Part shown: positions 1 through 64,000 of the stretch, piece by piece
Layout: the number at the start of each line of letters is the position of its first letter
Numbering within the stretch: position 1 is the first letter of the stretch
NCBI GenBank assembly: GCA_030077755.1
Contig: JAQJZZ010000007.1
Location: forward strand, 1,922,001-1,986,000
Direction of reading: 5' to 3'
Length of the DNA stretch: 64,000 bases
Origin: Filosporella fistucella
Lineage: Eukaryota > Ascomycota > Leotiomycetes > Helotiales
The notes under the pieces: generated by a model
Database searches by the model: none
Seen by the model: only the letters and a program-made list of their open reading frames with translations
What the model was told of the DNA's origin: nothing
Translations under genes and position numbers: made by a program

Positions 1-576
1 TTGCTTCTGCATATTGTTAAACAAATGGTCTCATTTTCCTGGACAGACAAACCGAGTTCCCTCTCCGGAAGCCAAATCGTAGTTGAAGTCGTAGACAGCA
101 TATCTGGGACCCTTGCCAACCTTGCCCTGCATAATGTTAAATTCGAATTCCCAATTCACCTCAGATTAACCCTACTGTTTTGCTCTTGCTTTGAGCAGCA
201 ATCAATTTCTCACGGAACTCATCCCAATCTGGGTTCTCACTTGTCTCCTCAACAACAATCTTTTTGTAATCATCAGATAGCTTGTAAATGATGTACTTGA
301 TCTTCTTGTTCAGCTTGAGCTCGTTGAATTTGTCGATGCACTCATCGGACACATTGACACTGTATACGCCATTTTATTAGTATTTTGTAGCATATTATTA
401 TCGGGCGATCGTAGGACGGATACGGCTGATCTGCGACCGGAGCGACTGCAAGCATTTCTCATTCTTGACGATTGTGGGATGGAGGGGTTCGAGGGAAACT
501 GACCCTGATTGAGACTGGAGTCGCAAAACTTGTCAGCAGATACCAATAAACTCTGGGATGGAATAATGCATACCAT
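1..576 (-). CDS. cof1: Cofilin/ADF actin-depolymerising factor (partial, runs off the left edge)
   Basis: Cofilin binds G- and F-actin and severs or depolymerises filaments in the cytoplasm. Five exon pieces are visible on the minus strand: 576-574 (only the ATG), 514-504 (an 11-nt micro-exon), 359-176, 126-53 and 6-1, continuing outside the window. Introns are 59, 144, 49 and 46 nt; the second has a TACTAAT branch site. The product begins MSQSGVNVSDECIDKFNELK and continues through YIIYKLSDDY, TSENPDWDEFREKL, RYAVYDFNYDLASGEGTRSK, all typical of ADF/cofilin (usual length about 150 aa; about 93 are here). Reading frame closes across every junction. Identity is near certain. The two 5' micro-exons are inferred from splice signals and the expected N-terminus. 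The actin-binding long helix and C-terminus lie beyond the edge. Confidence 0.9.
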
Positions 577-2750
577 AATGCCGAAATATGATGTGCGACA
601 AGCAGTACTGAATCAAAGCCTGTCAACAGTATTGTCAGCGTTGAGCCTAGCGCCAGAGGAGTTCACGATAGCTGTCTGGAAAAGTGGTATCGAGTAAGGT
701 GAGCACATACAAGATTTGAAAGAGTTCAAAGCTGGGTATCAAAGATTCTCGAGGTCCTGATTAAAGGTGTGGTTTTGTAGTGGTTAAGATAATGTTAGTC
801 GATGCATTTGTCTCCAGGTTCGAACCCCACCAACACGTGACTTAGCGCTGTTTAGGTATGTTTGAGCGGGAATGGAACCTCATTCTTCCAGCATCGCTGA
901 TATGATGCTGTGAATATAAACAGGCAGTCAATTTTCGGAACATGAAGAACTCAAGATTACGAAGCAAGTGTGGCTCATCCTACCACCTAAATGTCCTCAG
1001 GTGGACCAGTCAATCTATATTTGTAGTAGCTGCTCCTAGGCAATAGCGATTCGGAAGATGCCACGCAATATTAGTCTTGGAGTTCTCTAGCTCTTACTTC
1101 AGTTGCGATAAGATACTTTGATGTTAGGCACCAAATGTTCACATCGCCAAATCACAAGGCAGCAAGCGAGTATCAATAATATTCTATCATGTCATACAAC
1201 ATCTCATAAAAGTCGTGGTCCATTGTATTTGGATGCCAAGTCAGCTATTCAATTGCGGCCCTATATTTTTTCCGGGTATATGCCTTGGATCTCGCATCTC
1301 ATAGAATCTTGATCATTTGAGGTCGGCTCGTCTATTGCTCTTTTCTTTTTAGATTATTCTACCAGGTACTATTAGGTAGCCAAGATTGAATGACCGTAGC
1401 ATAGTTTAATCATCTTTCTTCTACAATTCGCATTCTGGATACAGATTATTTGAGTTTAAGAGACTACTTCTCGCTGGTATATCATCAGCGAAAAAAACTC
1501 TTTTCGCACCACTGGACGATGAGTGATATGTGTTGAGGATTCTTGTTCATGATTAACAAATTGAAATTGCAGCTTCTCAGCGCAATATTAAAATCTAAAC
1601 TCTGCGTCACAGTTGGCATGAGGTATTAGACTTGGCTTATCGCTTCAAGCGAGCGCCAATACTGAGCAGCAAAGATATTTTGTTGTCAACGCTAAAGAAA
1701 AATGGAATGGATTTCTATTTTGAGTACACTTCGAAGGTGTTACCTATTGTGACTAAGGGATTTTCGACTGCAATTTATGAGCTTGTCAATAGATTCCCTT
1801 GAAGATGAAGTGTGTGAATTAGGTGTACTATACTAGTCTAAAGAGTTAGCCTTGAAACGACACAAAAATCATTGCAGTGTTCTGCTGACTCGTCAATCTT
1901 GGAACTTCAAAGCAAGGTGGCAATGATGCCTATCAACAGATATTCTGGCAACTTTAGAGATGACATATTCACGAGAAACATGGAGAAGACATGATAGAGG
2001 ATAGCTCGGGGCCTCAAGTACTAGCACTGTGATTGGAAGTATCCTAAAGACAATCGTTTAAGGGTAATTGTGTGGGTTCAACAATGGCACTTCCCACAAG
2101 AGATTCGACTGCGTGGAATCTGAAAGGATGCAGGTAGATATTTATAGTATGATACGAACTTAACATTGTTTCTGGCTAGGATTTGATTTTAATCTGTCAG
2201 TATTGTTCTCTCTAAGGAAGCCACGATGGCTTCAGAGCGTGTTTAGAAAGTTTGAACTGGACGAGCTTTTGAGAGCCGGATGCCAGCAGACAAGTAATAC
2301 CATGATCTGGGGAGGACTAAGGCGGTAGGAACCATGATTTCGCCGTCCTGCCCGCCGAGAACCGTTTGGCTTCATGTCAAATCTCTAAGTGGGCTGTTGA
2401 TATCCTCGACTTCACGCAAACACCTACAAACAACCATTCGAAATCGCCAGCAAGTTCAATATCTCTTCAGAGAGAGCGGAATCAATGCCACAGTATCTCC
2501 TCAGCTTTACGAAAGTGTAAAAATCCTTTTTGGTAAACATATGGTATGTGAAAGCCATCAGCAATCTCTCAACTTGACACTGGGTGGACTTTGCTCCTCG
2601 GGCTTACTGACGACCCTATTGTAGATCTTTGTTTTGGAATCCTATCAGCTTGCGTATATAGACATGACTCTGACAATTCTGAACGCCTTTGTATTGATAA
2701 TCGTGAGTTTATCATGTGCTGAAATAGGGAAAACTTGCTGACCTGGACTT
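577..2750. other. AT-rich spacer upstream of cofilin
   Basis: I see no supported protein gene here. The open frames are short, lack splice-consistent extensions and look like chance. The only item worth naming is a tRNA-like element near 767-839, listed separately. The stretch also carries the cofilin promoter immediately after position 576. Confidence 0.5.
767..839 (+). pseudogene. tRNA-like element (degraded tRNA or SINE head)
   Basis: The stretch contains a box A-like TAGTGGTTAAG and a near-perfect box B GGTTCGAACCC at the right spacing. The ends (GGTGTGG and CAACACG) pair at about five of seven positions. The T stem and anticodon stem do not pair well, so it is probably not a functional tRNA. 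It could be a decayed tRNA, a SINE-type head, or coincidence. Confidence 0.3.
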
Positions 2751-2789
2751 GTGGCAAAGCATGTACTCCCCTCATCGCCTCTTTGGCAT

Positions 2790-2937
2790 AGCGATATCCA
2801 ACCTCCCAAACGAACATATCTCACCATATTAAAAGAGCAGCTTGAAGCTGCAGCTTGTACTTCCATGTACCTGCGTCAATATGGAAGAAGTTCTCCGACA
2901 GATCCATCAAGCATTCGTGGATGGACAGAACTGACCT
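2790..2937 (+). pseudogene. Broken relative of the 81-aa protein gene at 13.9 kb
   Basis: Translated in two frames this stretch gives EQLEAAACTSMYLRQ and then MEEVLRQIHQAFVDGQN followed by a stop. The intact gene at 13891-14192 encodes ELEAAARTTMYLRENKEEVLRQIHQAWVDGQNRPW. The two differ mostly at third codon positions. The copy here has a 2-nt deletion after the YLR codons and a CGA-to-TGA change that ends the frame early. Similarity starts abruptly at the GAGCAGCTTGAAGCTGC segment and ends at GACC. I infer a diverged paralogue that later lost its frame. Function is unknown for both. Confidence 0.65.
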
Positions 2938-3540
2938 CCTTGTTCCCCAAACATGCAAGGGGAACATGCACTCTATCGCTGGTAGACTGCGTACCTGTCT
3001 TCCGATCGTCTCATCTTGTCGTTACTAATACCTTCTCGACAGCGACTGATCTCGGGGTTTCGAGAGCCTTTATCCATTCTTTGAAGAGGAAGTCTCCGGT
3101 TGACGTGAGTAAACTAAACTTCCTTTCGTCAAACTTGGAACATCTACTAATTATGCAGCACGACCTGACTCACACTGAAACAAGAATTCAGGTTTTCCCA
3201 CCACCTCAGACGAGCGAGAACTGTACCTCGAATGCATCTGCTGGGGGCATCACGCAGCCCACAAAACTTATCGACACGCTAGAATGAAGGACAAAAATAC
3301 TTGGAATAGAAGAGAGTATTGTTCGAGGAGAAGATGGGGGATCGGTTTTCTTGAGTATTCCTGCATGAGTGTGCTCTGCGGAAGTGTACGATGTATGTGT
3401 AAGAGTATAGTGTACGATTATGGTATCTGTTCCTTTTGTTTGATCATTATGTATGTGTTTTCTCCTAGCAATGGAAAAACTCAACCTCAGCCATATGGCA
3501 CATGCATTATGGAACAGATCTTGGTAAGCTTATTCTGACA
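2938..3540 (+). pseudogene. Exon-like relic with a well-formed intron, product unknown
   Basis: A textbook intron lies at 3105-3158 (GTGAGT donor, CTACTAAT branch, ATGCAG acceptor). About 30 nt into the downstream exon, one frame reads SDERELYLECICWGHHAAHK and continues YRHARMKDKNTWNRREY. This looks like protein sequence rather than chance, but I do not recognise the family. The upstream exon cannot be joined to a convincing start, and the frames before and after the intron do not connect to one protein. It directly follows the broken paralogue at 2.8 kb and may be part of the same decayed gene or a neighbouring one. Confidence 0.3.
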
Positions 3541-6041
3541 AAAAATATTGGTGCTGACACGACTTTTATGAACCCTAGTTTAATACACTTTATTTGATGC
3601 TTGACGGTTGCCCTAGGCACGGGATTGGTCTCTTACCTCAACTCGAGAGCATCTTGAGCGCCACTGACAAAGATCTCGCCTCCGCCGGCTCCTCGCGCCA
3701 TTACTCCAGATCCTGGGACTTGCCGACTAGAATTTGCTTTCTTGAGCAAGAGTCCCCTCCCCGGCTAACTCCGAAAACATCTGGTTGAGAACACTACTAT
3801 ACCGTGGAGACGCTTGTCCTATTTCTCGAGTTCTTGCTTCAACCCCGTTACTGTTAACCTCGAAATTTCAAACCCTCGGAATAAAGAACGATAGAATCGA
3901 CAGGGTATATCTCATTCTTTTACGCCGATACGACCCTCAATTAATTGAAGGACGAGAGTGAACTCAATGTCCAAGCATAGGATCGGATTTTATGCATCAT
4001 TTTACCGTTACTCCTAAGTTTGGAAGTCTGGAATACCTTCTGGAAGACTTGGCGCAGTTGAAGTATAGCGGTGTGTTTATTTGCTTTGTCCACATCTTCT
4101 GAGAGCTCATGGAATATCGGAATCATTTCTTGAATAATATAGAGTCTCTGCAACTGATGATTCTGCTAGTTGAGAGCGAGGAATTCAGTTGGTGGTCGTT
4201 CTTGAAACTGTAAACTGCAACGTTTCAGATGTATATGTACATTACAGCTCCTTCCACCAATATTGCAAGTTGTCAAGAGATTCCAAAAAATCAGACTCAT
4301 TCTATAGCATTGCCCAGCAAGTGCTAAAGTAGTCTGTGCTGTACCATCCCAGCAGCGGCGGGGTCTTGAAGTTTAAAATTAGTCAAGTGAAGAATCTAGC
4401 AAGAGCGACTCACCCATTATTTTCCCAACAGGTAATCTGAATTCAAGTCAACGATGACTAAGAGGCTATGTAACTTTTGATTTTTTTTCCTTTTACAAGT
4501 TCAAGGAGTTCAGGAAATATGCAATCGTGACCTTTGCAGGTGTTACGTAGTAATGCTGCTTTTCATTCAGGTAACCTAGAGTTTTGCGAGCTGTAACATA
4601 GAGAATGTATGCCACTACATTTATCCCAGCAACTCCAAAATATTAGGGTTCGCGAACCCCACATGAATGCTGCTACAGAGGCTACTCTGCAGAATCTCGG
4701 ACATTTGTTGGACTATAGCACAGACCCGTGAAGATCTGAGTCTCAAGACAATTCCTAGCCCCAGACGAACTCGACAACTGTTCTGTGTTTTTCAATCCTG
4801 TGTGATGAATAGTGTGTTCCTCTATCCTGAATCCTGCTGCCTAATTCTTGGGCATTTCCACCGTCTATCCCTCTGCTACAGCTTTGTATTTCAAAGCAGC
4901 TATAGAATATTATCGCTTACAGGCCCGCCATATCGCTTATCGTCCAGAAGAGTTTTGGGAACTTGAACGAATCGTCTGAAAAATTCGAAAGTGGTTTTGC
5001 CACATTCAAAGTATCTGGAGCTGCTCGGCATCACAGTGAAAGGCTGAACATAATGCAAGCTCAATTCGCATGATATGAAGTAGGTCAAACTAGCCTTCGG
5101 CAACGCACTACGCAAGCTAACATTCAACCTCTACATGTGCGCATAGGTAGGAGAAGCATCACCATACCGCAAAGAAAGTTAAATACTTGTGTCGTCTCAA
5201 CATCGCTCGAATCTACCCGGCTTCATCCCAAAATTCGGTTTCGCGATGGGTACGAAAGGAAGAACGAAATGATCACAATATTTCATTCGCTGCAGAATTC
5301 TTAGCCTTGTGCATGTGTCTCTGTCTATCTATACTACTTTCTATCACATACGTCATGTGCTTATATCAGCACTGGATGTTAGCGGCATCACTTCAGGACG
5401 GGTTCACAACGAAGTTGAACATTTGGTACGTATCATCAATTCTATTCTAATTGCTTTTGTGCTTCTATAAAACCCATGACTAACGTGTTGAGACGCAGCC
5501 CAGTATCAGAGAGTCTCCGTGTTAACCACCGCCCTCAGCCATTCCAACCTCTGGTCTATGATATTCCACCGTCCTTACGAACCTTGGATATTCGATCCCT
5601 GGATTATGGATGCCGACTGAGAACAAATCTGCCGCGGTGTAAAAATTCATCGATATGAAGCGCAGATGTGTTGAACTCTGAGCTGAAAGAAGCTATGTCG
5701 AAAATGGGTATTAACTCATCGCGAAAACAAGACCGTGTGGCTGAATGAATCAGAAGCATTTCCTTATGAATGTCATAAAGATCATTGATTTCGAAAAATG
5801 CAAGGCCAAATCCAGTCGTAGATTTCTCAAAGCAGATGTATCAGATCGAAATTCGAACGAATCGGAAATCGAGACAAATCAGCTGTCGGAATTCGTCACC
5901 AAGCCAGGTATTCGATTTTCAAAGGAGATGTTAATACAATCGAGAAGCGGAATATAAGAACATTCAAAGACACATCGTCGATGAGGTGTTCAGATCCTTT
6001 TGTTAAGGCAGACGAGTTACTGCCGGAATGCGGACGACAAT
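3541..6041. other. AT-rich spacer with small coding-like islands
   Basis: No complete gene is supported. On the minus strand, 3701-3637 is a GC-richer island that reads MARGAGGGEIFVSGAQDALEL and ends at a GTAAGA donor. Also on the minus strand, 3941-4165 is a 75-codon open stretch starting at a CTAG acceptor and containing IPIFHELSEDVDKANKH. Either may be a decayed exon; neither could be built into a gene. Confidence 0.35.
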
Positions 6042-8887
6042 CTAAAAGATAGATGGAGGATAATCACCAAAACCATATGATGCGGGTTCTGGAGATGGAG
6101 TTGGCTCGAAGTCCTGCTCATTTGGCTCAAAGTTCTCGACATCTTCAGGCATATGACCAGGAACTGGACCCGTGAAACCATGTTGAACGGCTGGGCGACG
6201 TGGGCGTGGTGATGGATCGTCATACTCCTCTTCGTCCTCAGCAGACTCTGGATCATCATTATGAATGTCACGGTAATCGCCAAATCCACCATCACTACCT
6301 TGCTCATGTTCCTCAATCCCAAAGTATTCCTCAAAGTCAGTGGCATCTAGGTTCATGGCTTCCTCGGGTGTCAAATCCTCATCGCCGTTTCGATTCATGG
6401 CCATGTTTTGACCTTGGTTCTGAGTTTGGGCTTGTTGGTGGTTCATGGTCTGGCCTTGATTCATAACCCTACTTTGACCTTGGTTCTGAGTGTAGCCTTG
6501 GTGCTGATTCATGTTTTGGCCTTGGTTCATGCCGTAACCTTGTCCGTTCTGCAGCATGTTAGCATGTCCTCTTGCTACACTATAGAGATCGATCTACTTA
6601 CAGAGTTGCCCAAATTCACTGCTCCAGTTTGTTGGTTGCCATAGTTCATTTGTGCAGGAGCAGTGTTAGGGGTATGGGTAGGAGCGAAATCGGGTTGGCG
6701 AATTGGAGTCGTCAAATCCATCTGGCCAAAGCGATTGTACATTCCAGCAGTACTCATGCCGGATTGGGGTTGTTGGTACTGGATTGATTGACTTGAAGGT
6801 GTATGTGGACCAGCGGAACCTTGGGAGCTGTATTTCTGGTAGCCATGGTGGTTTCCAACATACATTCCTTGAGAGTTGTGGTGTTGATTATGAGCACCAA
6901 TGACTTCAGCTTGGTCATCTTCGTCATCCTCCCATTCGTTTTCGTCAACATCTTCTCCATCCTCATCATCATGTTCACCCTCAAAGTTCTGACCAAGATT
7001 CTTCCACAAGATTCCATTTACACGAGGATCACGGCCATCCCGGACAGCCTCACTGAACTGTTCAAGGGTGCCATGCTCCATAACTCCTGCATACGATGTT
7101 TGTCTGGGAGCACCACCAATTTGAGTGGCAGCAGGTACAGCAGGAGCAGTAGGGACAGCGGTATTTTGAACCATACCAGATTGTGTTGAGTTTTGTCTGC
7201 GGACTTGCAAGTTCTCGGCTTGAAGCGATTGTTGATCCTGTGGCTGACTCACGAAGGGATCCTCCATTGGTTGGGTTCGCACGGTCTGTGGCTCAATACC
7301 CACAGGATACTGCGCAAGCTCTTGTGGATCAGCATGTAAAGTGACTACGAAAGAAGATCCTTTTTTCGGTGCCGTGCTCTGTGAATGACGTGCCGATCTT
7401 GGCTTTTTCGTGGGAGTCTCAAACATCTCGGCCTGGGTACTGTTTCGCTTACGACCAGAAGATTTCAGCTCACCACGACGAGGCTTCCTCTTCTTGGATG
7501 GGTCATAATCGTCATCAGCGTTCAACTCAGCGGGATCAACATCTTCTTCATCCTCGGATGGGACGTTTCGACGCGTATAACGTCTCTTCAATCTGGGGGG
7601 TGCTGAGGTTGCGGCACCGGCACCGCGACATGGAACGGGGATGCGAGGATCGGTCTTGCTTGCAGTGCCAGCACGAATGGCGTGGTGCAAATCGACTACT
7701 TCCTTTGGTACTCGGCATCGACGTTGGCTTACCTTTTCCCTCTTCAGCCACTCTCGAGGACCGTCCAGCTTGCGATAATTACCAGATCCAAGATACATGC
7801 CAGGGACATCAAGATTCGTCTTCCGGTCCTCTGTCCTCTCAGACCATCGTACAGCTCGAGTAGTTGTTGGAATATCCGAAGTCATGTCCCGACAATAGCC
7901 TCGAAGAGTTGGATCAACCCATTGCTTTGGCTTGCCAAGAATGGGCGGAATGATATGTCCCTCCATGATAAGAACATCACGAAGCTTGTTGAGCATTTGA
8001 ACAGCACTGGGGCCGCTACAACCAGGAGAAAGACGATGGACGATATCATCCCAAGGAATCTTGTAGCCCTTTTTGTGGCACTCATATTGCATATTTAGGA
8101 CCAGTTTCTCCATCATGCGGGGCCCTGTAGTGAAAACGTCAATAACAGGGATCAGATCAAGAGACTTGGAGACTTACTATGCCACATAACAAGCCTGCGA
8201 CCGATGAAGCGACCATTTGGATCTGGATTATCATTTGCTTCAACCTTCATTTGGTGCTTGTGCATGTTATTCAACGCACGGGGCACGCTGTCGGCACCCA
8301 CGAATTTTCCGTGAGAGTTCATCCATCGCTCACCATTCTTGGGAACATGGACAGCCTGTGAGCTTTCTGGTAGAGGAGGATAATCACCGAAGCCATACGG
8401 CTGGAAGGTCAAGGGGGGAGCAGTATCTGCAGCGAGCTCTTGCTCTTGGTCCTCGCCATCTTCATCATAGCCACCTACGGAATTGTCATCATTGGAGTCG
8501 TCCCACTCAGCTTCAGAGTCTCGTTCCAAGTCGTCATCACCGTACAAGTCGGGATCAAAAGCTCCGAAACCATCGGAATTAGTTTGCAATCCTTGTCGAG
8601 ATGAGTTACCCTCCTGCTCCAGTGACTCCGAGTCTAGACCAGATGTCAGCATGTTCTTCATAAAATCCACCATGGCTCAGGTTACTTTGGAGCTCATAAG
8701 TCTGACGCAGTCCACGTCGACGACGCATCTGGGTAAGCCAGTGGACGGGTGCATCATCATCCTCGCCATGAGCTCTTCCACATTTCTTGCTGCGGTAGGT
8801 GCACTTACCATTTGAATTAACAGGCTTCTTCTTTGGATATGGCTGAGTCTTTGAAGCATCATGCTTCTTTCTCGGTGCTGGCCCCAT
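6042..8887 (-). CDS. Uncharacterised 895-aa nuclear-type protein with a possible Myb/SANT-like segment and Q/N-rich tail
   Basis: Four exons: 8887-8686, 8633-8178, 8124-6602 and 6548-6042, with introns of 52, 53 and 53 nt. The summed length is 2688 nt and the frame closes. The N-terminus is basic with two cysteines near residues 30-36; residues about 75-150 are strongly acidic. Around residues 220-280 a helical segment containing KIPWDDIVHRLSPG and SAVQMLNKLRD resembles the small Myb/SANT-like domains found farther along the window. Then come basic blocks (KKRKPRRGELKSSGRKR, PTKKPRS) that could be nuclear localisation signals, an acidic run, and a Q/N/G-rich C-terminus with repeated MNQGQ and QNQGQ. 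The motif YGFGDYPP occurs twice, near residue 157 and at the extreme C-terminus. No enzymatic motif is seen. A chromatin or transcription role is only an inference. Confidence 0.75.
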
Positions 8888-9059
8888 TCTTGCTGCAGTC
8901 TATGCGTCCAAGCACAGCAACTTTGAACGTGTTCTGTTATTTGCGAAAGGAGAGACTTTAAATGATGTTAGCATGTTTCTCGAAGTAATTTTGAGAGAGT
9001 TAGAACATAGAGAAATGTCAAGGAACAATGAAGTGCGAGATATGATGAATAATATGATA

Positions 9060-9960
9060 TGGTAACACCACACCCCTGCTCAAGGCCGGATGGGGAAGAC
9101 ACCAAAGTGCGAATCAGGACGTATCTTGAGAGACATCTATGCCGACCCAAGACTAGAGAACGAAAGATAGAGAGTCGAAAGTGCGAGTCAAGATGAACGA
9201 GTGGACATCTCAATACCGACCCTCAAATTGAGAGGAACCATGTGTAGTATGGATGTATGAATTTCAGCTTGTCCGAGGAAAATCACAAAAGTCCAACTCG
9301 CAACATATGTTGGAAGATAATTACACTAACGACTCGAGAGAGGCCATGATAGATATGAAAGCACGAAGTGAAACAGACTTTGTGGAAATTTCTCACCGAC
9401 CCTCAACCCAAGAACGGACATTAGCAGTATGAAAGTATAAATTGCAGTGTGTCTTGGTATAAATCTTCACCGACTATCCACTGGACGGCGAATGTTAGGG
9501 AAATGAATATGCGAACCTTGTGAAAACTCTAGGTTATCAATACCGCCCAATGATTTCAGAGCTGATAGCACAAAACTATTTGTGCGAAATCAGCAGCATC
9601 TTTGAACAGCTCAGACCGACCCTCGAGGACAATGCGGATGACAGAGACATAAATGTGCGAACTGAGCTGTATCTTTCGAGATGTTACACTAACCCCCGCA
9701 TCCAGAGCGGATGACAAAATAATAATAGTGCGAAATGAGATGTAACTTTCGAAATGCCACACCGACCCTAGAGTGCGGTGCGGATGAGATATGGATGAAA
9801 GTACGAGCTGAAGTGTAACTTCTGGGATATAATACCCACCCTTGATTGCAGTGCGAATGTCGGACTGACGAATGTGCGAGGTGAGCAGAGAATGTCAAAT
9901 TTTGAAAACCGTCCTCGGCCGCAGTGCAAATGACAGGGAACCGATTCGCTGAACAATTCT
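9060..9960. repeat. Degenerate minisatellite, about 12 units of about 70-80 bp
   Basis: The element CACCGACCCTCRA recurs at roughly 9066, 9146, 9218, 9326, 9394, 9470, 9541, 9618, 9687, 9763, 9834 and 9906. It is usually followed by GCGGATGA, then GTGCGAA(A/G)TGA and a TGTAACTTTCGAAATG-like ending. Units are diverged and not in one open frame. The array lies upstream (on the 5' side) of the 895-aa gene, beginning about 170 bp before its start codon. No CRISPR-like exact repeat or spacer pattern is present. Confidence 0.75.
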
Positions 9961-10135
9961 AGGATTTCGATATGAAAGTGAAATTCGTAAAGAATTCACT
10001 TTTGATATATTCGTTTTTGATGCCGACAATTTTGATGCTTTATCCAACTGCGCAGGCATTCAGATAATTGCATCCCTAGAATGACCATATCATTCCAGCA
10101 TCAAAAGGACGCAAAGAAATTTGTCTTCAATCCCA

Positions 10136-10310
10136 CGAAAATCGAACAGATATCGTGTTCAACTTCAACGCCAAACGAGTGCGAAAGAGTGAGCGGAATA
10201 GTGAACGAAACTACGTCACGAAAATCGAACTCGTGCTCTGTGGTGCAGTTTCAACGCGGCATTTGTGAAAAAGAGTGAACGGAGCAGTGCAATAGAAACC
10301 GAGTGTATGG
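10136..10310. repeat. Two 83-bp diverged direct repeats
   Basis: CGAAAATCGAAC starts both at 10136 and at 10219. Both copies continue with related text (TTCAACGC, then a GAAAGAGTGAGCGG or AAAGAGTGAACGG block), giving a period of 83 bp. This may be an outlying part of the minisatellite that ends near 9960, but the unit sequence differs. Confidence 0.55.
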
Positions 10311-13300
10311 GAAAATGCTTCCTCAACGCCGCGACTGCACATCATGTGCGACTTCGCAGAATTGGGTCTACAACAATTATCCCCGTGGCGGTATGAGCTG
10401 GGGTGTGCGCAGCTATGCAAGCGACGAAGAAAGGGGGGACTGCCAAGCACATCTCGCTCAGAGCACTTGGAGGCTTTGCGCAGAGAGGCGCCCCGCTTCG
10501 TAAGGGAACGACATGAAATTGACAATAGAGAAGATTGGTGAACGTACATGTGTGCTTGCTTGAGTTTGTTGTCAAGCCCAAAGTGTTGTGTAAAGGATAT
10601 TGTTTGATTGAAGACAAAGATTTGGAAGGAGGAAGATATACTACGAAAAGACGCTAGTGCCAACGCTAGAGCCGCGCTAGAGGCTTCCACTCGAAAATTG
10701 CAGCTTGCATTCTGTTTGACAGTGGCTGGATAGTAGGCAATCGAAGTTTGACGTCAAAGTCGAGGTTGTGATAATGAAGAAAGATATGTTCTCTCAAATG
10801 GCTTTATTACGGCAATTGAGACGTGCTACCACTAGCAGAGCATCATGTATGATTGTTGTTATGTTTGGAGCCATGGCTATAGAACTGAGTTCATGACTCG
10901 TTGCATACCAGCTGGGTGTTCGGTATTATGACAGAGCCCTTTACTTAGCAGAATTCGTCACAATTCTAAAAATAAAGAACTATTTTTTCTTGCATAGGTG
11001 CTCCTACGCGTTGTAGTCTTCTGTGGAAGGTTCCACATAGATATTACATATTTGAGCTTGTCGAAGCAGCGACAACAGCGCAAAAGAGATAGGATGCTTC
11101 TGGGAAGAGGTTGAAAGGTTATGAGGAAAGGCCGCAAGGAAGTCTTATATGAAAGCAACTCACTCTTTTCAGAGCGTTAGAATGTTAGCAGCCGCGATTT
11201 TGCACAGCAATGTAATGTGATGTATGCTTTGTGCGTGAAGAGCTGCTTCGAAGCCCAAGAACTGCAGTGGGCAACGCTTCATAACCTCAACAGAGGAGCG
11301 AGACATGCCGCAAACATTGCTGATGGGCAATATCAATAAAGCAAAACACAAGGGAGGCGACAGGTCGAACTGTAGTTGTGTGATTTTGAGTTGAGGTGGG
11401 GTGATGTGTGTAATGCAATACTGCTGAAAATGACCGAGTGTGAAGGTGTGTAGACATGCGAGAAGAGATTGGCAACTCGAATACAGAAGCAAAATCGAAT
11501 AAAGAGAAGCAGACAAATAGAAAGAAAAATTCGAATTACTCACCTGGTATCAATCGATTGAGTTCATTACTCAAGGGAGTATGGAGGTGGAGTTGTCGTT
11601 TGAGGGTAGCAAATGTACACAAAAATTGGTATTCTCAAGGAGAAATGGGAAATTGGAAACGAGGTTGAGGAAAAGTTGAAGATAGCTAAAACCACTAGCC
11701 TTAAATGTCAATTGCTTACTTTTGATAAGGAGTCGATAACAGCGGCCAGAAAATTCCTAATTCAGCGCGGTGGTATCGCTAGTGTCGTCACTACGAGTTT
11801 TAGAACAGATACTTTGCGGTGGTATCGTTAGTGTCATCAATACGAGTGTTGAAATAGTGAATCTAAGCAAAAAGCCTCTTGCTCGACACTCCAGATAGTA
11901 TGCGTATCAAGCGCGCATGGGTGTCTTTATAACCCGCATCAGGGCATCGGTAATAGTGTAGGTGATTCTGTATGGAGGAGGATAAACAGCAACAGAACGA
12001 AGGAAGGATTTTGGCAGCATGAATTATCCTTATTACTTACATATTTCTAGTCAATGAATAACATTTCGAAGGTTTTCAGGTAGTTCCTTTCAGGTGATAA
12101 CAATAATCGGATCCCAGACTTACATGACTTAGGCAATGGGCTTTAGTCCTCGACGCTGGATGTCCCTTTTATGTTGCATATTCTGGGTTGCATTTGACCA
12201 CGATTCAAATCTACTACTTCCTCTATCTACAAATATCGAAACATATGGGAATACGAACCATCGCAAAGGACAAGAAAGAGATAGCCGGAGGGAACGTTTA
12301 GGGAGAAGACAGTCTGGGACCGACATGTGTCAATAGCTTCATGATGTGGCTGCTATCCGGCACCACAATCGAGATCTGGTATTAGTCGTGACAGAAGAAG
12401 ATGGACAGGAAAAATGTATATTGGGAGCAGCAACTGTACCATCAATGATCAGAATCCTTCAGTGCTCGTGGCAATGCAAAAGACATCTTGTGATATGTTA
12501 GACAAGCACCCACTTTACGAGCTGAAATGTACCGTATTGAAAACGAAGTCCGGAGTCATCAGAAGCAACAATCGAGAAATTTTCCATTTTCAAATACTCC
12601 TTTGCTGGTTCTGCTCAGCAAAGGAGCAAAAAAAGGCGATGCAATCCTTGAAATCATCGAGAGTACAGCACCGGAAATCCAGAAAGCCATTCACAGCAGC
12701 TGGAATTTATTTCCATATTGTTGCTGTCTTCAGCAGCTACCGACAGCAGAATTAACATCTGCTCATATTTCCGGACCATTATGTATCTTGTATAGCCCAT
12801 TCCGAAGGCTCAAATAGACAGCTGCTCCAATTCGAAGAGCTGTAAAAATGTATAGCCCAGCAGCAACTTCCCATTTTATTTATTCGGAATCGTCATTTGC
12901 AGCCAGATCCTACAGAGTTGCTTTATAGAACAATCCCGTCATAAGCCTGCGATCTTCCCATGAGATATTTAAGATATCTCCGTTGCATCTAGCCCCAATC
13001 CAATGTATGATGTAGACCTTTCCTCCTGAATATTAAAACCCGCGACTCCGAGGAAGTTTCGAAGCATCAGCAGCATTGGGAATAGCTATGTGTAAAACGC
13101 CAAACATCTGATTGAGCATCGTGGGCCAGTTCTATTAAAACAACGAGAAGTCAGCAATTGCTGGAAACAGATGTGGAAGCGCTTGTACAGCTTCTGGGAG
13201 AAGTAATTTGGGATGTTCGAAGGATTATACTCGCCCCAGGGTCAAGCAGCCAATTTCCAATCCAGTTTTCCTGTGACCGGTTTGTAATCCAGTGATGGTC

Positions 13301-13890
13301 CCCCCTCGTTTTGAAAGTGTAAGAAGTTTTCCTGGTCTTGCTCCCATCTCTGAATGAAACCGTGACAGAAGATGGATATCCTCTTCTGAATTCCGAGCAC
13401 AGCGATGTCGATTCTGAGATGCCATATAGTAGTAAGCAGAGGAATTGTTTCAGCGGCAGCTCGTAACTGTTTTGGAAATCCTGCCCGCCCGGAAGAGCTT
13501 GGAGAGAAGATCAATCAAGAAAGAAAATTTGCAGCGAGGCTTCGAGGATCTACTCTGCAGAAATCACAAAAGATTCCAGCAGCGCAGTGCGGGAGACTTC
13601 ATTGATCCCATTTCCCCATTCCAGTGAGTCAGAGACGCGTCAGAATCAAAACCTCTGTTTCTGTTCAAAGATTTCAATCTACCATAAGGATGAAGGAGCA
13701 ATATTGTGGTTACGAACATGTCAAGAAGCACGTTTAGCATTGTCACAAAAGAAGAATGGAAGTTGGAGTTGACATGTCATCTCATTGCTTTCCAGTACAC
13801 TGTCCACTGCATCTCCCATCCTTCATCAACGTAGCAAGACAAACGGCAAGCCAACTCAAAAGCGACACGGCCCACCCATACACAAGTTCC
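10311..13890. other. Gene-poor spacer
   Basis: I found no gene with supported splice sites or a recognisable product. Frames up to about 160 codons occur but have no conserved-looking composition. A 49-bp duplication at 11767-11864 is listed separately. Stretches around 12.6-13.6 kb are rich in GCAGC/CTGCT text without a clean period. Confidence 0.5.
11767..11864. repeat. 49-bp direct duplication, two copies
   Basis: GCGGTGGTATCG(C/T)TAGTGTC begins at 11767 and again at 11816. The copies differ by a few substitutions, mainly transitions, over about 40 bp. No coding frame spans both. Confidence 0.65.
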
Positions 13891-14192
13891 TCACTTCTTC
13901 CATGGTCGATTTTGTCCATCAACCCATGCCTGATGAATCTGGCGCAGGACCTCTTCCTTATTCTCACGGAGGTACATGGTGGTACGAGCTGCAGCCTCAA
14001 GTTCCGCATCTGTCATTGGGACATTTTCCAAGCCTCCGCCACGGCCCTGGAACTCAAAATTGGTATTTAATTCTGTAAGTTGGTAAGATTGGGAAAACTT
14101 ACAGTCCAAACGATGCCATTGGTCCAGGCCTTACTCTCATAGAACTCCTCAGAACGCTCAAGGGTTTGTTTCTTGTCTTTGGATTCAGACAT
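13891..14192 (-). CDS. Uncharacterised 81-aa protein
   Basis: Two exons: 14192-14103 (30 codons) and 14046-13891 (51 codons plus stop), separated by a 56-nt intron. The join is phase 0. The product starts MSESKDKKQTLERSEEFYES, has a central GRGGGLENVPMTDAELEAAA segment and a predicted helix around YLRENKEEVLRQIHQAW, and ends RPWKK. There is no signal peptide or membrane segment, so it is probably a soluble helical protein. I do not recognise the family. A frame-broken relative lies at 2790-2937, 11 kb away, which supports this being a real gene under past selection. Confidence 0.75.
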
Positions 14193-14637
14193 GGTGGTAG
14201 CGAACGTTGAAGTTGAGCGAAATTGTTTGCGGTATGTTATTTGGAGAGAGTGGTTGACTTGCAAATTGTCAAGTGTTCGTGGGATGTAAAGATTTCAAAA
14301 GTTGTCGACCTCAAGGTCTTCAAATAGTTGAGCTCGCTAGCCCCCTGACACGTGACCTGCTCCCCTATTCCAATAAGTCATTAGTCGCTTCCATCTACTT
14401 CCGTCAAATGTCGTGCTTATCCTATTTGAGAACACTCGGCAAGCATTTTGATCTTCAAATATTATGTGGAAATGGTTTTCATTAACTCAGCTCCGAATTT
14501 ACCGTTCCTAAGCCCCTCAGCAACGAGGAACCATAGCTCTGCCCGTGAAAAGCAAATGAAATGATTGTAAAGACGCCATTCCTGCTGCTAAATTCCCCAT
14601 GTATGATCTCTGCCATCTTGTTGCCTGCCGTTCCGTC
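14193..14637. other. Spacer between the 81-aa gene and the 236-aa Myb/SANT-like gene
   Basis: No gene is supported. It contains the promoter side of the 81-aa gene and the 3' side of its upstream neighbour. Confidence 0.5.
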
Positions 14638-15455
14638 TCATTCAACAACGACAGGGGCGTCAGAACCTCCTTGGTTGTCGACATTGAATCCCATCATTGG
14701 TTGGTACTGAGCACCTTGATCCTCAGATGTAGGGAAACTACCACCCATACCGGCATCGCCAAATCCATGACCTCCGTAGTACTGAAATGAATCATCCTCC
14801 ATGCTATAACTGCCGCCAATTGGAGTATGATATCCTGCGGAGTCTGTATACTCACTGCCGTTGTACTCCTCCTGACCCTGACCCATTCCCATGTTTGTAC
14901 CAGCGAAAGAATTAGGAGCATCATAGTACTGCATAAGATTAACAGCATCACGGATGTTTGGTTGACCGGCTTTTTGCTCAGTCTCATCCTTGACTACGAA
15001 GTGCTCCTTCATGTTCATTGGCTCTGGCTTGACATTACCAAAACCCTCATCATCTTCAGCAAGGTTCTCTTCGAGGAAAGCATCGGCTTTGCGTTTCTTG
15101 GAGGTAGAGGAAGAGGTACCGGACTCCCGGCGTTCGACTTTGGCGCGGACTGGGGTAGGTTTGATGCTGGCTGCGTTTGGGGCAATACCGTGGGCTCTCA
15201 TCATGCGCTCATAGCGTTTGGCACTTCCTGGAGTCAGTTCCAATTTCAAGCACCGTAGATTAGATAATGAGATGAAAACTTACGCAGCACCCTTGCTAAC
15301 AATCTTACATTCCTTAGCAACTTGACCGAAGTCCACCTAATAATGTCAGATGCTGGTTGAGGCTGAGCAGGATGAAAGCTTACCTTCCCATTATTGCTGT
15401 AGCGAATGCAGCTGATGAGGAACTTGAATTGTTCTTCGTTGGAAGCAGGAGCCAT
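14638..15455 (-). CDS. Small Myb/SANT-like domain protein, 236 aa
   Basis: Three exons: 15455-15384, 15336-15284 and 15223-14638, with introns of 47 and 60 nt; the sum is 711 nt and the frame closes. Residues about 6-50 form the domain: EEQFKFLISCIRYSNNGK, then VDFGQVAKECKIVSKGAAAK and RYERMMRAHG. This is a short three-helix Myb/SANT-like fold by pattern. Intron 1 is phase 0 and falls exactly before VDF, the same place as in four other genes of this window. A basic KKRKA block follows near residue 83, then a glycine-, tyrosine- and acid-rich tail with no enzymatic motif. DNA or chromatin binding is inferred from the domain only. Confidence 0.8.
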
Positions 15456-16189
15456 CTGGAATAATGTACACCTCGAAGATTTTGATAGAATATCCGAAAT
15501 GTAAGAAGTGTTGGATGAAGTCTTGAAGTTGGTTGAGTTTGACTATTGGAACTGTAGATCGGATCAAGTTGGTCAGCTGTGGAAGTGACAGTGACAAGTT
15601 GGGTTGAAACCGGGTTAGAGGAGATAGCCCTAATTTAAGAGTTATTAGACTTCATGGCGAATTTCACTACTCAATTTGTCATTCAAAGTCTAAATGCAGA
15701 TCTATAGCAATCTTCCGTTACTTCTCAGCCTGGCTTTCTTTCAAGAAATTGCAAATGGGGGAGAGCAATTCAGCTTATCGGGCGATTGCATACGGCACAG
15801 GAGTATTCAAAGATCGCTGCCTTGGTCATTAGATTACTGAAGAAATTGCTTTATTTCGGATGAACTTGAGGGCTCATGCCTTCTGCAGCAATCCATACCC
15901 GTAAACCCTAGGTACATGAAAAGAAACTTGCCATCCTTCCCAGAGAAGTGATGTTGTCCATCATCAGTGTACCGCAAACGAAAGAAAGAAATCTATATCG
16001 ACGCTACCATCAATTACAACAGATCGATGTCAACCGCAAGTCCTTCCATCAGGATGTCTTCAACAGGAGAAGATGTCTTCAACAGAAGAAGAGTGCTTGA
16101 AGAGAGAAGTACCGAATCGCAAATGCTGTGACAGATTGTAAAGCGTACGAGGTGATTTATTCTGTAGAGAAGGAGATATTAGCCATTGA
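15456..16189. other. Spacer between two Myb/SANT-like genes
   Basis: I see nothing beyond the likely promoter of the 236-aa gene (just after 15455) and the 3' flank of the 315-aa gene. Confidence 0.45.
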
Positions 16190-17438
16190 TCAACAAAACC
16201 TGTGGACTGAAGTACTCTTCCAATCGTTTTGAGTAGCTGCGATCAACTTCGAATTTTTGACCTTCAAGTCAAACTCTGGTCTTGGATAGAAGTTGAGTTC
16301 TCTCCATCGGAGATATGACTCCATACTCATGTCACTCATACGTGCATTTTCAATGTCCAAACCATCATAGTAGACGGTCTGACCATTGATGATTAAAGTC
16401 TTGATCTCATGGTATTCGGCATCATTTTCTGATAGGACAGTGGAAGTGGTAGTTTGGGTGAACTTGCCATTCTTTTCGTTCTCGTTATTCTCCATAATGG
16501 TGTCATCGTCACCTCCATCCTTGACTTCGGGCTCGATTTCAGCATCACCGGTGTTTGAACCTTCCTCATCGGCATCATTATCCTCGGTATGCTCGATATC
16601 ATCGGCGGCGGGTTCGTCCTCGGCCTTCTTTACACTGCTTTAAGGCTGTTAATGATAGTCCATGATGATATGGTGAACATAGAACAAAGGAAGACCTAAG
16701 GTCAAATCACCTACGTCTTAGCCGGTCCCTTCTTTGGCATTTGGCGCTTTGGTGCAAGCTTTGCCTTCGAGACAGCTGCCTTCTTTGGCGCAGCAGTCTT
16801 ACCAACTGCCATCTTGGCTGCAGGCTTCTTCGCAACGGTCTTGCCCTTCTTGGCTGGAGCTGCGTCTGGCTCGGTCTCACCTTGCTGAGCATCACCTTCA
16901 TCGGACTCGGCCTTTTCCTTGGCTGGAGTCTTGCGGGTGTTCTTGGCACGAGCAGCTGGCTCCTTCACAGCGGATGAAGCAGCCTCGACGGCGGCGGGGT
17001 TGCTGGCGCGGATCTTATCGAAGAGCTTCTTGCACGCAGACTTTGCATTCTTGGCGTACTTCTGGCCCACAAGTTCAGCGACGACGTTGAAATCAACCTG
17101 TGATTTTCATTAGTAAGACTGTTTAAATGAGAGATATCTTAAGTTCAGAATCTGGAAATGAGGGTTCAGAGATCTCATCAGGTAGAAATGAGGAGATCAA
17201 GGACGATATTCTTGATCTAATGTTGTGTGAAGCATGCTTGAAGAGAACTTTATAAGATCTGGGTCCGCTGATTGAAGCGGAAATGCGCTTGATGGTAAGT
17301 TGAGAAAGAAGAAGATCTTACATCAGGGACGTCGGGCATCAAGGACATAACGGTCTGCAACATTTGAGTCTCCTTGGGAGTGAGTTGTAGGTTGCCATGC
17401 TCAGCCATAGCTTCAGCGGGAGTAACCTTGGGAGGCAT
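16190..17438 (-). CDS. Small Myb/SANT-like domain protein with lysine/alanine-rich linker, 315 aa
   Basis: Three exons: 17438-17322, 17097-16715 and 16637-16190, with introns of 224 and 77 nt; the sum is 948 nt and the frame closes. The domain covers about residues 18-72: LTPKETQMLQTVMSLMPDVPD, then VDFNVVAELVGQKYAKNAKS and ACKKLFDKIRAS. Intron 1 is phase 0 immediately before VDF, as in its relatives. Residues about 75-167 are a histone-H1-like K/A/P-rich linker (KKPAAK, KKAAVSKAK). The last third is acidic, then ends in a mixed segment including TLIINGQTVYYDGLDIENAR. Probably nuclear; no catalytic motif. Confidence 0.8.
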
Positions 17439-20400
17439 GTTGTAGATCTATCTTGAAAGTCAGTTCATGTTGAGTCGATAGTCGAGGATCCTGTACTCAC
17501 TGTTTGTTTGTATTGAAAGTAGAAACTCTACTGGTGCGATGATAGATGTCTTTGAAAAGACTTGAAAGATTTTGCAGCTGTGGAAAGAGGTGGTTGAGCA
17601 GTGCGAAAGAAAGAAAGTTGAGTGTGTTGTGGAAGAAAGCAAAAGGAGGTGTATTGAGACTCGAGGCTGAAGTTAAGCAGACAACCACAGCAAGGTGCAG
17701 CTAAGATCAGACTAGCCCAGAATGCACGCTATCGCAAATTTGGGTGAATCTTTCTAGCCTCCGCTTATGCCGGCTGCTTTGATTTCTGTTTAGCTTTGTT
17801 TAAAACTAACCTAAATGTATGGAGACAGGACTGCTGAACGTGATTTCTTACGGGAGCCGTCAGCATGAAGTATTTCTTTCTGGTATTTTATTTGAGTTGA
17901 CCTTTTGCTTTTTCCGAGCTCCTACTTCCGTACTATCAAACTCCTGAGCCTCGGATTGTGTTACTCTTCGATGGCGTTCTCCTGGTCAAAGACTTTATTG
18001 AGTATTGAAACACTTGACAGTTGCGGAAGCTATAGCATAGATAGAACTCCCGGGCTGCAGAATTTGGTCATTTGTACTAATTACTTATTCGTTTAGAGGT
18101 CAGAACTATCAGTACCTTCTCGAAATTGTCGATCCCCTCCATTCTCTGCGTATCAGAATCCGCCTCCTCCTTCCCACCCTCCCGAGCCAACCATTACCAT
18201 TCACGAATCATCTTTAGGGACAACATATACTACAAGGTGCTTTCCACAAGCTAGGCTAGGTTCTATGCAGCAAATAGTATTATGAACAAGACGGATCGAG
18301 TTACACATAGAGTAATGGCTACAGAAAGCACAAATGAGCTGCAGCATGGCCATCCTGAAAGCTGGGTGAAGCAACATCACAGGCTATTGTATCATACATT
18401 AGACAATTTTATCAAATGTTGTACAAGTAAATTAATGATTCCTCTTAATTTTGTGATCTTTCTTGGTGGTCAAAAATAGCAGGCAGAAGCTGCTGATACT
18501 TAATTTCAATATTTGATCTCTGGGTGTCGACCGGAAACACCTTCTCGACCTATGGAATTCTAGCAATATTCATTGAGCCCGCTATTGTACATATCCCCAA
18601 TATCTGAAGAACTGATCCATTCCAAAACTCAATGCCCGGATCAGACTGATGCTTCGCAGAAACTCCTCGAGGCTCGGCATTTGGCAACCGAACAATGAGA
18701 ATACTATTTCAAGACGACTTGAAGAGGACAACAGGCTCCAACATCTACGATTGATACTTGATGCAGGTGCTGCCATGTTTCTTTTGATGGAGGTCTCTGG
18801 AAAGCTTTGATCCGTTTCTGAAAGCCTGCTGCTGCATTTGGGCAGAATTTGCAGCAAAGAGACTAAGTATCAAAGGTAAAGCGTCTCAATTAGAATTACA
18901 AGTCACTTTCTTTAATAGAAATACAGCGATAAAGTTTGATAGTGCTCTGTATAATTTTATTCCAATTTTGGGCGGAGGCCGTTATTGATTTACTGCTCCG
19001 GGGTTCACCAATAAAGGCGATTGCAGGGTACAGCAGCTTGTACCAACTAAGCCTCCGAACTATACATATAAGCCATCAAAGTACTAGAAAAATAGATTTC
19101 AACTCCTCGGAGAGATGCATAATCACTTCTGATGTCCAAAACCCAAGCTGTCAGAGAGGGCGAAAAGCAGCAATCTCTGCATACCCATCCCGGAAGGTGC
19201 AAGGCTTTGCACGGCATACCCATATGCAAGCAGCATTCTCAGACAGAACATCTCTTCATATCATGGTGCCTGAATGACATCAAATTCTAGCTCTCCATAT
19301 CTGATGGATGTCTAGCTGCACAGCATCAGCACCAGAGCAGAAGGTACCAGAATCTAGCAGTCCTGTATAATCAGCACAGCATATTCCCAAAAGTGTTATG
19401 ACTATACTCATGTAAAACGGAGACCTTTTCTTGCTGCGAATCAAGCTCATGCTTCTGCCGAGCTACTCTCAACAGAGGTTGGTAGGATTCAGCAGCCGTC
19501 GGCAGCACCCTTCCGGAAACGTGCTAGGCACTATGTTATATGACATTAAACTAATTATAGTTCCAATTTTATCATTACCTGCAACTTATATGCCTCTAAA
19601 TTGGCCGAAGTTGTTTTTTGTTGCTTTGTGGTATTATGCAGAAGCCGGGCTGACCGTACTCCTCCCAGTAGGACGTACGGAAAGCGAGGAGGAATCCCCA
19701 GCAGATAGCGAACTTTGTCGTCCTCAACATTTTGAAACTATATTCTGTATCTGCACTATCCAATATCCCGAAATCCATTTTTTCTCTATTTAAGTCCCAA
19801 GAAACCAATATACCCTGCAGCAAGGCAGCATTTGTCAACACCAAGAAGGAGCTCGCAGCGTCAAACCAAGGCTTGCAGCACTTTCCAATATCATCACATT
19901 CAGTGCTCCCCACTAACGAAATTTCCATTATTCCATGTTAATAATCATCTTTAGTTCTGTTATCCGCCCAGATTCATGTTGACTATGGGGAAGAAGTATC
20001 CATCAGCATCCGGCAGAGCGTTGCAGCGCCTCGGGGGATTCATATGTATTCGAATACCGGTACACCCGTGACTCCTTCAATGTATTCAGGACATGATTAA
20101 TTCGCAGCCAAGTTTATTAGGTCGAAGTTTGGAGGTTGAGTTCTCGAGGGCAGGGTTTCGGGGTAGTGGCTGCTGCATATGGAGGAGTTTTTGAGGGTCG
20201 AGGGTCGAGGGCGAAGCCTAGAAACCTATTATTAGCATGCATCAGATTACTTTGGGGACGCACATAAGATTTTCGAAGAGAGTACAAAGCCTCAAAAATG
20301 GATTGAATGCAGGTTGTTGTTAAGAGGAAGGCAGATATGTGGCTTTGACTTATTTGATATCAGGCCAGAACAATAATTATTGCTCTTATCTGTAAAACCA

Positions 20401-20887
20401 TTGAACGTGTACTCCTTCTGATAGGAATTGCGGCCGCATCTGTGAATTTAATGCCGATTACCGGCCCCATGCGGCGGTATCGAAGCAAGGAGATTGGGGC
20501 ACCAAATGAGACCTTACATGCTGTTACATATCACACGAAGAAAGAAAATATAAATCACATTTAGGGATCATATGTGACGGTCTAAAGAGACTTCACAAAT
20601 CAAAGCAATTATGTGTGTAGATGCCGTAGATTCCTCAAATCCATAACGCCAGTCCATCTATGCTCAAAGAACAGGTCAATGAACCACCTATGATGAAGAA
20701 ATCATCCCGAAAACCATCGCAAGAAAAGACCACAAGTGGAAAGTAGAGAATCTAAGACCCAAAGAGAAAGCTGTATCCATCTACGCCGCCCTCAATCTTA
20801 AGCAACCATGCAAAGCCACCAGTCATGAAGAACGCCTCGATGAAAAACATCAACCTGAAGATCCGTAAACTCCTCAGCCTAGAAAAT
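17439..20887. other. Gene-poor 3.4-kb spacer
   Basis: No supported gene, RNA or transposon was found on either strand. The frames present are short. A purine-rich GAGGGTCGAGGGTCGAGGG stretch lies near 20200. Confidence 0.45.
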
Positions 20888-21576
20888 CTAAGCCTCATCC
20901 TCACTCTTGATTGGCTCAGCCTTCATCTCAACCTCCTCAGAGTCAGACTCAACCTTGGGAATATCCTTCATATCCTCATCGGAGTCAATCTCAACCTTTT
21001 CAGCCGACTTCTTTGCCTTCTTGGCTGGAGTCTTGGCAGCCTTGGGCTTTGGCTCCTTCTTTGGCTTGACTGGAGTCTTCTTGGTGACCTTGTTTGGCTT
21101 TGGGGTTGGTGCCTTTGCCTTAGTCTCCTTTGGAGTGACGATAGGAAGGGTTCCATCATCAAGCATGAAGGCCTCAAGACCCTTGGTGATGTTGATGCCG
21201 TACTTCTTCTTGATTTGGGTGATACGATTGCCGACGGAACGAACGTTGGTGTATCCCAACTCCTTGGCGACACCTTCGTAGTTGACCTGAGATGTGTGTC
21301 AGTATATGTTGTGTCAAAGAGATGGTTTGAGACATCATGTGATGCCAAATTTGCTCTGATGAAAGCGACATTGTGAATTGATGTGGGAATCCGTTCAAGG
21401 AAGGAGTTATGGAGATGAAGGACGAAGAACGGAAAGTGATAACTTACACTCAAAACGCCTCCAGAAGAGTTGCGAAGACAAGCCAAGAACATATCAACAT
21501 CACTTTGTGGCATAGTGTGAGGATCAGCAGCGGCGCCCTTGGCTGGGGTAGAGGGTCCGGCTTCGTTGTCAGACAT
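20888..21576 (-). CDS. Small Myb/SANT-like domain protein with basic and acidic tail, 175 aa
   Basis: Two exons: 21576-21448 (43 codons) and 21286-20888 (132 codons plus stop), separated by a 161-nt intron. The domain is about residues 23-78: MPQSDVDMFLACLRNSSGG, then VNYEGVAKELGYTNVRSVGN and RITQIKKKYG. The intron is phase 0 and sits directly before VNY, equivalent to VDF or IDW in its relatives. The linker is rich in KPKKEPKPKAAKTPAKKAKK and the C-terminus is acidic (EIDSDEDMKDIPKVESDSEE). This layout is typical of small chromatin-associated proteins, but its target is unknown. Confidence 0.82.
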
Positions 21577-24500
21577 GTTGTCGAGTGTTGAGTATGTTTG
21601 TTGAAAGGTGAGCGATCTAAAAGTGATAAGTCAGCTTCGATCTTCATATGAAGGAACCATAACATGATAAGATCATTGAGCATCATGGAGAGGATCATCA
21701 ACTTACTTGAATGATTTGAAGTCTTTGGATGTTTGGATTGAGTGTTGTGTGAAACAGGTTGTTTGTTGCAAGTGTGTGAGTGTGTTTTGTTTGATTTAAA
21801 AGAAAGTTGACCTCGAGGAGGTGCATGGGGGCTTAAATAGATTGTTTCCTGAGCTCGAGGAATGCTGCCTTACCACAATGTCAGGCAACATCATTGCGGC
21901 ATCGCATTGTTCATTCACTGAAAAATACGAAATCGTTTCAGAAACTCAGCATCATCAGTAGGAAGGAATGACACTAAAGAGTCTACATGACATCACAATT
22001 CCGGGGGGGTTAAGCATGATAGTTGGAGCTCACTTAATAGACGAAGCTTCAGCTTTGTTCACCGAATTTGCTACATTCATAAGTACATTACAAAATTATC
22101 GACTTTGATCCAGAATCATTTCATGTGACTAGCTGAAACAAATATATGAGATGATTATGTCCGCAAAATGTTCATCTTCCAAAATTCGTTTAAAGCCGCT
22201 CTTTCCTGAAGTGTGCAACTACCAGACACAGAAATCGCAAAGCTGAGTTTCTGATATTAGAAGCGGACTGGCATCCTGAAGCAATTCTCCAAAACTGGGA
22301 AGGGCAGTGCTATTTAGCTCTATCATACGTACTGGGCCAAGTGTTTGATGTAAATAGTCCTGGTTTGACAAATTACAATAGCAAAATCCTCCAAATGACT
22401 AGCTCAGTGAGGCAGTTCGCAGCATTCAACTCAATTTCAATCATCCATCCCCGATGACTTAGTCTCCGGAAAGAGCCGCCGCTTGGTGGCCGTGTCCGTA
22501 ACCGGCAATTTCGAACACTTGGAAATTTTCCGCACAATGGAATTATTTTGATTTTGAGACTCACATTTGTTTACGTTGAGACGCGAATGACTTATTTCTC
22601 GGAAATGGCGGCCGCTCTACCACCGCATGCACACTTGGTGCTTGACAACACCGTCGATGCGCATAGCCCAGCAGTTCACATGTAATCTCTCTTTGATGTT
22701 GGATGACTTAGCCGGTGGCATTGAGGCTCTGGCTCGATGCTCTGTGTGAGGATCTGGTGGCTTGGAGCTGGTGATGAAGCTCAGCATCACTTCATTATTC
22801 TTTGTGGTAAGTCTGTCGGAAGAATAAGTGCTAACACTCATAGCTTGCTATTACACACCAGCATCGCTTTTCATATGAACCATCTCCTCTTGCCTTCTGG
22901 AAGAATATTCATCGGTAGCGTATTTGGCTTGGACAACGGGGTGCAGCTAGGCTCCCTTTAATGCTCAATTCATTGAGTAGCAATATTGGCATATCTGGAA
23001 GAGACACAGGCATTTTATTAGTAACATTGTGCTTTCCACCCTTCCTTGTTCATATTTGCAAAGATTGCTGACCAGAAGCATCCACTTAGATCGAGCAACC
23101 ACCATACACTTCCTCTTCGAAGACAACTCCGTAAGATGCTCCCCTTGTCTTCCTTGCCCCCCTCTTCTCCAAATTGTAACAATTAATACGTACTCGGTGG
23201 TGGAATTGGATGGCTGCAAGGTGTCAGAGGTCATCTGTGGTCGGTATCAACAAGTGAGGGCGTGGTAATGGACCTGAAGGAAGGAGAAGAGTAAAGCAAG
23301 CAAGATTCAATATCTGTCTGTCTACTCGAAGAGGTCATAGACTCTTCACAACATTGGACGCTATTCCATCTCATCCCTTGGTTACCGAAGTCAGAATCCA
23401 CCTCGAACCTCTCGAGCCACACACCCGTCGATACACACTGCTGAACCCTAACAACAAGGGCCACTCAAGAAATTGCGCCGAGTATCGAAACTTCTACCGG
23501 CATAGATCTAGAGATAGAATTATTTCAGTCGAAGTATTCTGCGGCTGCTCAAAGCTATGAAGTGTTCATTGTCCATAGAGTAGTTTCAAACGAGCTTCAA
23601 AAAGGGGTAGCGAGGTCGCGTGATTCTGCTTTGAAGACTGTGAAATTTGAAATTATGGAGAGATTTAAAATTTGGTAGGTAATATGAATCTTGGAAAAAC
23701 CTTGAGTTCTCTAAGACCTGGAGATGTTGGCTTAGCAAGAATAGGTTACTTGTTCATCAGCGATGGTAGTCATGTGACCCAACCTTCCTCCTCTCAGGTT
23801 GGAGTCTGCAAAAAAATTTACGTCTTTATCTACAGAATAGCCGTTTACATTATTTCCTTGATAAACAACATATCTCCGAAGAATTTCTGTCACAAATCAC
23901 ATCACCCCTCTATCCCAAAAAGTTTGCCTCCTGCCTACGCCTCCCCTCCCCTCCATCACCATCTCCCAAAAAGCAATTCTATACCACACCACCTCACCTC
24001 ATCACCTTGCTGCTTTACCTCCTTCCCATCCACCAAGCCTAGACGTATTTCTTCTGCGAGGAGCGAACGTTACGCCCGAGAAGGATCTTGCTCTTGATAT
24101 CGTGCTAGGATCAGGAGGTCTGAGAGCGCTCGGGAGAGGAGACGGGCGGAACGGGAGGGTACATTTCGTTCAATGCGGGGAGATGGATCCGGTGGGATTT
24201 GTCGGGATAGAAATAGAGATAAGGATTTGGATGAAAGAAGTTTGAGATTAAGAATTAAGAGGAGTTTTTGGATTTTGACGAAGGAATTGGTACATGAGGT
24301 AAATTTGGTGGCCGAAAATAGGGAGCATATGCTGGCTGGGTTAAAGTGCGGGGCAATTGTCAGTACCTACCAAGGGAGGAAGTGATGAACGCTGGAAAAT
24401 TAGCGATCGGGCGCTGGAATTCTGGGGATGATTTTCAGCAATAACAATACAATTAAATTTTATGTCTTGATCATATCGTAGGAGCTAACTAAATTTGATA

Positions 24501-25089
24501 ATACGTTCTTTAAAAATCTATTCAAATATAAAGGAAATTAATTCAAATCGCAAAGACTAAAGAATGCTCCAAAGCTAGTGTTCTTATGAGACAGTGTGAT
24601 AGCGGGGTAATTTACAGGGGCGAAGACGCTGGAAATTTAGCGTTTCATGCCTATATTCTACCCGGATCTCTACTATTCCAAGGATCGATGTCTGCCTATT
24701 CACATTTCTTAATCACAACAACGTGACCACAGAAATAGAACATCGCCATAAAAAGCAGAAATCACAATTCAATATCATAAAACCTATTTCCAAAGAAATA
24801 ACGAAATGGACCCAAAAATATCATAATTCCCAGAAAACAGAAATCCGTAACACAAATATCTCCAGTTCCTACCGACAGCAAACATCATTCACTCAGTCAT
24901 CTCCTCAGTAGTGCTCCCTTCCCGATACTCCTTCTTCACTTTATCCCCTCCTCCATCTTTTCTCTTCACTACTTTCCTCCCTCCCTTACCATCCCTATTC
25001 TTCACAATTTTCAGTGATGATTTATTCATCCCGCTTCCAATCCCATTCCCATTGCTATTTCCAGCACCAATCACCCCTTTTCCACTCCT
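21577..25089. other. Gene-poor spacer, about 3.5 kb
   Basis: No complete gene is supported. Around 23.9-24.4 kb there is a Pro/Ser-rich and then Arg-rich open stretch on the plus strand that may be decayed coding sequence. Two near-identical 16-bp palindrome-like sequences (CGCTGGAAAWTTAGCG) lie near 24391 and 24628. The end near 24889-25089 is the extended frame discussed with the 87-aa gene. Confidence 0.4.
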
Positions 25090-25532
25090 TCACTTAGCAT
25101 TTGTCGGCGACATAGAAGCCTTCGCCGTGACCGGCGGAGAAGCGGCAGGAGCGGATCTATACCCATCTTCCAACTTCCTCATGATTTGCCTAAAGCGTGT
25201 TTGTGCTGTTGAAGCTGAATTGTAGCCTGCTCTTGTGGCGACATAGGACCAGTCGATCTGTGGGTTTGCGGAGGTTTGTCAGATGAGGCTATAGATATAG
25301 ATAGGAGTGGATTTGAAATAATGAGGATGTAGATGTAGATGTAGATGCAGGAATGGAATAGATAAAAGGAAGACGGGATTTGAAGGTATGAGGGCAGGGC
25401 AGGAAACAGATGGAATATAGAACGAAGAGCACATACTTCAGGTTTATTCTTCATATTCAACAAAATATGCTGAAAAAACTCCAAGGGAGACGAAGCTGGT
25501 GTTTTTGCTTGAGAAGGAGATTCTTGAGACAT
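25090..25532 (-). CDS. Small Myb/SANT-like domain protein, 87 aa, with an in-frame open extension after the stop
   Basis: Two exons: 25532-25437 (32 codons) and 25257-25090, separated by a 179-nt intron. The domain occupies most of the protein: SPLEFFQHILLNMKNKPE, then IDWSYVATRAGYNSASTAQ and RFRQIMRKLEDGY. The intron is phase 0 and falls exactly before IDW. The frame ends at TGA (25092-25090), but the same frame stays open for 66 more codons down to 24889. The extension is lysine/glycine-rich and ends STTEEMTE, which resembles the basic tails of its relatives. So this may be a gene truncated by a recent nonsense change, a readthrough product, or a short protein with a chance extension. Confidence 0.75.
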
Positions 25533-27352
25533 TCTTCCGTTCTATAACTTCCAAAGACTGCAGAGAATTTTGTTTCTGGATTATTGTTAGCGGTTTGGAA
25601 GAAGAGAGAGAGAGAAGGAGAGAAGTTATACTATTCAGGAAGCGTACTTGAGGAAAATATAATAGGCTGGTAAGATATTGTTGGAAGAAGGAGCTCAGGT
25701 ATAGATGGTAGACTTTCAAGGCTTTCGATATCGACGCGACTCTTCCTAAGAAGAGCAAAAAAATCGAAATATGTATCCCACTTCTCCTCTACCCCTCAGC
25801 TATCGTTATCAGAATCCCAGCATATCCCCCTCCTACCCATCTCTTCCACTCCTCTTTTCTCTTCCCATATCAATTCCAGACATCCCTCTCCTCGCCCAGC
25901 TAGAGCCAGAGTGTTTGCCCGACTTCCCTGCTCACAACTCTACGCCCTATCCATCCCATCCACCGTTGTCCATCCAAATCCCTTCTACCCCTCCACACCC
26001 TTGCCCACGGAAGAGCACATATACCCCTCTATACTTTCGGATTACCTGGAGTAGTACCTAATCATCGATGTTGAATATAGAATTTGATATCTTTCCGAGA
26101 TCCCTTCAAAGTGACGTCCGGGTTCAAAACGGGAGGCTTGAGGCTTGAGGCTTGAAGCAAACAAGGGAGGATAAGGGAAAGCGACCTTCGTAGAGTTGTA
26201 TTGAAGGAGGTGTGGGTCTTGAAAAAATTTGAGAAGGGGGGTGTAGGGAAGGGGTCGTAAAGAGGATGTTTCGAGGAGGATATTAATGTTGTTTGGAGTT
26301 GAGAGGTTAGAGTTTGGCGTTTTGGTCTTCGGCAGGTTAGTATTTTCTTCTGAACATAGCGCGTATCGTACCTGATATGTCTCTAGCCAGAATACGAAGC
26401 CTTATGCTCTTTACAAGCCCTCCGATTGAGCCATTATCGACACCCACCCTATGCAGCCCTGTCTTCCATCCCCTTCCCATATTCCCTCTCAACTCCAACC
26501 CCCTCCCAGCACCCACCGCCTATTCTCTCCCTTTCCACCGATAAAAAACCCTCACCATCTTTTACATACCCTTTTCTTCCCGTTCATCTTCTCCCTCCCC
26601 CTCATCCACCCCTTCAGCCTCTGTACATTCATAAAAACAACCAAAAACCATTCTCTCTAAACATGCCACGTCATCACCTTGTGGTACCTGGCGACATAAG
26701 GTTCAGTCGCGTCAATATGCAGATATGCAACAAAAATACGGAGGTACCGCAAGATTGCTTCCGAGCTGTTGTGGAATAATGTACTTGTCCTTCCTGAGAA
26801 GAAAAGAAGCAACTTGTCAGTTGCACAAAGATATGCAACAATATTACAAGAAGATTTCGTCCGGGATGTTTTGGAATGATGTACTTGTACTTGTACGGCA
26901 AAAGCTTGGTTAATAGCCGAGGAGGGAAATAGATTGATGGGTAAAAAGGTGTAGAATTTGAATAGATATCGAGGGGGGTGCTGTGGATTGGTGTGATTCG
27001 CTTCAACAAGTCTCACTCGTTGTCTTTTTTAAATTTAGATACAGCAAAATGCCTCGAGTGAACATATGGCATAGTCAAGAGTTGGAGAAACAGAAGATTG
27101 CGTTAACAATATTTATTTATTTATTCATTCATTTAATTTTCATTACTACTTTCTTCCTTTCCTTTCCTGCCCTTCTCCCCTAAATTCATTCTCATCCTCA
27201 TTCTCATGACCAGTCATATTCATGTCTTATGCTATTCTCCTCACTTAACACCAAACCACCATCCTTTCCAAACTTACGAACCCCTATATACATATTTATA
27301 TTTCATCTAGAATTGAATATCCCCTCTCATCATGATCTCAAATCTCATCCAT
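25533..27352. other. Spacer, pyrimidine-rich in part
   Basis: Plus-strand frames at 25771-26061 and 26426-26779 are Pro/Ser-rich because the strand is C/T-rich. They lack splice-supported continuation, so I do not call them genes. A GCTTGAGGCTTGAGGCTTGAAGC microrepeat lies at about 26138-26160. Confidence 0.4.
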
Positions 27353-28942
27353 CTAAACCAAAACAACCAATCCAGCAACACCCATCAAAACACCCATCGC
27401 AGGTCTGAAAGCCACGGCAGCACCAGTGAATTCCACACCGGTGGTAGTTGCAGAAGGAGCTGAGACGACAGGGGTAGTAATAGATGTGAGGGTAGCGGGT
27501 TTGGTTTCAGCGGGGTAGGTTGGTTGGGTTAGGATGGAGCTGATTGTTACTACTGGCTTGGATGGGGTCTCGACTGGGTGGGTTTCAACTGGTTTGCTGG
27601 GAGTCTCGACTGGGTAGGTTGGGTGGGTCTCGACTGGCTTGCTGATGGTAACCACTGGCTTGGATGGAGTCTCGACTGGGTAGGTTGGATGAGTCTCAAC
27701 AGGCTTGCTTGGGGTATAAGTTGGGTGAGTCTCCGGGTATATACTTGGCAAGTAAACGGTGCATCCTCCCTTGCAGGTAGTGATGGTAGACGTAGTAATG
27801 TAAGTACTAGTCTTGGTGATGTTACCGTGAACATAAGTCGAGGTGGCTGGGCAGATGGTGGTGTAGATAGTGGTATCAACAGTGGTGTAGCTTGGCTTTG
27901 GAGTGTAAGTTGGACATCCTCCCTTGCAAGAAGTGATTGTCGATGTTGTGATATATGTCGTGGTCTTGGTCAAGGTGCCCTCGGTGTAAGTAGAGGTAGC
28001 AGGGCAGACAGTTGTGTAGACAGTGGTATCAACAGTGGTGTAGCTTGGCTTTGGAGTGTAAGTTGGACATCCTCCCTTGCAAGAAGTGATTGTCGATGTT
28101 GTGATATATGTCGTGGTCTTGGTCAATGTGCCTTGGGTGTAAGTTGAAGTGGCTGGGCAAACAGTGGTATAAACAGTAGTCTCAACGGTCTTGGTGGTCG
28201 ACTCCTCTGGTTTGGTGTAGGTTGGGTGTGTCTCGGTAGGCTTGGTGTAGGTAGGGTAGTACGAGGTGGAGTTTGTCTCCCCAGGGACAGAATAAGTTGG
28301 GGTGTGCTCGGGAACAGAGTAAGTTGGAGTCTGCTCAGGGACTGAGTAGGTGGGAGTGTGCTCGGGAACAGAGTAAGTTGGTGTGTGCTCAGGAACCGAA
28401 TAAGTTGGGGTGTGTTCGGGTACGGAATAAGTTGGGGTGTGTTCGGGTACCGAGTAGGTGGGAGTGTGCTCGGGAACAGAGTAGGTTGGAGTGTGTTCGG
28501 GTACCGAGTAGGTTGGAGTGTGCTCGGGAACAGAGTAGGTTGGAGTGTGCTCAGGAACCGAGTAGGTGGGAGTGTGCTCGGGAACAGAGTAGGTTGGTGT
28601 GTGCTCAGGAACCGAATAAGTGGGAGTGTGCTCGGGGACGGAATAAGTTGGAGTATGTTCGGGAACAGAGTATGTTGGGGTGTGTTCAGGAACGGAGTAA
28701 GTGGGGGTATGCTCTGGAATTGAGTATGTGGGAGTGTGTTCTGGTACAGAGTATGAGCTTGGGGTGTGCTCAGGGACCGAGTATGTTGGAGTGTGCTCAG
28801 GAACGGAATATGTTGGAGTCTCCTCTGGAACAGAGTAACTTGGAACGACAGTTGTAGTATACACTGGTGGACTGCTGACAGGATATGTCGCGCTGACAGT
28901 GAGAGCGAAAGCAGCCACGAGGCTGAAAGAACGAGCAACCAT
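27353..28942 (-). CDS. Secreted Ser/Thr/Pro-rich tandem-repeat protein, probably GPI-anchored cell-wall protein, 529 aa
   Basis: Single exon. The start at 28942 gives a signal peptide, MVARSFSLVAAFALTVSAT; an upstream in-frame ATG at 29122 would bury it. Residues about 36-216 are 20 copies of the nonapeptide YSVPEHTPT with minor variants. They are followed by YYPTYTKPTETHPTYTKPEE, three copies of a 51-residue module (TTVYTTVCPATSTYT...TSTITSCKGGCPTYTPKP) containing two or three conserved cysteines each, then PVETHPTYPVETPSK repeats. The last residues are hydrophobic (AMGVLMGVAGLVVLV) after a small-residue region, as in GPI-anchor signals. It is likely heavily O-glycosylated at the cell surface, structural or adhesive. 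No enzyme domain is seen. Confidence 0.87.
   Translation of the reverse strand: MVARSFSLVAAFALTVSATYPVSSPPVYTTTVVPSYSVPEETPTYSVPEHTPTYSVPEHTPSSYSVPEHTPTYSIPEHTPTYSVPEHTPTYSVPEHTPTYSVPEHTPTYSVPEHTPTYSVPEHTPTYSVPEHTPTYSVPEHTPTYSVPEHTPTYSVPEHTPTYSVPEHTPTYSVPEHTPTYSVPEHTPTYSVPEHTPTYSVPEQTPTYSVPEHTPTYSVPGETNSTSYYPTYTKPTETHPTYTKPEESTTKTVETTVYTTVCPATSTYTQGTLTKTTTYITTSTITSCKGGCPTYTPKPSYTTVDTTVYTTVCPATSTYTEGTLTKTTTYITTSTITSCKGGCPTYTPKPSYTTVDTTIYTTICPATSTYVHGNITKTSTYITTSTITTCKGGCTVYLPSIYPETHPTYTPSKPVETHPTYPVETPSKPVVTISKPVETHPTYPVETPSKPVETHPVETPSKPVVTISSILTQPTYPAETKPATLTSITTPVVSAPSATTTGVEFTGAAVAFRPAMGVLMGVAGLVVLV
27750..28190 (-). repeat. Three 153-bp coding repeats (51-residue Cys module)
   Basis: Three consecutive copies of a Thr-rich module with VCPAT near its start and SCKGGC or TCKGGC near its end. 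Copies 1 and 2 are nearly identical; copy 3 (YVHGNITKTSTYITTSTI) is more diverged. Boundaries are approximate. Confidence 0.85.
28295..28837 (-). repeat. 27-bp tandem repeat encoding 20 nonapeptides
   Basis: The block is 543 nt: 20 units of 27 bp, one carrying an extra codon. Unit sequence differs mainly at third positions, so the amino-acid consensus is nearly invariant (one E, one I, one Q and one SS variant). Copy number is likely to vary between strains, as in other fungal wall proteins. Confidence 0.93.
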
Positions 28943-31256
28943 TTTGAACGAGTGAAAATGGATGTGTTTTGAAAAACGAAAGACTATTCGATGAAAGCGA
29001 TGGTGTTGCTGAAGATGAAACACAAACTGGGGGAGCACACGCAAAATACTTATACAATGCTCTGAGCACGAAAAGTGGGAAAGTATGAATAGGCGAAAGA
29101 AAACACGAGGCTTAGTACCCAAAAATAAACCTTGATCAGAGCTTGAACTAATGTACGGTTGTGGATCTGTTGAGTGCGGGTGTGGTGGAAACTATCCACT
29201 GACATGACATTGACTCGAGCAGCCGAAAGACCGGCAAGATAATACGAGGGGCCGATGCTCTTAGATACACTAGTATTCAACGGCGAAAGCAATGCCTCAC
29301 AAGGTTTTGCATAGACTATCATGGACTAACCATTTGGTCGGGAGTGGTTGGATGGAGAAAACATATGGAATTGGATAGCGTGGGAAAAGGCATGGGAAGG
29401 TGTATGGTGATGTCATGAGAAGTCTCATACTGTTTGCTGAGAAAATCGGTACCTGAATCTTTGAAAGCTGCCCAGCAGGTGGTGGCCACGGGTGTATCCC
29501 GTTTTGTGTTGTGGTCGACTATGAAGATTCACCTGAATATCATATTCTGTTTCTCTTCGGCGAAAAGTTGAAATTGAGGATCGATATCGAATATCACGTT
29601 CGCGGAATATGGCCGAATTCGATCGAGATGGGATGAGTAAACCTTTTAGATGAGATTTAAAAGTGTGCTCATGACTCTTCTGCACGGCTGGGGAACGCTC
29701 TTGGATGCATGGAGATGAGGTAAGAGGTTGCTTGGGACTTGGATGACAAAGCCTAGAAATATTCCCAACCTCGCCAACCACTTTCTCTCAGCATTTTGTT
29801 GCGGTAAAAAGCGAATCAAAGCACTCACCTTTTCACGTACACCCAAATGTACCCCACTACCATCGGCCGTCCTCAGACCATACCATCGCATCAGAAGAAA
29901 GTTGACTTCACATGCCCGAAGAGGAAATCCTTGTGTACGATCTCCGAGAGCCGTAAGAAAAGTAACGTTATCGCACCAAAATATTCTAAATCCGCTCATC
30001 CATCAGACAAATCAGAAAAGGGGATTTACATTCAAGAGCCAATTGCAGTTGCATGTTGACCCACCTTTGTCCTGAGCTCGTGTTAAGGTTAAAGACTTTT
30101 TTCGTGTTGCCGAATGTCAAAGAGTAATTGGCTTACTAGTGGTGAGGTAGAATGCGGCTAGAAGATAGCGTTCCGTTCGACTGTCTTGGCTAGATACCGG
30201 ATCATCCGATTTACCTGCTCTCGGGTCTATTTCCAGGGAAGTGGCGGATCACGTGTATGAGATATGCGACATTTAGGAGTTCATCCCATCTTTTTATGTA
30301 TGTCGGGCAAATGCAACTGATACATGATACCTTAAGTGGTGAAGTGAGCTGAGGTGAGGTGAGCCTCACGCTGACTGTAATTGGGTATGGGTCTGCATGA
30401 TTATTCGATCCGAGAGAGGGAGGCTCTGTTGCAAGGATCATCACGAGATATTGAATTCTCCGGACCCTATTGAGAGATGCACCTGATTTCAGTCACGAAC
30501 AGTAATTGACAGTGTGAGGCTTTGGTCTGGTGTACCGAGTACGATGTGGAAATAATTGGTACACACTGTCAGTGTAAAGACATCATGCCAAGTAAATAGT
30601 TTCTAGAGAAATCTGACGGCCAACTGCCAGATACGAGGTAAGAGCAGATTCCCAAGCCTCCAAGTATAGCTCTTTTATGTCGTGACTTCATCATGATTGC
30701 CGTATCCACTCGACTTTGTATACAAGAGTACTACAAGGTAGGAGTATAGCGTCAGATGAGAGTAAACAGAAGAAGTCGCCAGCCCGTGACGGGATGACTT
30801 TACGCTCCTTGTTCATTCGTCGTGTTCGTTTATTGAGCGTTCCTTGCAAGTAGACAGGGAAAATGTGGGACTGGTTTTGGTACCTGACAATCGGATGTTG
30901 CACAATTGCATCAAAATCTGTCGGAAAGTTGTGATAGAGCAAAGGCTGTGGAAAATTTCCACTTGCGCCGCCGATGTGCTCATGCTCAGTCCATACGTCG
31001 GTGGCAGACCTAGAGAGTTCGGGAAGATATCTTCAATTGATTCTCTCCCATCGAGTTTGGAAATCCACTTCCCCGGAGACTGACTATCTTGGCCGAGCTG
31101 TATTAATACGTTGTGTTCCAGACAGTAACCGTATGGTAGAACTCGCAAGAAGGGAAAATAAGCGTAGCATCGCTCGCTTCAAAACACTGATGCCAATCCG
31201 ATCACTTTGGAACGATCTCCTTCTACCGAAACGTGAAGCAGATAGTCATCGCTGAC
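28943..31256. other. Spacer between the cell-wall gene and the siderophore permease
   Basis: It contains the cell-wall gene promoter and the 3' flank of the permease. Several overlapping frames of 80-118 codons occur on both strands, none recognisable or splice-supported. Confidence 0.45.
29047..29054 (-). promoter_or_regulatory. Possible TATA box of the cell-wall gene
   Basis: TATAAGTA reads on the minus strand about 105 bp before the start codon at 28942, a reasonable place for a fungal TATA element. Confidence 0.4.
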
Positions 31257-33196
31257 CTATAGGACTCTTCCCTTTGTTTGCCGCAGCTCCGAGACTTTGA
31301 CATCACGCCATATGCCTACCCAAAAAAACCCAGAAAACAAAACAGCAGTTCCAGCAATACACATTCTCTTTTGGGCGATTGCGTAGGCCTCAATAATTGC
31401 CTGGCGAATCGGTGACCCAATAGGATAGCTCAATTGCAGAGCAAGGTCCTCATAAATGGCTTTGGCGTTGTGTTTTGCAGAGCCTGGTAGTCTTGAGTAT
31501 AGTGCTCCGGGAAGTGTATTATTCCAGATAGCTCCAGACACAGAGGATCCAACAGCACCCCCGATGGATGCGAAAAGCCCCTCCAATGCCAGTATTGCTG
31601 CCACTTCTCCATGCTCAGCGACTGCCATCACAGCCATCTGTTCGCAAATCACCATCGTACCACCGGCACATGCAATTAGTACCTGGCAGAGGACAATGAA
31701 CACGACGTGGGTATCTGGTTGACGGAAATGTATCATCAGACCACCTCCAAGAATTTGGACCGGGACTGCGACCAATGCAAGCCATTTAAATCGACCTGAT
31801 ATGCGAATCAAAAATCCGACAACGATTGCGAAAATACACGACACGATAGAATAGATATTTGCAATGTACCCCGCTTCCTGGATTGAAAGCCCATTCACAA
31901 CTTGGAGGTATGAAGTAAAGTATCCATCCCAGCAGAAGAAAGCTACGAAAAGAGTCGCTGATAGTAAGCATGCACCAATTATCGTAGGAGAAAGAAGTAA
32001 CTTGTAGGGAATGAATGGTTTGACAGCAAATAAGGATTCCCAGGTGAAGAAAATGGCGAGCAGGAGGAATCCTAAAATGATCATTGAAATCGTGGATGCG
32101 GATTTCCATTCATTTGATTCGTAACCGGCGAGCGAGAAGGGTAGGAGGAAGAGGACGAGACCCATTGAGAGTAGAGATACTCCAACAGCTAACTACTGTT
32201 AGTATAATGTCAGATTGAAATGAGGTCAGCATACCATCAAATTCTCTAGCATAATGCCATATGTTCTGGGTGACATTTCTATCCACATACTCTCTCGGCA
32301 GCACGCCTATTCTCTTTGCTTTCTCCTGGTTGATGTATAATATCGCAAAGATAGGTATCGATACCAGCGGGGTAATGATCACGAAGCTCGCAAATGCCCA
32401 CCTGAAACCTGTATTATGATAGAACCATTGTGCAATAGCTGGCCCAGCAAATGTTGTGATGATATATGGTGAGGAGGAGAATGCGAACGCAAGTGCTCGG
32501 TTCTTGAGAGAAGAGGTGTCAACAACCACTATTTCGAGGACATATGACATTCCGTTGAAGCCAACATGGTAGAAAACCTTCCTTAGTCAGTCCGCGGACC
32601 GTTATTGCGAGTTAATGGCTCACCTGAGCAGCTGCGTATGTTTCAATATTTCGGCATGCAGCCATCAATGCCAATCCTAATGTTGCGATGACAGTCATAA
32701 CCGCAAACCCTTCCGCACGACCCCAAAGATCCAACATCTTCGCGATGGGAAGCCGGAGAACCCCACTCATTATACCAGATACGATCCCAATGACTGGTAT
32801 TAGGGAGTGTGCTGAGAAATCACTGACAACGTAGGCTGTGAGGTTTCCGGTGACCTGCTGCTGTAGGGAATTAACTGTATGTACGAGGAGAATGCTACAT
32901 TGGTTAGTAGTGCCCGGAAAAGGATAGGGAACACCCTACAAAGCATATGTCCATATAAGTGATCTCTTCGACCAAACAAGTGTAATAGCCTCAGCTCGTT
33001 GAACACCCTCTTGGGCATCATGATCCGGTTCTTCGTCATTTCGACTACTAATACTCCCATATTTCAGATCATTATTACCCAACCCGGCAGCTATCTCCTC
33101 CGCAATCAGAGGATCCGTGACCTCCTGTCCAAGGACTCCAATATCGACATTACTGACCGGAGGGGTATAGCTGGTAAAAGGTTTCGGAAGGTGCAT
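31257..33196 (-). CDS. Siderophore-iron permease of the ARN/MFS family, 600 aa
   Basis: Four exons: 33196-32940, 32894-32624, 32577-32235 and 32188-31257, with introns of 45, 46 and 46 nt; the sum is 1803 nt and the frame closes. The N-terminal 75 residues are hydrophilic, then about 14 hydrophobic segments follow. The first membrane region contains VHTVNSLQQQVTGNLTAYV and MSGVLRLPIAKMLDLWGRAEG, hallmarks of siderophore:H+ symporters of the Sit1/MirB type. Such proteins import ferric siderophores across the plasma membrane. Length matches the family (about 600 aa). I chose ATG 33196 (MHLPKPF); an in-frame ATG at 33280 would add 28 residues. Upstream are two perfect ATCWGATAA motifs, suggesting repression by an SreA-type GATA factor when iron is plentiful. 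No siderophore-synthesis gene is visible next to it, so it may take up foreign siderophores. The exact substrate cannot be read. Confidence 0.92.
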
Positions 33197-33298
33197 GGTG
33201 TATTCAGTATTTCTAGAGGTCAGAAGCAAGCAAAATGAAGCAAGAAAATGAGACAAAGGAGATGACGGGCACGCAAACACATAAATCCTGTTCGCATC

Positions 33299-33307
33299 TT
33301 ATCTGAT
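33299..33307 (-). promoter_or_regulatory. SreA-type GATA site (ATCAGATAA)
   Basis: ATCAGATAA reads on the coding strand of the permease 103 bp before its start codon. It matches ATCWGATAA, the known binding consensus of fungal iron-regulatory GATA repressors, exactly. Confidence 0.6.
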
Positions 33308-33445
33308 CCTCCAGAAAATTCAAGTGCATCCGCGAATGCCGCTTTCGGCATCGTTAGCTGGAAGGAATGATCATCGGAGCCAATGATGCTGTGTATTCAG
33401 CTCGGCAGTTCCCACTCTTCGGGTTTGATAGCGTGGTGGCTACGC

Positions 33446-33463
33446 TATCAGATCATCTGATAA
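33446..33463. promoter_or_regulatory. Palindromic double GATA site with a perfect ATCTGATAA
   Basis: TATCAGATCATCTGATA is an 8-bp inverted repeat around one central base at 33446-33462. It continues to ATCTGATAA (33455-33463), again a perfect ATCWGATAA. It lies about 250 bp upstream of the permease start. Two perfect matches in a short promoter are unlikely by chance. Confidence 0.6.
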
Positions 33464-36408
33464 CTTTAATTGCGTGTTCCGCGGCCGGAATCCCCCCGGA
33501 GACACAAGGGCACAGGAGATCCGATTTCGGTGCATCGGGATCAATCATGTTGTATACTACTTAGAGAAGAAGAGATCTGATCCGTAGTAACAAGTAATTT
33601 CTGATGTATGCTCGCCATTACCATTGCAGACCGATATCCAACGGCCTTGAAATAATTGTTTATGACGGAGGAAGGTTGAAGACGATTGTGGGTCAACATG
33701 CTTGACTGATCTACTCCCGCTCCTACCCGAACAATTCTATCCCGGAGTTTAACCGCCATCGTAGCATTGAGAATTGATCACGATATACCAATATATGAGG
33801 TAGCCTCCCCGGTAGAATTGCTCCACATTGGTTACAACAGGTGTTAGCTAGTCATTGTCATCACTTCGTCAAATTCTTGTCATTCTATAATCTTAGCTTT
33901 GAATATGCCTGCACTAACATTTCGTTGCAAGACGTCTGGGTAAACTTCTCTTAATCTCCCTCACCCCTCCTATATTAACAGCTTTAAGCCCCGAGAACAT
34001 ACGGAGTGCAACGAAGTCCTCGAGCTCATAGTTTACCAAGTTTCGTTGCGTTCCGTCCGCTTTAGCCCGCTTTCTCATCTGAGCTTGAATCCAACATTTC
34101 GTTGCATTCCGTCAACTCTAGCCCTCTTTCTTATCTGAGCTTGTAGAGTATAGGCAAGGTTCGTTGCACTCCGCTAAAGTCTTGCCGTTTTAAATTTTTA
34201 GGTATAAGAAAGCTTTCGTTGCACTCCGCTGAAGTCTTGCCGTTTTATCCTCTTGGGTACAAGGAAGCCTTTCATTGTATCACGGCGAGTCTTTAGCTAG
34301 GTCTAAGTGAAACAGCGAACCGGCATGTAGAATTTTAGGTGCTATCTTATAAGGTAATTGTATATATACGTGTCTCCTCAACCTTGTTGCTGCGTCTCTA
34401 AAACGCATCACTCATCTTCATGAACACATAAAAGCACTGTGGCAGATCCTGCACAGCATTTGATAGATGGTCCTCAGAGAGTAGCGAATTGATGTTTGCA
34501 ACCCAAGAATCTTACGCATGAATAGAGCCCCGGCTTAGAATCACCCAGCTATATCAGAGTATCGAAAGGCTCTTCCTAAATCAACCTTTGTTCTGCGATA
34601 GCAGAGATACATGCCAAGAGTGTTCTTCCATTATTGAGAAGATACAAGACTTGGTACAGGTGGCAATCAATCCTTCAAGTAGTGCAACAGTATCACCAAA
34701 CTCGTACTTCGAGCAATGGGAGGCACAAATTCCTTGCTTCATTTGAACTTGCTGCACAACGTTACTATGTTGTCTAACGGCTGCTCCAGCATTAATTCCG
34801 ATTCACAGGGCCTCCGCACGGCATTATTGCATCCGGATATGGCCATCCACAAACTGCGAATACCACAAAGCTTTCACGCCTGTATATCTTCTTATATGTA
34901 GCCGTCAGCAGCCACGGAAAGTGCTGCTAGGAGTCCTCGACAACTTGGTTTCAGCATCTTTGGTGGCAGGATCTATTTTATGCCTTTTAAGACTTGGAAT
35001 CTCTGGGGGTTGTCGCAGATGACTGCACCAGCGTACGCTAGGAGACATGTACTCAAGCGCAATGCCATTTATACTCCAATCCACTTGGACATTGAACATC
35101 TCGTGTTCCATTTCCAAGCACTACCTAGCGCTTGCTGTCCACAGATGTGATTCGACTTGAGGGGCAGTGAACAAGAGTGTCGTTTTGCTTCAATGATTGA
35201 GAGAGAGGACTTTGTTGTAATAATGCTGTAGAGCTGCATCGAATGCTATAGCTGTTGAGTATGCTGCAAAACGCGTAAATCAAGGACGCGACTTGAGACA
35301 AGAGGCATGTTGACCACCGATTTCAGGCGCATCCGTGGTAGTATAGTAGATTCTGATACCTTGAAAGGATTCCATGGGTTTCGCAGAGAAGGTGCAATCG
35401 TGTGGATGTTTCGCGAATGTTGTGAAGCGTCCAGGTGAATGTAGGTAATGGAAGGTTATCTTGGGTACTTAGGTACAAGCACAGTAGAGGAGCAGGTACC
35501 GAAGTAGTGCCATAGGACACTGCTATCCGGAAAGGGATAAGCGTAGTCTGGAGTGAACACAAGCGAAAGCAACCACCTCAATTGTCTTCCTGCGTGTCTG
35601 TTTCGTGTCTTTTGTAATTATCACGATCTCAGAGCCTTGCTGGAAATATGTGCACCTTGTGCAGTCTTTCCTTTCTTAGGTCGTGCAACTCTGACAAGTA
35701 GGTGCAGGAACCGAACGGATCCCACCATCACAAGGTCTTGGTGGGGAAACATATTGCGAGGTTGAGTTGCTGAAAAGTTTAATTTGCATTTTATATATGA
35801 AGTCTCTGTTGATTTCAAACACTGGCATCATTATATTGAGGTTCAAAGTATATATGGAGTACCATACAAGCATTAGCTATGGCTCTTCTTCCCACAAGAG
35901 CAAACCTCCACCATATATCTCATTCCTGTTCCAATTCAGCCCCGAACGCAAAGAAGCAACTTTCAACACACTGTTGACCTCTCATTTTAGCGCTTACCTT
36001 TCACGTCTCACCTCATACCAAGGCATATCACATCACATTCTCAACACGTTGCAAAATCTGAAAATCACGCTTTTATTATCTCTTGAAAAGAGTAGCTAGA
36101 AGCTAAAATGATGATGTATTATCTGCAAAAGACCATGCATATCCTTTGTAAGAAAACGCCGTGAAGAAGTCGCTCTCCTAGACTCGTGGGTCGTAATCGA
36201 GGAATGTTGGAGTTGAGTTGGATGTTGTGGTGTAGTGTCGAGGTTGTGGTATGTGAGGGTGTTGAGGATTAGTAAGAGAGGTCGGAGTGAAGAAGGGATT
36301 AGATGTACATGCTATGATTCCATTAGTTTGGTGTATGGATATTAGGTTTTAAGAGATAAATTGACACCACTTCCACCAAAAAGTAAAAAGAAAAGCAAAG
36401 GAGAAAAC
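33464..36408. other. Gene-poor spacer, about 2.9 kb
   Basis: No supported gene. A degenerate tandem array at about 34041-34290 is listed separately. Frames at 34716-34901 and 35323-35562 show no features of real genes. Confidence 0.45.
34041..34290. repeat. Degenerate tandem repeat with TTTCGTTGCAYTCCG core, period about 55-63 bp
   Basis: The core occurs at about 34041, 34097, 34160, 34215 and, decayed, 34271. Flanking text such as AAAGTCTTGCCGTTTTA or CTCTTTCTTATCTGAGCTT is shared between adjacent units. An isolated copy lies near 33920 and an inverted one (GGAGTGCAACGAA) near 34010. Confidence 0.65.
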
Positions 36409-39112
36409 TCACTCATCATCATCCAAATTCCACACCTTCCTCTTCTCATCCTCCTCCTCTTTCTTTCCCACCTTCATATCAGCACCATGCTCCATCTTAA
36501 ACAAATATCCCTTTTCCTTTTCCTCATCCTCATCTTTCTTCACCCCACCATTCATATCACCCATTCCCACTCCCATTCCCTCATTCTTAAATCCACTTCC
36601 CTCTCCAGCACCAAATCCTCCCCTCTTCCTCTTAACACTACTCCTAGCACTCTCCTCCTCATCCTCCTCATCACCAAAGTATCTTTTTCCGGAACCAGAA
36701 GAGTACTCATCCATGGACGAATGCGAGTTTGCGAGCGCGGCTTTGGTGTTTCCCTTTGGAGCGCGGACTTTTGGTTGGGGTTTTGCGGGCGTGGAGGGGC
36801 TGGAACCAGAAGCGGATTTGGATTCTTTGCGGATTTTTTGGAAATGTTGACTAATGATGGATAATATGTTAGCGGTTTAGGTCTGGAAAGAGGGGTAAGA
36901 GGGGGAGAGGAGAGATATGGGATAAAAGAAGTGTAAGAAGAGGTTTTAGGGGAGAAGTGAAATAGAAAGGAATCACTTGAATGATGGTGCTGGTGATAGA
37001 AAACTTGTCGGGAAATGAATGAAGGGCTCTGAGAATGCAGTTGCTGTGACAAGAGGAGAAGTGATTTGATAAGGTATTCTTACTTCACCCTGCCTCATTG
37101 AAGCTGGATTGAATATTGTGATACAAGCAACAAATATGATGCTGCAAGGTATTCTGACTGAGCTTTCACTTGTGCTTTAAAAGTTGAGTAGCTACGAAAA
37201 ATAGCAAGTTGAAGTAACGAGGCAGTAGTGTATGAAGATGATCTAGTGTCGCTGCTGCATAAATTGACTTCAAGTGCTTGAAAATAAGAAAAGGGTCAGA
37301 GTGACATGGAAAGATACTTTCAAATCGTTCATGAACTGATGTTATAGTGTTCATCGCTGAACTAACTTCGACATGCAAAATCGGTTACGACGAGAGATTA
37401 TGGTACACAGCCAGAAGCACCCTACTGCTGCATAAAGTAACTTTGCAGTACCGCATCGTACAAAATGGGAGATGTGATTCTGATATCGCTACCGCACAAG
37501 AATCACAGCTTCTCTTCAAGACGGTATGAAATGCAGTGGCATATAGAAATGGGAGAGCTCGCACAACTAATATGATGCCACTGCGGTAGCATAAACAAGA
37601 GGGAAGAGTTTATGATATTATTGCCGCACTAGAAGCATCTCTCTAGCACCCAATCCGAGTCTAAATTCTGCGACAGACAATGAATATGCAGCTCGCACAA
37701 CCGATTCGTTTTCATCATAGAAGTAACAGTGAACAGATGTCAGGTATCGATGAAGAGAGGGAAGTGACCCGCAGATCGCGGCTGGAGCGTAACATCTCTC
37801 CAAGTCTCAGAGCGAGTCTGGAGTGCAGCAACATGTGGAATGAAGGTGTGCTGCATGATCAAATTGGCACCGCCATAGCCGAGATAGGAACGACAACGAT
37901 GAGTGGAGACGAATTGGGTGAGTCTGATATCACCACTTCACTAGCAGCAGAATACTACCCTTCGAAGCGGACTCGAGGGGCAGCCTCAGAGCAGGAAGGA
38001 GCTTAGTGGTGGATGCCACCGAAATAGCGAGAGCAAGCCACACCAAAGAACCAGAAAGGAGAATATGTTTTAATGTCTCTGTCTCACTAGAGTCTGGACT
38101 TTTGCCGCCAGTGCAACTTAAAGAGTCGCATTGATAGAAGGAGGGGCTATGTGCTTGTTTGAGCAAAATGATAAGAGCAGAGGACAACCATGATTTGAAA
38201 GGGGGATGTGCTTACAATTTGTATGTATAACGAGACTTTGAACTACAGAGCAAGTTGGAGATGGACCAGCGAGCAGGAATATGGTAACTCGCACTAAGAA
38301 GCGATCCATAGCATCAACGACAGCGAGTTCAGCAGAAAGGAAAGAGTGATTCTAATATAACAGCAGCATGAAAATTGCTCCAAGTACCTTTTTGAATCGA
38401 AGCAAGTTCAGGATTTGTGTTCAGCAAAAAGAAGATAGCATATCCACAAGATCCAATACTTCCATCATGATAGCGGCTGATTCAAAGGAAATGGAGAAGT
38501 AATGCTGATGTCACTGCAGGAAATAATCATTGCTCTAAGTACTTCTCAGGACAATCCAGTCTGCAGCAACAAGCGAAGGAGGGTCTCAGCTTGATACCAC
38601 TTCAAAACCAGTACCAAGCATCCAGGATAAGTGGATCGCCAAAGGGGGGTGTAAACGCCGAGGATCGATACAAGCGCGATAAAAATACCGAACATCAACA
38701 ACGAGAACACTAAAACAGAAATTATTCCATACCACAGCACCACAAAGTCATCGCTCTACTCAGAGTAACTTCTGTATCGCATTCGTGTAAAAAAAAGGGG
38801 GGGGGGGGGGAGGGGGAGGCTAGCTGAATGCCACCCCCCAACCCCAAAAGCCAACGATGACTCCTCTCATAGAAGTGAAACACTCGATGCCACTACCATC
38901 TTTATACCAAATAATATCAAAAACTTCAAATTCCAATAAACCAAAGAGAAAAAATCTCACCGACAAGCCTCATGAGTAAAGCTGTAACCCTTAGCGTTCA
39001 TCTTACTCGCAATAGCAGGCCAGATAATAGATTTCAAAGCTCCTTCTTCGATGATGGCGAGGAGGAGATCCTTGTCTGCCTTGTGGTCCCACATGGATGA
39101 TTTAGGAGGCAT
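36409..39112 (-). CDS. Myb/SANT-like domain protein, 197 aa, split by a 2.1-kb intron
   Basis: Exon 1 is 39112-38961 and exon 2 is 36850-36409. Both join in phase 2 (CG|T, Arg) to give 594 nt with a closed frame. Residues about 7-60 form the domain: MWDHKADKDLLLAIIEEGA, then IIWPAIASKMNAKGYSFTHE, ending ACRQHFQKIRKESK across the junction. Downstream are Ser/Pro/Lys-rich linkers, SSVKRKRGG (likely nuclear signal), and an acidic-basic tail ending WNLDDDE. The intron, 36851-38960, is 2110 nt, far longer than any other here, and is filled with degenerate repeats. An alternative acceptor at about 38770 after a strong C/T tract would append only SYSE and stop, giving a domain-only product. Exon pairing rests on phase and on the expected domain ending. 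Confidence 0.68.
37200..38770. repeat. Diverged repeats of about 80-110 bp inside the 2.1-kb intron
   Basis: Related phrases such as GTGATTCTGATATCGCTACCGCA, GATGCCACTGCGGTAGCA, GATATTATTGCCGCACTAGAAGCATCTCTC and GATGTCACTGCAGG recur at irregular spacing. Units are too diverged for an exact period by eye. They lie entirely within the proposed intron. Confidence 0.45.
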
Positions 39113-40947
39113 GGTTGTGGATTTAGTGTTTGGTGTTTAGTGAGGTGGTTGGTGTGAGGGTAAAGTAGCTGGGTTTGAGGCGCGGTAGTTGGTATCTGGG
39201 TGCGGGAGTTGATCTTGGGAGGGAGAAGATCGAGGTCGATGTATGCGGGAGTTGATTTTGTAAGGCAGAAATTCGAGGTGGAGGTATGCGGTGGTTGGTA
39301 CTTGTGTGCGATCTTTGGTATCTGGCTGGGGTAGATAGTGTCTTGCCGTGGCACTTGAATCTTGCTCTAGTACTTGGTATCTGAATGCGGTACTCGGTAT
39401 CCCAGGATTGAAGTACGTGTAGAAGTAACACAGTATTGCAAAAGTCAGTTGATTGAAAAGAAGCAAAGTGAAAGTCAGGAAGAAGATAGCGATCGATAAC
39501 ACTTGGTTGAGTTCTCTCGATCTCCTCGTGAATAACCTCCCACTTTGGGAAATTCACTTCTAACCCAAGTCAATCCGTAGCCAATTAAGGCGGAGAGATA
39601 CTTCAGATATTAAACTTCACCTTAAAGCTAAAGAGTCACAAAGAGAAGCCGATCAGCTCACATCTTGAGAGCAAATTGTAGCATTAGTGACGACTTGTCT
39701 AGGCCTATCGCTCTTTACTTTCTTGGTATACCTCCGCACAGATGTAAGGATAAGTGAGTCATCGTACCCGGCTATTGCATACAGCTGTCATTGTTGCAAA
39801 AAGGAAGGGCAGGCTGGGTTCTTGTTCTTTGGTGTTGCACAGAGTTTTGATAGCCATGTTCTTTCTGATGTTGGCCCAGCCACCCGCTTCCCCGGAAATA
39901 CAGGGGCGAGAAACAGCGGAAGCAGGTCTGGTGTACGCAGCCGATGGTGACCTGGAAAGAAACCATTATTTCAATTAAGAGTAAATATAATCAATTACCT
40001 GTAAATAATAACAAATGTTTCATTGCACAATAGCTGAATGAAGAAATTATACACAAAGATACGAGCTAGCCATGCACAAGTAATGCTTTTATGCAGGTCC
40101 CTGTATAATCCCGCCCCATTCCTTTTGCTCGCCGCTTTACCACGTTCCCAACGCCGTACCAATCCCTACTAGCTTTCTGCATGCACTCTACGCGCAAATT
40201 CGCGTCGAACAACGACATCGAATGAAGTTGCAGCCACGGTTCTTTCCCTAGACAACGGAAGCTCTTTCTAACCTGATCAACAAACCTCTTTTACTCCTCA
40301 TCAGGCAACCATAGTAACATCGTCATATTCCCAGGCCATTTTCCTCAAGAAAGCGGTCCGAGCCCTCTTATCCAGCCCTTATCCTGTGCCTTATTGCTGC
40401 AGCTATGCCTTGCTATGCATATTCACAAAGACTAGAGAAGAACTACTTGTGTGTATCTCGCCATCTTGCAGCTAAAGAAAGCTTTGTATATGCCAAAGAG
40501 CGCTATTCCCTCTCTTTCCTATAACCCAATGTCCCATCTGCACGCAACCCCCGCCATCTCAAAGGCAAAGGTTGTGAAGCGGGGAGATATTTCTATTTAG
40601 GTCTGCCTCACCGATCCTCACGCTCTTTTCTGGCCTATTTCACACCGCCTATTCGCGAGGGATACTTTTCTCTGATCGCTGTGATTCTTCTGCTACTGCT
40701 GTGCGAAGGCAAATCTGGAAAGGTATTTTAAGAGTACTTCCTCTATTGCAAAGAAGAAAAGAAGACTTGAATTCTCGAGTGCAGAGATAGAGCTTTGATT
40801 TCTGACTTTTGTTGGCTTGGTACGCTTGCAAAAAGTGGTTGTACGATCTTTTGAGAAAAGGGTCATTCACGCTCTTAGAGATCGAGTCACTTACTCCCGA
40901 GATTTCTGCACACCGACAATCTGGCGAGCCTTCGCAGGACAGAGAGG
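39113..40947. other. Divergent spacer between two Myb/SANT-like genes
   Basis: The 197-aa gene reads leftward and the 265-aa gene rightward from this 1.8-kb region, so it holds both promoters. The first 450 bp contain repeated GGTAGTTGGTAYYTGGGTGCGG-like text. No gene is supported within. Confidence 0.45.
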
Positions 40948-42101
40948 ATGCCGAATGATACTGCCATTACGAGGTTGCTATATGCAATACTCAGTCAGAA
41001 ATGTTTGAAAGATGTGAGTTTTTATATTCGGGTTGATATTTTGCTTCTGCTTCCTGTGCCCCACTTCGCCAAGATGCCTCTATTCCCAACTCCCTTACTC
41101 ACCACATCTTATCATATAACTCACATGACACTGCTTCCTCTTTCTCTCTTCATCATACTCTCTCATGTCCGTTTTGAATATTACCTAAACTAATATCCAT
41201 CACACAGATCGATTGGAACCGCGTAGCTCACGATCCCGTCCTCAGCCAAGAAATCACAAATGGCCATGCAGCACGTATGCGCTATTCGCGCTTCAAGAAA
41301 CAGATGGATGGGACTGCTAATACACCTACACGCCGTCGAGCACCGAAAGGAAGCAAGAATAAAGTTGAGAAGAGTCCTAGGAAAGGGAAGGGAAAGGGGA
41401 AAGAGGGTGGAAAGGGAGGAGAGAGTGAAGATGATGAGGCTGAGACTGAGGAGGGAGTGGGTGTTAAGGTATATTTGATTCTTTTCCCTCTGTACTACTT
41501 CACCCCGAGCACGCTATTATATCTGGACTTTAATCCATATGATCCCAGGCCCCCTGAGCTTTTTTTTTTCACTCATCTCAATCACATATCCCACCTCGTC
41601 TAGGAACAAAAAAGCTAACACACCTCTCAGCGCGAGCCCTCCCTCCCAAGCATGCTAACGCCCCTCTCAACAACCGATTTCCCAACCCCAAATTCCTACC
41701 TAAAAACCGAATACGATTCGCCAAACCCACATACATACCACCAACCCTCTCATACCCAACTTCACCGCCAAAACTCACCAACCCCTTCCCCCTCCCCTCA
41801 AACATACCACTCTCAGTCCCACCGCTCTCATCAAACCCAAAGTCAAGACTTGGACCCCTACATCTCCTCCTTCACCTCTTCACTCCCAGGTCTCCCATCC
41901 CCTTCCCTCTTCGGTGAATACGGGATGGGTATCGATGGCTCGTATGGAGCAGGTGGATACGATTTGTTCTCGTCGCCAGCTGCTCCATCTGAGTTCGGGG
42001 AAAGCTTTGAGGGGAGTGGGATCAAGAGGGAGGAAGGAGAGGGCGTGGGAGTCGCGGTGAAGAGGGAAGAGAGGTGGGAGGAAGGGTATAGGGGGATGTG
42101 A
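40948..42101 (+). CDS. Myb/SANT-like domain protein with Ser/Pro-rich tail, 265 aa
   Basis: Three exons: 40948-41013, 41208-41468 and 41631-42101, with introns of 194 and 162 nt, all joins phase 0. The domain is at the very N-terminus: DTAITRLLYAILSQKCLKD, then IDWNRVAHDPVLSQEITNG and HAARMRYSRFKKQMDG. Intron 1 sits exactly before IDW, as in four relatives. A strongly basic stretch follows (RRRAPKGSKNKVEKSPRKGK), then an acidic patch, a Ser/Thr/Pro/His-rich region and a glycine/tyrosine-rich part (GEYGMGIDGSYGAGGYD). The end is mixed-charge. It is the only member of the family here on the plus strand. Probably nuclear; DNA binding is inferred. Confidence 0.82.
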
Positions 42102-43290
42102 AAGATTTTTGGTTTTCTGGTTTTGAGTTAGAATGTATGGTGATGACATGTGAAGTGATGGAAAGAAAATCGGAGGATGAATACGAGGGGAGAGCAAGGT
42201 TTCATTTTGTGTACCGCCTTAGTCGGCGGGAGGAGGAGAGGGGGGATAAAATTGATCCGTAGCTAGCTGGCTGAAAATAAGTGTGTTTTGTTCCCGCGTT
42301 TGATTTCAGGTTCATTATGAAAATGAATAAGTAAAAGAGAAAAGTAGATATTTCAGCGAGTAGAATCGTAATAGAGGTTGAAAACAAAAGTCCTATAACA
42401 TTCATACAATAGTTCCTATATATAGGTTGGGATCAAATATCAAACTAGTATTCATAAAAAGCTAGAGGTAATGCAGGAATGAAGTATGATATATTTTTTA
42501 GCTAAATCTATAACATATATCAATCATTCTTTTAAATCACCAACTCTCTCTGGTCTACTGAGTATTGAAGCTAGGACCAATGGCAGGTAGGAAAGAAGCT
42601 TACGGTAGAGGGGACGTTTGTTTCATAAATGTATTCTAGGGCATAATTTGAAAGCGGAAATTGTGGTTTAAGGCTACCTTAATTAAGATTGAGGGGTAGT
42701 GTATCGCATAGTGGTAGTAAGTATGTATGGTGAGATGGAAGATCTCTGTCATTTAAGCAGAGGAATGAGAGGTCCGTGATACTGGTGATTGAAACATTGA
42801 AGGAGCTTTATCTTTTAATAAGTATAATTTCTTGCATAGAGTGCTTAGGATGAGATACTTTTCTCATGCTCCAATAACCGACAATGGACAAAGATCACTC
42901 GAGGGATGCGAGTGAATCACTATGCCTCTTTGTCTTTTCGTCAACAATGGATTGAGATGTCAAAAGATACTTCATTTATCCCTCGCCCAAGTTTCTCGAT
43001 AGAGCACAGACGGCATTGTTTGTCGCGAGTGAGTATTGTATGTAAGATTCTGTTGAGAGGAGGACACATTGTTGGAAGTGTGAGAAAGGAGACACAAATG
43101 TGAACAATCAAGCCTCGGGCGGGGCTGTTTTAGACAGTGATGAGCCCCTCTGTCATGTTATATAAATGATGGAATGACTAAATGAAACCAGATCCCATTC
43201 CACTCTTTACATCAACCGGAGAGTAACAACTATTACTCCCAAATATAGGATCTACTCTTAGACATAAAATCAAATCTCGACTCACCAAAT
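42102..43290. other. Spacer and promoter of the amidoligase gene
   Basis: AT-rich, no supported gene. The last 200 bp contain TATATAAATG near 43160, a possible TATA element about 130 bp before the amidoligase start. Confidence 0.45.
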
Positions 43291-45246
43291 ATGTCACAGA
43301 AACCCGAAACCATCAACCCCGGAGAGGCATTAGCAAGGGCCAAGCTGATCCCACCAATAACATTCGGACTCGAGATCGAGCTCGATTTTGCCCTCTCAAA
43401 ACAATTGTATTACAACTGGCTTGACTGCAATCCAAACTTACCAACAGACAGACGGGATGACCGCCAACGGCGAGCGGATATGGCTCATCGGGAGATTGCG
43501 GCTATGGAAGCAGAGAGCTTCTCTACCCAATCTGATGACGACTGGCTGAGGGATAAGATCTTAGCATTTTTCCTCGAACATTTGAATCATCTTCACGGCC
43601 ATGATACCGAATTCAGTCGATCGAAAATAGGATTGATCGTTGCAAATGATCCGCAGACGGGCTCAAATTATAGCTGGCATTTGACAGTAGATGAAAGTCT
43701 TCATCCGCATCGATCTGATTTGGCGCTTGTACTAGGGGAGGACGCGGAGGATATGAAAAGGATGTATCGAGTGAGTGCAGGGGAGTTAGTTTCTTGTGTC
43801 CTGAAATTGGATCAGCAGCCGAAATGGCTCGAGCAGTTGAATCAAATTAGTCGAGATCTGACCTGGAATTCTGCTCGTGGAGCTTTCGTAACAGAGACCG
43901 AACATCTGCATGTCCATATGGCTTTTCAAGACGCCGAATTAGAGCTGCCGGTCCTGCAGACGATCTGTGTTCTGTATGGTATATACGAGAGCGAGATTGA
44001 GACTTGGTTGAAACCACAGCAAAGAGATAATATGTGGTGTATGCCACTTCGATATGGAATGCAGCGACGGCGTTTAGCTCGCCCTATCGACTTGAAAGCG
44101 TTTCCTGAAAAAGAAGGGTTCCCGCGGCTTTTGACGTCGAAAAGATACACGCCCAACGAATTTGCAGAAATAATCTACGATACAAAATCAATCAATGATT
44201 TGAGGAACGCAATCAGCGGGTACTCGTACTCAGAATTGCTACGAACTGCCCACGATAAGCGGGACTTCGAGGCCAAATTTGAACGAAGTGCAAGGCGCTA
44301 CGTTTCCGTGAACCCTTCCCCCAGTAGATTAAACAAGGACCTGACGGTTGAGTTTCGACACCACCATGGAACCTTTGACCCCGAAGAAATGATGTGGTGG
44401 GTCAGGTTCTGTGGTCAACTAGTTCGATTCTCATACTACATAGCCAAATCGGGGAAACTTGTCGTAGACCGCAAAATGAAAGATGAACCAACTTTTGTCG
44501 ATCATCTAACAACCAAATGGGGGTCCATCCTTGACCTCATTGGCTTCGAACCAGAAGGTAAATATCATTTTGCTGCACAAAAAGACAAATTCAGAGACGA
44601 CCGGACCGAAGCAGAGCGAGAGCTTGAAGATATGTTTATCAAAGAACGAATACAGAGACGCTGCACCGGCGAAGTAACTGGCACGGGTATGGACGCCCGA
44701 ATTGCAGCTGACATCGGGTATGCAGATCTCATAAAGCGGGGCAGATTCAAAAACTGTAGAACAAAATATGACCTCCCAGAGGAAGTGATTGAATATGAAT
44801 GGGCGGAGGTGTTGCAATATGGCATTGAAGGAGATGTTTTCGAAGGAGATAACCTGACTCTTTCACAATACAGTCATAGGCTTGACCACATGAGAAAGCA
44901 ACCTTTCAACATCGAGGTTGAAAGTCAGCAGTGGAGAGAGCAATGGATACAAAAACTCTGGCAGTCAAGCACCAACGTCCCTATCACTAGCGCGTGGGAG
45001 AGACGAGAATTGCGCAGAAAAATCTGGGTGGCATGTTCACTCGAGATGAAGAGGTCAATCTCTCAGAAGTGGATACAAACGATTTCAGATGGTCACGATC
45101 AGAATGGCCAGTGTACGCTTTACAAAGCCATATTCCTGGAAGGAACTGCCTGGCCATGGGAAACGATTACAATGGTATTTCAGACGGACAACGGCCCAGA
45201 TATTAGGACCTACACTCCAGGGCCAGACGGGTATGTAGAGGAGTGA
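43291..45246 (+). CDS. Putative amidoligase (Amidoligase_2 / GCS-like superfamily), 651 aa
   Basis: Single exon. The family is related to glutamine synthetase and gamma-glutamylcysteine synthetase and makes ATP-dependent amide bonds, for example on peptides or amino compounds. The hallmarks are in order: GLEIE at residues 26-30 in the first strand, EHLHVHMAF with three spaced histidines around residues 204-212, and TVEFRHHHGTFDPEEMMWW starting near residue 352, the usual E-F-R...H.G pattern. Acidic and histidine residues here would bind metal and ATP. The last 200 residues are charged, helical and not recognised. No signal peptide. Neighbours (Myb-like gene upstream, tRNA downstream) give no hint of a substrate; no partner cyclotransferase is seen. 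The closing SPY-like start ATG at 43291 follows an A-rich leader. Confidence 0.8.
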   Translation: MSQKPETINPGEALARAKLIPPITFGLEIELDFALSKQLYYNWLDCNPNLPTDRRDDRQRRADMAHREIAAMEAESFSTQSDDDWLRDKILAFFLEHLNHLHGHDTEFSRSKIGLIVANDPQTGSNYSWHLTVDESLHPHRSDLALVLGEDAEDMKRMYRVSAGELVSCVLKLDQQPKWLEQLNQISRDLTWNSARGAFVTETEHLHVHMAFQDAELELPVLQTICVLYGIYESEIETWLKPQQRDNMWCMPLRYGMQRRRLARPIDLKAFPEKEGFPRLLTSKRYTPNEFAEIIYDTKSINDLRNAISGYSYSELLRTAHDKRDFEAKFERSARRYVSVNPSPSRLNKDLTVEFRHHHGTFDPEEMMWWVRFCGQLVRFSYYIAKSGKLVVDRKMKDEPTFVDHLTTKWGSILDLIGFEPEGKYHFAAQKDKFRDDRTEAERELEDMFIKERIQRRCTGEVTGTGMDARIAADIGYADLIKRGRFKNCRTKYDLPEEVIEYEWAEVLQYGIEGDVFEGDNLTLSQYSHRLDHMRKQPFNIEVESQQWREQWIQKLWQSSTNVPITSAWERRELRRKIWVACSLEMKRSISQKWIQTISDGHDQNGQCTLYKAIFLEGTAWPWETITMVFQTDNGPDIRTYTPGPDGYVEE

Positions 45247-46415
45247 GAAGAGGACCCATTAAATGCAGTGCAAATTTAAGTAAATACGCAAGCAGCAGTG
45301 CTCACCACACTCTTATAAGCAATTCTGCAAAGAGAAGACTGAGCCGTTTGCTTGGTCGACCAAGACTTCAGCACATTATAATTCTACTGACATGGATTGT
45401 CATCAACATCTCTTAGACGTAATCTGCAAGCAGAAACAGGATATAAATAAATTGCTCGAACAAACATGTATACTTCTTGATTGATGGACGGAGGAGTACG
45501 AATCGTGCGACAAAAAAATATACAGGATGCAGCGGAATTATTTCTTGGCGTGAAATTGTATTCTCTAGTTTGACCGAGTGACGCTCCGCTGGCCGTCCGG
45601 GAGCTACTGCCTTGGAGGCCGGGAAGCTATACTTGATTCACTTTCAGAGTTATTGAAAGTGACTGAGCATGCTCTGAGCTAAAATATGTGTCTCTGCAAA
45701 TGTGGGTATGTATACAAAGTGAATTCAAGTTGTGAATAGGAGAGCATCATGATAGTGAAGTGAGATTCCTGGAATGAGGGCAATACTGTCGGGAGATGTT
45801 ACAAATGAGAGCATCACGAGTGCGACATGTTATCTCTACATTCCAGCACTAGCCGTGCTCCGCAAAGGGGATGCGATACAGAGCTCTTTCGATGCTTCCT
45901 CGACTTCGAGGGAATGCTTCCAAATTAAGCATATTATTAGAACAAAGAGATTGTGATACGGAGTGAAGCGTTTCAGGGGCAGGAAATCGACAAAGCGACT
46001 TCAAAGTCTGCGAATAAGCAGCCGAGACGTATTTTCTCATGTTGAAAAAGCCATCAATGATTTTTCCAGCATCACTGCTATGATCAGCAGCTCCCAAATT
46101 TTGGCCAACGCCGTGGAAGGCAATCATGATTCTGTGAGGTCGCGGCTGCGAAGGAGCATTTTTTTTCAAAGATCGAAGTTCTCAATTAATCGAAGTAGCC
46201 ACGACAGTGAAAAACAATGAAATTGTAATAAATAGAAAATCTACCGCCGGAATTTGAACAAGCAACAAAGCAATGATTCCAACAAACGGAATCATTGAAC
46301 GTCTCTTGTCGCCCACCTCCATACTTGTGACCTCGCTCGTCCCCCACCACTTGGTTCCTACCATAATGGAGTTAAAAAACGCAAATAGCAATTTCCATCC
46401 CAACAATCAAACAAA
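45247..46415. other. Spacer between the amidoligase gene and tRNA-Ala
   Basis: No gene is supported. Frames at 45963-46220 (plus) and 46182-46406 (minus) are short and overlap on opposite strands; I see no reason to prefer either. Confidence 0.45.
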
Positions 46416-46494
46416 GGGCCGTTGGTCTAGTGGTATGATACTCCCTTAGCATCAAACTTGGGAGTGGTCCTGGGTTCAATTCCCAGACGGTCCA
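46416..46494 (+). tRNA. tRNA-Ala (anticodon AGC) with a 7-nt intron
   Basis: All four stems pair: acceptor GGGCCGT/ACGGTCC, D arm, anticodon stem CTCCC/GGGAG, T stem CTGGG/CCCAG with TTCAATT loop, and discriminator A. Position 3-70 is a G-T(U) pair, the main alanine identity element. The anticodon loop is 14 nt; removing TCAAACT (46452-46458, between positions 37 and 38) leaves TTAGCAT, so the anticodon is AGC (46448-46450). The body looks tRNA-Pro-like in its first bases, but G3:U70 and the anticodon agree on alanine. Confidence 0.93.
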
Positions 46495-46506
46495 ATTGAT
46501 TGTGAG

Positions 46507-46513
46507 TTTTTTT
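46507..46513 (+). terminator. RNA polymerase III T-run after tRNA-Ala
   Basis: Seven consecutive T residues begin 12 nt after the tRNA 3' end, as expected for pol III termination. Confidence 0.8.
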
Positions 46514-47340
46514 GGTTTCTGAGAAGGGTGTTTATTTTTTGGACTTAAGTACTTATCCTCCCACTGGGAAATATGAGCAGATGCATCAGAGGCAGTTCTG
46601 TACTTTTAATGCCTGTCTATTCATGTTCTTGCTCAGTATTATTCTCGCTTTCTATCCCGAAGACGGATGCCAAAATTTTACTTGTTTGGTTTTTATCTTT
46701 TTTTGCCCCACCTCAACCAGCCGGAAATTAAAAAGCTAGTGTAAAAACTTCGTACGCGACCTTCTATATAGTAAATATATCTTAAGTTTATCAGCAACAC
46801 ATAAAAAGAGGAAGTTGGTATCCGATTTAAGCTGCCTGCACCGCAGGCCCCTGGCCATGAGTCTGTTGAGTCGTAAAATGAGGTGCCAAATCCGGACTCC
46901 CCAGGAAACAGACCCGAGCCCAGGAACAAAATATGTAGAACATCAGATAATAGATCCTTCAAATGCTACAAATTTTACGTGGTTTGTCTTCACTGCGTCT
47001 ACAATGCGAACCGGCCAACATGCCCGACTAGGCATACTAGGACGAATCGCCATATTTGATATGTCTATCCCAGCATCAAGCTGAAAAGTTGATGGCTTTG
47101 CCAATGAGTAACAAAATCACACAAGCTGCACCCAATAGCAAAAACCGCAAGATCAGCCGATGACTCCAAAGGCCACAGTAGATGAAGATTCGATTTATTA
47201 ATCCTTCTACCAAAGCAAAGCAATTCTCCTCCGAGCATCCGATTCCAAAGTCAACGCCGATCCTCCTCGCAAAGACGCCATCTCTCTAAACGCCCCATAT
47301 GCATTCTTGCACTTATGCGCCCATCTGTAAAACTCTGTAC
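46514..47340. other. Spacer between tRNA-Ala and the ufd1 3' end
   Basis: No supported gene. It holds the ufd1 3' untranslated region on its right side. Confidence 0.45.
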
Positions 47341-48590
47341 CTACATCTTGCGTCCATCCAGCCGTCTCCCAACTTCCTTTGCTTTTGGCTCTGGTTTTTT
47401 CTCTTCATCATCCTTCTTATCTTCACCCTTCCTCTTGACACCTCCTCGGAGTGTTTGACCTTGACCTGCGAAATGGGGCTGAAGAGCTTGGGCGTTTTCT
47501 TTATCTTTATCAGCTTGAGTTTTGAGAGGCTTGATCTCGTATCCAAAGAAGAGCTTATTGGGCGTTAATCGAAGAGGCTGTGGTCCATTTGTGCGTCGTG
47601 TGACAGGTGCTACGGTATTGGTACTTTGGCCGGCAACAGGTGTAGAAGCTTTGGGAGTCGGATTCTTGCTCGTCTTCTTGCTGCTCAACTTCTGGCCGCC
47701 CAAAAGAAAGTTTGAGGAGACTGCTTTAGCGCCGGCCAGAGCTGTGGTAGATGTTGGTGCGATAGCATCATAATTAATGGCTTGTGCCATGCTTCCTTGG
47801 CTATGAAGCATCCCACCACTAGGTAAATTAGATCGCGGGGTACTGGTTCCGCTATTTCGATTACTGGAGGGGTCGACATATCCTACTGGGGCGGCGAAGT
47901 CGACCTCGACATCTGTTTCAAGCATACTAACTCCCATCTTGTCGCTTGTAGGCTTGACTTCTAGCACAGCAACATCGTACACCGTGTCATTGTACTTGAA
48001 AGTAAAAACGTCGCCTTTGGTACAGGTTGCGAAGGACCGGAACGCTTTCTCCAGAACAGCTTTGGGATCCGAGATTTCGAGAAAGTTGACATTTTGTGGT
48101 TGTAACTTGACAAGGCGAGCCGGCTCAAGGTCGGTTGACTTAATTTGAATAAGATCTCCGGTTTCGAGGAGGAGAGTTTGCATCATCTGTCTCTATCAGC
48201 ATTCGCTTCACAGGCTGGCAGTAGAACATACCCAATTTGGTAGATAAACTTTTCCTTCCTCTGCAATAAATTCCAAAACACCAGCATGGGTTGTTGTTCC
48301 CACTGAACCGTTCACCAACTCGAACAGCATGGGATATGTGATATGTAGTCTGGTGAGCTTCTCGAGGGCAGATGGAGGCAGAATAATCTTTCCGCCATAG
48401 TTGAGATCTTCACGCTCGGGTCCCGGTATCATAACAGTTGGATAGCATCGGAAGTATTCATCGAATCGTTTGGGAGCTGCTCTCATGGCGCCCCGATAGT
48501 GCTGGTACATGTCCATAGGATCATCTCCTTGGTAGTATGCCTGTGATATGTCAGTCCGGATGCCTTTTTGATTTGCAGGGATATTACCAT
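47341..48590 (-). CDS. ufd1: Ubiquitin fusion degradation protein 1 (Ufd1), 385 aa
   Basis: Ufd1 pairs with Npl4 as the ubiquitin-recognising adaptor of the Cdc48/p97 ATPase in ER-associated and nuclear protein degradation. Exons are 48590-48588 (just ATG), 48540-48232 and 48186-47341, with introns of 47 and 45 nt; the total is 1158 nt and the frame closes. Residues about 26-205 are the double-psi-barrel UT3 domain: RFDEYFRCYPTVMIPGPE, GGKIILPPSALEKLTRLHI, GVLEFIAEEGKVYLPNWMMQ, GDVFTFKYNDTVYDVAVLE. Then TNGPQPLRLTPNKLFFGYEI, the p97-binding SHP-type motif FAGQGQTLRGG, and a basic C-terminus. The gene is divergent from lin1, about 270 bp between starts. The ATG-only first exon is inferred from splice signals: the upstream frame has no other start that joins in phase. 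Confidence 0.92.
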
Positions 48591-48861
48591 TGTGAAAGGC
48601 GGTGGTTATCCGGAACAAGTATTGGGGATACTCAGGGGTCTGCGGAATTATTTGAAGTTGGTCGGAGTTGTGGTACGGTGGCTAAGTATTTGTCCAAAAG
48701 AAGCTGGAAGCTCGCGATAGATGACGTTTCGGCTGTGCCTGGCGAGCAATCTAAACGCCGAATTCCAGGCTTGACTCGAGCTACAGCTGTAGCTCAATTC
48801 ACCTGAATATTTACATTGTCTTCTCCACAATAGCAACAAACGAATTCTATGAAACCTCATA

Positions 48862-50289
48862 TTGTCTCCCAATATGTCATCACGATATTCAGCAGCTAGA
48901 CCCAAGCGTGCAGGAGAGCAATTCGCACGAACGCATCATGGAGAAGACGATGCAGGCGGCCCCTCCAAGAAACCTAAATTCGACATCCGAAATCCATCTG
49001 CTTTAGCACCCGATGCCCCAGAAGAAGATGCAGTACTCGAGGCAGACGTTATTGGCACTTCTGGTGCAGGTACAAAGCGCGGCGCAGTCAATCTAGATGG
49101 CTACGATTCTGATTCCGACAACGAGGGGTTCGATGCCAGGGCAGAGGAGAGGGCAAAGGGCAAGAAAGGGCAGGTGAACATCGAAGAGGCATTTGAATAT
49201 GGGAATGGCAAGGGGCAAACCAAGAGCCAAGAGGAGGAAGATGCGGACATGTTTGCGGATCTAGATGAGGAGTTCGCAGACGGTGATGCGGATGAGACTA
49301 CGATTGGGAAGGGTAAGAAAGGGAAAGCAGTCAGATTTATGGAAGAGAATGAAATTGAGGGTCAGGTCGAAAGCAGTAAATCCGGCGGACATGTCAGTGG
49401 GAATTTCGCACTCGATCCAAAAGGCAAATTATCATCTCACGCAATGGACGATCAAGAAAGCAGCGACGATGAAGAAGACGCAGCTTTAGCAGCGCAAGAA
49501 GAAGATATAGATGAGGAAGTCGGAGCAGGTGGTTTAAAGAGAAACGCCCCAAAGGTTGATGCCTTCAACATGAAAGCAGAGCAAGAAGAAGGTCGTTTCG
49601 ATGAAGCCGGAAACTTCGTTCGCAAAGCCAATGATCCAGACGCCAAACACGATAGCTGGCTTGAAGGCGTTAGTAAGAAGGACATGCGCAAAGCAGCCGA
49701 AGCCCATGAAAAGCGTGAAGCAGAGCTACGAGCAAAAAGACTAGCAGACGATGCAATGCTTCTCCCTGACATCCTACGCACTCTCATACTAAAACTTGAC
49801 AAGGGAGAGACAGTACTAGAAGCTCTAGCGCGTCTCGGGAAGTCCCAGAAAAAAGAAAAGAAAGTTCCAAAATGGAAATTAAAGAAAATGAAAGCGGATG
49901 AGATGGATACTGATGAGAAGAAGGGTGATGAGGTGCAAAGGAAGATTAGAGAGATTATTGATGAGATTACAGGAGCAGCGGATCAGTTGCTTACCAGGGG
50001 GCAGACCGAGATATATGAGATGGAGAGGGAGATGTTGATACGGCAGTATCAGAGAGAAAGTGGTGAGCAGTGGGTTGAGCCTCCTAAGGAAGAAATAGTT
50101 GAAGAGGTGGGAGGCACTAAGATGTGGGAATATAGATGGACGGATGGAAGAGATGGTGGTGTAAAGCAGGGCCCGTATGATGGTACGACTATGGTAGCAT
50201 GGCAGGAAGCGGGGTATTTTGGGGAAGGGGTTGAGTTTAGGAGGGAGGGAGAAGAGGGGGGATGGAGCAGAGTTGTGGATTTTGTATGA
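48862..50289 (+). CDS. lin1: Lin1/CD2BP2-like U5 snRNP component with C-terminal GYF domain, 475 aa
   Basis: Homologues are yeast Lin1/Snu40 and human CD2BP2 (U5-52K), which associate with the U5 snRNP and U4/U6.U5 tri-snRNP assembly and are released before splicing. The N-terminal half is acidic and disordered with DGYDSDSDNEGFDARAEERA. The family signature VDAFNMKAEQEEGRFDEAGN through HDSWLEGVSKKDMRKA lies near residues 232-275. A K-rich middle follows, and the last about 60 residues form the GYF domain: MWEYRWTD, QGPYDGTTMVAWQEAGYF and VEFRREGEEGGWSRVVDF. GYF domains bind proline-rich ligands. Single exon. The start is either 48862 or the second ATG at 48874 (MSSRYSAARPKR), which looks closer to family starts. 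Convergent with rvb2. Confidence 0.9.
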   Translation: MSPNMSSRYSAARPKRAGEQFARTHHGEDDAGGPSKKPKFDIRNPSALAPDAPEEDAVLEADVIGTSGAGTKRGAVNLDGYDSDSDNEGFDARAEERAKGKKGQVNIEEAFEYGNGKGQTKSQEEEDADMFADLDEEFADGDADETTIGKGKKGKAVRFMEENEIEGQVESSKSGGHVSGNFALDPKGKLSSHAMDDQESSDDEEDAALAAQEEDIDEEVGAGGLKRNAPKVDAFNMKAEQEEGRFDEAGNFVRKANDPDAKHDSWLEGVSKKDMRKAAEAHEKREAELRAKRLADDAMLLPDILRTLILKLDKGETVLEALARLGKSQKKEKKVPKWKLKKMKADEMDTDEKKGDEVQRKIREIIDEITGAADQLLTRGQTEIYEMEREMLIRQYQRESGEQWVEPPKEEIVEEVGGTKMWEYRWTDGRDGGVKQGPYDGTTMVAWQEAGYFGEGVEFRREGEEGGWSRVVDFV

Positions 50290-50627
50290 TGAGTGTATGG
50301 TGTAAAACTAATGATACCCGGATAGCAATAAGGACAGGAGAAGTGATAATGGAGCACAAGCATAAGCAACGGAATAGATATAATAATCCCGGTGCTTTTG
50401 ATTAGCATCACGACTTTTAATGAGGCTGGAAATAAGGGATAAATAACGGCTAAAACGATGGGAAACGTTCATGTTCAAGACTTTTGATATCTGCGCATTG
50501 GATCCACTAAGTGCCAAATAGCCTCTACGCCATTAACTAGTCATACAACACGGGCTATCATGCACAAATCTACCATTTTATCCTTCAATAAGTATCCCAA
50601 ACGCCAAAGCTTTCCTCCTCTCCTCGA
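50290..50627. other. Convergent 3' spacer between lin1 and rvb2
   Basis: Both genes end here on opposite strands, so this 338-bp stretch must hold both 3' ends and poly(A) signals. Nothing else is seen. Confidence 0.55.
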
Positions 50628-52136
<1,509 letters not shown>

Positions 52137-52878
52137 CTTGGATGCTTCGCTAATGTGATGGTGATGTTGTGAAGGAACGCGCAAATATCGGTCCTAGGAT
52201 GGAAAGAACAGGGACTGTAGATGGAATATTTATTAGGTGGGACAAGTGAATTCGATCGTAAAATTATCACTACAGGTTTAACGCACGGATCACCAAGGGA
52301 TCTTATTCTTCTCGCTTATATGTACCGACTGGGTTCATCATTTCTAGCGTTGTATTTATTGACTTCCACACTCGACTCTCTCTAAGCTTTTTATCTACAA
52401 GCCTACCCACTATTTCAATCAAACACGACGACGCGTTTGTCGTGTTGCAACCGTGATTCTACCCTCACCTTCCTCTCTGATTCTCTCGATCACTTCGCTG
52501 CAATTACCCTGCTCTTTCCTCTTGAGAATGCAAGCTTCCAACCTTGCAAAACAAGCGTCTGGTTTTGCAACTGGGTATTGGTTGATGAAACCTATTTAGT
52601 GAGTCAACCTTGGCGGCTGTTTCGTTACATCTTTCTCTTTCATTCTTCAAGCCACATTACGAAGACGTCGAGCACCGGCTATATAGTCAATACATTCTCT
52701 CTTCTCTCATGTTCAGTATAGGGTCTGCGGTTCTGATCGCACCTGCCTCTTACACGCTCGCAACGAGGTGAATCCTTATCGCGTTCGCTGCAGAACTCAC
52801 AATTCACCACTCGCGGCTTCTCGAATTCACACTCTTAGACGGCCTCGACCTTAGCTAACTCTACAATCTCTTTGCAGG
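52137..52878. other. Divergent promoter region between rvb2 and the coiled-coil gene
   Basis: Both genes point away from this 742-bp stretch. It is C/T-rich before 52879. A frame at 52437-52721 is not supported as a gene. Confidence 0.5.
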
Positions 52879-55800
52879 ATGACACGTGTGGGTGGACATC
52901 GAGCTGGGAAAAAGAAGAAAGCAAAAAAACGATTCAATCCACCATCGATCGAACAATTCACTATGGGCCCCTCTGGCCGTGAATCTCCACCAAGAGGACC
53001 TCGTTCACACTTTAGCTTCAGTTCGTCATCTGCCACGCCAGTTGACGTTCGGAGGAATAGTGAATCGATTCGACCGAGAGATCGAGAGAGATCTCGAGAG
53101 CGTGACAGATCTAGAGACCGCTATTCAAATCGATATGAGGAGAGCAGACGTAGGGACGACGGTAGGCGTTGGTCAGACGATAGAAGGGAAAAAGGTATGG
53201 ACTACTACGAAGCACACTCCTATCGACCTGGGGGTAAGCCATTTATGCCCAAATCTCGCCGTGAGTATACACATAATATTAAATTCTATCTATGGTTGAA
53301 CTATTTACTTCACTTTAACAAAACGAACTCACTAATAAAGGTCGCTTACTTTAACTAATTTCTCAATAGGTACAAGCAATGCTCACAACTCTGATGCAAG
53401 CAGCCCTCATCGCAAAGTAGATAGAACAGAATCTTTAGTTCCAAAAGTCTCCAGCATACGAAAGTCAATTTCGAGTCCTGCAACACAAGCTAATCAAACA
53501 GTCACCTCGGCCGCTTCACCAGAATCATCGATGGCCACAAAACAGGTCAAGGCAGCTGAGGTTCCAGAGACCGTGGTAGAACAGCCAAACGTGATATTAG
53601 AAAACTTGACGACTCACAACATCGTCAGCCAATCACAACCGCCTGTAATTCCAGAGGCCTTAACTATGATGGACTTGACTTGCCAGCGAGACAAAGAGTT
53701 CACTTTAAAGTCTCCTGACTTGACTGGATCAGCTCAAGACATGGCCGACCTCTTTAGATCCTTGATCAATGATGCGATCGACGCGTCTTCTTTGCAGACT
53801 CAAAGTACGGCTGCTAAGAAGCGGCTCGATAGGAGAGCTGCAGAATTCGAGAGGTCGAAGCAGATTCATGAGACGTACCCTGCTACAAAGGAATCCCAGA
53901 ATGCCGCCGTGCAAGAAGCCGAGAAGGAATATAAGTCTACTTCTCGAAAGTCCCGGGAAAAGAAAGCACTCCTAGCTACTCAAGCCGAAAAAGCAGCCGA
54001 GATCGTTATGCCCTACATTCTAGCCAGAGGGGGTGGTAATAAAGCCCAGGAACATCTGGTGGAAAGATGTGAGAAACTTGAGAACACGTGTGCTGGTTTA
54101 CAAAAGGACCTACAGGGCAGTCAGCAAAGATGCGACGCCCTCGAAAACAATCTGAACGAGCACCGGAAATTTCTGGAAGATCTGAAGGAATTTAGCAAAA
54201 AGACAACAGAAGATTACGCAGCTCTCCAGAAGCAGTATAGTGAATCCAAACTTGACTGGCAGAAACAACAAAGTAAGTGGATGCAAGCTCAAGCAGGTTC
54301 CATCAACGAAGCCTTAGATGAGATGCGTAAGGAAGCACGTGGCAGCATCGAGGAGACCAAAACCATACATGGCCAAGAGCGGGCTAAGGCTGACGACATC
54401 CTAAAGCGGATTAGTCAAGTCACCGAAAGCACTGAAGATATGAAGAAGGATATTGCAGCTGTTAAACAAGACACTACTCAGCTAAAGCAGGACAACAGTC
54501 TGGCTCCATCCCTCGCCCAGCAGCTTGAAAATATATCAGTTTTCCAGGGGCTGAAGACGGATGTAGGGACATTAGAAGGAGATCTCGAGCGCATGTCGAG
54601 CAATATTGCTGGCTATCAAACCCGTACTACCAAACAGCTGAACAACTTGGACGACAAGATCATCCAATATTCCAACAACGTCACAAGCATATTAGAGCAG
54701 CAAACAAGATACAATGACACCGTGTCTGGCTTCGAGAACAGGATTAAAATTATCGAAGAAGCTAAAGCCCAGTCCCTTAAAATCAAGGGCTCGGCGAATG
54801 TGGCTGCTAGAGATTTCGACGCTTTAAGTCGTCGGGTCACAAGTCTTGAGCAAGCACACGCTACTCTCTCCGTTACGGCCGCCACGTCGACCCAGGTTGA
54901 CGCCGTGAAGCAGCAATTCAATGAATTGTCGAAGTCTGTGAAGTTGATTGAGTCTAAGCCGGACTTTAATCCCCTCCCAGAATTGACGAAGCTTGATAAC
55001 GACCTCAAGATAATTCGTAACCGGATTGCCGCCCTTGAAGGTATAGCAAGTGGTGATAAGAAACGAATGAGCGTTCCTGAGCACGACAAGTCGACAGCAC
55101 TTCCACAGCTGTCAGCGCTTGAAACTCGATTGTTAGTTTTAGAGAATAGATCAACCTCAGATTCGATCAATGTTGCTGGAGATGATGTCTCTGCATTGAC
55201 ATCCAGAATCGAGAAAGTTGAAGCTGATCTAGAATTGCTACAATCGGACGAAAAGTCAGAAGCAATTTATGAAAATATGGGGTTGATCCTTCAGAATGCT
55301 TTTCAGACAACTAATAAGCAACTTGTGTCTCACATTGACACGCAACTTGAGTCTCGGGTTTCGCCGCTAGCAGATAAAATGTCGCAAATTGAGTCTAACC
55401 TTTCCGATCTTCAGACTACGACAACAAAAACCCTAGCAAATCAGGGCAAAGACATCGCTGATGCCAAAAACACTCTTGTCGGTGTTTCTGCCGGAAAAGT
55501 CCTTCAAACATTGTCAGAGCAAGGCCGTTTACCCGATCCAGGCATCGAAGCAAGATTTGCGAGTATGTCCCAATATCAAATGAACATGAATAACTCGATG
55601 CAAGCAATGGGCAACTCCATTCATGCTTTGAATTCTATAGGCAATAACTTGCAAGCGAACGAGATGGCTTTAAGCAATCTGCAGCATCGATTTGACAACG
55701 TTCAAACGAATGACATTCATCAGGCAATGGTTGCAACAATCACTGAGACTTTCCCCGATCTTAGAAACACGCAGCAAGTGATGAATAGGTTTAATACTAG

Positions 55801-56569
55801 TCTTCAAACTTTTGACACTCGTTTGAATGAGTTGGACAACAAGTTCCTTGAATTGCGGTCGGAAGGTTCATTGGCCTCGCACTCATCCGATGTTCTGAAA
55901 CGTGCTGAGACCATGAGAGAAGAGCTAGATGATATGGCTGCTACTGTCAACAATTTGCAGGACCGACTAAATAGCGCAGAGGGAGATTTGTCTGTTAAAA
56001 CCAATCAAGCTGAACATGACAAGCAATTGCTCGATATCGCCGACAATATCACAAAGCTGGAGGTTGATAGATTCCCAGCGGCATTGGAGAAAGCAATTTC
56101 GGAGAGTCTTACAAAAGCTATGACTGAAGTTGAAAACGGCTTTAAGAAGGCCAATGGCCGAATTGATACTGTCGAAGCTCGGATTGAAGGCGTCGAGGAC
56201 GAGTGCAAGAAAATTAATACTCGAAGCGAAACTGCAAGAACTCGGGCAGATAGTCTCCAAAGTCCAGTACCAGCACGCCCTAATGTTTCAGAGAGTCGCC
56301 ACCGACAAGCCTCAAACGTATCAATGGGATCGGGTAGCAGTGATACAGGCAAGAAGCGGAAGCATCAGTCTGGTATTCACAGCAACCTCAACACTGGCAA
56401 TGGATATCCTAAAAAGCCCAATGGACACGCCACCAATCGGAGCCCACCTGCAAAGAAACAACGTGTTAAGAACGATACGAAGTTCATCCCTCCTGATGAT
56501 GATCCCAATGACAGAGATTTCGCTCCTGAAGAGGATATTCCGGATCCGGCCATAAGCGATGAGGAGTGA
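52879..56569 (+). CDS. Uncharacterised 1193-aa coiled-coil protein with basic termini
   Basis: Two exons: 52879-53260 and 53370-56569, with a 109-nt intron joined in phase 1; the total is 3582 nt and the frame closes. The N-terminus is basic (RAGKKKKAKKRF), followed by an Arg/Ser/Asp-rich stretch (RDRERSRERDRSRDRYSNR). After a low-complexity linker, residues about 260-1090 are long heptad-like helices rich in Leu, Gln, Lys and Glu (for example HLVERCEKLENTCAGLQKDL, EKVEADLELLQSDE). The C-terminus has nuclear-signal-like KKRKHQ and PPAKKQRVKN blocks and ends in an acidic DDDPNDRDFAPEEDIPDP segment. No motor or enzyme motif is visible. It may be a nuclear scaffold or structural protein; this is inference from composition. 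Shorter in-frame starts exist, e.g. 53531. Confidence 0.8.
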
Positions 56570-58798
56570 GTACTGGCTGCCTTTGCACCCGTATATCCCT
56601 GTATAACGAATCTGTTTGATGTGCTTGGACTGATCTGAAGAAGTGGAAGACGAAGAAAGTCAGGACCTGTCCGAAGGGTGATTGATTTGACGGATGATTG
56701 ATGGAGAATTGAGCGTTTTGCGCTTGTGTTAGCGATCATTACATAATTTTTCTTTGGCTCTCTGGGATTGCAGTTCTCTTTTGTGCGTTATCACGACGGA
56801 TGGCTTGCACTCTGTTGTGCTTTTCAAGATACCCCTACTTGCTTACTCTCTTGCATTTCGGAGCGTTGAGCATGAATTACACACTTCCTGTTCTCTTTTC
56901 TTCATGAATAATCCTTTTTCTTAAGATTCATTAGAAAGCTGGTTTGTGGCTCCTCTGATGTGGGGGCAATCTGCGCATTGCGAAGGTGTTTGCATGGCAC
57001 GAAAATGGTGGAAAGTTTATGGGTGGATGGCTCACATTTTCAATGCGTTGCTTGTTGCTTGGGAGGTGAATTGGTATCCAATAGATGATGTTAAAGCAGC
57101 GCGAAACCAAAAGTGAGAATGAATTTTATGACCGACTCGAATTTTAAGACGCTTTTGCATTCCTCGCCTAATAATTAATTACACCCTTGCAGCTTTGTGC
57201 CCCTCCCTCGCATCGATGAGTAAGAATTTGAATCGGCTAAGTGAGACTGTGACACTCGGAGGTGATGCATGTGTTACGAAAGAGGAATGTGGTATGGGTT
57301 GTGCCTCGGAAGGATGCGAGCGGTATATAAAGGGTATTCCCCTTCAAATCTGACCGAGGTGTTCCACAAAGTAGATGGCGCCTACTCGGTCTTGTATGCG
57401 ATGTTGATGAAATATGAAGGTGAAATGTGGAGTAGTGGATCATGCGGGAGAGAGGGGCAAGATGGGGTTGAAAGTGGGGAGGTATATATATGTGTTCCCT
57501 TCCCTCCCCAGTTCCACCCCTCGCGTCCTTAGGCTCTTATTGTTTGTGTTACCCCCTCACAACCACAAGATACTAAGGCTGTGCAGACTTTATAGAATAC
57601 ATTTCATTTAATTACGATTCAAAGTTTACAACTCATACAATATCCATAATTTACTTAATAGATTTTTAATTTTATACTAATATATAAGACGAAGGATTCA
57701 AGTATTACTATTATTACATAGAGCTCTGTACCCTGTGAAATACTTCTAAATCGCGAGATTCTTCAATATTTAGATAATTGATAAGAGAGTAGGAAAGCGA
57801 CTACAATATACTAAGCTATATATACGTAATGGCTTATATCTTTCAAAGTTTCCCTAATAATTTTTGAAGAGCATGTCTATATCTGGATCTGAAGAACCTA
57901 TAATAAGACCTAGTTGCATATTATAGGTAGGCTTACTTCATAGCCAACAAAGTAATGAGAACGTGGAATAAAACCACTTGGAAATGGAAAGCCGGATCCA
58001 AAGGTTCATTTTTGCGGCGAAATTCCTCTACAGAAACAAAAGTTATAAAAGTTATGGCATGTGTAGGATCTGGCCAATGTGCACACTAGAATGTTTTCTA
58101 CTTTATTTAAGTAGCCTAGATAAAATTTAGCCATTGCAATACAGAGTATAGGAACCCAATTATATTATCAAAAAGCCACGGCAGAGAAATAGTACTATAG
58201 CGTAACGCCTATGACTTGTAATGCTACGACTATTGAGCACGCCCCCCATATATTGGTGCAAGTTTGCAAGCACTATATAAACTTTAAATGTGAATGATGT
58301 AGAGGTGATGAGGTCTGTTCTGACCACGTGAGTGAAACACTGAGAGAGAGTGAACGTTTTGTTGGGAAAACCGAACTTGAACCGAGCGCTGTGAGTGATC
58401 GGGAGTTGGCAGCAGAGAGTGTAAGGTATGGAGGTAATTTGGCTCTCGAGATGGGAGGGTTTTAGGTTGTGTAGATTTTGGCGAACGACGAAAATTAAAA
58501 CTAAGAACAAAAAGCCAGTTCTTAATCAGTATCATCACCTAACAACAGAAGCACCATACTTATTTGCACAATCTTTATTATGAGAAGATCTCATTTCCAA
58601 TGCTTATCGTTATCTATCTTACATCAATCTATCCATTCTAGGTCGCAGAATTGGTATCGCTCATACCTGCCTGCAATCCTGCATATCGTACGAGCATAAA
58701 CGCCAACGCCTGCCCGCTTTTTAGAATCTGTTTTCTTCGCTGGTATGTCAATTAAATCATATTCCCAATGCTTTTTAATCATCAGAATAATCATTGCA
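56570..58798. other. AT-rich 2.2-kb convergent spacer
   Basis: Flanking genes converge here. The core, about 57.6-58.2 kb, is strongly AT-rich with many TTATATA-like runs, as in old or RIP-mutated sequence. No gene is supported. Confidence 0.5.
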
Positions 58799-61521
58799 TT
58801 AAAAAGCAGCACCGCCAACGCCCTCACCAGCTAACAACCGAACGTGTCTCTCTGTGAGTTCACTGCTCAATGCCATACGGCTTGCATCTCGGCTCAGCTT
58901 ATTATACTCCCTCAAGTTTTGCTTTAGAGTTTCCTCCTTAGCCAAGTATTTCTCTCTCAAACCCTGTTCCTCCTCGGCATGCTTCTTCAGTCTAGCAGCG
59001 AGGTCACCAGAGATACCCGACGCAGTAGGATCAATTCTGCCACCAGGCATAATCTGAGGCAGGTTGGCCATAGCAGGGTGAGGACGAGGTCCATTATTGG
59101 CTGCGGCGACAGAGTTGTTGCGGCCGTAAACACTTGATGCATGCTGAAGCGAAGGGCGTGAAGGAATACCAGCTCTGGGCCCAGTAGGAATACTAGGTCC
59201 TGTTGGAACTGTTGCTGAGGATGGGCCGGAAGGAATAGATGGGGAAGGACTTGGAGTGGGACGAGATGGAGTAGTGGCTTTTGGAGTAGTGTCTACAGCT
59301 GGTCGATGTGGCGCAGCTCCCCAAGAACTGGTGTCTGGCCTTGGACCTCTATCCATACCGAATGAACCTCTTCCTCCCCTCATGCTGTACCCACCACGAG
59401 CAGGTGGAACATATCCACGTGGTCCGGCAGGTGGTATAACAGGTCCTGATGTATCTTGTCTGTAAGCCAATGACGCTGGAGCTCTTGGGGCGGATGGGGC
59501 GGGCGCTGAGAAATTTCGCCCACCGCTTGGTCCGGTTGGAGCTCTGAATGCAGTAGATGATTGATAGCCAGCTGGGCCACGAGGTGGCGATCTTGCAGTG
59601 CGAGGCGGGCTTCTCGCGGTACGAGGCGGTGATCGTGCGGGGCGAACAGGTGAGCGTTCTCGCGGAGTCGAGCGTGCAGAGTCCCTATCACGATGTTGCG
59701 ATTGCACAGCTGGTGAGCGTTCTCGGGTAGGGGGAGATCGACCTCTTGAGTCTCGAGATGATGGTTGACCTGTGATACGCAAGCGATCAGGGTGAATTGG
59801 GGGAGAAGAGCGACGAGATGTATTTCCAGAGGTTTGACCTGACGGTGGTTGGATAGGGGAAGGTGATCTGCGTCTCCAGTTTGAAGAGCTTGGGCCGGTG
59901 GGTGCTCGATCGTTTCGATCATTCCTGCGTTCGGAGCTTCTGGAGCGGGGGCGGAAACTTCGGGGGCCTAGATAGAGTCAGCCTTAAGTCCAGAGAGATA
60001 TACTGAGAATTGTGGCACAATGGACCATATCGAACAGAAACTTACCAGCAGGTGGAGATCGGTTGCGGATAGGAGATCTAGCACGGACAGGTGACCTGTT
60101 GCGAATTGGGGATCGGGGACGCATTGGTGATCTGGCTCGAGTTGGTCGATCGCGGTCATAAGGAGATCTTGATCTTCTTCTGAATGCCATTCTATCAGTA
60201 CCAATTGCTGAATCTAAGTCTGTGCGAACAAACCGATCGTCACGTCTTGGTGGTGATCTTGCTCTTCTGTCGTCGTCTCTGCGAGGAGAAAATCTTCTCG
60301 GAGATGGACTTCTGCGGGGTGATCTGGGACGCGCTCGCCAGTTATCTCTAGGTGGTGTGCGATCTCGTCGTGGAGGAGTTCTGGATCGGCGTCGATTAGG
60401 TTGCCAGCTATCGGTGATAGGAGATCTGGCTCGGTCTCTTCGAGGTGATCTATTGCGGTCTCTATCCCCTCGAAAAGAATCGATTCTGGGTGATCGAGGA
60501 CGACCACCAGATGGCCTATACGATTCTCCTCGACCCATCATTGTGACGTCTCCCTCTCGGCTGTTTGGCTTTGTGTTAGCAGGCGTGGTCAAAACTTTAA
60601 GGTGTGTACCGCAAATTGAGAAACAGCGCCAGATCACATGGTAGTTTTCCGTGTCGTCAAAAGAGGAAAAGCGCTAGCTTGGTGTTTACTCTGTTGAGAA
60701 TTACTTGCGCTCTGCTGAAGTTTTCGCTGAGAGACTGAACGAGGCTGGGAAAAGGGCCAGAGGCAAGGCTGCAACAGGACTTTAGAGCAATCGAAAAATT
60801 TGCCAAAGATTCGTGGCTGTCTGCGTTAAAGCGCAACTGAAACCGAAACTTTGTGTATGTATTTCAGAAGATTGCTTGCAAGACTGAACTGGGACAGGTA
60901 AATGTCCCCAGGCAAGGGAGGGCTGCCGTCCCAAGAAGTTGGTGTTTCAAGCACAGATTACAATGCCCATAATCTCCAATTCGACTATTCATCGAGTGTG
61001 TAGAAACGGTACATCCAGTTTCATATGGTGGCCTGTCTCCCTTCCAGTCTGCAACGACCCAAGCACGAACCGATTTGATGAGGCTGGGTTCTGTATAGAG
61101 CATACAAGGCGTTCTGAGTTTTCCAGGCTTCTCCAATGGTATACTATGTTCCGGCAATATGTCTTTCAACAAGTTTTGAACCCCAGAACGATGTGTATCA
61201 ACCCAGCGCATGCAGTGCCCGCTTATAGAAGTCTATAGCTGCAGATATCCAGTCCGGATTTATTATGATTCTCGTGCCAGAATTGTATAAGGTTGGTAGT
61301 TTTTATGTTCGTTGTGCCTCGAATGGGGGCGTCCCCGATTGTTGGTAAAGCTCCAGATTACCCCTCCACTCCTCCCACTTCCGGAATATGTAGCATTGCC
61401 TGACAAGCTGAAGATGTGCAATCCAGAGCACAAGCAGAAACGGGTTTCAACAGTAACATCAAGAAATCGTGACTAACCTGCGATCCCGACGATCTCTGTC
61501 CCTATCCCTATCTCTATCCAT
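58799..61521 (-). CDS. SR-rich (Arg/Ser-repeat) protein, 575 aa
   Basis: Three exons: 61521-61478, 60560-60046 and 59967-58799, with introns of 917 and 78 nt; the total is 1728 nt and the frame closes. The protein starts MDRDRDRDRDRRDRSREGD. Most of residues 15-290 are RS, RSP, SPRR and RTPP repeats (RRSPSPRRFSPRRDDDRR, RARSPIRNRSPV), as in SR-related splicing or matrix proteins. A Pro/Gly/Ser-rich middle has RGGYSMRGGRGSFG. The last about 85 residues are a charged helix, AARLKKHAEEEQGLREKYLA, followed by LRLAGEGVGG-like sequence (HVRLLAGEGVGGAAF). No RRM is visible. A role in mRNA processing is likely from composition, but a specific orthologue is not assigned. It could start at the internal ATG 60541 if the 5' exon is not used. 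Confidence 0.78.
60561..61477 (-). other. Unusually long 917-nt first intron of the SR-rich gene
   Basis: Donor CAG|GTTAGT at 61477 and acceptor AAACAG at 60561-60566 are both consensus, and the join gives a continuous Arg-rich frame. All but one of the other introns in the window are 44-224 nt. Frames inside on both strands (about 100 codons) lack support. Confidence 0.65.
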
Positions 61522-62172
61522 TGTGGTGGGTAGTTATAGCTGTACCGTTCTTTCAGGAAATAATCTGCGGCCTTGGTGTTTAGGAAACAGTCTGCAGTAG
61601 CAGGTATAGTTTTTGTGGGATGTTTATTTGTATAAAATTCGTAAATCGCCGATATATCAAGTTTGCCAACTGTGAAGCTCCAAAACCAAATTTTGGGAAT
61701 CGCGTCGTGACATGCGGCCGCTAGCGTGGAGCCTCATTCACGTGCGTGACATAGCGGGCCGAGCCTAAATAGGGGCAAGTTTGGCTACAATTGACATATA
61801 AGTCTCAGATATAGCGATGAAAATTTATGTTATTACTATGCTACGTTTTGTAGCCGTTGTAACTTGAATTGTCTATGTCATGAGCAATAGGAACAAAATA
61901 CCATCTCCCTTCGTAGGATGGATCCAGGGCATTATAGCTTGCATATTCTCGACATTGCATGTTCTCTGGATGTTGAGAAGACTCTTGGCAAAGGCACTTT
62001 TATGACCTTTGGCAGCTATTCAATATTCATTACAACAAAGACTTCAATATAGTTAACTGCAAAGGCCTGCGTCATAAAATGCCATGTAAACGTGCTTTTC
62101 AATTCTGATATTACACAATCAAGTACAATGAACCCAGCACCTGGTTCTGAACGCCAGTTATGCTTCCCGCAC
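61522..62172. other. Spacer between the SF3B2 3' end and the SR-gene promoter
   Basis: No gene is supported. CACGTG-like text near 61738-61745 (TTCACGTGCGTGAC) and a NotI-like GCGGCCGC near 61715 stand out in a likely promoter. Confidence 0.45.
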
Positions 62173-63972
62173 CTAAAATCGGTAAGATCGTTCTCTCTTT
62201 TCACCTCTCTTCTCCTCGTCTCTCTTTTGTCGTTTTCGACTTTCCTGTGCAATCATGTCACTGAGATCTTCTTCGAAGGCCCAAGGACCTTTCTCTTCTT
62301 TCTTCTGCTGCTCAAATCTTCGTTTCACTTCCTCCTTGCTAATACCATCTTCCGAAGTGAGGGAATCTGGATCAAGAGCAACATCAACATCTCCCGGCTT
62401 CTTGCGCTTTCTACTCTCATCTTCTTGTCCAAGGACTGGTAGATGTGCATTCTGTGTGCCACGGATATCATAGGCACGCTCGCCACCGAAGAAACCTTCC
62501 GCTCTGATTTGCCGTTCTGGTATAACAGTATATGCTGATCTTGGGCCAGTTGACTCCTCGGTTTCAGTGCCCCTACGTTGTTTCCGAAGATCAAAGTCTC
62601 CACCAACGCCCATCTCACCAGCAAACTCGGAAGGAACAGTTGATGCCATTCCACCTGGGGTTTCCAAACCACTTGGGGTTTCGAGACCAGCGCTGACATC
62701 CTCTTCATCAGCTTCCTCCTCCTCGTCGCTCTCTTCCTCTTCTTCGGATTCTTCTTCTGGTGCTTGAAGCTCTCCCCAAAGAGTGCGCTCGACTGGTTCT
62801 CCAGCTTGAGTATTGACCTGAGGTTGCAATACACCAAAGATATCACCTCCATAAAGCGGTCTGTTAAACTCATCGACTGGAGGTTTGCCATATCCACCAG
62901 GATGGAAACCCCAAGCACCACCTGGAGGTGGGGGAGCGTTGAGACCAGGGATCTTGAGAGAAGGGTATGAAGGTGGGGGGCCAAATCTTTGCTGATTGAT
63001 CAACCATGGTGGTGGGGCTCCAGGGGGGATATTCAGGGCTTCTTTCAACTCGTCACTCAACTCTCCCGGACGCAAATGTCGTAGATTTGTCTCGTACTCT
63101 TTCCCTTCATAGTAAACCTCTCCATAGCGTGTCAATTCTGGCTTAGTTTGGAAGCGGAAAAAGGCTTCATACAACTTTTGATAATCGATATCCAACTTTC
63201 CCATCTTCGGTTGAACTCTTTCTCGTTGCTTTTGCTTCAAACTAGCTGAATCTTGCTTCTCCAAAACAGCATCGCGCATTTCCGCGATACCAGTCTCTTG
63301 AATAAATTTAGGAAGTGAAAAAGGTGGCTTTTCAACACCACGCTTGGAAGAGAGGTATTCCCGCTTTAATGACCAATGACTCGGAACCGGTACAACATTT
63401 CGATGTGATTTGATCTGGACCAGTAATTGTGGATCTGATGCAGAGGTATCCGTCCATTCCACCAGTTCAGGCTTCTGCACCAAAGCTTTCAACTCTGCAA
63501 CCGAAAGCTTGTCTCGTTCCTTTCTCTTCTTCTTGGAGAGCTTTGGCTCCTTGTCTGTTTCATCATCCTCCTCTGGAATCTCATCATCATCTCCAAAGTA
63601 CATCTCTCCCTTGTCCCCAACTTCTGCCTCCTTTTCAGCCTCGTTCTCTTGTGCACTAGCCGTGAATCGCTCCATAATGCCTTTAAACATTTCATAGTTT
63701 GGATCATCTTCGCTGATGTCTAGGGATGTGATGTCTGGTTGTAATGGATCCTCGTCTTCGGGCTTGACAGGAGGCTCAGGCGCAGAAACAGGTGCTATCT
63801 CTGGCTCTTTTTCTGGCTCTGGAGTTGGGGTAACCTATTTCCTGTCAGTATTAGATCCCAATAGTATGAGATTGAGTTTACTAGCCTGTGACTTCTTCTG
63901 CTCCTTCTTCTTTGCGCGACGCATCTGATTTTTTGACATCTTCACGGGTGCCATCTTGACGGCTGAGGGCAT
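62173..63972 (-). CDS. cus1: Splicing factor 3B subunit 2 (SF3B2/Cus1/SAP145 homologue); 5' end close to window edge
   Basis: SF3b subunit 2 is part of the U2 snRNP and helps hold it on the intron branch region. Exons seen: 63972-63886 and 63834-62173; the 51-nt intron uses a GC donor (CAG|GCTAGT) and an AG acceptor, joined in phase 0. The start at 63972 gives 582 aa; the frame stays open to the window edge, so an earlier start cannot be excluded. N-terminus MSKNQMRRAKKKEQKKSQ is typical. The DUF382 region includes VEWTDTSASDPQLLVQIKSH, VPVPSHWSLKREYLSSKRG and PPFSLPKFIQETGI. The PSP domain has GELSDELKEALNIPPGAPPP, then WLINQQRFGPPPSYPSLKIP and RPLYGGDIFGV. An acidic EEESEEEEESDEEEEADEED run follows, then a basic C-terminus. 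Identity is secure. Confidence 0.94.
63835..63885 (-). other. GC-AG intron in the SF3B2 gene
   Basis: The only phase-compatible donor is CAG|GCTAGT; the usable GT nearby (GTAAAC) would shift the frame before VTPTPEPE. A CTAATACTGAC branch-like sequence lies before the GAAATAG acceptor. Confidence 0.75.
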
Positions 63973-64000
63973 GACGCCCTTGAACGATAGCGTTCGTCTC

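What the first reader, a model, noticed from the sequence alone, without database searches (positions are those of the whole stretch)
14638..42101. Dispersed family of six small Myb/SANT-like proteins, five sharing one phase-0 intron inside the domain
Seen directly: genes at 14.6, 16.2, 20.9, 25.1 and 40.9 kb each have an intron in phase 0 exactly before the motif VDF, VDF, VNY, IDW or IDW. The helix before and the R..[FL]..[IM]..[KR] helix after are similar, while the tails are unrelated low-complexity basic or acidic sequence. A sixth member (36.4-39.1 kb) has the domain with a different intron site. A shared intron position in diverged paralogues argues for local duplication followed by divergence. 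A local expansion of minimal DNA-binding-like proteins in a repeat-rich region could be a lineage-specific regulator or genome-defence family; that function is inference.
Basis: partly seen in the sequence, partly recalled or inferred. Interest (0 to 1): 0.75.

Follow-up and report, generated by a model that had tools for sequence, protein, structure and literature searches.

The report
Ancient cluster of fungal Myb-like genes
A handful of small, little-studied fungal genes that probably bind DNA sit close together, and two of them are still found near each other in many related fungi, so the cluster looks old and conserved rather than a recent local expansion.

Summary
The observation largely holds. 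Five small genes (g1-g5) carry a GT-AG, phase-0 intron just before [VI][DN][FYW] in a Myb-like domain; four match Pfam PF22980 (Myb_DNA-bind_8) over cut-off, g2 is marginal. The "sixth" gene is another Myb/SANT-like type. The interpretation (recent, lineage-specific expansion) fails: homologues of g1 reach Lecanoromycetes, Eurotiomycetes and Sordariomycetes, those of g5 Sordariomycetes. In 18 of 26 species found in both (capped) homologue lists, g1 and g5 share a contig; locus tags, where they look positional (11 species), differ by 4-109. A Pyricularia record holds a g5-like and a g4-like protein in one model. The intron is ancestral: a paralogue on another contig has it, and unspliced homologues of g1 and g5 show it at the same place. 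New: the tails of g1 and g5 homologues are not random. The SUMO-acceptor consensus psi-K-x-E occurs 267 and 361 times against 16 and 18 in shuffles (ten neighbouring ORFs: 6 against 6.1). An AlphaFold model of a g1 orthologue gives a confident three-helix Myb/SANT-like domain; the g5-group model is inconclusive. Most likely: an old array of single-Myb, SUMO-controlled nuclear regulators. DNA binding, SUMOylation and function are untested.

The parts
14638..15455 (-). g1: PF22980 gene, exons 15384-15455, 15284-15336, 14638-15223; 236 aa; KKRK and two psi-K-x-E motifs in the tail
15337..15383 (-). g1 phase-0 intron before VDF (47 nt)
15224..15283 (-). g1 second intron inside the domain, phase 2, AAG acceptor (60 nt); position conserved in relatives
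16190..17438 (-). g2: marginal Myb-like gene with lysine/alanine-rich then acidic tail, exons 17322-17438, 16715-17097, 16190-16634; 314 aa
17098..17321 (-). g2 phase-0 intron before VDF (224 nt)
20888..21576 (-). g3: PF22980 gene (just over cut-off) with lysine-rich tail, exons 21448-21576, 20888-21286; 175 aa
21287..21447 (-). g3 phase-0 intron before VNY (161 nt)
25090..25532 (-). g4: PF22980 gene of little more than the domain, exons 25437-25532, 25090-25257; 87 aa
25258..25436 (-). g4 phase-0 intron before IDW (179 nt)
36409..39112 (-). g6: Myb/SANT-like gene of another type (nearest Myb_DNA-bind_4, below cut-off), exons 38961-39112, 36409-36850; 197 aa; 2,110-nt phase-2 intron
40948..42101 (+). 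g5: PF22980 gene, exons 40948-41013, 41208-41468, 41631-42101; 265 aa; four psi-K-x-E motifs, the last near the C-terminus
41014..41207 (+). g5 phase-0 intron before IDW (194 nt); same place in unspliced relatives

Best explanation
The window holds an old array of paralogous single-Myb-domain nuclear proteins of the Pezizomycotina (Pfam PF22980: g1, g3, g4, g5; probably g2), next to a differently built Myb/SANT-like gene (g6). Shown by computation: domain membership, an inherited intron, a wide taxonomic range for g1 and g5, g1 and g5 on one contig in 18 of 26 comparable species, and strongly enriched SUMO-acceptor consensus motifs in the g1 and g5 tails. Inferred: each protein binds DNA through helix 3 (nearly invariant within the g1 and the g5 group, different between them, hence different targets), enters the nucleus by basic motifs such as KKRK, and acts as a transcriptional regulator, probably a repressor or activity-limited factor, whose disordered tail is modified by SUMO at psi-K-x-E sites. 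g4, little more than a domain, would compete with or partner the longer ones; g2 and g3, with lysine-rich tails, would work closer to chromatin.
Confidence: 0.6

Rival explanations
1. Chromatin architectural proteins: the Myb/SANT-like domain binds histone tails or DNA without sequence choice, and the lysine-rich tails act like linker-histone tails.
For: Lysine/proline/alanine-rich tails of g2 and g3; CoREST and Ada2 SANT domains are among the structural matches.
Against: The g1 and g5 tails are not of that kind and carry recurrent psi-K-x-E motifs; helix 3 is basic and nearly invariant within each of the two groups.
Confidence: 0.2
2. Recent, lineage-specific local expansion, perhaps for genome defence.
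For: Dense clustering; no homologue found for g3.
Against: g1 and g5 homologues in several classes, on one contig in 18 of 26 species, with introns at the same place; pairwise identity of the domains to g1 only 13-28%.
Confidence: 0.06
3. Domesticated transposon-derived Myb/SANT proteins, the array being a remnant of element insertions.
For: Myb/SANT-like domains also occur in transposon proteins (recalled); a detached g2 exon fragment lies on C3.
Against: Members have spliced introns at one shared place; little of the interval is repeated elsewhere in the genome.
Confidence: 0.07

Closest known systems
Pfam PF22980, Myb_DNA-bind_8 (UniRef name of many members: Myb-like DNA-binding domain-containing protein)
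   Same: g1, g3, g4, g5, c15 and c6b score over the curated cut-off; all ten homologues scanned do too.
   Different: The Pfam entry seen here describes the domain only. Linkage of paralogues, the shared intron and psi-K-x-E tails were not met in the paper searches (of only 8 of 87 and 10 of 370 papers were listed).
Classical Myb/SANT domain proteins (PF00249; c-Myb, Cdc5, TRF2, RAD, CoREST)
   Same: Three-helix fold in the g1-group model.
   Different: None of the eight own-genome proteins scanned reaches PF00249 at E<=1; one PF22980 domain per protein, P0161 apart; identity to the listed structures only 7-19%.
Fungal Myb factors MYT1, MYT2, MYT3 and FlbD
   Same: Putative Myb-type regulators in filamentous ascomycetes (search listings; FlbD only as a cited title).
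   Different: No sequence comparison was made here; MYT3 is described as having two Myb domains (start of abstract).
SUMO-controlled transcription factors with synergy control motifs (for instance Nurr1, PMC3554661, passages read)
   Same: psi-K-x-E in a tail; a proline within three residues behind it in 35 of 120 g1 and 76 of 120 g5 homologues.
   Different: Other DNA-binding domains; SUMOylation of the fungal proteins not shown.

Membership tests
PF22980 Myb_DNA-bind_8 | Score over the curated cut-off of 27 bits: g1, g3, g4, g5 | tested here: met
   82.1, 27.3, 28.0 and 39.5 bits
PF22980 Myb_DNA-bind_8 | Score over the curated cut-off: g2 | tested here: not met
   no match at E<=1; 10.2 bits against a wider profile; otherwise tied to the group by its intron position
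PF22980 Myb_DNA-bind_8 | Score over the curated cut-off: g6 | tested here: not met
   no match at E<=1
PF13837 Myb_DNA-bind_4 | Score over the curated cut-off: g6 | tested here: not met
   22 of 27 bits
Myb/SANT fold | Three-helix domain matching solved Myb/SANT structures, g1 group | tested here: met
Myb/SANT fold | Same, g5 group | tested here: inconclusive
   helices 3-15, 25-29, 32-35, 40-57 at block pLDDT 67-85; 21 chains compared, none of the 11 listed a Myb
Sequence-specific transcription factor | Binds a defined DNA motif and changes transcription | not testable with these tools
   no binding or expression data
SUMO-regulated factor | psi-K-x-E sites enriched in the tails of the g1 and g5 groups | tested here: met
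SUMO-regulated factor | SUMO conjugation in the cell | not testable with these tools
   needs biochemistry

The most novel reading that the evidence does not exclude
An ancient Myb array: several single-Myb paralogues kept near one another since before Leotiomycetes and Sordariomycetes parted, each with its own invariant recognition helix and a shared mode of control by SUMO on the tail, so that neighbouring genes form one SUMO-set regulatory module that searches with PF00249 do not see.
Probability: 0.25. Interest if true: 0.65.

Novelty: new variant of a known kind. Interest (0 to 1): 0.48.

Why it matters
The family is widespread in filamentous ascomycetes, yet none of the papers listed was seen to study it. 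A survey of fungal transcription factors names the Myb class by PF00249 in the passages read (PMC3998117), which the scanned members do not match. Linked, strongly conserved paralogues with placed SUMO-type motifs would be an entry to an unstudied layer of fungal gene control. Gene order in filamentous ascomycetes tends to be scrambled within chromosomes (PMC3219968, abstract read), so lasting close linkage would ask for an explanation.

Tried and rejected
Recent local expansion: rejected for g1 and g5. Cluster made of a dispersed repeat: the search of 17,600-36,800 found matches elsewhere only for 33,862-34,228 and 32,654-32,751, neither in a Myb-like gene; the g6 intron matched only itself; g1's region only itself. 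Solved relatives by sequence: one chance hit at E 2.2. NCBIfam: no family for four homologues. Homologues of g3 by its domain region: one candidate, none scored. Structure of the g5 group: no Myb among the 11 listed matches of 21 chains, which does not show another fold. Rfam: nothing in the window. Papers: no work on PF22980 or its array seen in the listings; the library lacks most subscription journals.

Limits: homologue lists are cut at 120 of 166 (g1) and 120 of 338 (g5), so only species in both cut lists (26) were compared. 'Same contig' rests on equal length of the longest contig of one species in both lists; locus tags are taken as positional for 11 species, and JGI tags (7 species) were not used for distance. 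Of the 8 species not on one contig, 6 have at least one contig under 140 kb (B. porri also from two assemblies), Diplocarpon is unclear (4.35 and 4.32 Mb), Venustampulla is a break. Alignments A3 and A4 took 52 of 120 and 37 of 120 homologues, picked by hand for spread. psi-K-x-E counts cover all 240 listed proteins; related sequences are not independent and shuffles do not correct for that. The genome search scores only its best candidates, so family counts are lower bounds. The 3' end of c15 was not modelled. Other genomes could not be read at DNA level, so introns there are inferred from proteins that kept the intron in translation.

Full report
What was checked. The window is bases 1,922,001-1,986,000 of contig C6 (2.28 Mb) in a 45.8-Mb, 19-contig genome. 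The closest full-length relatives of g1 are Mollisiaceae proteins (63% identity, 301 bits; the best Botrytis protein reaches 144 bits at 45%), so this is probably a helotialean fungus but not one of the Sclerotiniaceae (inference).

Gene models. Splicing by hand gives open frames for six genes. g1-g5 each have a GT-AG intron in phase 0 immediately before VDF, VDF, VNY, IDW and IDW, with a branch-site-like motif 13-25 nt from the acceptor. g1 has a second intron (phase 2) inside the domain, with an AAG acceptor; g2 and g5 have one more behind the domain. g6 is interrupted in phase 2 by 2,110 nt.

Family. PF22980 (Myb_DNA-bind_8) is matched over cut-off by g1, g3, g4 and g5, as well as by c15 (on C15) and c6b (C6:1.625 Mb); g2 and g6 are not matched. 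Against a wider profile every domain beats all 500 of its shuffles, g2 and g6 by small margins. g6 is nearest, but below cut-off, to Myb_DNA-bind_4. A genome-wide PF22980 search lists 11 matches, which I read as seven loci plus two very weak matches on C19 and C18: four loci in the cluster, two about 312 kb away on the same contig, one on C15. Seven random places put four within 26 kb in 0 of 400,000 trials.

The intron is inherited. c15 has a phase-0 intron at the same place, and c6b and the c6a frame have none in the domain. In relatives, proteins that kept the intron in translation show it at the same place: five g5 homologues read ...KCLKD-V...(Q/K)-IDW (P0136, P0142, P0160, P0190, P0216), and four Sclerotiniaceae g1 homologues read ...NGK-V...Q-VDF (P0075, P0078, P0086, P0099). 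The second g1 intron is conserved too: in 21 of 120 listed g1 homologues the sequence before AKRYERM is unrelated and ends in S or R, as an AG acceptor read in phase 2 must give. Of the other 99, 72 have the domain there (70 classed so by the script, 2 by eye), 14 read AKRYERL and 13 start behind the place. So the shared intron predates these lineages and says nothing about recent local duplication.

The genes are old and partly linked. All 120 listed g1 homologues are best matched by g1, and all 120 g5 homologues by g5, among the nine own-genome sequences. The g1 list includes Lecanoromycetes, Eurotiomycetes and Sordariomycetes, the g5 list Sordariomycetes (classes looked up for one or two species each). 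In 26 species seen in both lists, g1 and g5 share a contig in 18; the 11 with positional-looking tags differ by 4-37 in ten and by 109 in one. Seven of the 11 are Sclerotiniaceae (family looked up for Stromatinia only, the rest recalled), two Dermateaceae, one Leotiomycetes of uncertain place. Of the eight others, six have at least one contig under 140 kb; Diplocarpon is unclear and Venustampulla looks like a real break. In the window six recognisable genes lie between g1 and g5 (g2, g3, g4, a repeat-rich ORF at 27.4-29.2 kb, an MFS transporter, g6; my reading); in Scytalidium, Phlyctema and Coleophoma the tags of g1 and g5 differ by 4, 5 and 6. Record P0161 (Pyricularia pennisetigena, 360 aa) is a g5-like protein followed, after a methionine, by a g4-like one; the g4-like part finds only g4 in this genome (E 0.005). 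Whether it is one gene or a merged model, the two would be neighbours there. Since gene order in filamentous ascomycetes tends to be randomised within chromosomes (PMC3219968, abstract), this is notable; but the background rate for linked pairs was not measured, and what lies between g1 and g5 in other species was not seen.

Tails. The SUMO-acceptor consensus psi-K-x-E (as described in PMC3554661, passages read) occurs behind residue 60 in 116 of 120 g1 and 120 of 120 g5 homologues, 267 and 361 times against 15.8 and 18.0 in shuffles; the reversed motif occurs 12 and 20 times. Ten neighbouring ORFs of the window show 6 against 6.1. In the g5 group 106 of 120 have the motif in the last 40 residues and 93 of 120 a W close behind it, from Leotiomycetes to Sordariomycetes. 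In this genome g1 (2) and g5 (4) stand clearly above chance, g6 (2) marginally, g3, c15 and c6b do not, and g2, g4 and c6a have none. KKRK, a probable nuclear signal (recalled), is in 106 of 120 g1 homologues; a run of three basic residues is in only 44 of 120 g5 homologues.

How it most likely works. Single-Myb nuclear proteins, each with its own conserved recognition helix, bind DNA; SUMO on the disordered tail limits or directs their activity. The domain, ancestry and motifs are shown by computation; binding, SUMOylation and repression are inferred.

Noticed in passing
window 36851-38960: g6 is split by a 2,110-nt intron, unusually long for an ascomycete (recalled); it matched only itself in the genome and holds four decayed 32-nt direct repeats.
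   Followed up: partly
L014 1501-1578 (C3:1683194-1683271): A fragment like g2's second exon (77% identity over 26 aa), preceded by a sequence ending like the g2 splice acceptor, lies on another contig.
   Followed up: partly
L002 and L003 (C6:1622192-1626759): c6a and c6b form a divergent pair of PF22980-like genes without the domain intron; the c6a frame has a stop at codon 3 and another further on, by decay or unrecognised introns.
   Followed up: partly
window 27356-29191: ORF of 612 aa with a 27-bp unit repeated about 20 times (YSVPEHTPT), like a repeat-rich cell-surface protein.
   Followed up: no
window 33862-34228: Stretch with 68-97% similar pieces on C17 (several) and C10, probably a dispersed repeat.
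   Followed up: no
window 46416-46494: ARAGORN calls a selenocysteine tRNA; fungi of this group are not known to use selenocysteine (recalled), so it is probably a false call.
   Followed up: no
P0161: Pyricularia record with a g5-like and a g4-like protein in one gene model: a fused gene or a merged annotation.
   Followed up: partly
window 47344-63834: The flank right of the cluster holds housekeeping-type genes: UFD1, a GYF-domain gene, a RuvB-like (TIP49) gene and a DUF382/PSP (SF3b2-like, recalled) gene.
   Followed up: no
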